This document shows, piece by piece, positions 1 to 45,108 of a DNA stretch of 45,108 nucleotides. The stretch is from Burkholderiales bacterium (GTDB lineage Bacteria; Pseudomonadota; Gammaproteobacteria; Burkholderiales; Burkholderiaceae_C), in assembly GCA_018969975.1 (NCBI GenBank), contig JAGWXI010000011.1, positions 1-45,108 on the forward strand, read 5' to 3'. Numbering within the stretch: position 1 is the stretch's first letter; the number at the start of each line of letters is the position of its first letter. Position numbers and translations under genes: made by a program. Below the pieces are notes generated by a model. It did no database searches. It was not told the origin of the DNA and saw only the letters and a program-made list of their open reading frames with translations.

Positions 1-108
1 TTTTGTTCGGGTACGCCTCAGCACTTACTCGAGCTAGGGGCTCGTTTGGGGGCTGCTTTTGTGAGGGATTGGCCTAGTAGGAAGCTGGGACGTACAGGTT
101 GTAGGTGA
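1..108 (+). CDS. C-terminal fragment of an unidentified protein (cut by window edge)
   Basis: An open frame enters from the left edge and stops at TGA 106-108, giving 35 residues that contain LELGARLGAAFVRDW, a plausible amphipathic helix. It would be convergent with the RNA methyltransferase gene that ends at 137. I do not recognise the family. Several codons (AGG, CTA) are less usual for this genome, so it may also be non-coding. Bases 109-136 show no convincing terminator. Confidence 0.3.
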   Translation, partial: FCSGTPQHLLELGARLGAAFVRDWPSRKLGRTGCR

Positions 109-136
109 AAAGCCTCTCATTATATCTGACGGCCTT

Positions 137-931
137 TTATGCCCTACCACCCGTAGCACTGGCGTGCATACAAATGGCCGCCGCCGAAGCCACGTTGAGC
201 GACTCTTCGCCCCCAGGCTGGGCGATTCGCACCGTCATGCTGGCCAATTGGGCCGCCTCAGGCGAAACGCCCTGCCCTTCGTGGCCAAAAATCCAGCCGC
301 AAGGGCTTGGTAACGTGTTTTTAGCACCCAAAGTGTGCAAAAACGGGCCTTGATGGGAACTGGTCGAAAGCCAAGCGATTTGCAGATCGGCCAACTGCTC
401 AGTCCCTACACCTTCAACCAAATTAAGTCCGAAATGCGCACCCATGGCTGAGCGCAACACTTTGGGCGACCAAAGCGCCGCAGTCCCTTTGCGCGCCAAA
501 ACCTGTGTGAAGCCAAATGCACTGGCGTTGCGCAAGATCGAACCCACGTTTCCTGCGTCTTGTATCTGGTCTAAGAAAACGGTGGGGACGCCCTGTTGAA
601 TGTTATGGTCACCCTCTGTTTCTATTGAACTCGAAATCGTCCAAACGAATCCCATCGTGCTGGCAGACTCTAGTCCGCTGATTTCGCGAAACAAAGCATC
701 AGTTAAGACCGTGTTTTTGGGTGCGGCTTGGGTTAATTGGGTGGGCGTGTTGTCCCAAGCAGATTGCGCAAAAACTGCTTGCTCTGGCACAAGACCACGT
801 GTTAGTAATGCTCGGCACAGATGGTCGCCTTCCAACCAGACCCGTCCGGTTTTACGGTAAGCCGTGCTGTCTTGCGAGAGACGGCGTAACTCTTTGACCA
901 AGGGGTTGTCGCGCGAAGTAATTAAGTTCAT
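137..931 (-). CDS. TrmH/SpoU-family RNA 2'-O-methyltransferase
   Basis: This is a SPOUT-class, S-adenosylmethionine-dependent RNA ribose methyltransferase of about 264 residues. An N-terminal substrate-binding part ([15 protein letters not shown], then VWLEGDHLCRALL) precedes the knotted SpoU domain. The three SpoU motifs are visible: DAGNVGSILRNASAFGF, GHEGQGVS, and QPGGEESLNVASAAAICMH near the C-terminus. The target (23S rRNA or tRNA) cannot be told from sequence. The ATG at 931 shares one base with the rnhB stop (TGATG), so the two are probably translationally coupled; an in-frame GTG at 934 is the alternative start. It is the last gene of the lpx-rnhB run, the usual place in Burkholderiales. 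Confidence 0.9.
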   Translation of the reverse strand: MNLITSRDNPLVKELRRLSQDSTAYRKTGRVWLEGDHLCRALLTRGLVPEQAVFAQSAWDNTPTQLTQAAPKNTVLTDALFREISGLESASTMGFVWTISSSIETEGDHNIQQGVPTVFLDQIQDAGNVGSILRNASAFGFTQVLARKGTAALWSPKVLRSAMGAHFGLNLVEGVGTEQLADLQIAWLSTSSHQGPFLHTLGAKNTLPSPCGWIFGHEGQGVSPEAAQLASMTVRIAQPGGEESLNVASAAAICMHASATGGRA

Positions 932-1545
932 CACAACACCTGCGCGACGGGAGAAAACGACTTGCGGTGCCAGGGACTGGCGCCAAACTCTTGCAATGCT
1001 GCCAAATGCGCCGCAGTGCCATAGCCTTTATGAAGATGAAAGCCGTAATCAGGGTATTGCGCATGCATGGTTAGGCATAACCGGTCCCGATGCACTTTGG
1101 CCAAGATAGAAGCTGCAGAAATCGCCTGAACTTTGCTGTCGCCTTTCACAATCGCTTCTGCCAAAACATCGATCACAGGCAGTTGGTTGCCGTCAACCAG
1201 AACTTTGCTGGGTTTCAACCGAAGTCCGTTAACAGCACGTTGCATCGCTAAGAGCGTGGCTTGCAAAATATTCAGCGTATCGATTTCTTCCACCGTTGCT
1301 TCGGCAATTGAACAACACAAGGCCTTGGCGCGGATTTGGTCAAACAAACGCTCGCGCTTTAAGGCGGTGAGCTTCTTGGAGTCGGCCAAACCTGGGATGG
1401 GATGTAAATCGTCCAATATGACGGCGGCAGCGACGACAGGCCCAGCCAGAGGGCCACGCCCTGCCTCGTCCACGCCGGCAATTAACCCTGGCGCGTCCCA
1501 AACCAAAGCGGTTTGTTCAGTGAGCAATGATTTTTTCGATCGCAT
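931..1545 (-). CDS. rnhB: Ribonuclease HII
   Basis: This enzyme cleaves the RNA strand of RNA-DNA hybrids and starts removal of misincorporated ribonucleotides. The 204 residues match family length. The type 2 RNase H signature [20 protein letters not shown] lies near residues 24-43 and holds the first catalytic Asp-Glu pair. A further Asp is in VLVDGNQLP, and [13 protein letters not shown] is the conserved C-terminal helix region. The start overlaps the 3' end of lpxB by 29 bases, and MRSKKSLL is the only clear start. Position downstream of lpxB is typical of proteobacterial lpx clusters. Confidence 0.96.
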
Positions 1546-2665
1546 CGGTCGCTAGCTGGGTCGTGTCCATTTTTAAACTGTTATGCAGTGCCTCAAAGCG
1601 CGCTTGTAATGTGCGCACCGCCTCTGGGTGCGCGAGCCACTGCAAGGTCTCGTCTGCCAAAGCCTCTGGCGTGGCTGCATCTTGTAGTAACTCTGGTACC
1701 GCAAAGTCTTGCAACAAGATGTTGGGCAAGCCCACCCATGGCTGGAGTTTTTTACGCCGCATGATTTGCCAACTCAGCGCGTGCATGTTGTAGGCAATCA
1801 CCATCGGACGTTTGAACAAGGCGGCTTCTAGTGTCGCAGTGCCGCTTGCGATCAAAGTGACATCACAAGCCGCTAGCGCTGTATGCGATTGGCCTTCGCA
1901 AATCTGTAAACCCGGCACACCACCTATTTGCTGGACCATGGCTTGTATGGCGGGAAGGAATGCAGGTAGTGTGGGCAGGATGAATTGCAGTCCCGGCTGG
2001 CGGGTGGCCATCAGTTTGGCGGCTTTTAGAAACCGCAAGGCTAGGTAGTCAATTTCTGACTTGCGACTTCCGGGTAGCAATGCGACTAGCGTTGTGTCCA
2101 ATGGAATGCGCAAGGCATTTCGTGCGGCTTCGCGGTCTATGACTTGCGGAATTTTGTGCGCCAATGGATGGCCGACATAAGTAGCCGCAATTTTGTGGCG
2201 CTCTAACAATTCGGTTTCAAACGGAAACACGCACAACACATGGTCCACGCTTTGGCGAATCGTCTCAACCCGCTCTGGGCGCCACGCCCAGATCGATGGG
2301 CACACGTAGTGGATGGTTGGAACGCCTTGCGCTTTGAGGTGTTTCGCTAGATCCAGATTGAAGTCAGGAGCGTCTACCCCTATGAATGCGCTAGGAGGCT
2401 TTTGTGTCCAGCGCGCTTTGAGCTGGCGGCGAATGCCAACAATTTCCCAATAGTGTTTGAGTACTTCCACATAACCGCGAACCGCTAGCTTTTCATAGCC
2501 CCAGAGGGGTTTGAAACCATGGTTTGCCATGGCAGAACCGCCAATGCCCTCAGAGGAGAGTTGCGGCCATCTTTGCACCAAGCCTTGCAACAACATGGCC
2601 GCCAACATATCGCCAGAGGCCTCGCCTGCCACCATTGCGAACGTTGTTGGCTGGGTCATGGCCAA
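1517..2665 (-). CDS. lpxB: Lipid-A-disaccharide synthase
   Basis: LpxB is a GT19 glycosyltransferase that joins UDP-2,3-diacylglucosamine and lipid X to form the lipid A disaccharide at the inner face of the cytoplasmic membrane. The 382 residues match family length. [18 protein letters not shown] near the N-terminus is the LpxB signature. [15 protein letters not shown] mid-protein and [19 protein letters not shown] near the C-terminus are the sugar-nucleotide-binding elements. It starts 4 bases after lpxA stops, and its 3' end overlaps rnhB by 29 bases, so it is part of the fabZ-lpxA-lpxB operon. Confidence 0.96.
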
Positions 2666-2669
2666 ACAA

Positions 2670-3464
2670 TCAGCGAATGATTCCGCGTTGGGCAGAGGTA
2701 AGGTTGAGGAAGTCGAGCATCATCGCCACGTCAGGGGCGGACTCGGGCTTCTCATGGACGATTAGGGCGATTTGCGCTTTAGCTTTGTCGAGCGTCAAGT
2801 CGTCGCGGTACAAGGCCTTGTGCATGGCTTTGACGGCGCTGATGCGCTCCGATGAAAAGCCTCTGCGGCGCAAGCCTTCGAAGTTCATAGAACGGGCTTC
2901 GGCAGGTTGGCCTTGGCACATCACAAAAGGTGGCAAATCGGCCAGCAACAAAGAATGCATCGCCGTAAAACTGTGGGCGCCGATACGCACAAACTGGTGC
3001 ACCACGGTAAATCCACCCAATATCGCCCAATCCCCTACGTGGACATGGCCAGCGAGTTGGGCGCTGTTGGCAAAAATGGTTTGGTTGCCCACTTGGCAGT
3101 CGTGCGCCAAATGCACATAGGCCATGATCCAGTTATCGTCCCCCACGCGGGTGACGCCGACATCCCCGGGCGAGCCGATATTGAAGGTACAAAACTCGCG
3201 AATGGTGTTGCGGTCGCCAATCACCAATTCGCATGGTTCACCGTTGTATTTTTTGTCTTGGGGAATAGCACCCAAAGAATTGAATTGGAAGATGCGGTTG
3301 TCTTTGCCGATGGTGGTGTGGCCTTCAATCACGCAATGAGGACCGATAGTCGTGCCAGCGCCAACTTTGACATGCGGTCCGATGATGCTGTAGGGGCCCA
3401 CTTGCACCGAGGCATCCAACTGCGCCTTGGCGTCCACTAGGGCCGTTGGGTGAATCAAACTCAT
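2670..3464 (-). CDS. lpxA: UDP-N-acetylglucosamine acyltransferase
   Basis: LpxA catalyses the first step of lipid A synthesis, transfer of a 3-hydroxyacyl chain from ACP to UDP-GlcNAc. Repeated left-handed beta-helix hexapeptides run through the N-terminal two thirds. The catalytic histidine region is [13 protein letters not shown] (second His of HLAHD). The C-terminal helical part includes [13 protein letters not shown] place the start at [10 protein letters not shown] (3464, 264 residues), which matches family length. An upstream in-frame start at 3488 would run back into fabZ. It sits 16 bases after fabZ. Confidence 0.96.
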
Positions 3465-3480
3465 CTCGCGGCAACCGTGG

Positions 3481-3924
3481 TTAAGCAATCGTGCGCATGG
3501 TGCACATCAGACTCGCTTCTGTAGCGATGTCATCACCAACTTTGGCACAGGCATTGAATTTAAAAATGCCAGACTTGTGGCGGTCTAGCGAGACTTCCAA
3601 AATCAATTGGTCGCCGGGCTCGACCGGGCGCTTGAAACGCGCACCATCGATCCCCGCGAAGTAGTAAACCGTTTTTTCGTCGGGGACTTGACCCAACATA
3701 TCAAACGCAAGAATTGCAGCAGCTTGCGCCAAAGCCTCCAAAATCAACACGCCAGGCATGACAGGACGATGCGGGAAATGGCCTAGGAAAAAAGGTTCAT
3801 TGATCGACACGTTTTTGATAGCTTTGATCGATTTGCCCTTGTCAATCTCCAGCACCCTGTCCACCAACAAAATGGGGTAGCGATGCGGCAGCATTTTTAA
3901 GATTTGGTGGATATCTAAGGTCAT
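3481..3924 (-). CDS. fabZ: 3-hydroxyacyl-ACP dehydratase
   Basis: FabZ is a hotdog-fold dehydratase of type II fatty acid synthesis. It also competes with LpxA for 3-hydroxyacyl-ACP, and so balances membrane phospholipid against lipid A. The 147 residues match the family. [20 protein letters not shown] carries the catalytic His (GHFP) and Glu (LEAL). The ATG at 3924 overlaps the lpxD stop by 4 bases (ATGA), showing tight coupling between lpxD and fabZ. Confidence 0.97.
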
Positions 3925-4907
3925 TTTTTGGAGCTTTCAAAAGCGGTTTCTAGCGAACGGATGCGGTCGCGCAATCCGTGCAATTGCTTCAAGGTAGCGG
4001 CATTTTTTTCCCAAGAAGCATTGTCGTCGATGGGAAACACGCCGCTGTAGTTGCCGGGCTTATTGATCGATCGCATGACCACAGACGCAGCAGAAATATG
4101 CACGCCATCGGCCAATGTGAGGTGCCCCAACACAATCGCGCCACCGCCCAAGGTGCAATGCGCGCCGATCACAGCGCTACCGGCAACGCCGACACAACCC
4201 GCCATGGCAGTATGGGCACCGACTTGCACGTTGTGCCCAATTTGCACCAAGTTGTCGAGTTTCACGCCGTCGCCAATGACGGTGTCTTCCAACGCGCCGC
4301 GATCGACACACGAGTTGGCGCCAATTTCAACATGGTTACCAATGCGAACTGCGCCGAGTTGTTCAATCTTCTCCCAACGACCTTCTATGGGGGCAAAGCC
4401 AAAGCCATCTGCACCAATCACAACGCCCGCGTGCAAGATGCAATGCTCACCGATGGAGCAATCCATACCTAGGGTGACATGCGCTTTCAACCAAGAACTA
4501 GCACCAATGCGTGCGCCCTTTTCAATCACACACAAGGGGCCAATGCGGGCGCTTGGGTGAACGACTGCTTTAGGATGCACCACAGCGCTTGGATGCACCA
4601 AGGGTTCGCTGTTCTCAGCGACTTGTTGTTGGCGCCACAACTGGGTCACTTTAGCGAAATAAAGATAAGGATTGGGGGAAACAATACAAGCCGAGCCAGC
4701 ACGGACCCATGACTGCATCTCGGGCGACACAATCACACAACCCGCTTCGGTGGTAGCGAGTTGGGACCGGTAAAGGGGGTTGCTCAGGAACGCCAGAGAA
4801 CTAGAAGTCGCAGTCTCTAGCGGGCTTATTTTTTGTACGAGAAAGTCTGGGTCGCCGTGAAGGCTGCCGCCGAGTTGTTCAATCAGTTGGCCAAGACGAA
4901 TTGCCAA
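3921..4907 (-). CDS. lpxD: UDP-3-O-(3-hydroxyacyl)glucosamine N-acyltransferase
   Basis: LpxD performs the third step of lipid A synthesis, N-acylation of UDP-3-O-acylglucosamine. The 328 residues comprise an N-terminal uridine-binding domain (residues about 1-105, with [14 protein letters not shown]), a long left-handed beta-helix of hexapeptide repeats, and a C-terminal helix. The signature [12 protein letters not shown] and the catalytic-His segment [13 protein letters not shown] are present. It starts 6 bases downstream of the OmpH-like gene, so chaperone and lipid A genes are probably co-transcribed. Confidence 0.96.
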
Positions 4908-4913
4908 GGCTGA

Positions 4914-5420
4914 TTACTTCGCGGCGTTGATAACCTTTAACACCTTGTCGGTGATGTCGTGCTTGGGGTTGATGTAGACAGCCTCTTGCAAAACCAGGTC
5001 GTATTTTTCAGATTCAGCCACTTGCTTGATCACGCGGTTGGCGCGCTCTAACACCAACTGGAACTCTTCATTCTTGCGTGCGTTCAATTCTTCTTGGAAC
5101 TCGCGACGCTTGCGCTGAAACTCACGGTCTTGTTCACCGAGTTGCTTTTGACGCGCCAAACGCTGCGATTCAGACAATGTGGGAGCTTCACGTTCGAATT
5201 TCTCAACTGCAGTTTTAAGGTTGGCGCCAAAATCGTTGAGTTCTTTTTCGCGCTTGGAGAATTCTTGCTCCAACTTAGCTTGCGCTTGCTTGGCTGTATT
5301 GGCTTCTTTGAAAATTCGATCAGTATTGATAAAACCAATCCTGATTTCTTGCGCAGCAGCGCTTGCAGAAGCCACGCCGACCAAGGCGCTTAACAATAGG
5401 ATACGAAAAAACTTTTTCAT
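4914..5420 (-). CDS. skp: OmpH/Skp-family periplasmic chaperone
   Basis: Skp is a trimeric periplasmic chaperone that holds unfolded outer-membrane proteins on the way to the BAM complex. The 168 residues begin with a signal peptide (MKKFFRILLLSALVGVASASAAAQ). EIRIGFINTDRIF is the conserved first strand. A long charged coiled coil follows (residues about 45-125, rich in Lys, Glu, Gln and Arg), forming the tentacle helices. Its start shares one base with the bamA stop (TGATG), consistent with co-expression of the chaperone and the insertase it feeds. Confidence 0.94.
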   Translation of the reverse strand: MKKFFRILLLSALVGVASASAAAQEIRIGFINTDRIFKEANTAKQAQAKLEQEFSKREKELNDFGANLKTAVEKFEREAPTLSESQRLARQKQLGEQDREFQRKRREFQEELNARKNEEFQLVLERANRVIKQVAESEKYDLVLQEAVYINPKHDITDKVLKVINAAK

Positions 5421-7726
5421 CAGAATGAGGTCCCGATTTGGAATTGCAATCTTTGGATTCTATCGCCAGTGAAGCTGCGCACCGGTTTAGCCCAAGCAAA
5501 ACGTAACGGCCCCATGGGCGAGACCCAACTTAAACCCGCCCCCAAAGAGCTTCGGAATTGACTTACTTTGATAGTGTCGTGCTCACCAAACACGTTTCCC
5601 AAATCGTAGAAACCATAAAGGCGAAGCGTTCTGTCGTTACCAGCTCCCGGGAAAGGCATTAAGAATTCACTGTTGATGGTGACTTTCTTCGGACCACCCA
5701 CCACAATGCCAGAAATATCCCGCGGGCCCAATGTGCCTTGTTCGAAACCACGAACAGAACCTAAACCACCAGAATAGTAATTTTTAAAGATGGGATAGGG
5801 TTGGTTTTGTAATCCCTTACCCAAACCAAAATCTGCATTAAAGGCAAAGGTGTATTGCTTAGTCAAAGGGACATACTCTTGGAACTGGGTGCCCATGCGG
5901 ATGTAGCGCGTGTCTCCCACTACGCCCATGTCGCTGTTAATACGCATGTACCTACCTGAGGACGGATTTAAATAACTGTCACGTCCATCTCGTGCCCAAC
6001 CAACCGATAAGGGAACAGTTTTAGTTGTGTAGCCGAAAGTGTTGGCGTAGGACAAGTACGAAGCAGGTAGATTGGTACCAGGAACAATTTCAGTTTGCTC
6101 CATAGCTACACCAGTGAAAACCCGGTCTAACTCACTAAATGGGATTCCAAAGTTGATCGCCGCTGAGTCTGAAATAAGCCTGTAGTCACCACCTTGCTCA
6201 ACATAGGGCTTGCTGGAGCGATGCGAAAAAGAGAATGAGCGGGAAACACCATCCTCCGTGAAGTAAGGATTGGTAGTGCTTACCATGTAGTAAGTATTGA
6301 ATTTACTAGTGCTGACCTGAATACCCAAGTTTTGGCCAGAGCCAAAAATATTGTCCTGCTGAACGCCAAAACTTAGCGTAATTTTTTCAGCACTAGAAAA
6401 ACCGGCGCCCAAGGTCAACATACCAGTGGGCTTTTCCACCACATTGACATTCAAGTCAACTTGGTCCATCGTGGACGGTACCTCTTGGGTATCGATTTCT
6501 ACCTCTTTGAAATAACCAAGACGGTTGACGCGGTCTTTAGACAACTTTATTTTGTCTCCGTCATACCACGCTGATTCCATTTGTCGGAATTCACGACGAA
6601 CAATCTGATCGCGCGTGCGGTTGTTTCCCAAAATGTTGATACGACGAACGTAAGCGCGCCGTGAGGGATCGGCTACCAATATCAGCTTGACTAAATTGGT
6701 AGTTCTATCTATCTCTGGGCGGACCTCAGTACGGGCAAAGGCGAAACCAAAATTTCCAAAATATTCATTGAAAGCCTTAGTAGTTTTGGCAACGTCATCG
6801 GCGTTGTAAGACTTTCCGGGCTTGATTTGAATTAAGGACTTGAATTCATCGTCCTTACCTAGGTAGTAACCTTCCATGGCAACTTCAGACACCACAAAGC
6901 GATCACCTTCGGTAATGTTGATGGTGATATTGATATCTTGTTTGTTGGGCGAGATGGCTACTTGGGTGGAGTCGACGCGAAACTCAAGATAGCCACGCGA
7001 CAAGTACCACGCACGCAGAGTTTCCAAATCTGCATTGAGTTTTGTTCGCGAGTAACGGTCTGTTTTGGTATACCAGCTGAGCCAATTACCCGTGTTTTGG
7101 TCTAACTGATCTAGAAGGGTAGATTCGGAAAATGCTTTGTTTCCGACAATGCGCATTTCTTTGATTTTGGCTAAATCACCTTCAATGACCGTGAAAGACA
7201 AATTGACACGATTGCGTTCAGTGGGGGTAATAGTTGTAATGATTTCAGCACCATACAAACTACGGTTGACATATTGGCGCTTTAATTCTTGTTCAGCACG
7301 GTCTGCCAAAGCCTTATCAAACGGGCGTCCTTCAGACAAACCAATATCACGCAATGCCTTGCGTAGTACATCTTTGTCAAATTCCTTGGTGCCTATGAAA
7401 TCAACTTGGGCAATATTAGGACGTTCTTCAACAATCAATACCAATACGTTGCCACTGACTTCAATACGTACATCTTTAAAAAGACCCAAGGCAAACAAGC
7501 TACGAATGGCTGCAGCACCTTTTTCGTCGGTGTAATCATCGCCGACTCTCAGCGCAATAGAGGCAAACACAGTACCAGGCTCAACACGCTGCAAACCTTC
7601 AACACGAATATCGCCCACTTTGAAGGGGTCTGCCGCCCATGCATGACAAACAAAAGAAATCGATGCAAAGCCAACCAAAATTTGGGCTAGCGCTAGACGA
7701 CTAAATTGGTATAAAGCTTGGTTCAT
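5420..7726 (-). CDS. bamA: Outer membrane protein assembly factor BamA
   Basis: BamA is the central Omp85 component of the BAM complex that inserts beta-barrel proteins into the outer membrane. A signal peptide ending in CHAWA is followed by five POTRA repeats (residues about 25-420, starting FKVGDIRVEGLQRVEPGTVF). The C-terminal 16-strand barrel contains the family loop motif GSVRGFEQGTLGPRD, close to the VRGF/Y signature, and ends in phenylalanine (QFQIGTSF). I place the start at MNQALYQF (768 residues); an in-frame TTG at 7750 adds 8 residues. Neither has a strong ribosome binding site. rseP, usually just upstream, is missing. Confidence 0.96.
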   Translation of the reverse strand: MNQALYQFSRLALAQILVGFASISFVCHAWAADPFKVGDIRVEGLQRVEPGTVFASIALRVGDDYTDEKGAAAIRSLFALGLFKDVRIEVSGNVLVLIVEERPNIAQVDFIGTKEFDKDVLRKALRDIGLSEGRPFDKALADRAEQELKRQYVNRSLYGAEIITTITPTERNRVNLSFTVIEGDLAKIKEMRIVGNKAFSESTLLDQLDQNTGNWLSWYTKTDRYSRTKLNADLETLRAWYLSRGYLEFRVDSTQVAISPNKQDINITINITEGDRFVVSEVAMEGYYLGKDDEFKSLIQIKPGKSYNADDVAKTTKAFNEYFGNFGFAFARTEVRPEIDRTTNLVKLILVADPSRRAYVRRINILGNNRTRDQIVRREFRQMESAWYDGDKIKLSKDRVNRLGYFKEVEIDTQEVPSTMDQVDLNVNVVEKPTGMLTLGAGFSSAEKITLSFGVQQDNIFGSGQNLGIQVSTSKFNTYYMVSTTNPYFTEDGVSRSFSFSHRSSKPYVEQGGDYRLISDSAAINFGIPFSELDRVFTGVAMEQTEIVPGTNLPASYLSYANTFGYTTKTVPLSVGWARDGRDSYLNPSSGRYMRINSDMGVVGDTRYIRMGTQFQEYVPLTKQYTFAFNADFGLGKGLQNQPYPIFKNYYSGGLGSVRGFEQGTLGPRDISGIVVGGPKKVTINSEFLMPFPGAGNDRTLRLYGFYDLGNVFGEHDTIKVSQFRSSLGAGLSWVSPMGPLRFAWAKPVRSFTGDRIQRLQFQIGTSF

Positions 7727-7837
7727 GGAGAGGAAGTTGAGTAACCCCAAACGGCGTTGCGTCGCAAGGGGCGCCGGGCAAAATTAACACAGGGCATGAT
7801 ACAACACGGCTATGAGCGCAAACTCTGCGTAAACAGC

Positions 7838-9052
7838 CTATGAAATCGCCCATTTATTCACGCTTGAGAGCGCTAACGTTCGGGTTTTTCGATCCAAATC
7901 CAAGAGCTCCTCTATGGACGACATAGCACTGACCAATTGGGTATTGAGGCATTCTTGAATGACATGGTAGATGTGGTCAAAACGAATACGCTCGGCTAAA
8001 AATGCTTCCACCGCGACTTCATTAGCAGCATTAAGAACAGCAGTAGTGCCCAAAGGGGCTCGCAAGGCCTCCCAAGCCAGCTGCAAACCAGCAAACCGTT
8101 CGCGGTGGTGGTGGTCATCTAGAGACTCAAAAGTCATGTCAGCGAGCGCATGAAAGTCCAAGGCCTGCGCACCAGAGACCATCCGCTCAGGCCAACTGAG
8201 CCCGTATGCAATAGGAACGCGCATATCAGGCGTACCAAGTTGTGCAACAACAGATGTGTCTCGGTACTGGACCATCGAATGGATTACGCTTTGCGGATGA
8301 ATGACTACCTCCAAACGCTCGGGAGGTAATCCAAATAAATAACGTGCCTCGATTACCTCTAATGCCTTGTTCATCATGGTGGCAGAGTCAACGGATATTT
8401 TGCGCCCCATCACCCAATTAGGGTGCGCACAGGCTTCTTGCGGCGTTACTGTTTTCAAGCTAGCGACATCACGACGGCGAAAAGGACCGCCAGAGGCTGT
8501 CAGAATAATTTTTTCCACCCGTGCTTGCCAAGTGCTTGGGTCTTGCGGAAGTGATTGGAAAATCGCAGAGTGCTCGCTATCAATGGGAATGAGTGTTGCA
8601 CCACCCTGTTGAACTGCCTTCAGAAAAATGTCAGCGCCGACCACCAAAGCTTCTTTGTTGGCCAACAACAATCGTTTGCCAGACAGGGCTGCAGCAATGC
8701 ATGCTGGAAGACCTGCAGCACCCACAATTGCGGCCATAACGCAATCAACTTGAGGGTCGGAAGCAACCTCTTCAATAGCTTTTGGTCCGGATAGAACGCG
8801 AATTCCTAAGTGATGGGCATCTAATTTTTCTTTTAATTGCAAGGCCGACTGTGGATGCGCCATGACTACGATGGAGGGCTGAAACTGCAAACATTGTTGC
8901 AGCATCACATCAACCTGTGAGGCACCCGTTAGGGCAAAAACTTTAAATCGATCTGGGTGACGAGCAATAACATCGAGGGTGTTGACACCAATAGAACCAG
9001 TAGACCCCAAAATGGTGACGTACTGAATGCGAGGGTTGCCCAGTTCACTCAT
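7838..9052 (-). CDS. dxr: 1-deoxy-D-xylulose 5-phosphate reductoisomerase
   Basis: Dxr converts DXP to 2-C-methyl-D-erythritol 4-phosphate with NADPH, the committed step of the MEP isoprenoid pathway. The 404 residues match the family. The NADPH-binding motif is TILGSTGSIGVNTLDVI near residue 13. ANKEALVVGAD, IPIDSEHSAIFQ and TASGGPFRR are the conserved substrate and metal motifs, and MNKALEVIEARYLF follows. The ATG overlaps the cdsA stop by 4 bases (ATGA). The downstream 111 bases to the bamA start hold no gene. The next MEP enzymes, ispD and ispF, lie at 38.9-40.1 kb. Confidence 0.97.
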   Translation of the reverse strand: MSELGNPRIQYVTILGSTGSIGVNTLDVIARHPDRFKVFALTGASQVDVMLQQCLQFQPSIVVMAHPQSALQLKEKLDAHHLGIRVLSGPKAIEEVASDPQVDCVMAAIVGAAGLPACIAAALSGKRLLLANKEALVVGADIFLKAVQQGGATLIPIDSEHSAIFQSLPQDPSTWQARVEKIILTASGGPFRRRDVASLKTVTPQEACAHPNWVMGRKISVDSATMMNKALEVIEARYLFGLPPERLEVVIHPQSVIHSMVQYRDTSVVAQLGTPDMRVPIAYGLSWPERMVSGAQALDFHALADMTFESLDDHHHRERFAGLQLAWEALRAPLGTTAVLNAANEVAVEAFLAERIRFDHIYHVIQECLNTQLVSAMSSIEELLDLDRKTRTLALSSVNKWAIS

Positions 9053-9891
9053 AGAACAAACTGCGACAACATCATCGCCAAGGGTAATGTGGGTAACAAG
9101 GCATCGACCCGATCTAAAACTCCCCCATGACCAGGGAGCAGTTGGCTACTGTCTTTAACTCCCGCATGTCTTTTGACCATCGATTCCACCAGATCACCAA
9201 CCACGCTCATAGCAGTCAAAAAAGTAATGGAAACAAAGAAATACAACCACCCTTGAGCCATTAACAAACTAAAGATGCTGGGGCTGTCAAATAAAGCTTG
9301 TTGATCTGCCACTATCCATAAAAGGGCCATCAGCCACACACCCATGATGCCGCCCCAGACCCCCTCCCAACTTTTGCTAGGACTCAGACTTGGAGCCAGC
9401 TTTCGGCGACCAAAAGCCTTACCAGCAAAGTAGGCAGCTATGTCGGCTATCCAGACCAAAACAAAAATAGACAACATAAAGTTAATGCCCACCCGTTTGG
9501 ATTGAAAAATTGCCAACCAACAAAGCCAAAGTGCCAGCGTTCCGCCCAACAACTTCCATGCCACAGGGACTGCGTCCCATCCACCCACTCCTGCGCGCAG
9601 CACCCAAGCACCAAACAATACCCAAACTGCACCAACAACGGCCCACCAATTAGGTGTCATATTTTGTGGCAGTTGAAACAGCTTCCAAGAAACCAAACAA
9701 AAAAGCACGCAGGTAAACCCCATTGCCAAAGACTTAGCCATTGCAAGGCCCATTAGCCTTCCCCATTCCCATGCACCAGCCGCAATCAATACCAGTGTCA
9801 GCCAAGCAAGCGGTTCAGGGGAGTCAGCGAAGAAAGCTGGCAGAAAAACAGCCAACAAAATCAAGGCAGTGATGATTCGAAGCTTTAGCAT
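9049..9891 (-). CDS. cdsA: Phosphatidate cytidylyltransferase (CDP-diacylglycerol synthase)
   Basis: CdsA is an integral membrane enzyme that makes CDP-diacylglycerol from phosphatidic acid and CTP, the precursor of all major phospholipids. The 280 residues contain about eight hydrophobic segments. The CdsA signature is clear near the C-terminus: SMVKRHAGVKDSSQLLPGHG followed by GVLDRVDAL, holding the Lys-Asp and His-Gly-Gly elements. It begins only 11 bases after the frr stop. In most related genomes uppS occupies that junction. Confidence 0.95.
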   Translation of the reverse strand: MLKLRIITALILLAVFLPAFFADSPEPLAWLTLVLIAAGAWEWGRLMGLAMAKSLAMGFTCVLFCLVSWKLFQLPQNMTPNWWAVVGAVWVLFGAWVLRAGVGGWDAVPVAWKLLGGTLALWLCWLAIFQSKRVGINFMLSIFVLVWIADIAAYFAGKAFGRRKLAPSLSPSKSWEGVWGGIMGVWLMALLWIVADQQALFDSPSIFSLLMAQGWLYFFVSITFLTAMSVVGDLVESMVKRHAGVKDSSQLLPGHGGVLDRVDALLPTLPLAMMLSQFVL

Positions 9892-9902
9892 GAGGCAGGG
9901 TC

Positions 9903-10463
9903 TTAGACCGCCATGATTTCTTGCTCTTTGCTAGTCACTACTTTGTCGATGTCAGAAATATGCTTGTCGGTTACTTTTTGTATTTCTGCTTCTGCGCGTT
10001 TTTGTTCGTCTTCAGAAGCGAGCTTTTCTTTGACTAATTTTTTAACTGCTTCATTGGCGTCACGACGTAAATTACGCACTGCAATTTTGGCGTTTTCGCC
10101 TTCGGTACGGACCACTTTAGTCAATTCTTTACGACGTTCTTCCGACATGGGTGGCATAGGCACGCGAATCAATTCACCCATAGACGATGGATTGAGACCT
10201 AAATCGCTGTCGCGAATGGCCTTCTCAATTTTGGCTGCCATGGATTTTTCCCACGGCTGCACGCTCACTGTGCGCGCATCTAACAAAGACACGTTAGCAA
10301 CTTGGCTCAGGGGAACGCTGGAGCCGTAGTAATCGACTTGCACACTGTCGAGCAAGGCAGGGCTTGCACGCCCAGTACGAATTTTGGTGAGGTTATTGGA
10401 AAAAGAAGCGATCGACATATCCATTTTGGATTCAGCCGTTTTTTTAATGTCTGCAATGCTCAT
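9903..10463 (-). CDS. frr: Ribosome recycling factor
   Basis: RRF works with EF-G to split post-termination ribosomes. The 186 residues match the family length when started at [15 protein letters not shown]; an adjacent ATG at 10466 would add one Met. [20 protein letters not shown] is the conserved N-terminal helix-strand region, and [16 protein letters not shown] with the following [18 protein letters not shown] form the long helical bundle. It follows pyrH by 24 bases. Confidence 0.97.
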
Positions 10464-10487
10464 CATTTACTCCTGATGCAAGTTCGA

Positions 10488-11210
10488 TTAGACATGGACC
10501 AATGTGCCTTCGTCTTCACCCAGCACTACACGACGTAACGCCCCATTTTTGAAGATGGAGAACACTTTGATAGGCAATTTTTGGTCGCGACACAAAGCAA
10601 ACGCCGTGGCATCCATGATGCCGAGATTTTGACCGATCGCGTCATCGAAACTCAATTGGCTGTAACGCTTGGCTGCAGGGTCTTTTTTAGGGTCTGCAGT
10701 GTAGACACCATCGACCTTGGTGGCTTTCAAAACCATCTCCGCGCCGATTTCGGCGCCACGCAAGGCCGCCGCTGTATCTGTTGTAAAAAATGGGTTCCCC
10801 GTACCTGCTGCAAAAATAACCACCTTGCCCTCTTCCAAATACTGCAGTGCCTTGGGGCGAACATAAGGCTCAACCACTTGATCAATTGCAATCGCAGACA
10901 TCACGCGCGCGGTTAAACCCGCCTTATTCATTGTGTCGGCCAAAGCCAGAGAGTTCATGACAGTCGCCAACATGCCCATGTAATCAGCAGTAGCCCTATC
11001 CATGCCAACAGAGCCACCAGCTACGCCTCTAAAAATATTACCCCCACCAATCACGATAGCAACCTCGACACCTAGATTGATTACCTCTGAAACCTCTCCA
11101 ACAATACGAACAATCGTTGCTCGGTTGATACCAAAAGCGTCATCACCCATCAAAGCTTCGCCAGAGAGTTTGAGCAAGATACGTTTATAGGCCGGTTGGG
11201 GTTGGGTCAT
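10488..11210 (-). CDS. pyrH: Uridylate kinase
   Basis: PyrH phosphorylates UMP to UDP and is usually inhibited by UTP and activated by GTP. The 240 residues start at [20 protein letters not shown], the family's usual N-terminus. Longer frames extend back to 11372, but they run through the tsf terminator and the 3' end of tsf. [14 protein letters not shown] is the phosphate-binding glycine-rich element, and [20 protein letters not shown] lies in the nucleotide-binding half. It is the first gene after the tsf terminator. Confidence 0.97.
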
Positions 11211-11254
11211 ATAAAAATCCTTTGTAGTCGTATTTTTAGGTGGATAGGGGTGCG

Positions 11255-11280
11255 AAAAAAAGGGGGCCTTTGCCCCCTTG
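11255..11280 (-). terminator. Rho-independent terminator after tsf
   Basis: On the minus strand an 8-bp perfect stem (AAGGGGGC with GCCCCCTT, four-base loop AAAG) runs directly into a run of seven U. It lies 4 bases past the tsf stop and 45 bases before pyrH. It should end or attenuate rpsB-tsf transcripts and lower pyrH-frr expression relative to the ribosomal genes. Confidence 0.85.
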
Positions 11281-11283
11281 TAA

Positions 11284-12177
11284 TTAAGCTGACTGTTTAG
11301 CGGCAGCGACTTGGGCCGCCACTTCGGCAGCAAAGTCGTCCACCCTCTTTTCAATTCCTTCACCCACGACATACAGGGTGAAAGACTTCACCGATGTATT
11401 GGCAGATTTGAGCATTTGCTCAACCGTTTGTTTGTCGTTCTTGACAAAGGGTTGGTTAAACAGAGACACCTCTTTGAGATATTTCTGCACAGAACCTTCA
11501 ATCATCTTGGTCGCGATGTCAGCAGGTTTGCCTGACTCTGCCGCTTTGGCAGTCGCCACTGAACGCTCCTTTTCTATCAGTTCAGCAGGGACATCCGCAC
11601 TGGTTAGGGACACAGGTTTCATCGCAGCAACATGCATCGCAACATCTTTAGCCGCCGTCTCAGAGCCTTCGAACTCGACAACTACGCCAATACGAGTTCC
11701 ATGCAAGTAAGCGCTCAGAGAATGGGCACCTTCAAAACGTTTAAAGCGGCGAAAACTCATGTTTTCACCAATTTTTCCAATCAGCCCTTTACGCACATCT
11801 TCCAAAGTGGGGCCGAATCCATCTTGGCTATAGGGCAAGGAACCCATCGATTCGATATTGGCTGGGCTGTGCTCAACGATCAATTTGGCAGCAGCTTGCG
11901 CCATGGCCAAGAAACTGTCGTTCTTGGTAACAAAGTCTGTTTCGCAGTTGACTTCTAAGAGTGCACCTTTGTTGCCCGCTAGAAAACTGGTGACTACACC
12001 TTCAGCAGTGACGCGGCTAGAGGCTTTGCCTGCTTTACTACCTAGTTTGACGCGCAACAACTCTTCGGCTTTGGCCATGTCGCCATCAGCCTCGGTCAAA
12101 GCTTTTTTGCACTCCATCATGGGGGCGTCTGTCTTGCCCCTTAATTCAGCAACCATGCTTGCGGTAATAGCAGCCAT
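11284..12177 (-). CDS. tsf: Translation elongation factor Ts
   Basis: EF-Ts is the nucleotide exchange factor for EF-Tu. The 297 residues match the family. The N-terminal UBA-like module [19 protein letters not shown] carries the first signature, and [13 protein letters not shown], the TDFV exchange motif, lies near residue 80. Two core subdomains and a short C-terminal module follow, with an Ala-rich tail. It is separated from rpsB by an 88-base spacer that contains a terminator-like hairpin. Confidence 0.97.
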
Positions 12178-12221
12178 GTATTTCTCCGTATCAATAATTT
12201 ATGTATCAGGTTTTAGTTATG

Positions 12222-12248
12222 AAAAAGGGGCTAACGTGAGCCCCTTTT
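12222..12248 (-). terminator. Terminator or attenuator between rpsB and tsf
   Basis: A perfect 10-bp stem (AAAAGGGGCT with AGCCCCTTTT, six-base loop) is followed on the minus strand by a five-U run. It sits 18 bases past the rpsB stop and 45 bases before tsf. As tsf has no obvious promoter of its own in the remaining spacer, partial read-through is likely, setting the S2 to EF-Ts ratio. Confidence 0.7.
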
Positions 12249-12265
12249 AAAAATCAAGCTCTTGT

Positions 12266-13009
12266 TTACTCTGCCACTTCAACAAATTCGTCAGCGCCTT
12301 CAGTAGCAACCGCTTTCACTACGTCGTTGACGGCATTGGCACGGCCTTCCAAAATTGCGTCCGCAATGCCTCGCGCATACAAAGTAACGGCCTTGGATGA
12401 GTCATCGTTGCCCGGAATGATGTAGTCGATGCCTTCTGGGGAGTGGTTGGAATCCACAACACCGATTAAAGGGATGCCTAATTTTTTAGCTTCCAAAATA
12501 GCAATTTTGTGGTAACCGACGTCGATCACAAAAATTGCGTCTGGCAAAGTAGCCATGTCTTGGATACCGCCGATGTCTTTTTCGAGCTTCTCTAGTTCGC
12601 GTTGGAACATGAGTTGTTCTTTTTTGGAAAGACTATCAAGCCCAGCTTCTTGTTGGATCTTCATGTCTTTTAAACGCTTGATGGATGTTTTGACAGTTTT
12701 GAAGTTTGTCAACATGCCTCCCAACCAACGCTGGTCAACATAGGGAACGCCCGCACGCTTTGCTTCAGCGGCGACGATTTCGCGGGATTGGCGTTTTGTG
12801 CCGACCATCAAAATAGTGCCGCGATTGGCGGACAGCTGCTTGGCGAACTTGGCAGCCTCTTGGAACATCGGTAGAGATTTTTCCAAGTTGATGATGTGGA
12901 TTTTGTTGCGATGGCCAAAAATGAATGGAGACATTTTTGGGTTCCAGAAACGGGTTTGGTGTCCGAAATGGACTCCGGCTTCTAGCATTTCGCGCATAGT
13001 GACAGACAT
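12266..13009 (-). CDS. rpsB: Small ribosomal subunit protein S2
   Basis: S2 binds the 30S body-head junction near S1. The 247 residues start at [20 protein letters not shown], the family N-terminus, preceded by a ribosome binding site (CGGAG, six bases upstream). A longer frame from 13066 has no support. The signature [19 protein letters not shown] and the later [20 protein letters not shown] are present. The 180-base divergent region to dadA must hold the operon promoter and leader. In enterobacteria S2 represses its own operon through the leader, but no such structure can be asserted here. Confidence 0.97.
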
Positions 13010-13189
13010 AGATTTACTCCGAAGGTTAGGTCTAAAATGCAGTTCTTGATTACTACAAGTACGCAAAAAAGAGTACTAATAGCAACACCTTGAATAGACT
13101 GATTTGTGGATTTGTTTTGCAAACACACTACTAAAGTTCGTGTCCCGCAAAACTCCGCTATCTTAACACATTCACCGAGAGTATTACCA

Positions 13190-14437
13190 ATGAAAATCGC
13201 CGTGATAGGTGCTGGGGTGGTTGGAATCACCACTGCCTACGAACTCAGATTGCAAGGCCATGAAGTCAAGGTCTTTGAACGCAACAGTTCAGTAGCGCAA
13301 GAATGTAGTTTTGCAAATGCCGGTGTGATCTCTCCAGGCTATGTCTCGCCTTGGGCTAAACCGGGTATGGCTTGGAATGTTCTATCCCAGTTGGGTAATA
13401 GAAATGCCCCAGTTCGCATAGCAGGTCTTGGCATACCAGAAATGGTTTGGCTCTCCAAGTGGTGGCGCGCTTGTGACAGCAACACTTTTACGCGCAATCG
13501 AAAAATTCTCTTAGAACTGTCTTTGTACAGCCAGCAAAGAATGCAAGAGATCACTAAACGCTTGCATCTTGACCACGACCGAGGACAGGGCTACATGGTG
13601 CTATTGCGGGGCGAACGAGAACAAGCATTGATAAAACCCTCCTTGGAACTCATGCGCTCTGAGGGCCTTGAACTCAAAACCTTGTCACCTTCTGAAGCAA
13701 TTGAAATAGAGCCTGCACTCAATACGCAAAACAAACTTTTAGAAGCCATCTATTTTCCAAATGACGAAGTCGGTAACTGCCGCGAGTTTGCTTATCTGCT
13801 TAAAAAAGAAGCCGAAAATTTAGGAGTCCAATTTGAACTTAACGCTCAAGTTCAAAATCTAGCGCCAAGTCAACCCCTTGCTATTCAACTCTTAGGGCAA
13901 AGCAAACAGGAAATGTTCGACGCAATCGTGGTGTGTACGGGCCTTTCCAGTGCGCAATTGTTAAAGCCCTTGGGCATCCATATACCTTTGATGGCGATAC
14001 ATGGATATTCAATCAGTGCAGCGGTCCGAGAACCTTTAGATGCACCTCGCAGTGGTGTCATGGATGAGCGGTACAAAATCTCTATTACGCGACTAGGTCA
14101 ACGTGTTCGTGTATCTGGTTCAGCCGAAATAGGCGGCGATCCCAAAAAACATCGAGAGCAAAGCATCAAAACTCTTTTCGATGTTTTAGACCACTGGTTT
14201 CCAGGCGCCGCCCGTACCCAAGAAAATGTCCAGATCTGGAAGGGCTCCCGCCCCATGCTGCCCGATGGGCCACCTTTGGTAGGCCCTAGTGGCATCAAAG
14301 GCGTATGGCTGAACTTGGGTCACGGTTCTAGTGGGTGGGCGCTGTCTTGCGGGAGCGCTAAAGCTATTGCCGATATGCTGACAAAGAACCAAGCTGAAAT
14401 AGAGATGCAGGGCTTTGCCTACCAGCGATTGGGATGA
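13190..14437 (+). CDS. dadA: D-amino acid dehydrogenase, small subunit
   Basis: DadA is an FAD enzyme of the membrane face that oxidises D-amino acids, mainly D-alanine, to 2-keto acids and ammonia. The start is MKIAVIGAGVVGITTAYEL, the dinucleotide-binding motif at the family N-terminus; the frame reaches back to 13106 without a better start. CSFANAGVISPGYVSPWAKP is typical of DadA. The 415 residues match the family, and GVWLNLGHGSSGWALSCGSA is the C-terminal FAD segment. Glycine oxidase-like relatives are the alternative. The gene is divergent from rpsB. Its stop at 14437 directly abuts the rnr stop at 14438, so the genes converge with no spacer. Confidence 0.9.
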   Translation: MKIAVIGAGVVGITTAYELRLQGHEVKVFERNSSVAQECSFANAGVISPGYVSPWAKPGMAWNVLSQLGNRNAPVRIAGLGIPEMVWLSKWWRACDSNTFTRNRKILLELSLYSQQRMQEITKRLHLDHDRGQGYMVLLRGEREQALIKPSLELMRSEGLELKTLSPSEAIEIEPALNTQNKLLEAIYFPNDEVGNCREFAYLLKKEAENLGVQFELNAQVQNLAPSQPLAIQLLGQSKQEMFDAIVVCTGLSSAQLLKPLGIHIPLMAIHGYSISAAVREPLDAPRSGVMDERYKISITRLGQRVRVSGSAEIGGDPKKHREQSIKTLFDVLDHWFPGAARTQENVQIWKGSRPMLPDGPPLVGPSGIKGVWLNLGHGSSGWALSCGSAKAIADMLTKNQAEIEMQGFAYQRLG

Positions 14438-16636
14438 TTATTTCTTTCTAGGTTTTCTGCTTTTGGAGCTAGTGCTTTTTTTAATAGCGGCCTTGTTTTT
14501 AGTCTTTGAAACACCGCGTAATGCAGAAGATTTTTCTGCGTCTCTAACAAACGGCTTTTTTGCGTTTGCTTTGTACTTTGCAGTGTTGGGTTCATTTTTA
14601 TCTTTACCCAAGCGCGCAAATATCTCCTCGTCTTCGCGCACCAATCTGAAGTCAATCTTGCGACCATCCAAATCTACGCGGCTTACCTGGACCCTAACGC
14701 GCGAGCCAATCGCGTAACGAATACCAGTGCGTTCACCGCGCAATTCTTGCCGGGCTTCGTCGAATCGGAAATACTCACCGCCAAGTTCCGTGATGTGCAC
14801 CAAGCCTTCCACATACATCGCATCCAAAGTCACAAACAATCCAAAGCCAGTTGCTGAGGAGACCACGCCGCTGTACTCTTCTCCCAAATGCTCACGCATG
14901 TACTTGCATTTCAACCAAGCTTCCACATCACGGCTAGCTTCATCAGCACGGCGTTCATTCGCACTGCAATGCAAACCTGCTGCCTCCCATGCCTGCTGAT
15001 CCGCAGTGGTTTTTACTTTGATAGCAGTCGCCGCTTCAGCTGGGCGCACTCGAGAGGCTAAGCGGCGCGCCAACTTTGCATGCGCCTCACCCGGGGTTGG
15101 CAATGCAGGTAGGTGGTAGCGCCTCTTTTCCAAGATGGCTTTGATAACCCGATGCACCAATAAATCAGGATAACGACGAATAGGACTGGTGAAGTGCGTA
15201 TAGGCTTCAAACGCCAAACCGAAGTGACCGCTATTTATCGGCGTGTAAATCGCTTGCTGCATAGACCGCAACAACATGGAGTGAATTTGCAACGCATCGG
15301 GCCGCTCTTTTGTTGCTTCTGCAATGGCTTGAAACTCTGCGGGCTTAGGGTTATCAGAAATAGTCATCCCAACACCTGTCGCCTTCAGGTAATTGCGTAG
15401 AGTCTCTTTTTTCTCTGGTGTGGGACCCTCGTGTACGCGAAACAGTCCCGTGTTTTTCCCCTGCAAAATAAAGTCAGCACTGCATACATTGGCTGCAAGC
15501 ATAGCTTCCTCAATTAACTTGTGCGCATCATTGCGGACACGGGGAACGATTTTTTCTATACGTCCGCTGTCGTCGCAGACAATTTGAGTCTCGGTAGTTT
15601 CAAAATCAATCGCACCTCTGGCCCTACGCGCTTGCGTCAAAGCACCATAGACGTCATGCAAATGCATCAAATCATGGATCCGGTCTTTTCGGCGGGCAGC
15701 CTCCGGGCCGCGTGTATTGGCCAAAATGGCAGCCACTTCTGTGTAGGTAAACCTAGCATGGCTATACATTACCGCCGGATAGAACTGGTAAGCATGCACC
15801 TGACCAGAAGAGGTGATCAACATGTCGCACACCATGCACAAACGCTCCACTTCAGGCTTGAGCGAACACAATCCGTTAGAGAGTTTCTCGGGCAACATGG
15901 GAATTACACGACGCGGAAAATAAACACTTGTTGCGCGGTCGTAAGCGTCAACATCAATGGCACTTCCGGTCTCCACGTAATGACTGACATCTGCGATAGC
16001 CACCAATAACCGCCACCCCTTAGAGCGACCTACTTTGACGGGTTCGCAATACACCGCGTCGTCAAAGTCGCGCGCGTCTTCACCATCAATGGTGACAAGT
16101 GCAATATCGGTTAAGTCGACACGGTTCTTTTTGTCTTGCGGCCTAACTTTGTCAGGCAAACCGCGTGCAAGCGCTAAACAAGCTTCAGAGAACTCATGCG
16201 GCACACCATATTTGCGTACCGCAATTTCAATCTCCATACCCGGGTCATCCACCTCCCCCAGCACTTCCTTGATGCGGCCCACTGGTTGGCCATACAAACT
16301 GGGCGGTTCTGTCAACTCAACAACTACGACTTGTCCAACAGTGGCACGAGCGGTAGCGCCTTTAGGAATCAAAACATCTTGGCCGTAGCGCTTGTCCTCA
16401 GGCGCAACTAACCAGACACCGCTTTCTTGTAAAAGTCTGCCAATAATGGGTTGTGTGGAACGCTCTAATATTTCTACTACGCGACCTTCAGAACGACCCT
16501 TGCGATCGAACCGAACCACCCGCGCCTTGACGCGATCGCGATGCAAAACAGCACGCATTTCATTGGGGGGCAAGTAAATATCCGGCAAGCCATCGTCACG
16601 TTGAACAAAGCCATGACCGTCGCGGTGCCCTGACAC
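14438..16636 (-). CDS. rnr: Ribonuclease R
   Basis: RNase R is a processive 3'-5' exoribonuclease that degrades structured RNA. Visible in order are a cold-shock domain (GHRDGHGFVQRDDG), a second OB fold, the RNB catalytic domain with DGEDARDFDDAVY holding the metal-binding aspartates, HFTSPIRRYPDLLVHR, an S1 domain (YSGVVSSATGFGLFVTL), and a Lys-rich tail. The N-terminal winged-helix region of enteric RNase R is lacking. The start is uncertain: GTG 16636 has GAAGG upstream but falls at the very start of the first OB fold. The 17 residues before it (IKHTASTSGLLEEFEGT) look like protein but have no ATG, GTG or TTG. The reading further upstream is antisense tRNA-Leu. Confidence 0.9.
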   Translation of the reverse strand: MSGHRDGHGFVQRDDGLPDIYLPPNEMRAVLHRDRVKARVVRFDRKGRSEGRVVEILERSTQPIIGRLLQESGVWLVAPEDKRYGQDVLIPKGATARATVGQVVVVELTEPPSLYGQPVGRIKEVLGEVDDPGMEIEIAVRKYGVPHEFSEACLALARGLPDKVRPQDKKNRVDLTDIALVTIDGEDARDFDDAVYCEPVKVGRSKGWRLLVAIADVSHYVETGSAIDVDAYDRATSVYFPRRVIPMLPEKLSNGLCSLKPEVERLCMVCDMLITSSGQVHAYQFYPAVMYSHARFTYTEVAAILANTRGPEAARRKDRIHDLMHLHDVYGALTQARRARGAIDFETTETQIVCDDSGRIEKIVPRVRNDAHKLIEEAMLAANVCSADFILQGKNTGLFRVHEGPTPEKKETLRNYLKATGVGMTISDNPKPAEFQAIAEATKERPDALQIHSMLLRSMQQAIYTPINSGHFGLAFEAYTHFTSPIRRYPDLLVHRVIKAILEKRRYHLPALPTPGEAHAKLARRLASRVRPAEAATAIKVKTTADQQAWEAAGLHCSANERRADEASRDVEAWLKCKYMREHLGEEYSGVVSSATGFGLFVTLDAMYVEGLVHITELGGEYFRFDEARQELRGERTGIRYAIGSRVRVQVSRVDLDGRKIDFRLVREDEEIFARLGKDKNEPNTAKYKANAKKPFVRDAEKSSALRGVSKTKNKAAIKKSTSSKSRKPRKK

Positions 16637-16709
16637 AGTGCCTTCGAACTCTTCTAATAGTCCGCTGGTTGATGCAGTATGTTTGATAAGATCCCTTTCT
16701 TTCCTGAAA

Positions 16710-16794
<85 letters not shown>

Positions 16795-16813
16795 CAATGG
16801 CTTGAATTGTCTG

Positions 16814-18193
16814 TCAAATTGGCAATGCAATCAGATCATGGCCTTGCGTTGCAACCACCTTGGCGCGTGTGAATTCACCAACTTTTAACACCTTGCTGAT
16901 TTTCTCCGCAGGTAACAAGCGCACCACACCATCAATCTCGGGGGCCTCTGCATAACTTCGTCCAACACCGCCTTTTCTTCCGTTACCAGGCGCGGAATCG
17001 ACTAGCACTTGTAAAGTGTCGCCGACCCGACGCGCGAGTTTGGCAACGGAAACTGCTTCAGCAACTTGCATGAACTCGGCAGCTCGCTCTTGGCGCAAAG
17101 ACAAAGGCAACATACCAGGCAATTGGTTAGCCGTTGCGCCCTCTACTGAGCTGTAGGCAAAGCAGCCAGCACGATCAATTTTGGCCTCTCGCATAAAGTC
17201 GAGTAGGTGAGAAAACTCCTCTTGCGTCTCCGCGGGAAAGCCTGCAATGAAGGTACTGCGAATGACGATTTGCGGGCACATAGCACGCCATTTCAAAATA
17301 CGCTCTAGATTTTTTTCACCACTTGCAGGACGCTTCATGCGTTTCAACACATCGGGATGGCTGTGTTGAAAAGGCACATCCAAATAAGGAAGAACGTGGC
17401 CAGTGGCCATCAAAGGAATGATGTCATCCACACTTGGGTAGGGATAGACGTAGTGCAAACGAACCCAAGCACCAAAACTTTGTGCAATATCTCCCAATGC
17501 TTTGACGAGTTCTAGTGTTTTGGTCTTGATCGGCTTACCATCCCAAAACCCCGTTCGGTATTGCACGTCGACACCGTACGCCGAGGTGTCTTGACTGATC
17601 ACCAACAACTCTTTGACGCCACTTTCGAACAACGCGTGGGCTTCTTTTAATACATCCCCAATGGGGCGACTCACCAAATCTCCGCGCATCGACGGAATGA
17701 TGCAAAAAGTACAGCGGTGGTTACAGCCCTCGCTGATTTTCAGATAGGCGAAATGCTTGGGCGTGAGCTTGACGCCTGTTTCGATGTTGTGTGCTGGGAT
17801 CAGGTCGACAAATGCATCATGCGGTTTCGGTAGGTGCTGGTGCACTGCCTCCATCACCTCTTGTGTTGCGTGCGGGCCAGTGACGGCTAAAACGCTGGGG
17901 TGCAAATCACGCACCAAGTTAGCGCCTTCGGAATTGTTTCTGGCACCCAAACAACCTGTGACGATTACTTTGCCGTTGGCATGCAATGCTTCACCAATGG
18001 TGTCTAAACTTTCTTGAACTGCATCATCAATGAAACCGCAGGTGTTCACAATCACCAAGTCAGCACCTTCAAATGTTTTGGAGGTTCTGTAACCCTGTGC
18101 GCTCAGTTGCGTCAATATGAGTTCAGAGTCTGTCAGTGCCTTAGGACAGCCCAAACTCACAAAACCCACTGTTGGGATGTGTGGAGTATTCAT
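16814..18193 (-). CDS. rimO: Ribosomal protein S12 methylthiotransferase
   Basis: RimO is a radical SAM enzyme with two iron-sulfur clusters that adds a methylthio group to an aspartate of ribosomal protein S12. The 459 residues show the MTTase domain order. The N-terminal cluster-binding domain has [21 protein letters not shown] and GCLGARN. The radical SAM motif is [15 protein letters not shown] (CxxxCxxC) near residue 150. A C-terminal TRAM domain follows (from about residue 390, DTLQVLVDS). The SLGCPKAL motif favours RimO over MiaB. Confidence 0.95.
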
Positions 18194-18218
18194 ACTCTGA
18201 GGAATGGAAGAAATGGAA

Positions 18219-18266
18219 TGGATGCGATGGGACTTGAACCCAAGAAAGCCGCCTGATAAAGAGGCA
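18219..18266 (-). pseudogene. tRNA-like remnant (3' half)
   Basis: On the minus strand a T-arm-like element, TTGGG-TTCAAGT-CCCAT, is followed by CGCATCC-A, which would be the 3' acceptor strand. Upstream is an anticodon-arm-like hairpin, TGCCT-CTTTATC-AGGCG. No matching 5' acceptor strand or D arm exists further upstream, so this is not a functional tRNA. It may be a decayed tRNA or a partial tRNA duplication left by an integrated element. It lies at the housekeeping/island boundary. The rest of the 239-base spacer to 18432 holds the aldehyde dehydrogenase upstream region: AT-rich, with an imperfect 17-base inverted repeat at 18399-18415 that could be an operator. Confidence 0.35.
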
Positions 18267-18431
18267 ATTGGGGCGTTGGCTTATTGCGTGGAGCAGTATA
18301 TACGAGTCAATAGTGCCTCTTTGCTCCTTGTTCAAGATGCAAGACAGAGTTGCTGACATAGCAATTCCAATTGGTTCAACAACTTGTTAAATTTTTGTTT
18401 CGATTTAAATTTGAATTAACAAAGAGCAAGT

Positions 18432-19859
18432 ATGAAAAAAATGTTGATAGGTTCCCAGTGGGTCCACTCCAAAGATGGCAGATCCTTGGAAGTGGTTAAC
18501 CCGTCAGATGGACAAGTTTTCGATACTATTTCACGAGGCACTTCAGAAGATGTAGACAGTGCTGTTGCGGCGGCTCGTGCTGCTCTATCAGGTACTTGGG
18601 GAGATTTAAACGCCACTGAACGGGGTCGAATCATGACAGCCATCAGCCTCAGCGTCCTTTCGCATGAAGAAGAGTTGGCGCAGCTTGAAGCCCGCGATAC
18701 TGGCAAACCTTTGACCACCGCTCGCAATGACATCAAAGTTTTGGCAAGGTATTTTGAGTTTTATGCCGGTGGAGCCGATAAATTGCACGGTGAAACCATT
18801 CCCTTTCTCAATGGCTACCAAGTCAGCATGGTGCGGGAGCCCTTGGGGGTAACAGCCCACATCATTCCCTGGAACTATCCCGCCCAAATGCTGGGCCGTA
18901 CCTTGGCCCCTGCACTGGCCATGGGTAATGCCACTGTGCTTAAACCCGCCGAAGACACCAGTCTTTCCGCCCTGCGGTTCGCCGAATTGGCACTTCAAGC
19001 GGGGTTACCTACAGGGGCGCTCAACATCGTCACAGGCCTTGGCGAAGAGGTAGGTGCAGCCTTGGCAGCCCACCCCGGAATTGACTTGATCTCATTTACT
19101 GGCTCTAATGAAGTTGGCACACTGGTGCAACAAGCCGCTGCAAAAAATGCGGTCAAGTGCGTACTAGAACTCGGAGGCAAGTCGCCTCAAATTGTTTTCG
19201 AAGATGTAGACATAGAGCGCGCTGTTCCGATCATTGTGCGAGCCATTGTTCAAAATGCAGGACAGACTTGTACTGCTGGTAGCCGGTTACTGGTTCAAAA
19301 GTCGATTTATGACCAATTCGTGCAACGTGTGGCTGAGGAATTTGCCAAAGTTCGGGCAGGAACACCCGAGATGGACTTGGACTGTGGCCCTTTAATGAAC
19401 CCAGCCCAATTGAAAAGGGTGCACTCCTACATTCAACAAGCTCAGGGTATTGCGGTAATCGCCCAAGGACAGATCGCTGAAGACGTGCCCAGCACTGGTT
19501 ATTTTGTTCAACCTGTATTTTTTGGCCCTGTTCCTCGCGACTCAGCACTTGCCAATGAGGAAGTCTTCGGCCCCGTACTCGCGGCACTTGCTTTTGAAGA
19601 TGAAGCCGATGCAATTGCCCTTGCCAATGCAACAGAGTACGGCTTGCTTGCAGCCGTCTGGACAGAAAATGCCGGACGTTTGCAGCGCGTAGCCAAGGCT
19701 GTCAAGGCTGGTCAAGTTTTTTTGAACTGCTATGGCGCAGGAGGCGGCGTTGAACTCCCCTTTGGTGGCACCAAACGCAGCGGTCATGGTCGTGAAAAAG
19801 GCTTGTTGGCACTGGAAGAAGTCAGTTGCACCAAAACCTTGGTTCACTACCATGGTTAA
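18432..19859 (+). CDS. NAD(P)-dependent aldehyde dehydrogenase
   Basis: This is a 475-residue member of the aldehyde dehydrogenase superfamily, oxidising an aldehyde to its acid. IIPWNYPAQMLGRTLAPALA begins the Rossmann domain, FTGSNEVG is the cofactor loop, LELGGKSPQ holds the general-base Glu, and NAGQTCTAGSR holds the catalytic Cys. EEVFGPVLAALAF is the conserved C-terminal motif. The start at MKKMLIGSQWV is the usual N-terminus of betaine, lactaldehyde or semialdehyde dehydrogenases. The substrate is unknown. Context with sugar-acid enzymes suggests a 2-hydroxyaldehyde or semialdehyde such as lactaldehyde, glycolaldehyde or sulfolactaldehyde. It is a single gene at the left end of the island, convergent with the DUF2520 gene. 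Confidence 0.9.
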   Translation: MKKMLIGSQWVHSKDGRSLEVVNPSDGQVFDTISRGTSEDVDSAVAAARAALSGTWGDLNATERGRIMTAISLSVLSHEEELAQLEARDTGKPLTTARNDIKVLARYFEFYAGGADKLHGETIPFLNGYQVSMVREPLGVTAHIIPWNYPAQMLGRTLAPALAMGNATVLKPAEDTSLSALRFAELALQAGLPTGALNIVTGLGEEVGAALAAHPGIDLISFTGSNEVGTLVQQAAAKNAVKCVLELGGKSPQIVFEDVDIERAVPIIVRAIVQNAGQTCTAGSRLLVQKSIYDQFVQRVAEEFAKVRAGTPEMDLDCGPLMNPAQLKRVHSYIQQAQGIAVIAQGQIAEDVPSTGYFVQPVFFGPVPRDSALANEEVFGPVLAALAFEDEADAIALANATEYGLLAAVWTENAGRLQRVAKAVKAGQVFLNCYGAGGGVELPFGGTKRSGHGREKGLLALEEVSCTKTLVHYHG

Positions 19860-19893
19860 TTCAGCGTTTGCGCGCCAGTGTTCGCAAAGTTAT

Positions 19894-20802
19894 TCAACGA
19901 TTCGCATCTGATTGCAGCAAGTCCCTAAATTGAGTTGCCTGCTTTTCGTCTATGCCGCCTGCCTTTTCAGCCAGCGCCACCGTCCGCATACAAAGCGTTG
20001 TGTAGAAATGCAACATCTCCTTCCCCATTGGTGAAATCGCATACAAATGCTTTTCAATCGAGGACAAGTCTGCACGGGAGACCGGTCCAGGCATTCCTCG
20101 AGCTACGCCCGCACGTTCAATAGAACTGAGCGTGCCCTGCGCCAAAGGCAACAAAGCACGCAGTGCTTGTTCTTCAGTTGCGCCCCATGTTTGCCAGAGG
20201 CTCACCGCTTGGTCAAACAAGGCATTGATGAACTGGGACGTATAACCTGCCGCAGCATGGTAGCGACCCCGCATTCCTGCTGGTAATTGGTTGGCTAGAC
20301 ATCCGAGCCTTTGCGTTAGCTCCAATAAAACCTCCATCAACCCTGGGTCTTGCGCTTCTAGTGTGATCGTGCATCCCGCCAACGAACGCACCGCAGCATG
20401 CGGATCGCCAAAAGTTTGCATTGGATGAAATCCCCCAATGCAAGCGCCATGGGACAGCGCCATTGCCAAAGCATCCACTTCAGTAACACCGCTGCAATGC
20501 ACAGATGCTTGCCCTATGCGCCACTGCAGTTGGTCGCATGCATCACGAATTGCGCTATCGGGTGTGGTTACAAACACCACATCGCAGTTGTCCACCACGT
20601 CTTGAGCAGACATGCTGACACAGCCTTGGAGAGGTTGCGCCAGGTTATTGGCATGTGCCAGTACCAAGCTGTGAACCGCTACTACCTTCAAGCCCGCCTG
20701 GGCCAGGCTCCAAGCCAAAGCTTGGCCTAGGCGTCCGGCACCAATAAAGCCAATTCGCCAATTCTGCGGTGGACCGAGCGACAGTGTAGATGCCTGCGTC
20801 AT
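19894..20802 (-). CDS. Rossmann-fold and DUF2520 domain oxidoreductase-like protein
   Basis: The N-terminal half is a Rossmann domain (WRIGFIGAGRLGQALAWSLA) of the F420/NADP reductase or ProC type. The C-terminal half, from GGFHPMQTF through RYHAAAGYTSQFINALFD, matches the DUF2520 helical domain, which resembles 6-phosphogluconate dehydrogenase-type C-terminal domains. The start MTQASTLSLG (20802) overlaps the stop of the enolase-superfamily gene by 4 bases (ATGA), so this is the third gene of the lactonase-dehydratase operon. No reaction is established for DUF2520 proteins in such clusters. An NAD(P)-linked step on a hydroxyacid or keto acid is the natural guess. Confidence 0.8.
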   Translation of the reverse strand: MTQASTLSLGPPQNWRIGFIGAGRLGQALAWSLAQAGLKVVAVHSLVLAHANNLAQPLQGCVSMSAQDVVDNCDVVFVTTPDSAIRDACDQLQWRIGQASVHCSGVTEVDALAMALSHGACIGGFHPMQTFGDPHAAVRSLAGCTITLEAQDPGLMEVLLELTQRLGCLANQLPAGMRGRYHAAAGYTSQFINALFDQAVSLWQTWGATEEQALRALLPLAQGTLSSIERAGVARGMPGPVSRADLSSIEKHLYAISPMGKEMLHFYTTLCMRTVALAEKAGGIDEKQATQFRDLLQSDANR

Positions 20803-21944
20803 ACTTTCACCCTGCCTGTCCAAGTTTGATGGTCCATCAACTGAGCCAGGTCAGGCACAGCCCCGAGCCCCGGACCAGCGGGCACAGGCACACAGCCATC
20901 ACGAACCGGCAACAAATCGCCCACCACAGCTTCTCGTCCCAAATTAGGGTGCGCGTCAAACTCTAAAACACCGGCCCCTCCCACAGCCGCTAGTACGTGC
21001 AGAGAGGCCAACAACGAAACGCCCCCTCCAAAATAATGAGGGCAGTAACGCTTACCCGCAGCAACTGTATGCTTGGCAACCATCGCATTGCCGCTTATCC
21101 CGCCCCACTTGGTGATGTCGGGCTGAATGACTTGCAAAACTGAGTTTTCTAGAGCCTGGTCGAACTGTGCTGCATGAAAATTTTCTCCACCTGCCAAGGG
21201 TGTTGTGCTGAGTTTGGCTAACTCTTGCCAATGCGAAGCTGGTGCATCGACACGCAAAGGCTCCTCTAACCATGCCAAATTCAAAGGTGCAATTGCTTGC
21301 ACAAAAGCCTTTGCATCTTCGAGTTGGAGATTTTGATTAGAGTCGCAGGTTAACTCTGCTTGATCTCCTAACACTTCTCGCATGGCTTGCAGATTACGGA
21401 CATCAACGGCATGGCCAAAACCCGTTTTGAGTTTGAAAGACCGGAACCCCTCGGCCTGACGGGCAGCTGCAAAGACTTCTGGTTGATCTGGGTTGATGCC
21501 TGTCACATACACCGGTACGTGCTCGACTTCCCGTTGGCTGATCAAGTGATGCAAAGCTTTATTGGCGCGACGCGCCACCAAATCCCAGCACGCGATATCG
21601 ATACCAGCGAGAACCTGGGCAATCGGCCCCACTTCTAGCGTCTGCAGTACCAAGACTTCAAGCTCTTTGTTGAGTTGCGCAAACATCTGCTCGGGTGAAT
21701 CAAATCGCTTGCCCACCACGCGTTCACCCAAATCAATGGACAAGCGTGCACGATGTTCTGCTCCGCTTGCGGGCCAGTTAGCCCAGACCTCTCCCCAGCC
21801 CTCGGCACCTTGGTCATCAACCACGCGCAGCAGGACCATGGGTCGATCCCGAAAGGTTCCAAATGCCACTTTAATAGGCATCTTGACGGGCACCCGAATG
21901 CAAAAAGCTTCGATCGATACCAAAGTAAATGTCAAGTCGTTCAT
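20799..21944 (-). CDS. Mandelate racemase/muconate lactonizing enzyme family protein, probable sugar-acid dehydratase or lactone cycloisomerase
   Basis: This is a 381-residue enolase-superfamily member with an N-terminal capping domain (to about residue 125) and a TIM barrel. Active-site elements are SFKLKTGFG (Lys-x-Lys on strand 2), LTCDSNQN, WLEEPL and GGENFHA (three metal ligands Asp/Glu/Glu), and CPHYFGGG (His near the barrel end), a pattern of the mandelate racemase and galactarolactone cycloisomerase side of the superfamily. The start at MNDLTF has AAGGA eight bases upstream; a longer frame would run into the lactonase gene. It lies between an SMP-30 lactonase and DUF2520, so dehydration of an aldonic acid or cycloisomerisation of a lactone is expected. 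Substrate unknown. Confidence 0.88.
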   Translation of the reverse strand: MNDLTFTLVSIEAFCIRVPVKMPIKVAFGTFRDRPMVLLRVVDDQGAEGWGEVWANWPASGAEHRARLSIDLGERVVGKRFDSPEQMFAQLNKELEVLVLQTLEVGPIAQVLAGIDIACWDLVARRANKALHHLISQREVEHVPVYVTGINPDQPEVFAAARQAEGFRSFKLKTGFGHAVDVRNLQAMREVLGDQAELTCDSNQNLQLEDAKAFVQAIAPLNLAWLEEPLRVDAPASHWQELAKLSTTPLAGGENFHAAQFDQALENSVLQVIQPDITKWGGISGNAMVAKHTVAAGKRYCPHYFGGGVSLLASLHVLAAVGGAGVLEFDAHPNLGREAVVGDLLPVRDGCVPVPAGPGLGAVPDLAQLMDHQTWTGRVKV

Positions 21945-21966
21945 AGCCAATATCCTTATAAAAATA

Positions 21967-22890
21967 TCATTGGGCGCGTGGTCCATGGATCGCAAAACGT
22001 GGTTCCGGCAGACCACAAACACCCGGACGAATGGCCATCAGTGCGCCGGCCATAGGATTCGCCTGACGTTGCGCTTCGCTCATGTTTTGTGAGGTGCTCG
22101 TGATAAACAAAATATCCATATCCGGTCCACCAAACGCACAACAAGTTGGACGATCAACCGGTAGATTTAGCACACGATCTAAGCGTCCGTCTGGCGCGTA
22201 TCGCAAAAGGCGTCCGCCATTGAATTGGGCATTCCACAAAAACCCTTCTGCATCCAAGGTCGAACCATCCGGAAATGCAGGTGGTTTGCTTTCTGCAAAG
22301 ACCCTCGCCTCGCCCATTTCCCCAGTCTCTGGAGTGTAGGCGTGGGCATTAATTCGGTAGTGCAAAGAATCTGCAAAATACAAGGTCTCGCCCGCTGGAC
22401 TAAATGCCAGACTATTTGGTATGGAAACCCCCTCTAATACCGGCTTGAGGGGGCCAGAGCCCTCTAGGCAGAAAAGCGTCCCTTCCGGTGCTCGGGTGAT
22501 GTTATGCATACTTCCAACCCAGAATCGGCCACGCGCATCGCAACGCCCGTCGTTAAAGCGGTGCCCATGTCGCAAAGGAAGGTTTGACAAGAAAGTTTGC
22601 AACTGGCCCTCGATGGGATCGAAAAGAGCCATTTGACTCGGCAATGCCACCAATAAGCGTGCGTCATCTGTCAAAGCTATCGATCCCACCAAATCAGGCA
22701 TAGCCCAAGTATCTACTTCACCAGTGTCATAACGTAAACGCCGAATTGCCGGGCGACGAATATCTATCCAGTAAAGGCAATGAGCGGAGCTATCCCATAA
22801 CGGGTTCTCCCCCAAGATATCCGATTGGGTTCCCACGCGTTGCAACTGATGCAATGCCATGTCCTGCAGTGATGCCTTGAAATCATTCAT
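21967..22890 (-). CDS. SMP-30/gluconolactonase-family lactonase
   Basis: This is a six-bladed beta-propeller metal-dependent lactonase that opens aldonolactones to aldonic acids. The metal-binding residues of the family are in place: Glu in GENPLWD, Asn in IPNSLAFSP and Asp in FPDGSTLDAEGFLW. HRFNDGRCDARGRFWVGSM is the usual mid-protein motif. The start is uncertain: ATG 22890 (307 residues), GTG 22911, or ATG 22860 (MALHQLQRV), which has CAGG upstream. It is the first gene of a three-gene operon, divergent from the SDR-transporter operon across a 170-base region with a perfect palindrome. Confidence 0.9.
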   Translation of the reverse strand: MNDFKASLQDMALHQLQRVGTQSDILGENPLWDSSAHCLYWIDIRRPAIRRLRYDTGEVDTWAMPDLVGSIALTDDARLLVALPSQMALFDPIEGQLQTFLSNLPLRHGHRFNDGRCDARGRFWVGSMHNITRAPEGTLFCLEGSGPLKPVLEGVSIPNSLAFSPAGETLYFADSLHYRINAHAYTPETGEMGEARVFAESKPPAFPDGSTLDAEGFLWNAQFNGGRLLRYAPDGRLDRVLNLPVDRPTCCAFGGPDMDILFITSTSQNMSEAQRQANPMAGALMAIRPGVCGLPEPRFAIHGPRAQ

Positions 22891-22947
22891 GAGGCAGATG
22901 CTAGAAGGCACCGCGTGGTTAGGGAATCAAATTTGCGTCAAACTGAC

Positions 22948-22987
22948 CTTCACACAAACGCAAGGCTAGCCTTGCGTTTGTGTGAAG
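22948..22987. promoter_or_regulatory. Perfect 40-bp palindrome in a divergent promoter region
   Basis: Two 20-base arms (left arm CTTCACACAAACGCAAGGCT, right arm its exact complement) meet with no spacer. The next base pair outward fails on the left side (C-T). It lies 57 bases before the SMP-30 gene and 73 bases before the SDR gene, so it cannot be a terminator of either. The likeliest role is an operator for a dimeric or tetrameric regulator of both operons. A repeat-family element is the alternative. A second, weaker inverted repeat, GTCAT-N10-ATGAC at 23021-23040, sits 20 bases before the SDR start. Confidence 0.75.
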
Positions 22988-23060
22988 TGTGCATTGACCA
23001 AGTTTCAATTCCATTGCGTCGTCATGCCCATTAGGATGACATCACTGATATTCACAGGAC

Positions 23061-23882
23061 ATGAACTACATGAAAGCAAACGCTTCTTCGGACGCCACTT
23101 CTTCTCTGTTTGCTGATCTGACGCCCCAAAAGCTTTTCTCTCTCGACGGGCAAGTGGTGCTCATCACTGGTGCTGCCGGCGGTATAGGTGGCGCCTTGGC
23201 GCGTGGTTTTGCAGCTGCTGGCGCAAAACTGATCGCATGCGATCTCCAACCCCGAATGCACGAGCTAGCCGAGCAATGGCGGTCTCAAGGGATGGACGTG
23301 GAGTCGATGGTGTTCGATGTCACGCGTGAAGAGGAAATTACAAACGCATTTACCCAAGTTAACCAGCGCCATGGCCGACTCGATGTACTGGTCAATAACG
23401 CTGGCGTGATTGTGCGTACGCCATTTCTGGAACTTGAGCGAGATGAGTGGCAAAAGGTCATGGACACCGACTTGACAGCATGTTTTCTGATGGCACAACA
23501 AGCAGCGCGCTTAATGGTTAAGCAAGGCTATGGTCGCATCATTCATCTGAGCTCCATCATGAACCATGTGGCACGCCCCAACCTAGTTCCCTACGTAGTT
23601 GCAAAAGGAGGGGTCTCAGCATTGACACGCGCAATGGCTGCCGACTTGGGTGGCAAGGGCATCACTGTCAACGCCCTCGCGCCTGGCTACACACAAACTG
23701 AGTTCAGCCAAGCCAAAGATCCTGAATTCAATGCTTTTGTATCGAACTGGACTCCAGCCAAACGTTGGGGCCAGCCGGAAGATCTGTGTGGTGCTGCTCT
23801 GTTATTGGCCTCTAGAGCAGGTGCATATATCAATGGTCAAACCCTCTATGTAGACGGCGGATTTTTGGCTGTCACCCGATAA
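23061..23882 (+). CDS. SDR-family sugar or polyol dehydrogenase
   Basis: This is a classical short-chain dehydrogenase of 273 residues with a 27-residue N-terminal extension before the fold. Motifs are LITGAAGGIGGALA (cofactor glycine motif), VNNAGVIV, HLSSIM (catalytic Ser) and YVVAKGG (catalytic Tyr-x-x-x-Lys). The acidic residue in ACDLQ after the second strand suggests NAD rather than NADP. It resembles gluconate 5-dehydrogenase and sugar 1-dehydrogenases. As first gene of the transporter operon and divergent from a lactonase, oxidation of an imported aldose to a lactone is a reasonable inference. CAGGAC precedes the ATG. Confidence 0.88.
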   Translation: MNYMKANASSDATSSLFADLTPQKLFSLDGQVVLITGAAGGIGGALARGFAAAGAKLIACDLQPRMHELAEQWRSQGMDVESMVFDVTREEEITNAFTQVNQRHGRLDVLVNNAGVIVRTPFLELERDEWQKVMDTDLTACFLMAQQAARLMVKQGYGRIIHLSSIMNHVARPNLVPYVVAKGGVSALTRAMAADLGGKGITVNALAPGYTQTEFSQAKDPEFNAFVSNWTPAKRWGQPEDLCGAALLLASRAGAYINGQTLYVDGGFLAVTR

Positions 23883-23906
23883 ACAGCTCAAGGAGTCGAC
23901 TAAGCC

Positions 23907-24695
23907 ATGTCAACTGTCAATCACTCACCGCAGGCGTATCGCCCTATGTGGGTGTCGCTGCGCGCCTTTGGAGGCTTTTTCCTACTGTGGTGGTTACTCC
24001 ACCTTTGGAATGGCAACCCCTTGCAATTACCGTCCCCTAGCAAAGTATTTGAAGCCCTCTGGGGGCTTCTGCGTGAAGGTGAGATTGCAGAGCATGCTTC
24101 TGTCAGTACGTTGCGCATGCTATTGGCCTTGTTTTTTGCCATCTTGGTTGCGGTGCCGTTAGGTTTTGTCATGGGCCTATCCCGACAAGCGGAGCAATTT
24201 GTAGGGCCACTGGTGGAAATGCTGCGTCCCATCTCCGGAATCGCATGGTTGCCATTGGCTTTATTTATCTTTGGTGTGGGCGACACCTTGCCCGTATTCA
24301 TCATGTTTTATGTCGGTTTTTTTCCTATCCTATTGAACACGGTTGCAGGCGTTCGACTAACAGATCCGCGTTTGCTAGCAGCAGCCAAGACCATGGGCGT
24401 GAGGCCTTTGCCCTTGCTTTTACATGTTTTGATGCCATCGGCCTTGCCCAACATCATGGTGGGGATAAGGCTGGCTTTTGCTGCTAGTTGGGCTGCCATT
24501 GTGGCGGCAGAACTCATTGGTGCACCCAGCGGTTTGGGATTTGCAATTGAGTGGTATCGGCAATTATTGATGACGCCCAAAGTCTTTGCCTTCATTTTGG
24601 CCATTGGCGTGGTTGGCTACTTGTGCGATCTTGGGTTGCGGAGCCTACAGAGAAAACTGACACCATGGACCGAAGGGTCCAGCATCGTGACATGA
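23907..24695 (+). CDS. ABC transporter permease (SsuC/TauC type)
   Basis: This is an inner-membrane permease of the nitrate/sulfonate/taurine importer family, 262 residues with about six hydrophobic segments. The cytoplasmic loop AAKTMGVRPLPLLLHVLMPS followed by ALPNIMVGIRLAF is the EAA motif that docks the ATPase. AAWAAIVAAELIGAPSGLGF-like residues (SWAAIVAAELIGAPSGLGF) are typical of the family. It starts 24 bases after the SDR gene, with AAGGAG upstream. It is encoded with a second permease, so the transporter is probably a heterodimer rather than the usual SsuC homodimer. Confidence 0.92.
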   Translation: MSTVNHSPQAYRPMWVSLRAFGGFFLLWWLLHLWNGNPLQLPSPSKVFEALWGLLREGEIAEHASVSTLRMLLALFFAILVAVPLGFVMGLSRQAEQFVGPLVEMLRPISGIAWLPLALFIFGVGDTLPVFIMFYVGFFPILLNTVAGVRLTDPRLLAAAKTMGVRPLPLLLHVLMPSALPNIMVGIRLAFAASWAAIVAAELIGAPSGLGFAIEWYRQLLMTPKVFAFILAIGVVGYLCDLGLRSLQRKLTPWTEGSSIVT

Positions 24696-25489
24696 AACAA
24701 AACACTCTTTACAACCGAACAGGAGTTTTTGTTCGCCATCTGGCCTTTCCAGCCTTGCTGATCTTGGTCTGGCAAATATGGGCTATGAATTTACCAGTAG
24801 GTAGTCCTGCACCCTCCCCGATCAAAGTCGTACAAACTTTTGGCGAATTACTCAGCAAAGGCTCTCTTATCTCTGCTACGGTGCAAAGCTTGGGCAGAGT
24901 ACTAATGGGTTTCGCCATGGCTTCTCTATTGGGCATAGCCTTAGGTTTGCTGATGGGGTCAAGTCGGACCATTCGCGAAAACTTAGACCCCATCATTGAG
25001 AGCTTCAGACCCATCGCTCCCATGGCCATATTGCCTATCGCCATTTTGTGGCTGGGAACGGGAACACCCACTGCTTTAGCCATCGTGGCCTATGCCTCCT
25101 TTTTTCCAGTGGTCGTCAATACTGTGCATGGCGTCAGCCACGTGGATCGCAAACTAATTCTGGCGGCCAGGACCATGGGTATTTCTAAATGGACCATCCT
25201 CACGCGCGTCGTCCTGCCTGGTGCTCTGCCCTCCATTTTGCTAGGCACTCGGTTGGCTATGGGTGTGGCATGGACAGCCATCATCGCCGCAGAACTTGCC
25301 GTCGGCGCAAAGTCAGGCGGAGGGGGCTCTGGTGGCATAGGCCAGATGATGTTCGTGTTCTACGCCTACAACATTGATCTCAATGCGATTGTGGTTTGCA
25401 TGACCGTTGTTGGCCTCGTCGCACTTTGCATTGACCAAATTTTCAGATTATTCGAGAAACGTCTGATCCCCTGGAGACAAGAAATATGA
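24692..25489 (+). CDS. ABC transporter permease (SsuC/TauC type), second subunit
   Basis: A second permease of the same family, 265 residues when started at MKQNTLYNRTG, whose ATG overlaps the stop of the first permease by 4 bases. MDRRVQHRD at 24665 is an alternative start. The EAA loop is AARTMGISKWTILTRVVLPG, followed by ALPSILLGTRLAMG. A glycine-rich stretch AKSGGGGSGGIGQMMF replaces the shorter loop of the first permease. Together the two probably form the membrane channel of one importer. Confidence 0.92.
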   Translation: MKQNTLYNRTGVFVRHLAFPALLILVWQIWAMNLPVGSPAPSPIKVVQTFGELLSKGSLISATVQSLGRVLMGFAMASLLGIALGLLMGSSRTIRENLDPIIESFRPIAPMAILPIAILWLGTGTPTALAIVAYASFFPVVVNTVHGVSHVDRKLILAARTMGISKWTILTRVVLPGALPSILLGTRLAMGVAWTAIIAAELAVGAKSGGGGSGGIGQMMFVFYAYNIDLNAIVVCMTVVGLVALCIDQIFRLFEKRLIPWRQEI

Positions 25490-26337
25490 ATGCCCCCACT
25501 GACGCCACCAAACTGCGCCTGAAAAATGTGACCAAGAGCTTTTTCACGCCCAGAACAGGTTCAACCACTTTGGCAGTGGCTGAAATGAGTTTAGATATCC
25601 AGACCGGTGAATTCATTTGCATCGTGGGTCCTTCTGGTTGCGGAAAATCTACTGTGCTAAATATGATTGCAGGCTTGGACCAACCAAGCAGTGGGCAGAT
25701 CGACAAGGACGGTCAGGTGATCACCGCGCCCGGAGCAGACCGTGGTGTGATGTTCCAGGACTATGCCCTGATGCCTTGGCAGACGGTTGTGGACAACGTG
25801 GGATTTGGTCTGCGACATGGCACCCCAGGCGAGCATCTGTCAGCAAAGCAACGCCAAGAGCGCGTTGCACATTTCATCGAACTGGTAGGTCTTCAAGGAT
25901 CTGAAAACAAATACCCACACCAATTGTCTGGAGGAATGCGCCAACGTGTCGCTCTAGCGCGTTTGTTGGCCAATGGGCCCGACATATTGCTCCTAGATGA
26001 ACCTTTGGGTGCACTAGATGCGCAAACGCGCCTGATTTTGCAAGCAGAGCTGTTGCGCATTTGGGGCGAAACTTCGCCTGTCTTTGAGCGCAAGACAGCT
26101 ATCTTCATCACGCACGACATTGAGGAGGCAGTTTTGCTTGCTGACCGTGTAGTTGTAATGAGCACCCATCCTGGCCGAGTACGCGAAGTTGTCACGATCG
26201 ACATCCCCAGACCCCGGGCAGGTCATGCCCGCACCAACCCCAGATTCGGTGTGTTGGTCGAACACATCTGGTCTTTGATCCGTGACGAAGCCTATCGTGC
26301 GATTGGCGGCGGCACTTCCACTAAAGCCCTATCGTAA
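25486..26337 (+). CDS. ABC transporter ATP-binding protein (SsuB/TauB type)
   Basis: This ATPase subunit energises the two permeases. The 283 residues include Walker A GPSGCGKST, Q-loop MFQDYALMPWQT, signature LSGGMRQRVALAR, Walker B DILLLDEPLGALD and switch His in FITHDIEEAVLLADRV. HPGRVREVVTIDIPRPR after the switch is typical of nitrate/sulfonate/taurine ATPases. The ATG overlaps the second permease stop (ATGA). Confidence 0.95.
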   Translation: MNAPTDATKLRLKNVTKSFFTPRTGSTTLAVAEMSLDIQTGEFICIVGPSGCGKSTVLNMIAGLDQPSSGQIDKDGQVITAPGADRGVMFQDYALMPWQTVVDNVGFGLRHGTPGEHLSAKQRQERVAHFIELVGLQGSENKYPHQLSGGMRQRVALARLLANGPDILLLDEPLGALDAQTRLILQAELLRIWGETSPVFERKTAIFITHDIEEAVLLADRVVVMSTHPGRVREVVTIDIPRPRAGHARTNPRFGVLVEHIWSLIRDEAYRAIGGGTSTKALS

Positions 26338-26389
26338 GCAGCCACCCACTGAGTAGCCCTTTTTTGATTTCAACCACAAGGAGACATTT

Positions 26390-27625
26390 ATGAAAGCACC
26401 TGTATTCCCGACTTCACGTCGAAACCTAGTTTTAGGCACTGCTGCAGCTGCAGGTATCGCTGTCGCACCAGCATTTGTGCGAGCGCAAGCTGCCCGCAAA
26501 GCTCTAAAAATCTCGATCGGTCGGATTCCATGGGCGGCAGGAAATTCGCCCATGAGCCAATACATGATCAACAACAAGCTGATGGAAAAACGCGCAACTG
26601 AATTGGGTTATGACCTGACGATTGACTGGCGCGAGTACCCCACAGCATTACCCATGGTGGAAGCCATGGTTGGTAATAACCTCGACATTGGCATGTGGGG
26701 CAATACCCCGATCACTCGAGGAATTTCAACAGGTCTACCCATCAGCCTGTTGTGTGTAGGCGAAGGACACTTGCGCTTTTTGATCACCACGCGCAAGGGT
26801 TCTCCCATTCGCAACTTACAGGACCTCAAGGGTAAAACAGTGGGTGTTTCACTGGGTGGTGACCCCCAAAGCGCGTTGTTTCAAATGTTGATGTTTGAGT
26901 TAGGCGTTCAAGATATCAAGGACACCGGCATTAAATTCGTGAACATGCCAACGCACGCCCAAGCTGCCTCCGTGCCTACCGGCGTAGATGCCACATGCAC
27001 CATCTATCCAGCCTATTTGGCAGCGCAAGCTTCTGGCACAGTGGCAATTGCAAATTCGTTCGGGTTCACCGAAGAGTATTACGAAGGCCCCGCTGGTAAA
27101 GGTGCAGGCCATATGCTCGCGAGCGTCAAGAAGTCGCCGTTTTATCCCGATGGCTATTACCTACACCGCTCCTTTTGGATCGGCCGTAATGGCCTCATTG
27201 AACAACATCCTCAAGTAGTTATCGCATTTCTGATGGCGCAACAAGAAGCTGTGGCTGCATTGACAGCAATGGATGCAGGCGCAGTCTCGCAGTTGGTCAA
27301 AGACTACTGGAAGCTCGATGCAACGCAAGGCGCTAAGGTGGTGAAAGACGATGTGCTTTTCTCGCGCGGCTGGTCTTGGCCCACTGAAAATGACGCGCGT
27401 GCTATTTTGGAAACATCCAAGTTCATGGCCGGCAATAAAGTCATCGAAAAGCCTTTGCAATGGTCGCAAATCAAAGAGGCCTTCTCCAGAACCGCACCCC
27501 TGATCCGACAGGCTTATGAGCGAATGGGCTCCAAGCCCAACACATCTGAGTTCACAAGAAGCGATGTTGCTGATTTGCGGGGACGTCCTGTGTGGGAGAT
27601 GGACAAGTGGACCAATCAAAACTAA
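26390..27625 (+). CDS. ABC transporter substrate-binding protein (NitT/TauT family)
   Basis: This periplasmic binding protein has 411 residues. SRRNLVLGTAAAAGIAVAPA followed by FVRAQA is a twin-arginine-type export signal (R-R-N-L-V-L). The mature protein begins near KALKISIGRIPWAAGN and has the two-lobed NMT1/SsuA-like fold, with GNNLDIGMWGNTPITRGIST and LKGKTVGVSLGGDPQSALF as conserved parts. Family members bind sulfonates, taurine, nitrate or pyrimidine precursors. The ligand here is unknown and, by context, may be an acidic or modified sugar. AAGGAG lies eight bases before the ATG. The C-terminal 60 residues (from about FSRTAPLIRQAY) extend beyond shorter SsuA proteins. Confidence 0.9.
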   Translation: MKAPVFPTSRRNLVLGTAAAAGIAVAPAFVRAQAARKALKISIGRIPWAAGNSPMSQYMINNKLMEKRATELGYDLTIDWREYPTALPMVEAMVGNNLDIGMWGNTPITRGISTGLPISLLCVGEGHLRFLITTRKGSPIRNLQDLKGKTVGVSLGGDPQSALFQMLMFELGVQDIKDTGIKFVNMPTHAQAASVPTGVDATCTIYPAYLAAQASGTVAIANSFGFTEEYYEGPAGKGAGHMLASVKKSPFYPDGYYLHRSFWIGRNGLIEQHPQVVIAFLMAQQEAVAALTAMDAGAVSQLVKDYWKLDATQGAKVVKDDVLFSRGWSWPTENDARAILETSKFMAGNKVIEKPLQWSQIKEAFSRTAPLIRQAYERMGSKPNTSEFTRSDVADLRGRPVWEMDKWTNQN

Positions 27626-27653
27626 TCTTAAAAACTGAAACTGGAGCCTATTT

Positions 27654-28556
27654 ATGAAAGTTGGATTTGTCGGGTTGGGCGTCATGGGTGCCCCTATGGC
27701 CTTGAATATTTTGAAAGGGGGACATGAACTCACGGTTTATGACAAGAGCGCTGCAGCTATAGCGCACCTAGTGCAAGCAGGTGCCAAAGAGGCCAAAACG
27801 CCACGCGAAGTGGGAGCTGCCAGCGACATCGTCGTGACTATGCTGCCCGAGCCTCAACATGTTGAGCAAGTCGTGCTGGGGACCGAGGGGTTAGTTGAAG
27901 GTCTGCGCGTTGGTGGCTTGGTGATCGAGATGAGCACTATCGATCCCAACACCTCTCGACGCATTGGCGAAGCGCTTCGCCAACGAGGCATGGAATTAGT
28001 GGATTCACCTGTAGGTAAAACTAGCGAGCATGCCGCCATGGGTACCTTGACCTTAATGGTCGGTGGTAACCAAGAGGCGATCGAACGGGCAACGCCTGTA
28101 TTGAATTGCATGGGCACGGATACCTATTACTGTGGTGGGCCTGGTACCGGACATGCCATGAAGATGACCAACAATCTACTTGCTACCAGCATCATGATTG
28201 CCAACACCGAGGCATTGGCTATTGGCGCCAAAAACGGTTTGACGCTGGAATTGATGCAAGAAGTAATGCGCACCACCATGGCTTGGAACCAACAACTGGC
28301 TGTGGCCATGCCGAAAAAAGCATTTCTCGGTGATGACAGCCCTGGGTTTGCCATCCGGCTCGCTTGCAAAGACGTTCGTCTGGCCTGTGAAGCCGCCGAT
28401 CAGATGGGCTTCGAGGCGAAAGTTGGTCGGGGCGCTCAAGCCACGATGGAACATGCCATCCAAATGGGACTAGGTGATCGTGACACAGCTGCCCTGATGT
28501 TTCTTCAGGAAAAGACGCTGGGAATTGAGATCCGACAACAGCCAGCAACCAAGTAA
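27654..28556 (+). CDS. Beta-hydroxyacid dehydrogenase, YihU (sulfolactaldehyde reductase)-like
   Basis: This is a 300-residue member of the 3-hydroxyisobutyrate dehydrogenase family. KVGFVGLGVMGAPMALNIL is the NAD-binding motif, with an acidic residue in LTVYDKS favouring NAD(H). The substrate loop reads DSPVGKTSEHAAMGTLTLMV, whereas 3-hydroxyisobutyrate and tartronate semialdehyde enzymes read PVSGG. PVG(R/K)TS is what I recall for E. coli YihU, which reduces sulfolactaldehyde. GTGHAMKMTNNLL holds the catalytic Lys. Likely a reductase of a three-carbon semialdehyde, perhaps with an anionic group. It is sixth in the transporter operon. Confidence 0.85.
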   Translation: MKVGFVGLGVMGAPMALNILKGGHELTVYDKSAAAIAHLVQAGAKEAKTPREVGAASDIVVTMLPEPQHVEQVVLGTEGLVEGLRVGGLVIEMSTIDPNTSRRIGEALRQRGMELVDSPVGKTSEHAAMGTLTLMVGGNQEAIERATPVLNCMGTDTYYCGGPGTGHAMKMTNNLLATSIMIANTEALAIGAKNGLTLELMQEVMRTTMAWNQQLAVAMPKKAFLGDDSPGFAIRLACKDVRLACEAADQMGFEAKVGRGAQATMEHAIQMGLGDRDTAALMFLQEKTLGIEIRQQPATK

Positions 28557-28574
28557 TTGCCAAGGAAAGCTTGC

Positions 28575-28871
28575 GTGCCTGCTTACATCATCAACGACAT
28601 GGAGATCACGGATCCCCACCGCTTCGAGGAATACAAGCTCTTGTCACCGGCCACGGTGGCAGCCTATGGCGGAAAAATCCTTGCTCGCAGTAGCGAAGTC
28701 AACAACCTAGAAGGCGACTGGCATCCTCGTCGATTGGTCATTCTCGAGTTCCCAGATAGAAGCCAAGCCCAAGCCTGGCTCAACTCTCCCGAGTACGCAC
28801 CTGCTAGAAGGCTTCGCCAGTTGTCCGCTAACTCGCGCATGGTGGTGATCGACGGATACTCGCCAAACTAA
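28575..28871 (+). CDS. DUF1330 family protein
   Basis: A 98-residue protein starting at GTG (PAYIINDMEITDPHRFEEYK), with AAGGAAAG five bases upstream; the frame extends a few codons further to a TTG without support. YGGKILARS and RLVILEFPDRSQAQAWLNSP are typical of DUF1330, a dimeric alpha-beta barrel (ferredoxin-like) family. No reaction is known. It is the last gene before the terminator of the transporter operon. A second small alpha-beta barrel protein (EthD) is found in the facing operon. Confidence 0.85.
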   Translation: MPAYIINDMEITDPHRFEEYKLLSPATVAAYGGKILARSSEVNNLEGDWHPRRLVILEFPDRSQAQAWLNSPEYAPARRLRQLSANSRMVVIDGYSPN

Positions 28872-28893
28872 GTTCAGCGCAACCCACAACCCT

Positions 28894-28928
28894 AAGCCCA
28901 CCTGTTGTCAAGACAAGTGGGCTTTTTT
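28894..28928 (+). terminator. Rho-independent terminator of the transporter operon
   Basis: Stem AAGCCCAC with GTGGGCTT, extended by an inner stem TTGTC-AA-GACAA with a small bulge, followed by six T on the plus strand. It lies 22 bases past the DUF1330 stop. The stop codon of the convergent CoA-transferase (28908-28910) falls inside the hairpin. Confidence 0.8.
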
Positions 28929-30050
28929 CAATTTGATGCTGTCTAGTTGACCGTGCTCGTTCACTGCTGGCGCACTACCCAAAGCGCCAAATATCTGCCA
29001 AGTCGTTCGGCAAGCGGGAGCGGGCATCTCCACAGGCCGACCGCGCACCATAACTTGATGTGTTCGCAACTGCGGGTGGTGAATCAAATCCATAACGGAA
29101 TTGATGGTTCCAAATGGTGTTTGCGCCTCGGTCAAACGGTCAGTCACCTCTCCCCAAGTCAGAGCGCCGATCACCGCCTGAATCATGTCATCAATTTGAT
29201 TGCTATGTGTACCGCGCGATGCACTGGTAGCAAAACGAACATCTGTAATCAGTTCTGGCTGCTGCAAGACATGTTCACAAAAGGCTCGCCACTCTCGGTC
29301 ATTTTGAACAGCTAACACCAATTCGCGTCCATCACTACAAGTGAAAGCGCCGTAGGCGGCAATGCTGGGGTGTTTTAGTCCACCGCGCGCTGGTGCAGCA
29401 TGACCATAACGGGCCTGCAAATAGGGCACAGCCATGAGTTCAGCGGCTGCATCAAACAAGGACACTTTCAAGGCACTGCCTTGTCCGGTTCGCTCCCGCA
29501 ACAGCAGCGCTTCCAAAATACCTTGAGCGGCATTCATACCCGCCGTGATGTCACAAATCGATACACCTATGCGGCCCCAAGGACCCGGTGCGCCATTGAC
29601 CGAAACCAATCCGCTCTCGGCTTGCACCAACAAATCGTAGGCCTTGAGATCATGCATGGGCCCTGTCTCACCATAACCGCTGATGTCACAGGTGACCAAT
29701 CGAGGAAAGGTAACGCGCAATGAATCTGAACCCAAGCCCAGTCGTTGGGCCGACCCTGGCGCTAGGTTTTGTATAAAAACATCAGCCTGTGCCAGCAAGT
29801 CCATCATTTGCTCCATGTCGGCCGACTCTCGCAAGTCCAGTGCTAGGGATTCTTTGCCTTGGTTGATCCAAACAAAATAGGAAGACTCGCCATACACCTC
29901 TCGGTCATAGTCCCGAGCGAAGTCTCCCTCAGGTCGTTCGACCTTGATAACGCGAGCTCCTGCCTGCGCAAGTCGGCTAGAACAATAAGGAGCAGCCACA
30001 GCATGCTCCAGCGATACCACCAGCATGCCTTGAAGGGGTTGTTGCATCAT
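28908..30050 (-). CDS. CaiB/BaiF class III CoA-transferase
   Basis: Class III CoA-transferases move CoA between acyl groups by a ternary-complex mechanism. The 380 residues contain GMLVVSLEHAVAAPYCSSRL, ERPEGDFARDYD and KAYDLLVQAESGL, whose Asp is the expected catalytic residue. It resembles CoA-transferases used for branched dicarboxylic acids such as citramalate or mesaconate, but specificity cannot be assigned. It is an obvious paralog of the gene at 34069, about 60 percent identical by eye. Its ATG overlaps the LysR stop (ATGA), so it is the last gene of the unit. Confidence 0.9.
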   Translation of the reverse strand: MMQQPLQGMLVVSLEHAVAAPYCSSRLAQAGARVIKVERPEGDFARDYDREVYGESSYFVWINQGKESLALDLRESADMEQMMDLLAQADVFIQNLAPGSAQRLGLGSDSLRVTFPRLVTCDISGYGETGPMHDLKAYDLLVQAESGLVSVNGAPGPWGRIGVSICDITAGMNAAQGILEALLLRERTGQGSALKVSLFDAAAELMAVPYLQARYGHAAPARGGLKHPSIAAYGAFTCSDGRELVLAVQNDREWRAFCEHVLQQPELITDVRFATSASRGTHSNQIDDMIQAVIGALTWGEVTDRLTEAQTPFGTINSVMDLIHHPQLRTHQVMVRGRPVEMPAPACRTTWQIFGALGSAPAVNEHGQLDSIKLKKAHLS

Positions 30051-30976
30051 GATTTACTTTCTTGGTGGAGTGGCTCTTCTTCAGGCAAATGGCCTCGCTG
30101 GCATAAAAACGCAATCAGTTTGCTGACAGACAACAAACTGGCTCTGTCTTTGCGGGTGCAAAGCAGCATGCGTCTAACTGCCCAGTCGTCACTAAAGGGT
30201 CGAACTGCCAAGTCCAGTCCTTTAGCCAGCACCCGTGCGGCTTGTTCCGGTAAAAGCCCCATGCCTAGACCAGCTTCGACCATATGACATACTGCTTCAA
30301 AACTTCGTACTTGGACGCGCGACTGCAATGTTTTTTGGGCAATCACCGCCTGTGCCGCAAGTAACCGCATCATCGAGGAACCGCCCTCCAAAGTGATCAA
30401 CTCATCGTCTAGGACATCGCTGAATTTCAGCATCTCAAATGCAGCCAAGGGATGGTCAAGAGGCATCACCACGGCCAGTCTGTCTTGACAGTAGGGTTGC
30501 GTCTCCAAACCTTCAACTGGAGTGCCTTCGACCACAATTCCAACGTCAGCCTCAGCAGCTTGAAGTTCACGAACAATCTCTTCGCTCCATCGCTCTTGGA
30601 CAATGACTTTGACATCCGGGTTGTGGTGCGCAAATGCAGCCAAGTCATTAGGCAAGGTATCTGTGATGACCGAGGTGTTGGCCAGCAAGCGCAAAGCGCC
30701 TTTGCGTCCATTGGCATGGTCGCTCATTTCAGCCTGCATCAGATTGAGTTCCACCAACAAAGCCCGAGCTCGCGGCAACAAGGCAATGCCAGCTGGGGTC
30801 AACTCCACGCCGCGCGAAGATCGCTCTAACAAGGTGGTACGAAACCGGTGCTCCAACAAAGCCATGCGCCTGCTCGCAGCGGCCAGCCCCATGTGAGAAG
30901 CTTCGGCCGCTTTCGTCAAGCTACGCAATTCTGCAGCGCGAACAAACAAAGCCAGGGTGTCTATATCAGGCAACAT
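30047..30976 (-). CDS. LysR-family transcriptional regulator
   Basis: This is a 309-residue LTTR. The N-terminal winged helix-turn-helix is LFVRAAELRSLTKAAEASHM followed by GLAAASRRMALLEHRF (residues 9-45), then the linker helix, and a periplasmic-binding-like effector domain (from about residue 90). Unusually for a LysR it is embedded in a co-directional operon between the lactonase-like gene (14 bases upstream) and a CoA-transferase (overlapping). It probably senses a pathway intermediate and may act on the divergent promoter near 22.9 kb as well as on its own operon. The target sites are not known. Confidence 0.92.
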   Translation of the reverse strand: MLPDIDTLALFVRAAELRSLTKAAEASHMGLAAASRRMALLEHRFRTTLLERSSRGVELTPAGIALLPRARALLVELNLMQAEMSDHANGRKGALRLLANTSVITDTLPNDLAAFAHHNPDVKVIVQERWSEEIVRELQAAEADVGIVVEGTPVEGLETQPYCQDRLAVVMPLDHPLAAFEMLKFSDVLDDELITLEGGSSMMRLLAAQAVIAQKTLQSRVQVRSFEAVCHMVEAGLGMGLLPEQAARVLAKGLDLAVRPFSDDWAVRRMLLCTRKDRASLLSVSKLIAFLCQRGHLPEEEPLHQESKS

Positions 30977-30990
30977 ATTATTTTTTCGGT

Positions 30991-32931
30991 CTAGCTTGAC
31001 AAATCAACCCGAGCCAAAGCGTAAGGTTGCAACTCGAGTTGTGCAGTGCAAGCGCCTCTGTCGGCCCAAGGACTGCAATGGGGCAATGCTTCATAGCGTA
31101 ACCAGCTCTGAGCATCCAAACTAGCCCATTGGCCAGCATGGTGCCAGTGTAGTGTTTGGCATTGCTCGGTGAGGTTTGCAAGCAAAATTTGCCTCCTAGT
31201 CGACGCAAATCCCATAACTGCTGCCATTGGGGTAAATAACAAATTGGACCCAGGTTGATGCTTCGGCTCAAGTGCCATGGCTTGAACGCCCCGCCACGGC
31301 AAACAAACTTCCATCATGGCCTCGGTGGGTGAAACCCAACGCGCGCCCTGCGCATGCCCCTCAGAACTCTGACGAACTGTTAGCGCTGGCAACGTTAATG
31401 CGTTGACCCCGGCCTGTGTTGCACCAGCCATGTGTCCCAGTAGCCACGCCGCACCAAATATTCCTTGGCTACGCGGATCGACCGAGGCCAGCGGTATTCG
31501 CTTGCTCCCGTCACTCGTAGCTTGTCTGCCTAAAGGGCTGGCTCGTGCTGCCAACCCACTCGGGCCAAGATGCCATTGTGGTCCCGGGTGTCTGCGCCTA
31601 GCAGTCTCTAGCATGGATGGCAAAGATTGCAGTCCCTGCATTACAGAAGCGTCTTCGGCACTGTGCACTATGGGGCAAACCGTGAATGCCATGAAATCTT
31701 CCCCGCCGCTTCTGTCGAGTCGATTCAATTGGGCAAAAAAATGGGGCGTCCCGCCACCGATGGCGGAAGATGGGAATAAGGAACGCAAAAATTGTGCAGC
31801 GCGTTCACCACAAGGCAAGGATGCCACCTCATGAGGTACTACACCCGCCTGAGCCATCGCCTGTGCCATTGCTTGGGCAAAATTCGTATCGTCACCGCTC
31901 CATTCTGGTTGGCTCTGATCGCGCGCACAAATATCAATACGCAGGCTTGACTTGGCCGCATCTAGCATTAGTCGCACCTGTGACCAATCCACGTCATCGA
32001 CTGTGATGGACGGCCAAAGCGTGAGATGTAAAAAATCAGGCTGCCACCGCGACAACTTAGTCAAAAAAACTGGCTCTACAGGGTGCTGGATCGGCGCTGT
32101 AATGGCTAAACCCAATCGCAAGAATCCCTCGGTTGTAGTCTTTGAACATGGGGTTTCCAATTTTTCATCAACCTTCAACGTCGGACTTGGGTTGGCGGGT
32201 GCAATATCAGCCAAATGCAGAGAGAGTTCCCGACGCCACGATTGTTGCTGGCGTAGCAAAAAGGGTCTAGGCATGGCATTCGATCTGCTGTAAGTCTTGA
32301 AGGAGGCGTCCGCGTTGTTACGCTGGTCCTCAAGTTCGTAGTCTTCACCTGAGAACTCCGCCTTCGCCCAGTAACCGGGTGCGTATTCATGGCTGATACC
32401 CTTCATGGCAGTAAAGGGCGGCCATGCTGGCACTTCTTGGGGCAACTGGGATTGCGAAATTCGTCCATCGGCATGACTGACTTGAACTGCACAGCCAGCA
32501 GCTGTGAGTGGATGCATCACTACCCAACCACAACGATTGACCAAAGTATCGTGGGTTGGCGTTGCCTGAACTGAAAACTCTAAACCTCCCAGCGCATTAC
32601 CCCGCACTCGAATCTCCAAAAGAAGACGGGCCTGCGAATCCCAAGAGCCAATAACGTCTTGAGCCAAACAAGGTATGTGCGCCTGCACCTGCAGCTCGAA
32701 CCCCTTTTCGTCAGTAAGCAGTTGTTCTGAGTCGAGCACAGTAGCAGGGGTTCCCCATCCCGTGTCGCGTAACAAAAATTCAACACCATGCCATACCTCA
32801 TGGCCATGGACACAGATCGGCCCCCAACGCGTTCCTTGTCGAATCAATGAAACAGGGCCGGCTTGCAAATATTGACGAGGCGCCAAAGTCTCGAGGCATC
32901 CAAAAAGAACCCGTCGCTCTGAATCCAACAT
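30991..32931 (-). CDS. Large protein resembling D-apionolactonase (ApnL)
   Basis: A 646-residue cytoplasmic protein without signal peptide. The segment FSGEDYELEDQRNNADASFK followed by TYSRS, and upstream GWVVMHPLTAAGCAVQVSHA followed by DGRISQSQLP, match the pattern I recall for the D-apionolactonase family, which opens the lactone formed on oxidation of the branched pentose apiose. The N-terminal 250 residues look beta-rich. The rest, from TKLSRWQPDFLHLTLWPSI, could be a TIM barrel, followed by a small C-terminal beta domain. It is co-transcribed with an SDR dehydrogenase, which may supply the lactone. The other apiose genes I know are absent, so the substrate may be different. Confidence 0.65.
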   Translation of the reverse strand: MLDSERRVLFGCLETLAPRQYLQAGPVSLIRQGTRWGPICVHGHEVWHGVEFLLRDTGWGTPATVLDSEQLLTDEKGFELQVQAHIPCLAQDVIGSWDSQARLLLEIRVRGNALGGLEFSVQATPTHDTLVNRCGWVVMHPLTAAGCAVQVSHADGRISQSQLPQEVPAWPPFTAMKGISHEYAPGYWAKAEFSGEDYELEDQRNNADASFKTYSRSNAMPRPFLLRQQQSWRRELSLHLADIAPANPSPTLKVDEKLETPCSKTTTEGFLRLGLAITAPIQHPVEPVFLTKLSRWQPDFLHLTLWPSITVDDVDWSQVRLMLDAAKSSLRIDICARDQSQPEWSGDDTNFAQAMAQAMAQAGVVPHEVASLPCGERAAQFLRSLFPSSAIGGGTPHFFAQLNRLDRSGGEDFMAFTVCPIVHSAEDASVMQGLQSLPSMLETARRRHPGPQWHLGPSGLAARASPLGRQATSDGSKRIPLASVDPRSQGIFGAAWLLGHMAGATQAGVNALTLPALTVRQSSEGHAQGARWVSPTEAMMEVCLPWRGVQAMALEPKHQPGSNLLFTPMAAVMGFASTRRQILLANLTEQCQTLHWHHAGQWASLDAQSWLRYEALPHCSPWADRGACTAQLELQPYALARVDLSS

Positions 32932-32951
32932 GGGGAATGCCCGCTTACTTG

Positions 32952-33704
32952 TTAAATCGTGCGGCCACCGTCGACAGGAAGTTCAACCCCAGTGATAAAG
33001 GCTGCAGCATCGCTTGCCAAATACAAGGCTGCCTGCGCCACATCCTCTGGTGTGGACATGCGACCCAGAGGAATTCCAGCAGTGATTCGTGCGCGCGCCT
33101 CAGGGGTGTCGGCCGTACCAAGAAACTGCTCGATCAAGCCAGTGGCTCCCATCACAGGACAAATGGCATTGACGCGAATCCCGTCGGGTCCGAGTTCAGC
33201 AGCCATTGATTTAGACATTAAATTGACTGCGCCTTTGGAGGCGTTGTACCAAGTCAAGCCAGGTCGAGGGCGAAGTCCAGCAGTCGATCCGATGTTGATG
33301 ATGGACCCTTGACCTTGTTGACGCATCAAAGGAACGACTGCCTTAGTCATATGGAAGATGGATTTGACGTTGACATTGAAGACCCGATCAAAGGTAGCTT
33401 CATCCACATCCAACATGGGCTGGTTACGGTGTGTGGTACCAGCGTTATTCACAACAATGTGCGGTACGCCGAGGCGTTGCACACAGACATCCACCGCCTT
33501 TTGCACTTCGTGCCCTATTGATACATCGCATGCAATGGCGATCGCTGCAGGTCCTAAACTCGCTGCCACAGATTGGGCTCGATCAGCATCTAAATCTGCG
33601 ATGAGTAAACGGGCACCTTCCTTGACGAACAAGCGTGCAATGCCCTCGCCAAAACCAGCGCCAGCGCCTGTGATGATGGCAATTTTGTTTTTAAGAATTG
33701 ACAT
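32952..33704 (-). CDS. SDR-family oxidoreductase
   Basis: This is a 250-residue classical SDR. Motifs are IITGAGAGFGEGIARLF (cofactor), LIADLDAD (acidic residue, NAD preference), VNNAGTTH, INIGSTAG (catalytic Ser) and WYNASKGAVN (Tyr and Lys), with VELPVDGG at the end. The start MSILKNKIAI has GAGGG six bases upstream; the longer frame to 33725 overlaps the EthD gene. It has a glucose 1-dehydrogenase or 3-oxoacyl reductase type sequence. Beside a large lactonase-like gene, oxidation of a sugar to its lactone is the likely job. Confidence 0.9.
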   Translation of the reverse strand: MSILKNKIAIITGAGAGFGEGIARLFVKEGARLLIADLDADRAQSVAASLGPAAIAIACDVSIGHEVQKAVDVCVQRLGVPHIVVNNAGTTHRNQPMLDVDEATFDRVFNVNVKSIFHMTKAVVPLMRQQGQGSIINIGSTAGLRPRPGLTWYNASKGAVNLMSKSMAAELGPDGIRVNAICPVMGATGLIEQFLGTADTPEARARITAGIPLGRMSTPEDVAQAALYLASDAAAFITGVELPVDGGRTI

Positions 33705-33715
33705 GTATTTCCCTC

Positions 33716-34051
33716 TTAAGGCCAAAGCATCTGGTGTTCTACTGAAATGATGGGCGAGACATCTTTGGCAAAGTTGGGTAGATCAGCCAGCAAAGTCTTA
33801 CCCTCAGGGCTTGACAACGCATGGGTCAAATCTGCCTCCGAGTCAAACCATAACTCTGAAAATCCGTCGTAATCAAAATGGGGGAAGCGCGCGCGATCCA
33901 CCAAATTGACAGAGTAGCGACGCAGTTTGGGTAACTTGACGCACAGTGCGGCATGGCGCTGTAGCCAGTGCTCCTTGAAATCATGATGGCTCATGCCATC
34001 CTTGCATCGCAATATGCCCAAGCGTTTGACGTAAGTGACTGGTGTAGTCAT
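33716..34051 (-). CDS. EthD domain protein
   Basis: A 111-residue protein whose YVKRLGILRCKDGMSHHDFK followed by EHWLQRHA is the EthD pattern (dimeric alpha-beta barrel). EthD proteins accompany various catabolic and tailoring enzymes, and a few are dehydratases or cyclases. The ATG at 34051 has GGAG six bases before it, like the SDR start downstream; ATG 34063 is the alternative. It is second in the operon, between CoA-transferase and SDR. Confidence 0.82.
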   Translation of the reverse strand: MTTPVTYVKRLGILRCKDGMSHHDFKEHWLQRHAALCVKLPKLRRYSVNLVDRARFPHFDYDGFSELWFDSEADLTHALSSPEGKTLLADLPNFAKDVSPIISVEHQMLWP

Positions 34052-34068
34052 GTATTTCTCCATTTCCT

Positions 34069-35259
34069 TCAGTTAGGTTTAGAAACAGGTGGTAGATCCG
34101 AATCGGCGAATTCCATTCGTAAGGCAGGCCCATGCGCGTCGATAGCTGGTGCGGGGGGAAAGGATGCGTCCTCCCACTCCACCTGCCAAGGCAAGGCTGG
34201 CACCTTTGCCGCTTGATCGCCCACGGGCATATCTCGGGTTCTCAATTGCGGATGCGCTATCAAATCGTCAACTGAATTCACTTGGCCATAGGCTGTCTGC
34301 GCCAAGGTCAAGCGGTGGGTGACTTGTGTGCTGTCGAGTGCAGCGAAGACCTCGGCGATCAAACCGTCCACGAATTCACGATGTGTACAACGGGCAGCGT
34401 TATCGATGCAACGAGGATCATCAAGCAAATCAGGTCGCAGCAAAACGTTTTGACAAAAGCCTTGCCATTCGCGTTCGTTTTGAATCGATATGACCAACTC
34501 CCGACCATCGCCACAAACAAATACCCCGTATGGCGTGATGGAGGGATGCTTCAAACCCACTCGCTCAGGTGCCTGCCCCCCGTATCGTCCCTGTAAATAT
34601 GGCACGCTCATCAATTCCGCGGCTGAATCGAACAGGGATACGCGCACACCGCTACCGCGGCCGGTGAGGTTGCGCTGTAACAAAGCTTGCCCAATACCAA
34701 TTAGCGCATTCATCCCCGCCGTGATGTCGCACAGAGAGACACCGATACGTCCCCATTCTCCCGGGGCGCCGCTGACTGCAATCAAACCTGACTCAGCTTG
34801 TACCAATAGGTCATAGGCTTTCATCTTTTGGTAGCTGCCATGTTCGCCATAGCCACTGATATCGCAGGTAATCAGCCTAGGATGTTGTTCTCGTAAGACG
34901 TCTGAACCCAGCCCAAGCCGTTGCGCTGCACCAGGTGCCAAGTTTTGTAGAAATACATCAGCGCTGGCGATCATCTTTTTTAAGACGGAGAGATCCTCAG
35001 GTTTTTTGAGGTCCAGTGCAATGGATTCTTTGCCCCGGTTTATCCAGACAAAGTAGGACGACTCGCCATGCACGTGTCTGTCGTAACCCCTTGCAAAATC
35101 GCCTTCGGGTCGCTCAATTTTGATCACGCGCGCGCCGGCATCTGCCAGCCGACTAGAACAATAAGGCGCAGCGACAGCCTGCTCCATAGCCACAACCAAC
35201 ATGCCCTGAAAGGGTTTGACCTTATCGGTGGCCCCATGGTGATAAGTGGTTTCGCTCAT
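34069..35259 (-). CDS. CaiB/BaiF class III CoA-transferase (paralog)
   Basis: The 396-residue paralog of the CoA-transferase at 28908. Shared segments include AVAAPYCSSRL, ERPEGDFARGYD, GESSYFVWIN and KAYDLLVQAESGL (catalytic Asp). I place the start at MSETTYHHGATD. The frame continues upstream to 35361, but that part is antisense to tRNA-Val. It has an N-terminal extension of about 14 residues and a longer, different C-terminus. It is the first gene of the unit, 17 bases before the EthD gene, with the promoter expected in 35260-35321. Confidence 0.9.
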   Translation of the reverse strand: MSETTYHHGATDKVKPFQGMLVVAMEQAVAAPYCSSRLADAGARVIKIERPEGDFARGYDRHVHGESSYFVWINRGKESIALDLKKPEDLSVLKKMIASADVFLQNLAPGAAQRLGLGSDVLREQHPRLITCDISGYGEHGSYQKMKAYDLLVQAESGLIAVSGAPGEWGRIGVSLCDITAGMNALIGIGQALLQRNLTGRGSGVRVSLFDSAAELMSVPYLQGRYGGQAPERVGLKHPSITPYGVFVCGDGRELVISIQNEREWQGFCQNVLLRPDLLDDPRCIDNAARCTHREFVDGLIAEVFAALDSTQVTHRLTLAQTAYGQVNSVDDLIAHPQLRTRDMPVGDQAAKVPALPWQVEWEDASFPPAPAIDAHGPALRMEFADSDLPPVSKPN

Positions 35260-35321
35260 GAAACTTTTTTGATACCGAGGGAATTGGTTATTGACTACTA
35301 ACTGCAAAAACCAAGAAAATT

Positions 35322-35398
35322 TGGTAGGCGCGATTGGACTCGAACCAACGACCCCCACCATGTCAAGGTGGTGCTCTAACCAGCTGAGCTACGCGCCT
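35322..35398 (-). tRNA. tRNA-Val (anticodon GAC)
   Basis: A 77-base type I tRNA with encoded CCA on the minus strand. Acceptor stem AGGCGCG with CGCGCCT, D arm GCTCAGCTGGTTAGAGC, anticodon arm CCACC-TTGACAT-GGTGG (anticodon GAC, reading GUC and GUU), T arm with loop TTCGAGT, ending ACCA. It lies 30 bases downstream of relA on the same strand and marks the right edge of the catabolic island. Confidence 0.97.
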
Positions 35399-35428
35399 AA
35401 ATTTCCGAAGCGCGAAGTGTATCAGACT

Positions 35429-37585
35429 CTAACGTCGTCTGGCGTTGCGAACACCTTTGATATCACCTATGAGACCCAAAACTTTGTTGAGTTTGCGCGC
35501 ATCGAACACTTCAACCGTGAAAGTCATCCAAGCCACTTCTTTGATCGACTGCGTTTGTACGCCAACTACATTCATTTTTTCTTTGGCAAATACTTCTGAA
35601 ATGTCTCGCAGTAAGCCTTGTCTATCAAATGCTTCGATCGACACATCCACTTGGTAAGCCAGGGGCTGGCTTGCTTTGGCATGGCCCCAAGCCACTTCGA
35701 TAACTCGGTCTGGGTTTTTTCGCTCAATTTGTGCAAAGTTGGAGCAATCCTCTCGGTGGATGCTCACGCCTTTGCCGCGCGTGACAAATCCTTTGATCTC
35801 ATCGGGCGGTGCTGGCTTGCAGCACTTTGCCAATTGCGTCATCAAAGAATCGATTCCCACCACCAATACACCTCCGTTTTCTGAAGGCTTGGAAGGTTTT
35901 GATTTTTTGAGGAGTATGTAATCGTCAGGGGTAACGTTTGCAGCGCTATGGGGTCTTAGAAATTGCTCAATCGCCCGCTGCGAAAACTCCTCCTTGCCAA
36001 CTGCTTCAAACAAGGCATCGGAGGATTTAAATCCAAGATGACCTGAAAGCTCTTCTAAATTGGTACTGGATTTACCTTCCCGTTGTAATATTTTTTCGAC
36101 TGCCTCGCGGCCTTTTGCCACAGTTTCTTGTAAAACCTGTGCGTTGAACCAAGCACGCACTTTTGCCCGCGCTCTGGCACTGACTAAAAAGCCTAACTCG
36201 GGGTTGAGCCAGTCCCTCGACGGTCCGCCTTCTTTCAAGGCGGTGATGGCAACAGTTTGTCCGTTTTTTAAAACGGTGTTCAGGGGCACCATGACACCAT
36301 CGATGTGCGCGCCGCGGCAGCGATGTCCTAAATTGGTGTGCAGGGTGTAGGCGAAATCAATCGGTGTTGCACCTTCTGGCAGCTCCACTACGGCTGCCTC
36401 TGGTGTCAGCACATAAATTCGATCAGGTGCAATCTGTGCATCTTTTTGGTCTTTGGATTGTTTGTCGCTCGTTTGCGCGTTGGCTGAGGCCATCTCGCGC
36501 TCCCACGCAAGCAATTGGCGCAGCACGGCAATCTTGGCGTCATAGGCACCGGTTGCAGACACACCCGAATATCCTTTTTTACCGGCCTCTTTATAGGCCC
36601 AATGCGCCGCAACACCATGCTCGGCATGGTCGTGCATGCTTTGCGTTCTGATTTGAATCTCTATGGCTTTGTTTTGAAAATCACACACTACGGTGTGCAA
36701 TGACTGGTAGCCGTTGGGTTTAGGACGTGCAATGTAATCATTGAATTCTTCGACCATTGGTATGTATTGGCTGTGTACCCAACTCAGTGCGGCATAACAA
36801 CTCGGAATTGAGTCAACCAAGATACGAAATGCCCGAATATCCAGTACTCTTTCGAACCCAATTCCTTTATCACGCATTTTTTTAACAATGCTGTAGATGT
36901 GTTTGGGCCGCCCATAGACTTTTGCTTCTATCCCCTGGGCTTTTAGTCCTTGCACAATGGATGCGCAGGTGGTAGCGATGTAACTCTCGCGCTCTGTTCT
37001 TTTTTCGTCTAACCATTGTGCAACCTGTCGGTATGTGTCGGGCTCAGTGAACCTAAAAGACAGGTCTTCTAACTCCCATTTGATTTGCCAAATACCTAAG
37101 CGGTTGGCCAATGGAGCGAAGACCTGCAAAGACTCTTGTGCCAAGCCACTGGGCAATGGCGTTTTTACCACCGAATAATGGCGCAAGGTTTGCAGTCTGG
37201 ATGCCAAACGCAACATCACTACACGTAAATCGCGTGAAAAAGCGAGCAGCATTTTGCGTACGTTCTCGACGCCGAGTTCTGGCTTAGATTCCTCGGTAAC
37301 TGAGAGCCTTGCCTGTCTTTGAATTCGAATCAACCGTGATGTCTCTATCGCAAGCGCTGCAAAGCTTGCACCAAATGCTTTGCCAATGACATCTTCAGGC
37401 TTAGCAAGATGGTCGCAGGCATAGACCAAATAACAAGCGGCCTGCATATCTTGCGAATCCCCCATTTCGGCAAGCATATGGACCATTGCATCGGTATGCG
37501 CAAGCACGTCCTCTCCGCTGTCAAAGGTACTGCCCTCTAATAACGGTTGCGCAAAAGCCCTAGCTTTTTGTAGTACGTCGTCCAT
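35429..37585 (-). CDS. relA: (p)ppGpp synthetase RelA
   Basis: RelA makes the alarmone (p)ppGpp from ATP and GTP/GDP on stalled ribosomes. The 718 residues contain an N-terminal HD-like domain that has lost the His-Asp pair (the region reads ACYLVYACDHLA), so hydrolase activity is not expected. The synthetase domain (about 225-340) has YGRPKHIYSIVKKM and DYIARPKPNGYQSLHT. A TGS domain (RIYVLTPEAAVVELPEGATP) and a C-terminal ACT domain follow. The segment EEFNDY replaces the EFDDY that I recall for the EXDD motif of RelA-type enzymes. Confidence 0.94.
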   Translation of the reverse strand: MDDVLQKARAFAQPLLEGSTFDSGEDVLAHTDAMVHMLAEMGDSQDMQAACYLVYACDHLAKPEDVIGKAFGASFAALAIETSRLIRIQRQARLSVTEESKPELGVENVRKMLLAFSRDLRVVMLRLASRLQTLRHYSVVKTPLPSGLAQESLQVFAPLANRLGIWQIKWELEDLSFRFTEPDTYRQVAQWLDEKRTERESYIATTCASIVQGLKAQGIEAKVYGRPKHIYSIVKKMRDKGIGFERVLDIRAFRILVDSIPSCYAALSWVHSQYIPMVEEFNDYIARPKPNGYQSLHTVVCDFQNKAIEIQIRTQSMHDHAEHGVAAHWAYKEAGKKGYSGVSATGAYDAKIAVLRQLLAWEREMASANAQTSDKQSKDQKDAQIAPDRIYVLTPEAAVVELPEGATPIDFAYTLHTNLGHRCRGAHIDGVMVPLNTVLKNGQTVAITALKEGGPSRDWLNPELGFLVSARARAKVRAWFNAQVLQETVAKGREAVEKILQREGKSSTNLEELSGHLGFKSSDALFEAVGKEEFSQRAIEQFLRPHSAANVTPDDYILLKKSKPSKPSENGGVLVVGIDSLMTQLAKCCKPAPPDEIKGFVTRGKGVSIHREDCSNFAQIERKNPDRVIEVAWGHAKASQPLAYQVDVSIEAFDRQGLLRDISEVFAKEKMNVVGVQTQSIKEVAWMTFTVEVFDARKLNKVLGLIGDIKGVRNARRR

Positions 37586-37655
37586 TCCAAGCGTTTTAAT
37601 TCCAAAACCTCATAATGTCACAAGTTTTTTATTTTTTTGAAAAAGGGTTCTAAAA

Positions 37656-38438
37656 ATGTCTCAATTACAACTTGCAGGAAAAACCGCTTTAGTCACGGGT
37701 TCAACCAGTGGGATCGGATTAGGTATCGCCATAGCACTGGCTAAAGAAGGTGCCAATATTGTGATGAATGGCTTTGGGGATGTAGCAAAACCCAAGGCTG
37801 AAATAGAGGCCTGCAAGGTAAAAGCGGTACACCATGCGGCTGACGTGAGTAAGGCGCAGGATATTGAAGAAATGATGGAGTTTGCCAAAGCGCAGTTTGG
37901 CGGCATAGACATTTTGGTCAATAACGCGGGTATCCAACATGTTGCTGCGGTTGAGGACTTTCCTGTCGACAAGTGGGATGCCATCATCGCTATTAATCTC
38001 AGCAGTGCATTCCACACCACCCGCTTAGCGCTTCCCTCCATGCAGAAAAAAAACTGGGGGCGCATCATCAATATTGCATCGGTTCATGGCTTGGTTGCAT
38101 CAGTCCAAAAGTCAGCCTATGTAGCAGCCAAACACGGCATTGTTGGTTTAACCAAAGTAACTGCACTAGAAAATGCGGCAACTGGTGTCACGTGTAATGC
38201 GATATGCCCCGGATGGGTGCTCACGCCATTGGTTCAAGCCCAAGTGGATGCAAAAGCAAAACTTTTAAACCTATCCAACCAAGAAGCGATCAAGCAATTA
38301 CTCGGCGAAAAAGAACCTTCCATGCAATTCACCACGCCAGAAGAACTTGGTGCTTTGGCAGTTTTTATGTGCTCCAAGGCTGCAGACAATGTTCGCGGAG
38401 TGGCGTGGAATATGGACGGCGGCTGGGCTGCGCAGTGA
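37656..38438 (+). CDS. 3-hydroxybutyrate dehydrogenase
   Basis: This is an NAD-dependent SDR of 260 residues that interconverts 3-hydroxybutyrate and acetoacetate, usually for polyhydroxybutyrate or ketone body use. Motifs are LVTGSTSGIGLGIAIALA, VNNAGIQHVAAVEDFP, INIASVHGLVAS, YVAAKHGIVGLTKV and CPGWVLTPLVQAQ, the whole pattern being characteristic of bacterial HBDH. It is divergent from relA with 70 bases between. No polyhydroxybutyrate genes are adjacent. Confidence 0.93.
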   Translation: MSQLQLAGKTALVTGSTSGIGLGIAIALAKEGANIVMNGFGDVAKPKAEIEACKVKAVHHAADVSKAQDIEEMMEFAKAQFGGIDILVNNAGIQHVAAVEDFPVDKWDAIIAINLSSAFHTTRLALPSMQKKNWGRIINIASVHGLVASVQKSAYVAAKHGIVGLTKVTALENAATGVTCNAICPGWVLTPLVQAQVDAKAKLLNLSNQEAIKQLLGEKEPSMQFTTPEELGALAVFMCSKAADNVRGVAWNMDGGWAAQ

Positions 38439-38468
38439 TTAATAGATACACTAATAATGTTTTTAACT

Positions 38469-38474
38469 TATAAT
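38469..38474 (+). promoter_or_regulatory. Candidate -10 box for the HTH gene
   Basis: A consensus TATAAT stands 36 bases before the ATG at 38511 in an AT-rich 72-base spacer. No good -35 hexamer is seen at 17 bases (nearest is GATACA at 38445 with 18), so the promoter call is tentative. Confidence 0.3.
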
Positions 38475-38510
38475 CAATTTATTATGTAAAACTAATGTTA
38501 ACTTTGCGGA

Positions 38511-38921
38511 ATGAAACGCACATCCCCAACTAAAGAAACTTCTAAGTTCGCAGACCGTTTTCGTTCCGCCCTAAAAGAAGCGGGCATACGCCCATCAGCC
38601 ACAGTCGTTGCCAACGAATTTAATTTACGGTACTGGGGTGAGGGCATCACTTCCCACGCTGCACGTAACTGGCTAATGGGGGTTTCAGTTCCCAAGCAAG
38701 ATAAGTTACTTATCTTGTGTAAGTGGCTCAAAATTTCCCCAGAAGGTTTGCTTTTTGGAACACCGCCTTCCAAGTCCTTAGACAAAAATATTGCCGAGGA
38801 AAAAATCAATCTGGTGGATCAGCAATTGGTAGTTAAATATTTGTTGCTAGCGTGCGAGCAAAAACGCTTGGTACGCGAAATAGTCGATGGGCTCACCGCA
38901 TTGCATCAAAAAAGTCAATAG
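38511..38921 (+). CDS. Small helix-turn-helix DNA-binding protein
   Basis: A 136-residue basic protein. The segment from about residue 28 to 80, including [38 protein letters not shown] and [14 protein letters not shown], reads as an XRE/repressor-like helix-turn-helix in which AARNWL would lie in the recognition helix. The C-terminal 45 residues are helical and may dimerise. Similar small regulators are common in Comamonadaceae, but I know of no assigned target. Its 3' end overlaps ispF by 7 bases in the convergent sense. Confidence 0.75.
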
Positions 38922-39397
38922 ATCAATACGACAGCCCTTGCTTCCATACTTAAACCTTCTCCTACTGGCCCCATTTTTTCAGCAGTTTTGGCTTTTACAT
39001 TAATTTGTTGGAGGCTTATCTCCAAAGCGCTAGCGATCCTGTTACACATGGCTGGAAGAAATTGCGCTAATTTGGGAGCCTGTGCAATTACTGTTGCATC
39101 AATATTGCTAATTTGAAATCCTTTGGTTGCAAGCAATCGCCCTACTTTTTGCAAAAGAAACCAAGAGTCAGCATCCTTGAATGCGGTATCGGTATCGGGA
39201 AAGTGCCCACCAATATCGCCTAGTGCAGCAGCGCCTAGCAACGCATCAGTAATTGCGTGAAGTAAAACATCAGCATCAGAATGCCCCAAAAGACCGTGCG
39301 TATGTGGGATCTGCACCCCCCCGATGACCAAATCACGCCCAGTAACTAACGCGTGTGAATCCCAGCCTTCACCAATCCGAAATTTAATGTTTTCCAT
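38915..39397 (-). CDS. ispF: 2-C-methyl-D-erythritol 2,4-cyclodiphosphate synthase
   Basis: IspF cyclises CDP-methylerythritol 2-phosphate in the MEP pathway. The 160 residues match the family. [11 protein letters not shown] carries the zinc-binding Asp-x-His, [19 protein letters not shown] the third His and the Asp-Ala-Asp element, and [11 protein letters not shown] the diphosphate loop. The C-terminal [19 protein letters not shown] is standard. The start overlaps ispD by 14 bases. Confidence 0.97.
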
Positions 39398-40115
39398 GCA
39401 ATGGGTTGTTTCTCATGTGCAAAATAGCCTCTGCTAAAGCAAAGTCTTGCGGGTAGGTAACTTTGAAATTATGGCTGTCACAAGCCACTAACAATGGATG
39501 CAAACCCAACAACTCTATGGCTGAAGATTCATCTGTAACAGCCGAACCAGCTTTTTCAATAGCAAGCTTGAGTGTTCCGATGCGAAACATTTGTGGTGTT
39601 TGTGCAAGCCATTTATCCACTCGACTCAATGTGGTGGCTACACGATTTTGATCAGCAGACTTCAATGTATCTGCCAAAGGTTGCGCCAAAAGCCCGCCAA
39701 CAGCTTCTTGTGCCATGGCGTCAATCAAGCTATTGATTTGCTGTGGCGTGATCAAACAACGTGCAGCGTCATGGACTAACACCCAGTCATCTGAATTGGC
39801 CCCACTCGCGAGTAAGGTGTTCAAGCCAGCTAATACCGTATCGCAGCGTTGGGCCCCACCGACTTCAGCAACTTCAACCTGCGTCAATGCAAATTTTTCA
39901 ATCAAACCCTGCATAACCTTATCCCTAGGCGCCACCACAACCAAGACTTGCTTGATACGTTTCACTGCATGGAATGCACGCAAGGTGTGGATCACCATAG
40001 GTAAACCGTAAAGCGCGCGGTACTGCTTTGGTTCGGAACTACCTGCACGCGATCCACTACCAGCGCAAGGTATCAATGCATACATGAAATGCGCTGCAGT
40101 TGTAGGGTCAGACAT
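39384..40115 (-). CDS. ispD: 2-C-methyl-D-erythritol 4-phosphate cytidylyltransferase
   Basis: IspD joins MEP and CTP to CDP-methylerythritol. [13 protein letters not shown] is the nucleotide-binding glycine-rich loop, with Pro-Cys in place of the more usual Pro-Ala. [23 protein letters not shown] and [11 protein letters not shown] are the family motifs. It can start at ATG 40115 (243 residues) or 40085 (MYALIPCAG, 233 residues). With the first start, only 23 bases separate it from the divergent mfd gene. Confidence 0.96.
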
Positions 40116-40138
40116 ATCGTCATTCTAGAATCAACCCA

Positions 40139-43100
40139 ATGCACCTGCCTTCTTTAAGTACCGGTAAACGTTTTGCCATTGATCGTCCTGTTGGTTCAGC
40201 CGATGCGCTGTTGCTTGCCAAACTAGGGGCACAACAGAAATCCCAAAATATCCAAGTCGCCATCGTTACGGCAGATGCTGCTGATGCACACCGCTTGCAA
40301 GATGAAATAACTTTCTTTGCGCCACAAGTGCGTTGTGTGCTGTTTCCCGATTGGGAGACCCTCCCTTACGACAGTTTTTCGCCCCACCAAGATTTAATTA
40401 GCGAAAGGTTAGCGACTCTGTGGCGTATTTCGCAGGGTGATGCAGATGTCATTTTGATTCCAGCGAGCACTGCGCTCTACCGACTGGCACCACCATCTTT
40501 TTTAGCCGGATACACATTTGCATTCAAAGTAAAGCAAACACTCAACGAGGGCAAGCTCAAAGAACAACTCAGTTTGGCTGGCTACAGCCATGTCACCCAA
40601 GTTGTCAGCCCAGGCGAATACGCGGTACGCGGTGGCTTGATTGATTTGTTCCCGATGGGCTCTTTAGTTCCCTACCGCGTCGATTTATTTGACAACGAAA
40701 TAGATTCCATCCGCACCTTCGACCCCGATAGCCAGCGCAGCTTGTACCCTGTTCCTGAAGTCCGACTGCTCCCTGGACGCGAGTTCCCCATGGACCAAGA
40801 TGCGCGCGCGCTATTTCGTAAGCGTTGGCGTGAACTGCTAGAAGGTGATCCGACGAAAAGTCGAATCTACAAAGACATCGGCAACGGTATCGCAACAGCA
40901 GGAATTGAGTATTACCTTCCCCTGTTCTTTGAAGAAACCGCGACTGTCTTCAATTACCTCAGCCCATCCGCTGTCGTGGTGCTGCATGGTGAACTAGAGC
41001 CTATTTTTCAGCGCTTTTGGCAAGACACGCAAGAGCGTTACCGCTTAGTTCAAGGTGACTCCGAGAGACCAGCGCTATCGCCAAGTAGTTTGTTTCTAAG
41101 CGCAGAACAATTTTTTTCCAAGGCTAACCAATACGCGCAACTTGCATTGCGTCCCTATAACGCTGCACAAGCTGAGTCCTCAGTTACCCAGTCCCTTCCA
41201 GATTTAATGGTGGTGCGCGGCGCAAATGATCCGCTCGAGCGCTTGGAGTTGTATGCCAAGAACACCGCTCAGCGGTTATTGATTTTGGCTGAAAGCGATG
41301 GGCGACGCGAAAGTCTTTTAGATTTTTTACGTGCCAGCGAACTCAATCCTGTTGTTTTTGATTCACTACAAGACTTTGAAAAATCACAAACAAAAATAGG
41401 TATTGCTACTTCCCAACTACAAATGGGCTTTAGCTGGTTAGAAGCTGGTATCGACTTCATCACTGAAACTGAATTGTTTGCGGTTGCTCCTGCCGCGCGC
41501 AGAAGAAAAAAACAAGAACAAGTTAGTGATGTTGAAGCCCTCATCAAAGATTTATCCGAACTCAATGTCGGCGACCCAGTAGTGCATAACGCCCATGGCA
41601 TAGGGCGCTACCGTGGCCTGATCAACATGGATTTGGGTGAAAAAACCGTTGAAGGTCTGCCTGTTTTACAAGAGTTCTTACACCTCGAATACGCCGATCA
41701 AGCAGTTTTATATGTGCCCGTTAGCCAGTTGCATTTAATCGGGCGCTACACCGGGGTGGGCGCAGACGAAGCTCCATTGCACAAATTGGGCTCTGCCCAA
41801 TGGGATAAAGCTAAACGCCGCGCTGCGGAACAAGTGCGTGACGCCGCTGCCGAATTGCTCAACATTTATGCGCGTCGTGCTGCTCGGGTCGGACACCCGT
41901 TTCGCTATTCGCCGCAGGATTACGAGACCTTCGCCAATGATTTTGGATTTGAAGAAACTGCAGACCAGCGTGCTGCCATTCATGCGGTGATTCAAGACAT
42001 GATCAGCCCACGTCCGATGGACCGGTTGGTCTGCGGCGACGTGGGTTTTGGCAAAACCGAGGTGGCATTGCGAGCTGCTTTTGTTGCAGTTACTGGTGGA
42101 AAACAAGTGGCTTTATTAGCGCCCACCACCTTGCTTGCTGAACAACATTTTCAAACCCTGAGCGACCGCTTTAGTAAATGGCCCATCAAAATTGCTGAAA
42201 TGAGTCGCTTTCGCTCTGCCAAGGAAATCACCCTGGCCGCCAAAGGATTGGCGCAAGGCCAGATCGATATTGTGGTGGGCACACACAAACTTTTGAGCGA
42301 GAGCGTCAAGTTCAAAGACTTAGGGCTTTTGATCATCGACGAAGAACATCGATTTGGTGTGCGCCACAAAGAAGCGATGAAAGCCATGCGGGCGGAGGTA
42401 GACGTATTAACTCTCACCGCAACCCCTATTCCGAGAACTTTGGGTATGGCTCTGGAAGGCCTGCGTGACCTCAGCGTCATCGCAACTGCTCCACAAAGAC
42501 GACTTGCCATTAAAACTTTTGTCCGCTCTGAAGGTAATGGTGTCATCCGCGAAGCTGTATTGCGTGAACTCAAGCGTGGTGGTCAGTGTTATTTTTTACA
42601 CAACGAAGTCGACACCATCGAAAACCGTCGCGCACGCCTAGAAGAACTCCTGCCTGAGGCCCGTATCGCCATCGCGCATGGACAAATGCCTGAACGTGAA
42701 CTCGAACGTGTGATGCGTGAATTCGTGGCGCAACGCTACAACGTTTTACTTTGCTCGACCATTATTGAAACAGGCATTGACGTCCCAACAGCCAACACCA
42801 TCATCATGAGTCGCGCTGACAAATTTGGTTTGGCCCAACTCCATCAATTACGCGGCCGCGTTGGACGCAGCCACCACCAAGCCTATGCTTATTTGATGGT
42901 GCCCGACATGGAATCGCTCACCAAACAAGCCACGCAAAGACTGGACGCTATTCAGCAAATGGAAGAGTTGGGCTCTGGTTTTTACTTGGCCATGCACGAC
43001 CTTGAGATTCGAGGTGCTGGCGAAGTTTTGGGCGAGAGCCAAAGCGGCAATATGCTGGAGGTTGGTTTTCAGCTCTACAACGAGATGTTGAGCGAAGCGG

Positions 43101-43627
43101 TTCGGGCATTGAAGAACGGTGAAGAACCAGACCTACTAAGCCCGCTTAGCGCGACAACAGAGGTGAATCTCCATGCACCAGCTCTTCTACCCAACGACTA
43201 TTGCGGCGACGTGCATTTAAGACTGTCTTTCTACAAAAAATTAGCTATTGCCAAAACATCTGAACAAATTGATGGTTTACTTGAAGAATTGGTAGACCGG
43301 TTTGGAAAACTGCCGGCACAAGCCCAAACGCTGATCGATGTACATCGCTTACGCGTCAAAGCCCGTGACTATGGCGTGACCAAGGTCGATGCCACACCCC
43401 ATGTGACCATCATCAGTTTCAAACCCAATCCGCCGTTTGATGCCATGCGCATCATCGAGTTGGTGCAAAAAAACAAACACATCAAGTTAGCGGGCAATGA
43501 CAGACTTCGCATTGAGCGTGAGCTTCCAGAGCCCATGGCCAGAGCCAAAATGGTGCAAGATATTTTGCGAGCTTTGGGGAAGCCTATTACCCCATCTAAA
43601 TCAACAACTGCAACTTCTCTGACCTAG
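40139..43627 (+). CDS. mfd: Transcription-repair coupling factor
   Basis: Mfd removes RNA polymerase stalled at lesions and recruits UvrA. The 1162 residues match the family. They comprise a UvrB-homology region at the N-terminus (PDWETLPYDSFSPHQDLISE), the RNA-polymerase-interacting domain (GDPVVHNAHGIGRYRGLINM), and SF2 helicase motifs: Walker A CGDVGFGKTEVALRAAF, LLIIDEEHRFGVR, TLTATPIPRTL and QLRGRVGRS. The TRG motif and C-terminal UvrA-binding domain follow. It is divergent from ispD and followed by serB 34 bases later. A uvrC gene lies just beyond, though convergent. Confidence 0.98.
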   Translation: MHLPSLSTGKRFAIDRPVGSADALLLAKLGAQQKSQNIQVAIVTADAADAHRLQDEITFFAPQVRCVLFPDWETLPYDSFSPHQDLISERLATLWRISQGDADVILIPASTALYRLAPPSFLAGYTFAFKVKQTLNEGKLKEQLSLAGYSHVTQVVSPGEYAVRGGLIDLFPMGSLVPYRVDLFDNEIDSIRTFDPDSQRSLYPVPEVRLLPGREFPMDQDARALFRKRWRELLEGDPTKSRIYKDIGNGIATAGIEYYLPLFFEETATVFNYLSPSAVVVLHGELEPIFQRFWQDTQERYRLVQGDSERPALSPSSLFLSAEQFFSKANQYAQLALRPYNAAQAESSVTQSLPDLMVVRGANDPLERLELYAKNTAQRLLILAESDGRRESLLDFLRASELNPVVFDSLQDFEKSQTKIGIATSQLQMGFSWLEAGIDFITETELFAVAPAARRRKKQEQVSDVEALIKDLSELNVGDPVVHNAHGIGRYRGLINMDLGEKTVEGLPVLQEFLHLEYADQAVLYVPVSQLHLIGRYTGVGADEAPLHKLGSAQWDKAKRRAAEQVRDAAAELLNIYARRAARVGHPFRYSPQDYETFANDFGFEETADQRAAIHAVIQDMISPRPMDRLVCGDVGFGKTEVALRAAFVAVTGGKQVALLAPTTLLAEQHFQTLSDRFSKWPIKIAEMSRFRSAKEITLAAKGLAQGQIDIVVGTHKLLSESVKFKDLGLLIIDEEHRFGVRHKEAMKAMRAEVDVLTLTATPIPRTLGMALEGLRDLSVIATAPQRRLAIKTFVRSEGNGVIREAVLRELKRGGQCYFLHNEVDTIENRRARLEELLPEARIAIAHGQMPERELERVMREFVAQRYNVLLCSTIIETGIDVPTANTIIMSRADKFGLAQLHQLRGRVGRSHHQAYAYLMVPDMESLTKQATQRLDAIQQMEELGSGFYLAMHDLEIRGAGEVLGESQSGNMLEVGFQLYNEMLSEAVRALKNGEEPDLLSPLSATTEVNLHAPALLPNDYCGDVHLRLSFYKKLAIAKTSEQIDGLLEELVDRFGKLPAQAQTLIDVHRLRVKARDYGVTKVDATPHVTIISFKPNPPFDAMRIIELVQKNKHIKLAGNDRLRIERELPEPMARAKMVQDILRALGKPITPSKSTTATSLT

Positions 43628-43661
43628 ATAATCTCGGTCATTCATTACTTTTACACATCTC

Positions 43662-44399
43662 ATGGCACAACAAGAATTTGCCCCAGGTCTTTTTATTCAA
43701 GGCATTGCATCGCCGCTTACATTGCACGATTTCAAACTCATCGCATTTGATATGGATTCGACCCTGATCAATATCGAATGTATTGATGAAATAGCCGATG
43801 CGGCTGGACGCAAAGCAGAAGTCAGCGCCATTACGGAGGCCGCCATGCGAGGTGAAATCACAGATTTCAAAGACAGTTTGCGCAAACGCGTTGCCTTGCT
43901 CAAAGGCGTGCCCCAAGAAGCCTTGGACAATGTTTTTACCAAGCGCTTGCGGTTGAACCCTGGTGCTAAAGAATTGGTAGACACATGTAAGCAACACGGC
44001 ATGAAAGTATTGCTAGTCAGTGGTGGTTTTACTTTTTTTGCGGACCGTGTAGGGCACATGCTCAACATTGACTTCACCCGCAGCAATGTTCTTCAAATTG
44101 CAGATGGACACCTCACAGGTCGGTTAGTGGATCAGCCTTGGGGTGATATTTGCGATGGTGCAGAGAAGCGAAAAAAACTTCTTGAAACTTGTGCTGAGTT
44201 GGGCATCTCACCTAAACAAAGTATTGCCATGGGAGACGGCGCAAATGACTTGTTAATGATGGGCGTTGCAGGACTCTCTGTGGCTTACCACGCTAAGCCA
44301 AAGGTTCGCGAACAAGCCATGGTGTCTATACAAAAAGGCGGGCTAGATCGCTTGCTAGAAATCGTTAAGCCCAAGCCTAGCGCAAAGCTTGGTAAATAG
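43662..44399 (+). CDS. serB: Phosphoserine phosphatase
   Basis: SerB is an HAD-superfamily phosphatase that makes L-serine. The 245 residues carry [18 protein letters not shown] (nucleophile and acid Asp of DxDST), [14 protein letters not shown] (Ser of motif 2), and the Lys and Asp motif 3/4 [14 protein letters not shown]. It lacks the N-terminal ACT domain found in some SerB. Its last 23 bases overlap uvrC on the other strand. Confidence 0.96.
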
Positions 44400-45108
44400 T
44401 TTGCGCAAGTTCTAAAGAAATACCTTCCACACTGCAAAGGTCTTGCACACTTGCTTGCGCTACGCCACGCGCACCGCCAAAACGTTGTAGCAACTTGGCG
44501 CGCTTCTTAGATCCTATGCCAGCAATCTCTTCTAAGGTGCTTCCGCCAACACGCACCTTGGCACGCGCCGCACGCATTCCGGTAATCGCAAAGCGATGCG
44601 CCTCGTCGCGAATCTGAGCAATCAACATGAGCGCCGCCGAATCACGACCTAAGTAGACTTTTTCACGGCCATCGGCAAAGACCAACTCCTCTAGTCCCAC
44701 CTTACGGCCTTCGCCTTTTTCTACACCCACAATCCGCGATACATCCAACCCAAGCGCTTCAAACACTTCGCGTGCCATAGAGACTTGGCCTTTGCCTCCG
44801 TCAATCAACACCAAGTCGGGTAACTTACCTTCTCCTGCGCGCACCGCTTCAGCAAGTTTGCTGTAACGGCGCTCCAGCACTTGGCGCATGGCGGCATAGT
44901 CATCCCCTGGTGTGATGCCGTCGATGTTGTAGCGGCGGTATTCACTGCTTTGCATTTTGTGGTGGTGGAACACCACACAAGATGCTTGGGTCGACTCACC
45001 CGCCGTGTGCGAAATGTCGAAACATTCCACCCGAAACACATCCAGGTTGTCGACGTCTAAATCTAAGGCATCGACCAAAGAGCGCGTTCGCGCTTGTTGC
45101 GAACCTTC
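44377..45108 (-). CDS. uvrC: Excinuclease ABC subunit C (C-terminal part, cut by window edge)
   Basis: UvrC makes both incisions in nucleotide excision repair. About 243 C-terminal residues are inside the window. The frame is open to the right edge and the N-terminal GIY-YIG nuclease lies outside. Seen here are the RNase H-like 5' nuclease domain ([47 protein letters not shown]) and the helix-hairpin-helix pair ([23 protein letters not shown]-type tail, ending QTIYQALR). Confidence 0.96.

Follow-up and report, generated by a model that had tools for sequence, protein, structure and literature searches.

Within the window, the 45,108-nucleotide stretch of DNA analysed here from a Limnohabitans-like member of the Burkholderiales, 17 genes lying between rimO and a tRNA-Val gene form a single accessory locus and not a set of unrelated units, and we put at about 0.6 the probability that this island is one portable catabolic system, patchy in its distribution and spread by horizontal movement, for an anionic sugar-derived compound. 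The initial annotation had placed these genes at 18432-35259, and open reading frames together with Pfam and NCBIfam models recover all of them there and match every family that it named, including two class III CoA-transferases, EthD, DUF1330 and DUF2520 proteins, two short-chain dehydrogenases (SDRs), an SsuABC-type importer and an ApnL-like protein (Table 1). The longest reading frame of CoA-transferase 1 extends to 35361 and runs into tRNA-Val; the ATG at 35259, matching the end given earlier, is the plausible start.

Table 1. Features of the island and its flanks (window positions).
Feature	Position	Strand	Evidence or remark
rimO	16814-18193		
Aldehyde dehydrogenase (ALDH)	18432..19859	+	PF00171, 531.8 bits
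Rossmann-like + DUF2520 reductase-like protein	19894..20823	-	PF10728, 84.4 bits; start codon uncertain
Enolase-superfamily, mandelate-racemase-type, probable acid-sugar dehydratase	20799..22022	-	likely start an internal ATG near 21944
SMP-30/gluconolactonase-family lactonase	21967..22911	-	PF08450, 251.8 bits; has solved relatives
Divergent control region	22919..23015	.	two inverted GGAATTGgAACTTGgGCAA-like sites (22919-22945, 22989-23015) flanking an inverted repeat (~22948-22987)
SDR1, short-chain dehydrogenase	23061..23882	+	gluconate 5-dehydrogenase models among top matches
ABC permease 1, SsuC/TauC type	23907..24695	+	family models
ABC permease 2	24551..25489	+	family models; overlaps permease 1 extensively, start codon uncertain
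ABC ATPase, nitrate/taurine/sulfonate type	25486..26337	+	family models
Substrate-binding protein, NMT1/SsuA type	26390..27625	+	family models; predicted fold closest to TauA, SsuA
YihU-like beta-hydroxyacid dehydrogenase/reductase	27654..28556	+	family models; DSPVGKT motif
DUF1330 small protein	28557..28871	+	family model
Class III CoA-transferase 2	28908..30050	-	family models; KAYD motif
LysR-type regulator	30047..30976	-	family models
ApnL-like protein, GH-A-like C-terminal fold, clade separate from ApnL	30991..32931	-	family model, tree, predicted fold
SDR2, short-chain dehydrogenase	32952..33725	-	passes glucose 1-dehydrogenase subfamily model (341.3 bits, cut-off 215)
EthD-family small protein	33716..34063	-	family models
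Class III CoA-transferase 1	34069..35259	-	family models; KAYD motif
tRNA-Val	35322..35398	-	3' end toward island; insertion point

A genome scan with the binding protein of the importer returned 44 loci, and dropping weak partial matches (L133-L136) and tallying L130-L132 (33-34%) apart left 37 close relatives. Across these, in Comamonadaceae and alphaproteobacteria, the island genes recur jointly and in shuffled order. The 37 loci are not 37 independent cases: a single MAG contributes two contigs, L110 and L127, L101 appears near-identical to L127, L099 lies on the same contig as L028 (genome G399) and several Limnohabitans-type loci are closely related; L184 and L185, apparently duplicates of L115 and L116, were left uncounted. 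All 17 of the related loci that span 21 kb or more contain the importer and the YihU-like gene. SDR1 and SMP-30 are each found in 16 of them (the L125 copies having only 30% and 41% identity); 15 loci have the enolase-type gene and 13 a CoA-transferase, while EthD, LysR and DUF1330 each occur in 12 and the ApnL-like and ALDH genes each in 11. DUF2520 (9/17) and SDR2 (7/17) are optional. Because the loci were retrieved through the binding protein its 100% presence arises by construction, and this retrieval together with the many close relatives makes the counts overstate independence.

Correlations between the pairwise distances of different genes range from 0.28 to 0.94, with 52 of the 66 gene pairs at 0.6 or above; those of ALDH are weak (0.28-0.55) with seven genes, perhaps because two ALDH types exist among the loci. 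Gene co-occurrence exceeds chance. The initial annotation had claimed that the units form one catabolic locus and had named units that never co-occur in relatives as the result that would speak against it; in the relatives examined the units do co-occur, and their joint recurrence and co-varying distances bear the claim out. The 17 loci of remoter enolase-type homologues (L074-L090, 28-50% identity) lacked both SMP-30 and the binding protein, L183 (binding protein 57%) yielded no further island gene among those looked for, and a plasmid search with the binding protein returned one record, at 32%.

The island is inserted beside tRNA-Val. In 14 of the 29 loci listed for genus relatives, rimO and relA are separated by 132-818 bp that contain tRNA-Val but no island, and these relatives thus display the empty site by which a tRNA-associated genomic island is recognised. 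The rimO/tRNA-Val site of G399 is empty, yet most of the island is present elsewhere in that genome, on different contigs. The island ends share no repeat longer than 8 bp, no flanking att sites or direct repeats were found, and an integrase family was not matched among the 17 island proteins.

A weight matrix for the GGAATTGgAACTTGgGCAA-like site gave 35 matches in 584 kb of relatives' loci against 2.75 expected. The divergent promoter between SMP-30 and SDR1 accounts for 27 of these, and 7 of the remaining 8 lie upstream of ALDH. This matrix in relatives, and not the consensus pattern in the window, is the informative test; scanning just the window with the plain consensus gave a chance-level result (8 matches, 7.76 expected). 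A weak site resembling those of the regulon lies some 60 bp before the window ALDH (18345, score 7.1), and the matrix detected no such site before CoA-transferase 1 of the window. Since the genes recur together in varied orders, diverge in a linked fashion and partly share upstream sites, they constitute one accessory locus. The LysR-type protein, judged from its family, may control it.

Candidate catalytic residues are invariant in several of the island enzymes. In ALDH these are Cys280, Glu246 and Asn148, which we take to be catalytic (16 aligned sequences), and in SDR1 Ser165, Tyr178 and Lys182 (28 sequences). The mandelate-racemase subgroup of the enolase superfamily is defined by a KxK motif, three metal ligands and an Asp/His dyad. 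In the enolase-type protein K197-x-K199, D227, E253, E280, D302, H329 and E354 are invariant in an alignment of 24 sequences that leaves out mandelate racemase itself, and all of these except E354 are the residues of the subgroup. The closest solved chain, 3ddm, is annotated only as putative; the top model matches are sugar-acid dehydratases (108, 102 and 99 bits), and the protein is probably an acid-sugar dehydratase. A UxaA-type acid-sugar dehydratase stands with the transporter/YihU core in 8 of the 37 loci, these being alphaproteobacterial, and in L182, a variant in the window's own family. The best reading is that UxaA-type enzymes accompany or replace the mandelate-racemase-type enzyme in alphaproteobacteria, and the two types need not be exact substitutes because L119 and L122 carry both. 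These findings fit the non-phosphorylative succession of dehydrogenase, lactonase and dehydratase that had been read from the window initially, and the family models (Pfam, NCBIfam) agree that no aldolase, kinase or isomerase family is matched among the 17 proteins. The DUF2520 protein, possibly linked to the ketopantoate reductase PanG, gave weak PDB matches.

Both CoA-transferases match PF02515 (328 and 332 bits) and possess the KAYD motif, whose Asp is presumably catalytic, and both thereby classify as class III enzymes; AYD is found in 27 of 28 copies from relatives, the exception being a 32% paralogue. A CitE/citramalyl-CoA-lyase-like (Ccl/RipC-like) enzyme is encoded in 6 of the 17 long loci, at 149-169 bits against a curated cut-off of 375. 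It is absent from the window block, and the window genome has only a 36% CitE-like homologue on another contig. The earlier proposal of CoA-ester intermediates is thus strengthened by the relatives, whose lyase-like enzyme supports a putative CoA-ester C-C cleavage step, and is left without a lyase in the window.

The binding protein has a predicted fold of SsuA/TauA type. At 254 bits against the curated sulfolactaldehyde reductase cut-off of 348 the YihU-like protein was rejected as a member of that family; its motif reads VGKTS where 6sm7 has VGRTS, which we take to be the anion pocket, and DSPVGKT is present in 27/27 homologues checked. Binding protein and motif together suggest an anionic, possibly sulfur-bearing substrate, which the initial annotation had not considered. 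Of 32 island loci examined for sulfatases, 3 have them. Such counts vary with threshold and locus length; they were taken at 1e-8 and also at 1e-15, the latter in loci of at least 9 kb, a limit that omits L127. A sulfated or sulfonated sugar as substrate is only a lead.

In the pathway that we propose, the individual reactions, their order and the substrate class are taken from family membership. The SsuABC/TauABC-type transporter would import an anionic sugar derivative, in which a hydroxyl or lactol would become a ketone or lactone through oxidation by the SDR enzymes. The lactone would be opened by SMP-30, possibly also by the ApnL-like protein, and the mandelate-racemase-type enzyme would dehydrate the acid to a 2-keto-3-deoxy acid. 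The YihU-like, DUF2520 and ALDH enzymes would tune the redox level of an aldehyde or hydroxyacid, while the class III CoA-transferases would form a CoA ester that, in some relatives, the CitE/citramalyl-CoA-lyase-like enzyme may split. No description of such a degradation route was found in the open-licence literature searched. That this is a new oxidative route for a sulfated or sulfonated sugar or sugar acid, perhaps algal or plant, in which the anionic group governs SsuA-type uptake and the YihU-like reductase, delactonisation uses a GH-A-like scaffold and a citramalyl-CoA-lyase-like enzyme, not a pyruvate aldolase, cleaves the CoA ester, is speculative and in our estimate quite unlikely.

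The locus could instead encode a sulfated- or sulfonated-sugar pathway like the sulfo-Entner-Doudoroff route, with SDR and SMP-30 steps, dehydration and C-C cleavage, an SLA-like aldehyde passing to ALDH and the YihU-like enzyme, and the anionic group kept or cut by sulfatases; we consider this unlikely, if deserving of some weight. The dehydratase of the sulfo-Entner-Doudoroff route is of IlvD/Edd type. The importer fold and, more tentatively, the reductase motif of the island resemble sulfonate proteins, and the proposed order of dehydrogenase, lactonase, dehydratase and aldehyde dehydrogenase steps is shared with that route (PMC12890257), whereas the island dehydratase is enolase-type, the CoA-transferases are extra, and aldolase and sulfoquinovosidase families are unmatched in the window block. 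A D-apiose/D-apionate-like pathway with the ApnL-like protein as aldonolactonase, akin to the branched sugar acid that its ApnL resemblance had initially suggested, appears improbable, although the homologous scaffold extends over the full length and 61 alignment columns show conservation within the island clade (18 sequences) as well as within the ApnL-type clade (21). The protein scores 258 bits and two island homologues 314 and 365 against the NCBIfam D-apionate lactonase cut-off of 750, under which the same-genus ApnL at L029, the one ApnL-type locus whose context was determined by family models, also falls (636 bits). The island clade is separate (100/100), and 16 positions conserved within each clade are switched between them (e.g. 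Q203/H, R222/W, Q401/E, L467/H, with the island residue given first), and on these grounds D-apionate lactonase membership was rejected. Moreover, the otn-type kinase, decarboxylase and isomerase, such as accompany ApnL at L029, are unmatched among the 17 proteins. The L123 copy terminates early. No solved chain was matched by the sequence of the ApnL-like protein; in predicted fold the protein resembles entries for GH30, GH51 and beta-glucuronidase/heparanase (presumably GH79), and GH97-like whole-protein Foldseek matches have high rmsd. A canonical retaining GH-A glycosidase role was set aside because past residue 204 no Glu in the island clade is at least 80% conserved.

A muconate cycloisomerase model also matches the enolase-type protein (82.6 bits) and EthD weakly matches MmlI, as a modified ortho-cleavage aromatic route with a muconate-cycloisomerase-like enzyme, an MmlI/EthD-like isomerase, a lactone hydrolase and a CoA-transferase would predict. 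We consider it very improbable: the sugar-acid dehydratase models score higher, a UxaA-type sugar-acid dehydratase accompanies the same transporter core, and a ring-cleaving dioxygenase is absent from the families matched in the 17 proteins. Separate transcription units, optional genes and the variable ALDH type might be explained by unrelated units that became neighbours by chance at a tRNA hot spot, but the set recurs in reordered loci and at a different genomic site in G399, and its genes co-diverge; this reading is hardly credible and was rejected on joint recurrence and co-divergence.

The single catabolic system that we favour also has partial counterparts. In the itaconate/citramalate route a class III CoA-transferase works with a RipC/Ccl-like lyase, a pairing likewise seen in relatives' loci, but the relatives' lyase is far under its cut-off and the window block lacks one. 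Parallel non-phosphorylative routes of the L-fucose/L-rhamnose type are proposed for SAR202 (PMC10444878). Compared with these routes, the island likewise has SDR, mandelate-racemase-type dehydratase and lactonase without a kinase and adds CoA-transferases, an SsuA-type importer, a YihU-like reductase, EthD, DUF1330 and, in relatives, the CitE-like lyase, whereas diketo-acid hydrolase and pyruvate aldolase families are unmatched in the window block.

Identification of the substrate would give function to DUF2520, DUF1330, the EthD branch, the ApnL sister clade and 3ddm-type enolases, and a solved pathway might expose an overlooked carbon flux, possibly sulfur-linked. This 17-gene, probably catabolic system is common to Limnohabitans-, Variovorax- and Ramlibacter-named strains, related MAGs and some alphaproteobacteria, and since several carrier records lack a MAG label, strains for direct tests should exist.

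The block between rimO and tRNA-Val is a real, unified and mobile locus. All 17 protein genes that the initial annotation had listed there were recovered by ORF calling and by Pfam and NCBIfam searches, and its block end at 35259 is preferable to that given by the longest ORF, which extends into tRNA-Val. Because the G+C ranges of the block (50–54%) and its flanks (45–55%) overlap, the block is not clearly distinct by composition. The genome, of which the window is contig C21, comprises 2.72 Mb in 167 contigs (estimated completeness 89%). Among named relatives, the genome scan places Comamonadaceae MAGs nearest to it, closely followed by records named Rhodoferax and Limnohabitans.

Coordinates of the block and of single features
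Feature	Sequence	Position	Remark
Block	window	18432-35259	
Inverted repeat	window	~22948-22987	~19-bp arms; between SMP-30 and SDR1
ApnL-like gene	window	30991-32931	
AtuA-like and DUF4387 genes	L119	3087-4816	upstream of an alphaproteobacterial version of the locus

We scanned the genome collection with an alignment of the importer's SsuA/NMT1-type binding protein as query and obtained 44 loci, comprising 37 with a binding protein of at least 55% identity, three distant loci (33–34%) and four weak partial matches. Seventeen loci span 21 kb or more. All of these have the four transporter genes and the gene for the YihU-like reductase; next in frequency are the dehydrogenase SDR1 and SMP-30 lactonase genes (16 each), the enolase-type gene (15), CoA-transferase (13), DUF1330, LysR and EthD (12 each), ApnL-like and aldehyde dehydrogenase (ALDH; 11 each), DUF2520 (9) and SDR2 (7). 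Gene order and strand vary among the Limnohabitans-type, Ramlibacter, Variovorax, Rubrivivax and alphaproteobacterial loci, which argues that the linkage is more than inherited synteny. Pairwise distances correlate at 0.6 or above in 52 of 66 gene pairs, with ALDH lower, a covariation that was computed without species-tree control and is partly shared ancestry. Recurrence in shuffled order and co-varying distances thus bear out the earlier proposal that the four gene groups form one locus.

The 17 loci L074-L090, whose enolase-type homologues are more distant, have neither SMP-30 nor the binding protein, so the linkage is limited to this enolase orthologue set and does not extend to the enzyme family at large. 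Looser groupings of enolase-type, SMP-30, transporter and SDR genes occur in three further places (L091, L092 and plasmid L138). L074 (G428 contig C49), from another member of the window's genus, carries three adjoining enolase-superfamily paralogues. A second NMT1/SsuA-type ABC transporter lies within L105, L106, L108, L109, L116 and L123, and some of these have two extra binding proteins.

The divergent region between SMP-30 and SDR1 contains a site resembling GGAATTGgAACTTGgGCAA, and a gapped 8-mer is common to 19 of 23 related divergent regions, against no more than 8 in any of ten shuffles. A weight matrix trained on this region only gave 35 matches of at least 14 bits in 584 kb, against 2.75 expected from Markov shuffles. 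While 27 fall within the divergent region itself, seven of the other eight lie upstream of ALDH genes (L096, L097, L100, L102, L103, L104 and L123, about three lineages). The window's own ALDH site is weak (score 7.1), with spacing identical to that in relatives; no matrix site was found upstream of its CoA-transferase 1 gene. We infer that the LysR protein binds the GGAATTGgAACTTGgGCAA-like site. The inverted repeat, which may be an operator or RNA element, is present in close relatives too.

Counting the own genome, 2 of 51 genomes from the genus have a match to the binding protein (E 1e-60), as do 7 of 399 from the family (E 1e-100) and 3 of 399 from the order (E 1e-50; the other two at 34%). 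Among 29 loci shown from genus relatives, 14 have a rimO-relA gap of 132–818 bp enclosing tRNA-Val, and in the remaining 15 rimO is outside the visible flanks. In the relative G399, which has an empty rimO/tRNA-Val site, most of the island lies on two further contigs that may join; one runs on into genes recognised by eye as TRAP transporter and metK genes. No integrase was found among the 17 block proteins by Pfam and NCBIfam, nor were end repeats found at the block ends.

The core of the proposed route would consist of importer, lactonase, acid-sugar dehydratase and YihU-like reductase. All 24 enolase-type sequences compared retain the candidate catalytic residues to be expected in a member of the mandelate-racemase subgroup; the protein's nearest solved relative, 3ddm, bears a putative name only. 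A UxaA/galactarate-dehydratase-like enzyme occurs together with the transporter and YihU genes in 8 of the 37 loci, all alphaproteobacteria-named records. L182, from the window's own family, has genes for UxaA-type subunits along with those for SMP-30, the transporter and YihU; no gene of enolase type was found in its visible 17.8 kb. Both dehydratase types occur in L119 and L122.

Six relatives' loci add a CitE-type lyase gene whose best model is RipC/citramalyl-CoA lyase, with scores under the cut-off in all four tested. This gene was not found in the window block; a 36% homologue lies on another contig of the genome. The lyase in relatives and the intact class III CoA-transferase motifs make cleavage at the CoA-ester level plausible. 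We read the locus, apparently uncharacterised to date, as encoding a novel form of non-phosphorylative acid-sugar catabolism that probably includes a CoA-ester branch. In the parts consulted of PMC10444878, non-phosphorylative sugar catabolism pairs mandelate-racemase-type enzymes with dehydrogenases, and co-occurring sulfatases are described in SAR202; PMC12890257 treats the sulfo-ED pathway. The island's gene set is not described in those parts of either paper.

Between close relatives, divergence of the ApnL-like gene is far faster than that of the genes around it. An ApnL protein in the window's genus (L029, G411 contig C40) adjoins 3-oxo-tetronate kinase, decarboxylase-like and isomerase genes, and offers a handy contrast to the island's paralogue. 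Sulfatase genes elsewhere in the genome (L146, L147 and L148, on contigs C39, C89 and C74) adjoin tripartite-tricarboxylate (Bug) binding-protein-like genes, and on C39 ALDH, SDR and Rieske-type oxygenase-like genes are also nearby.
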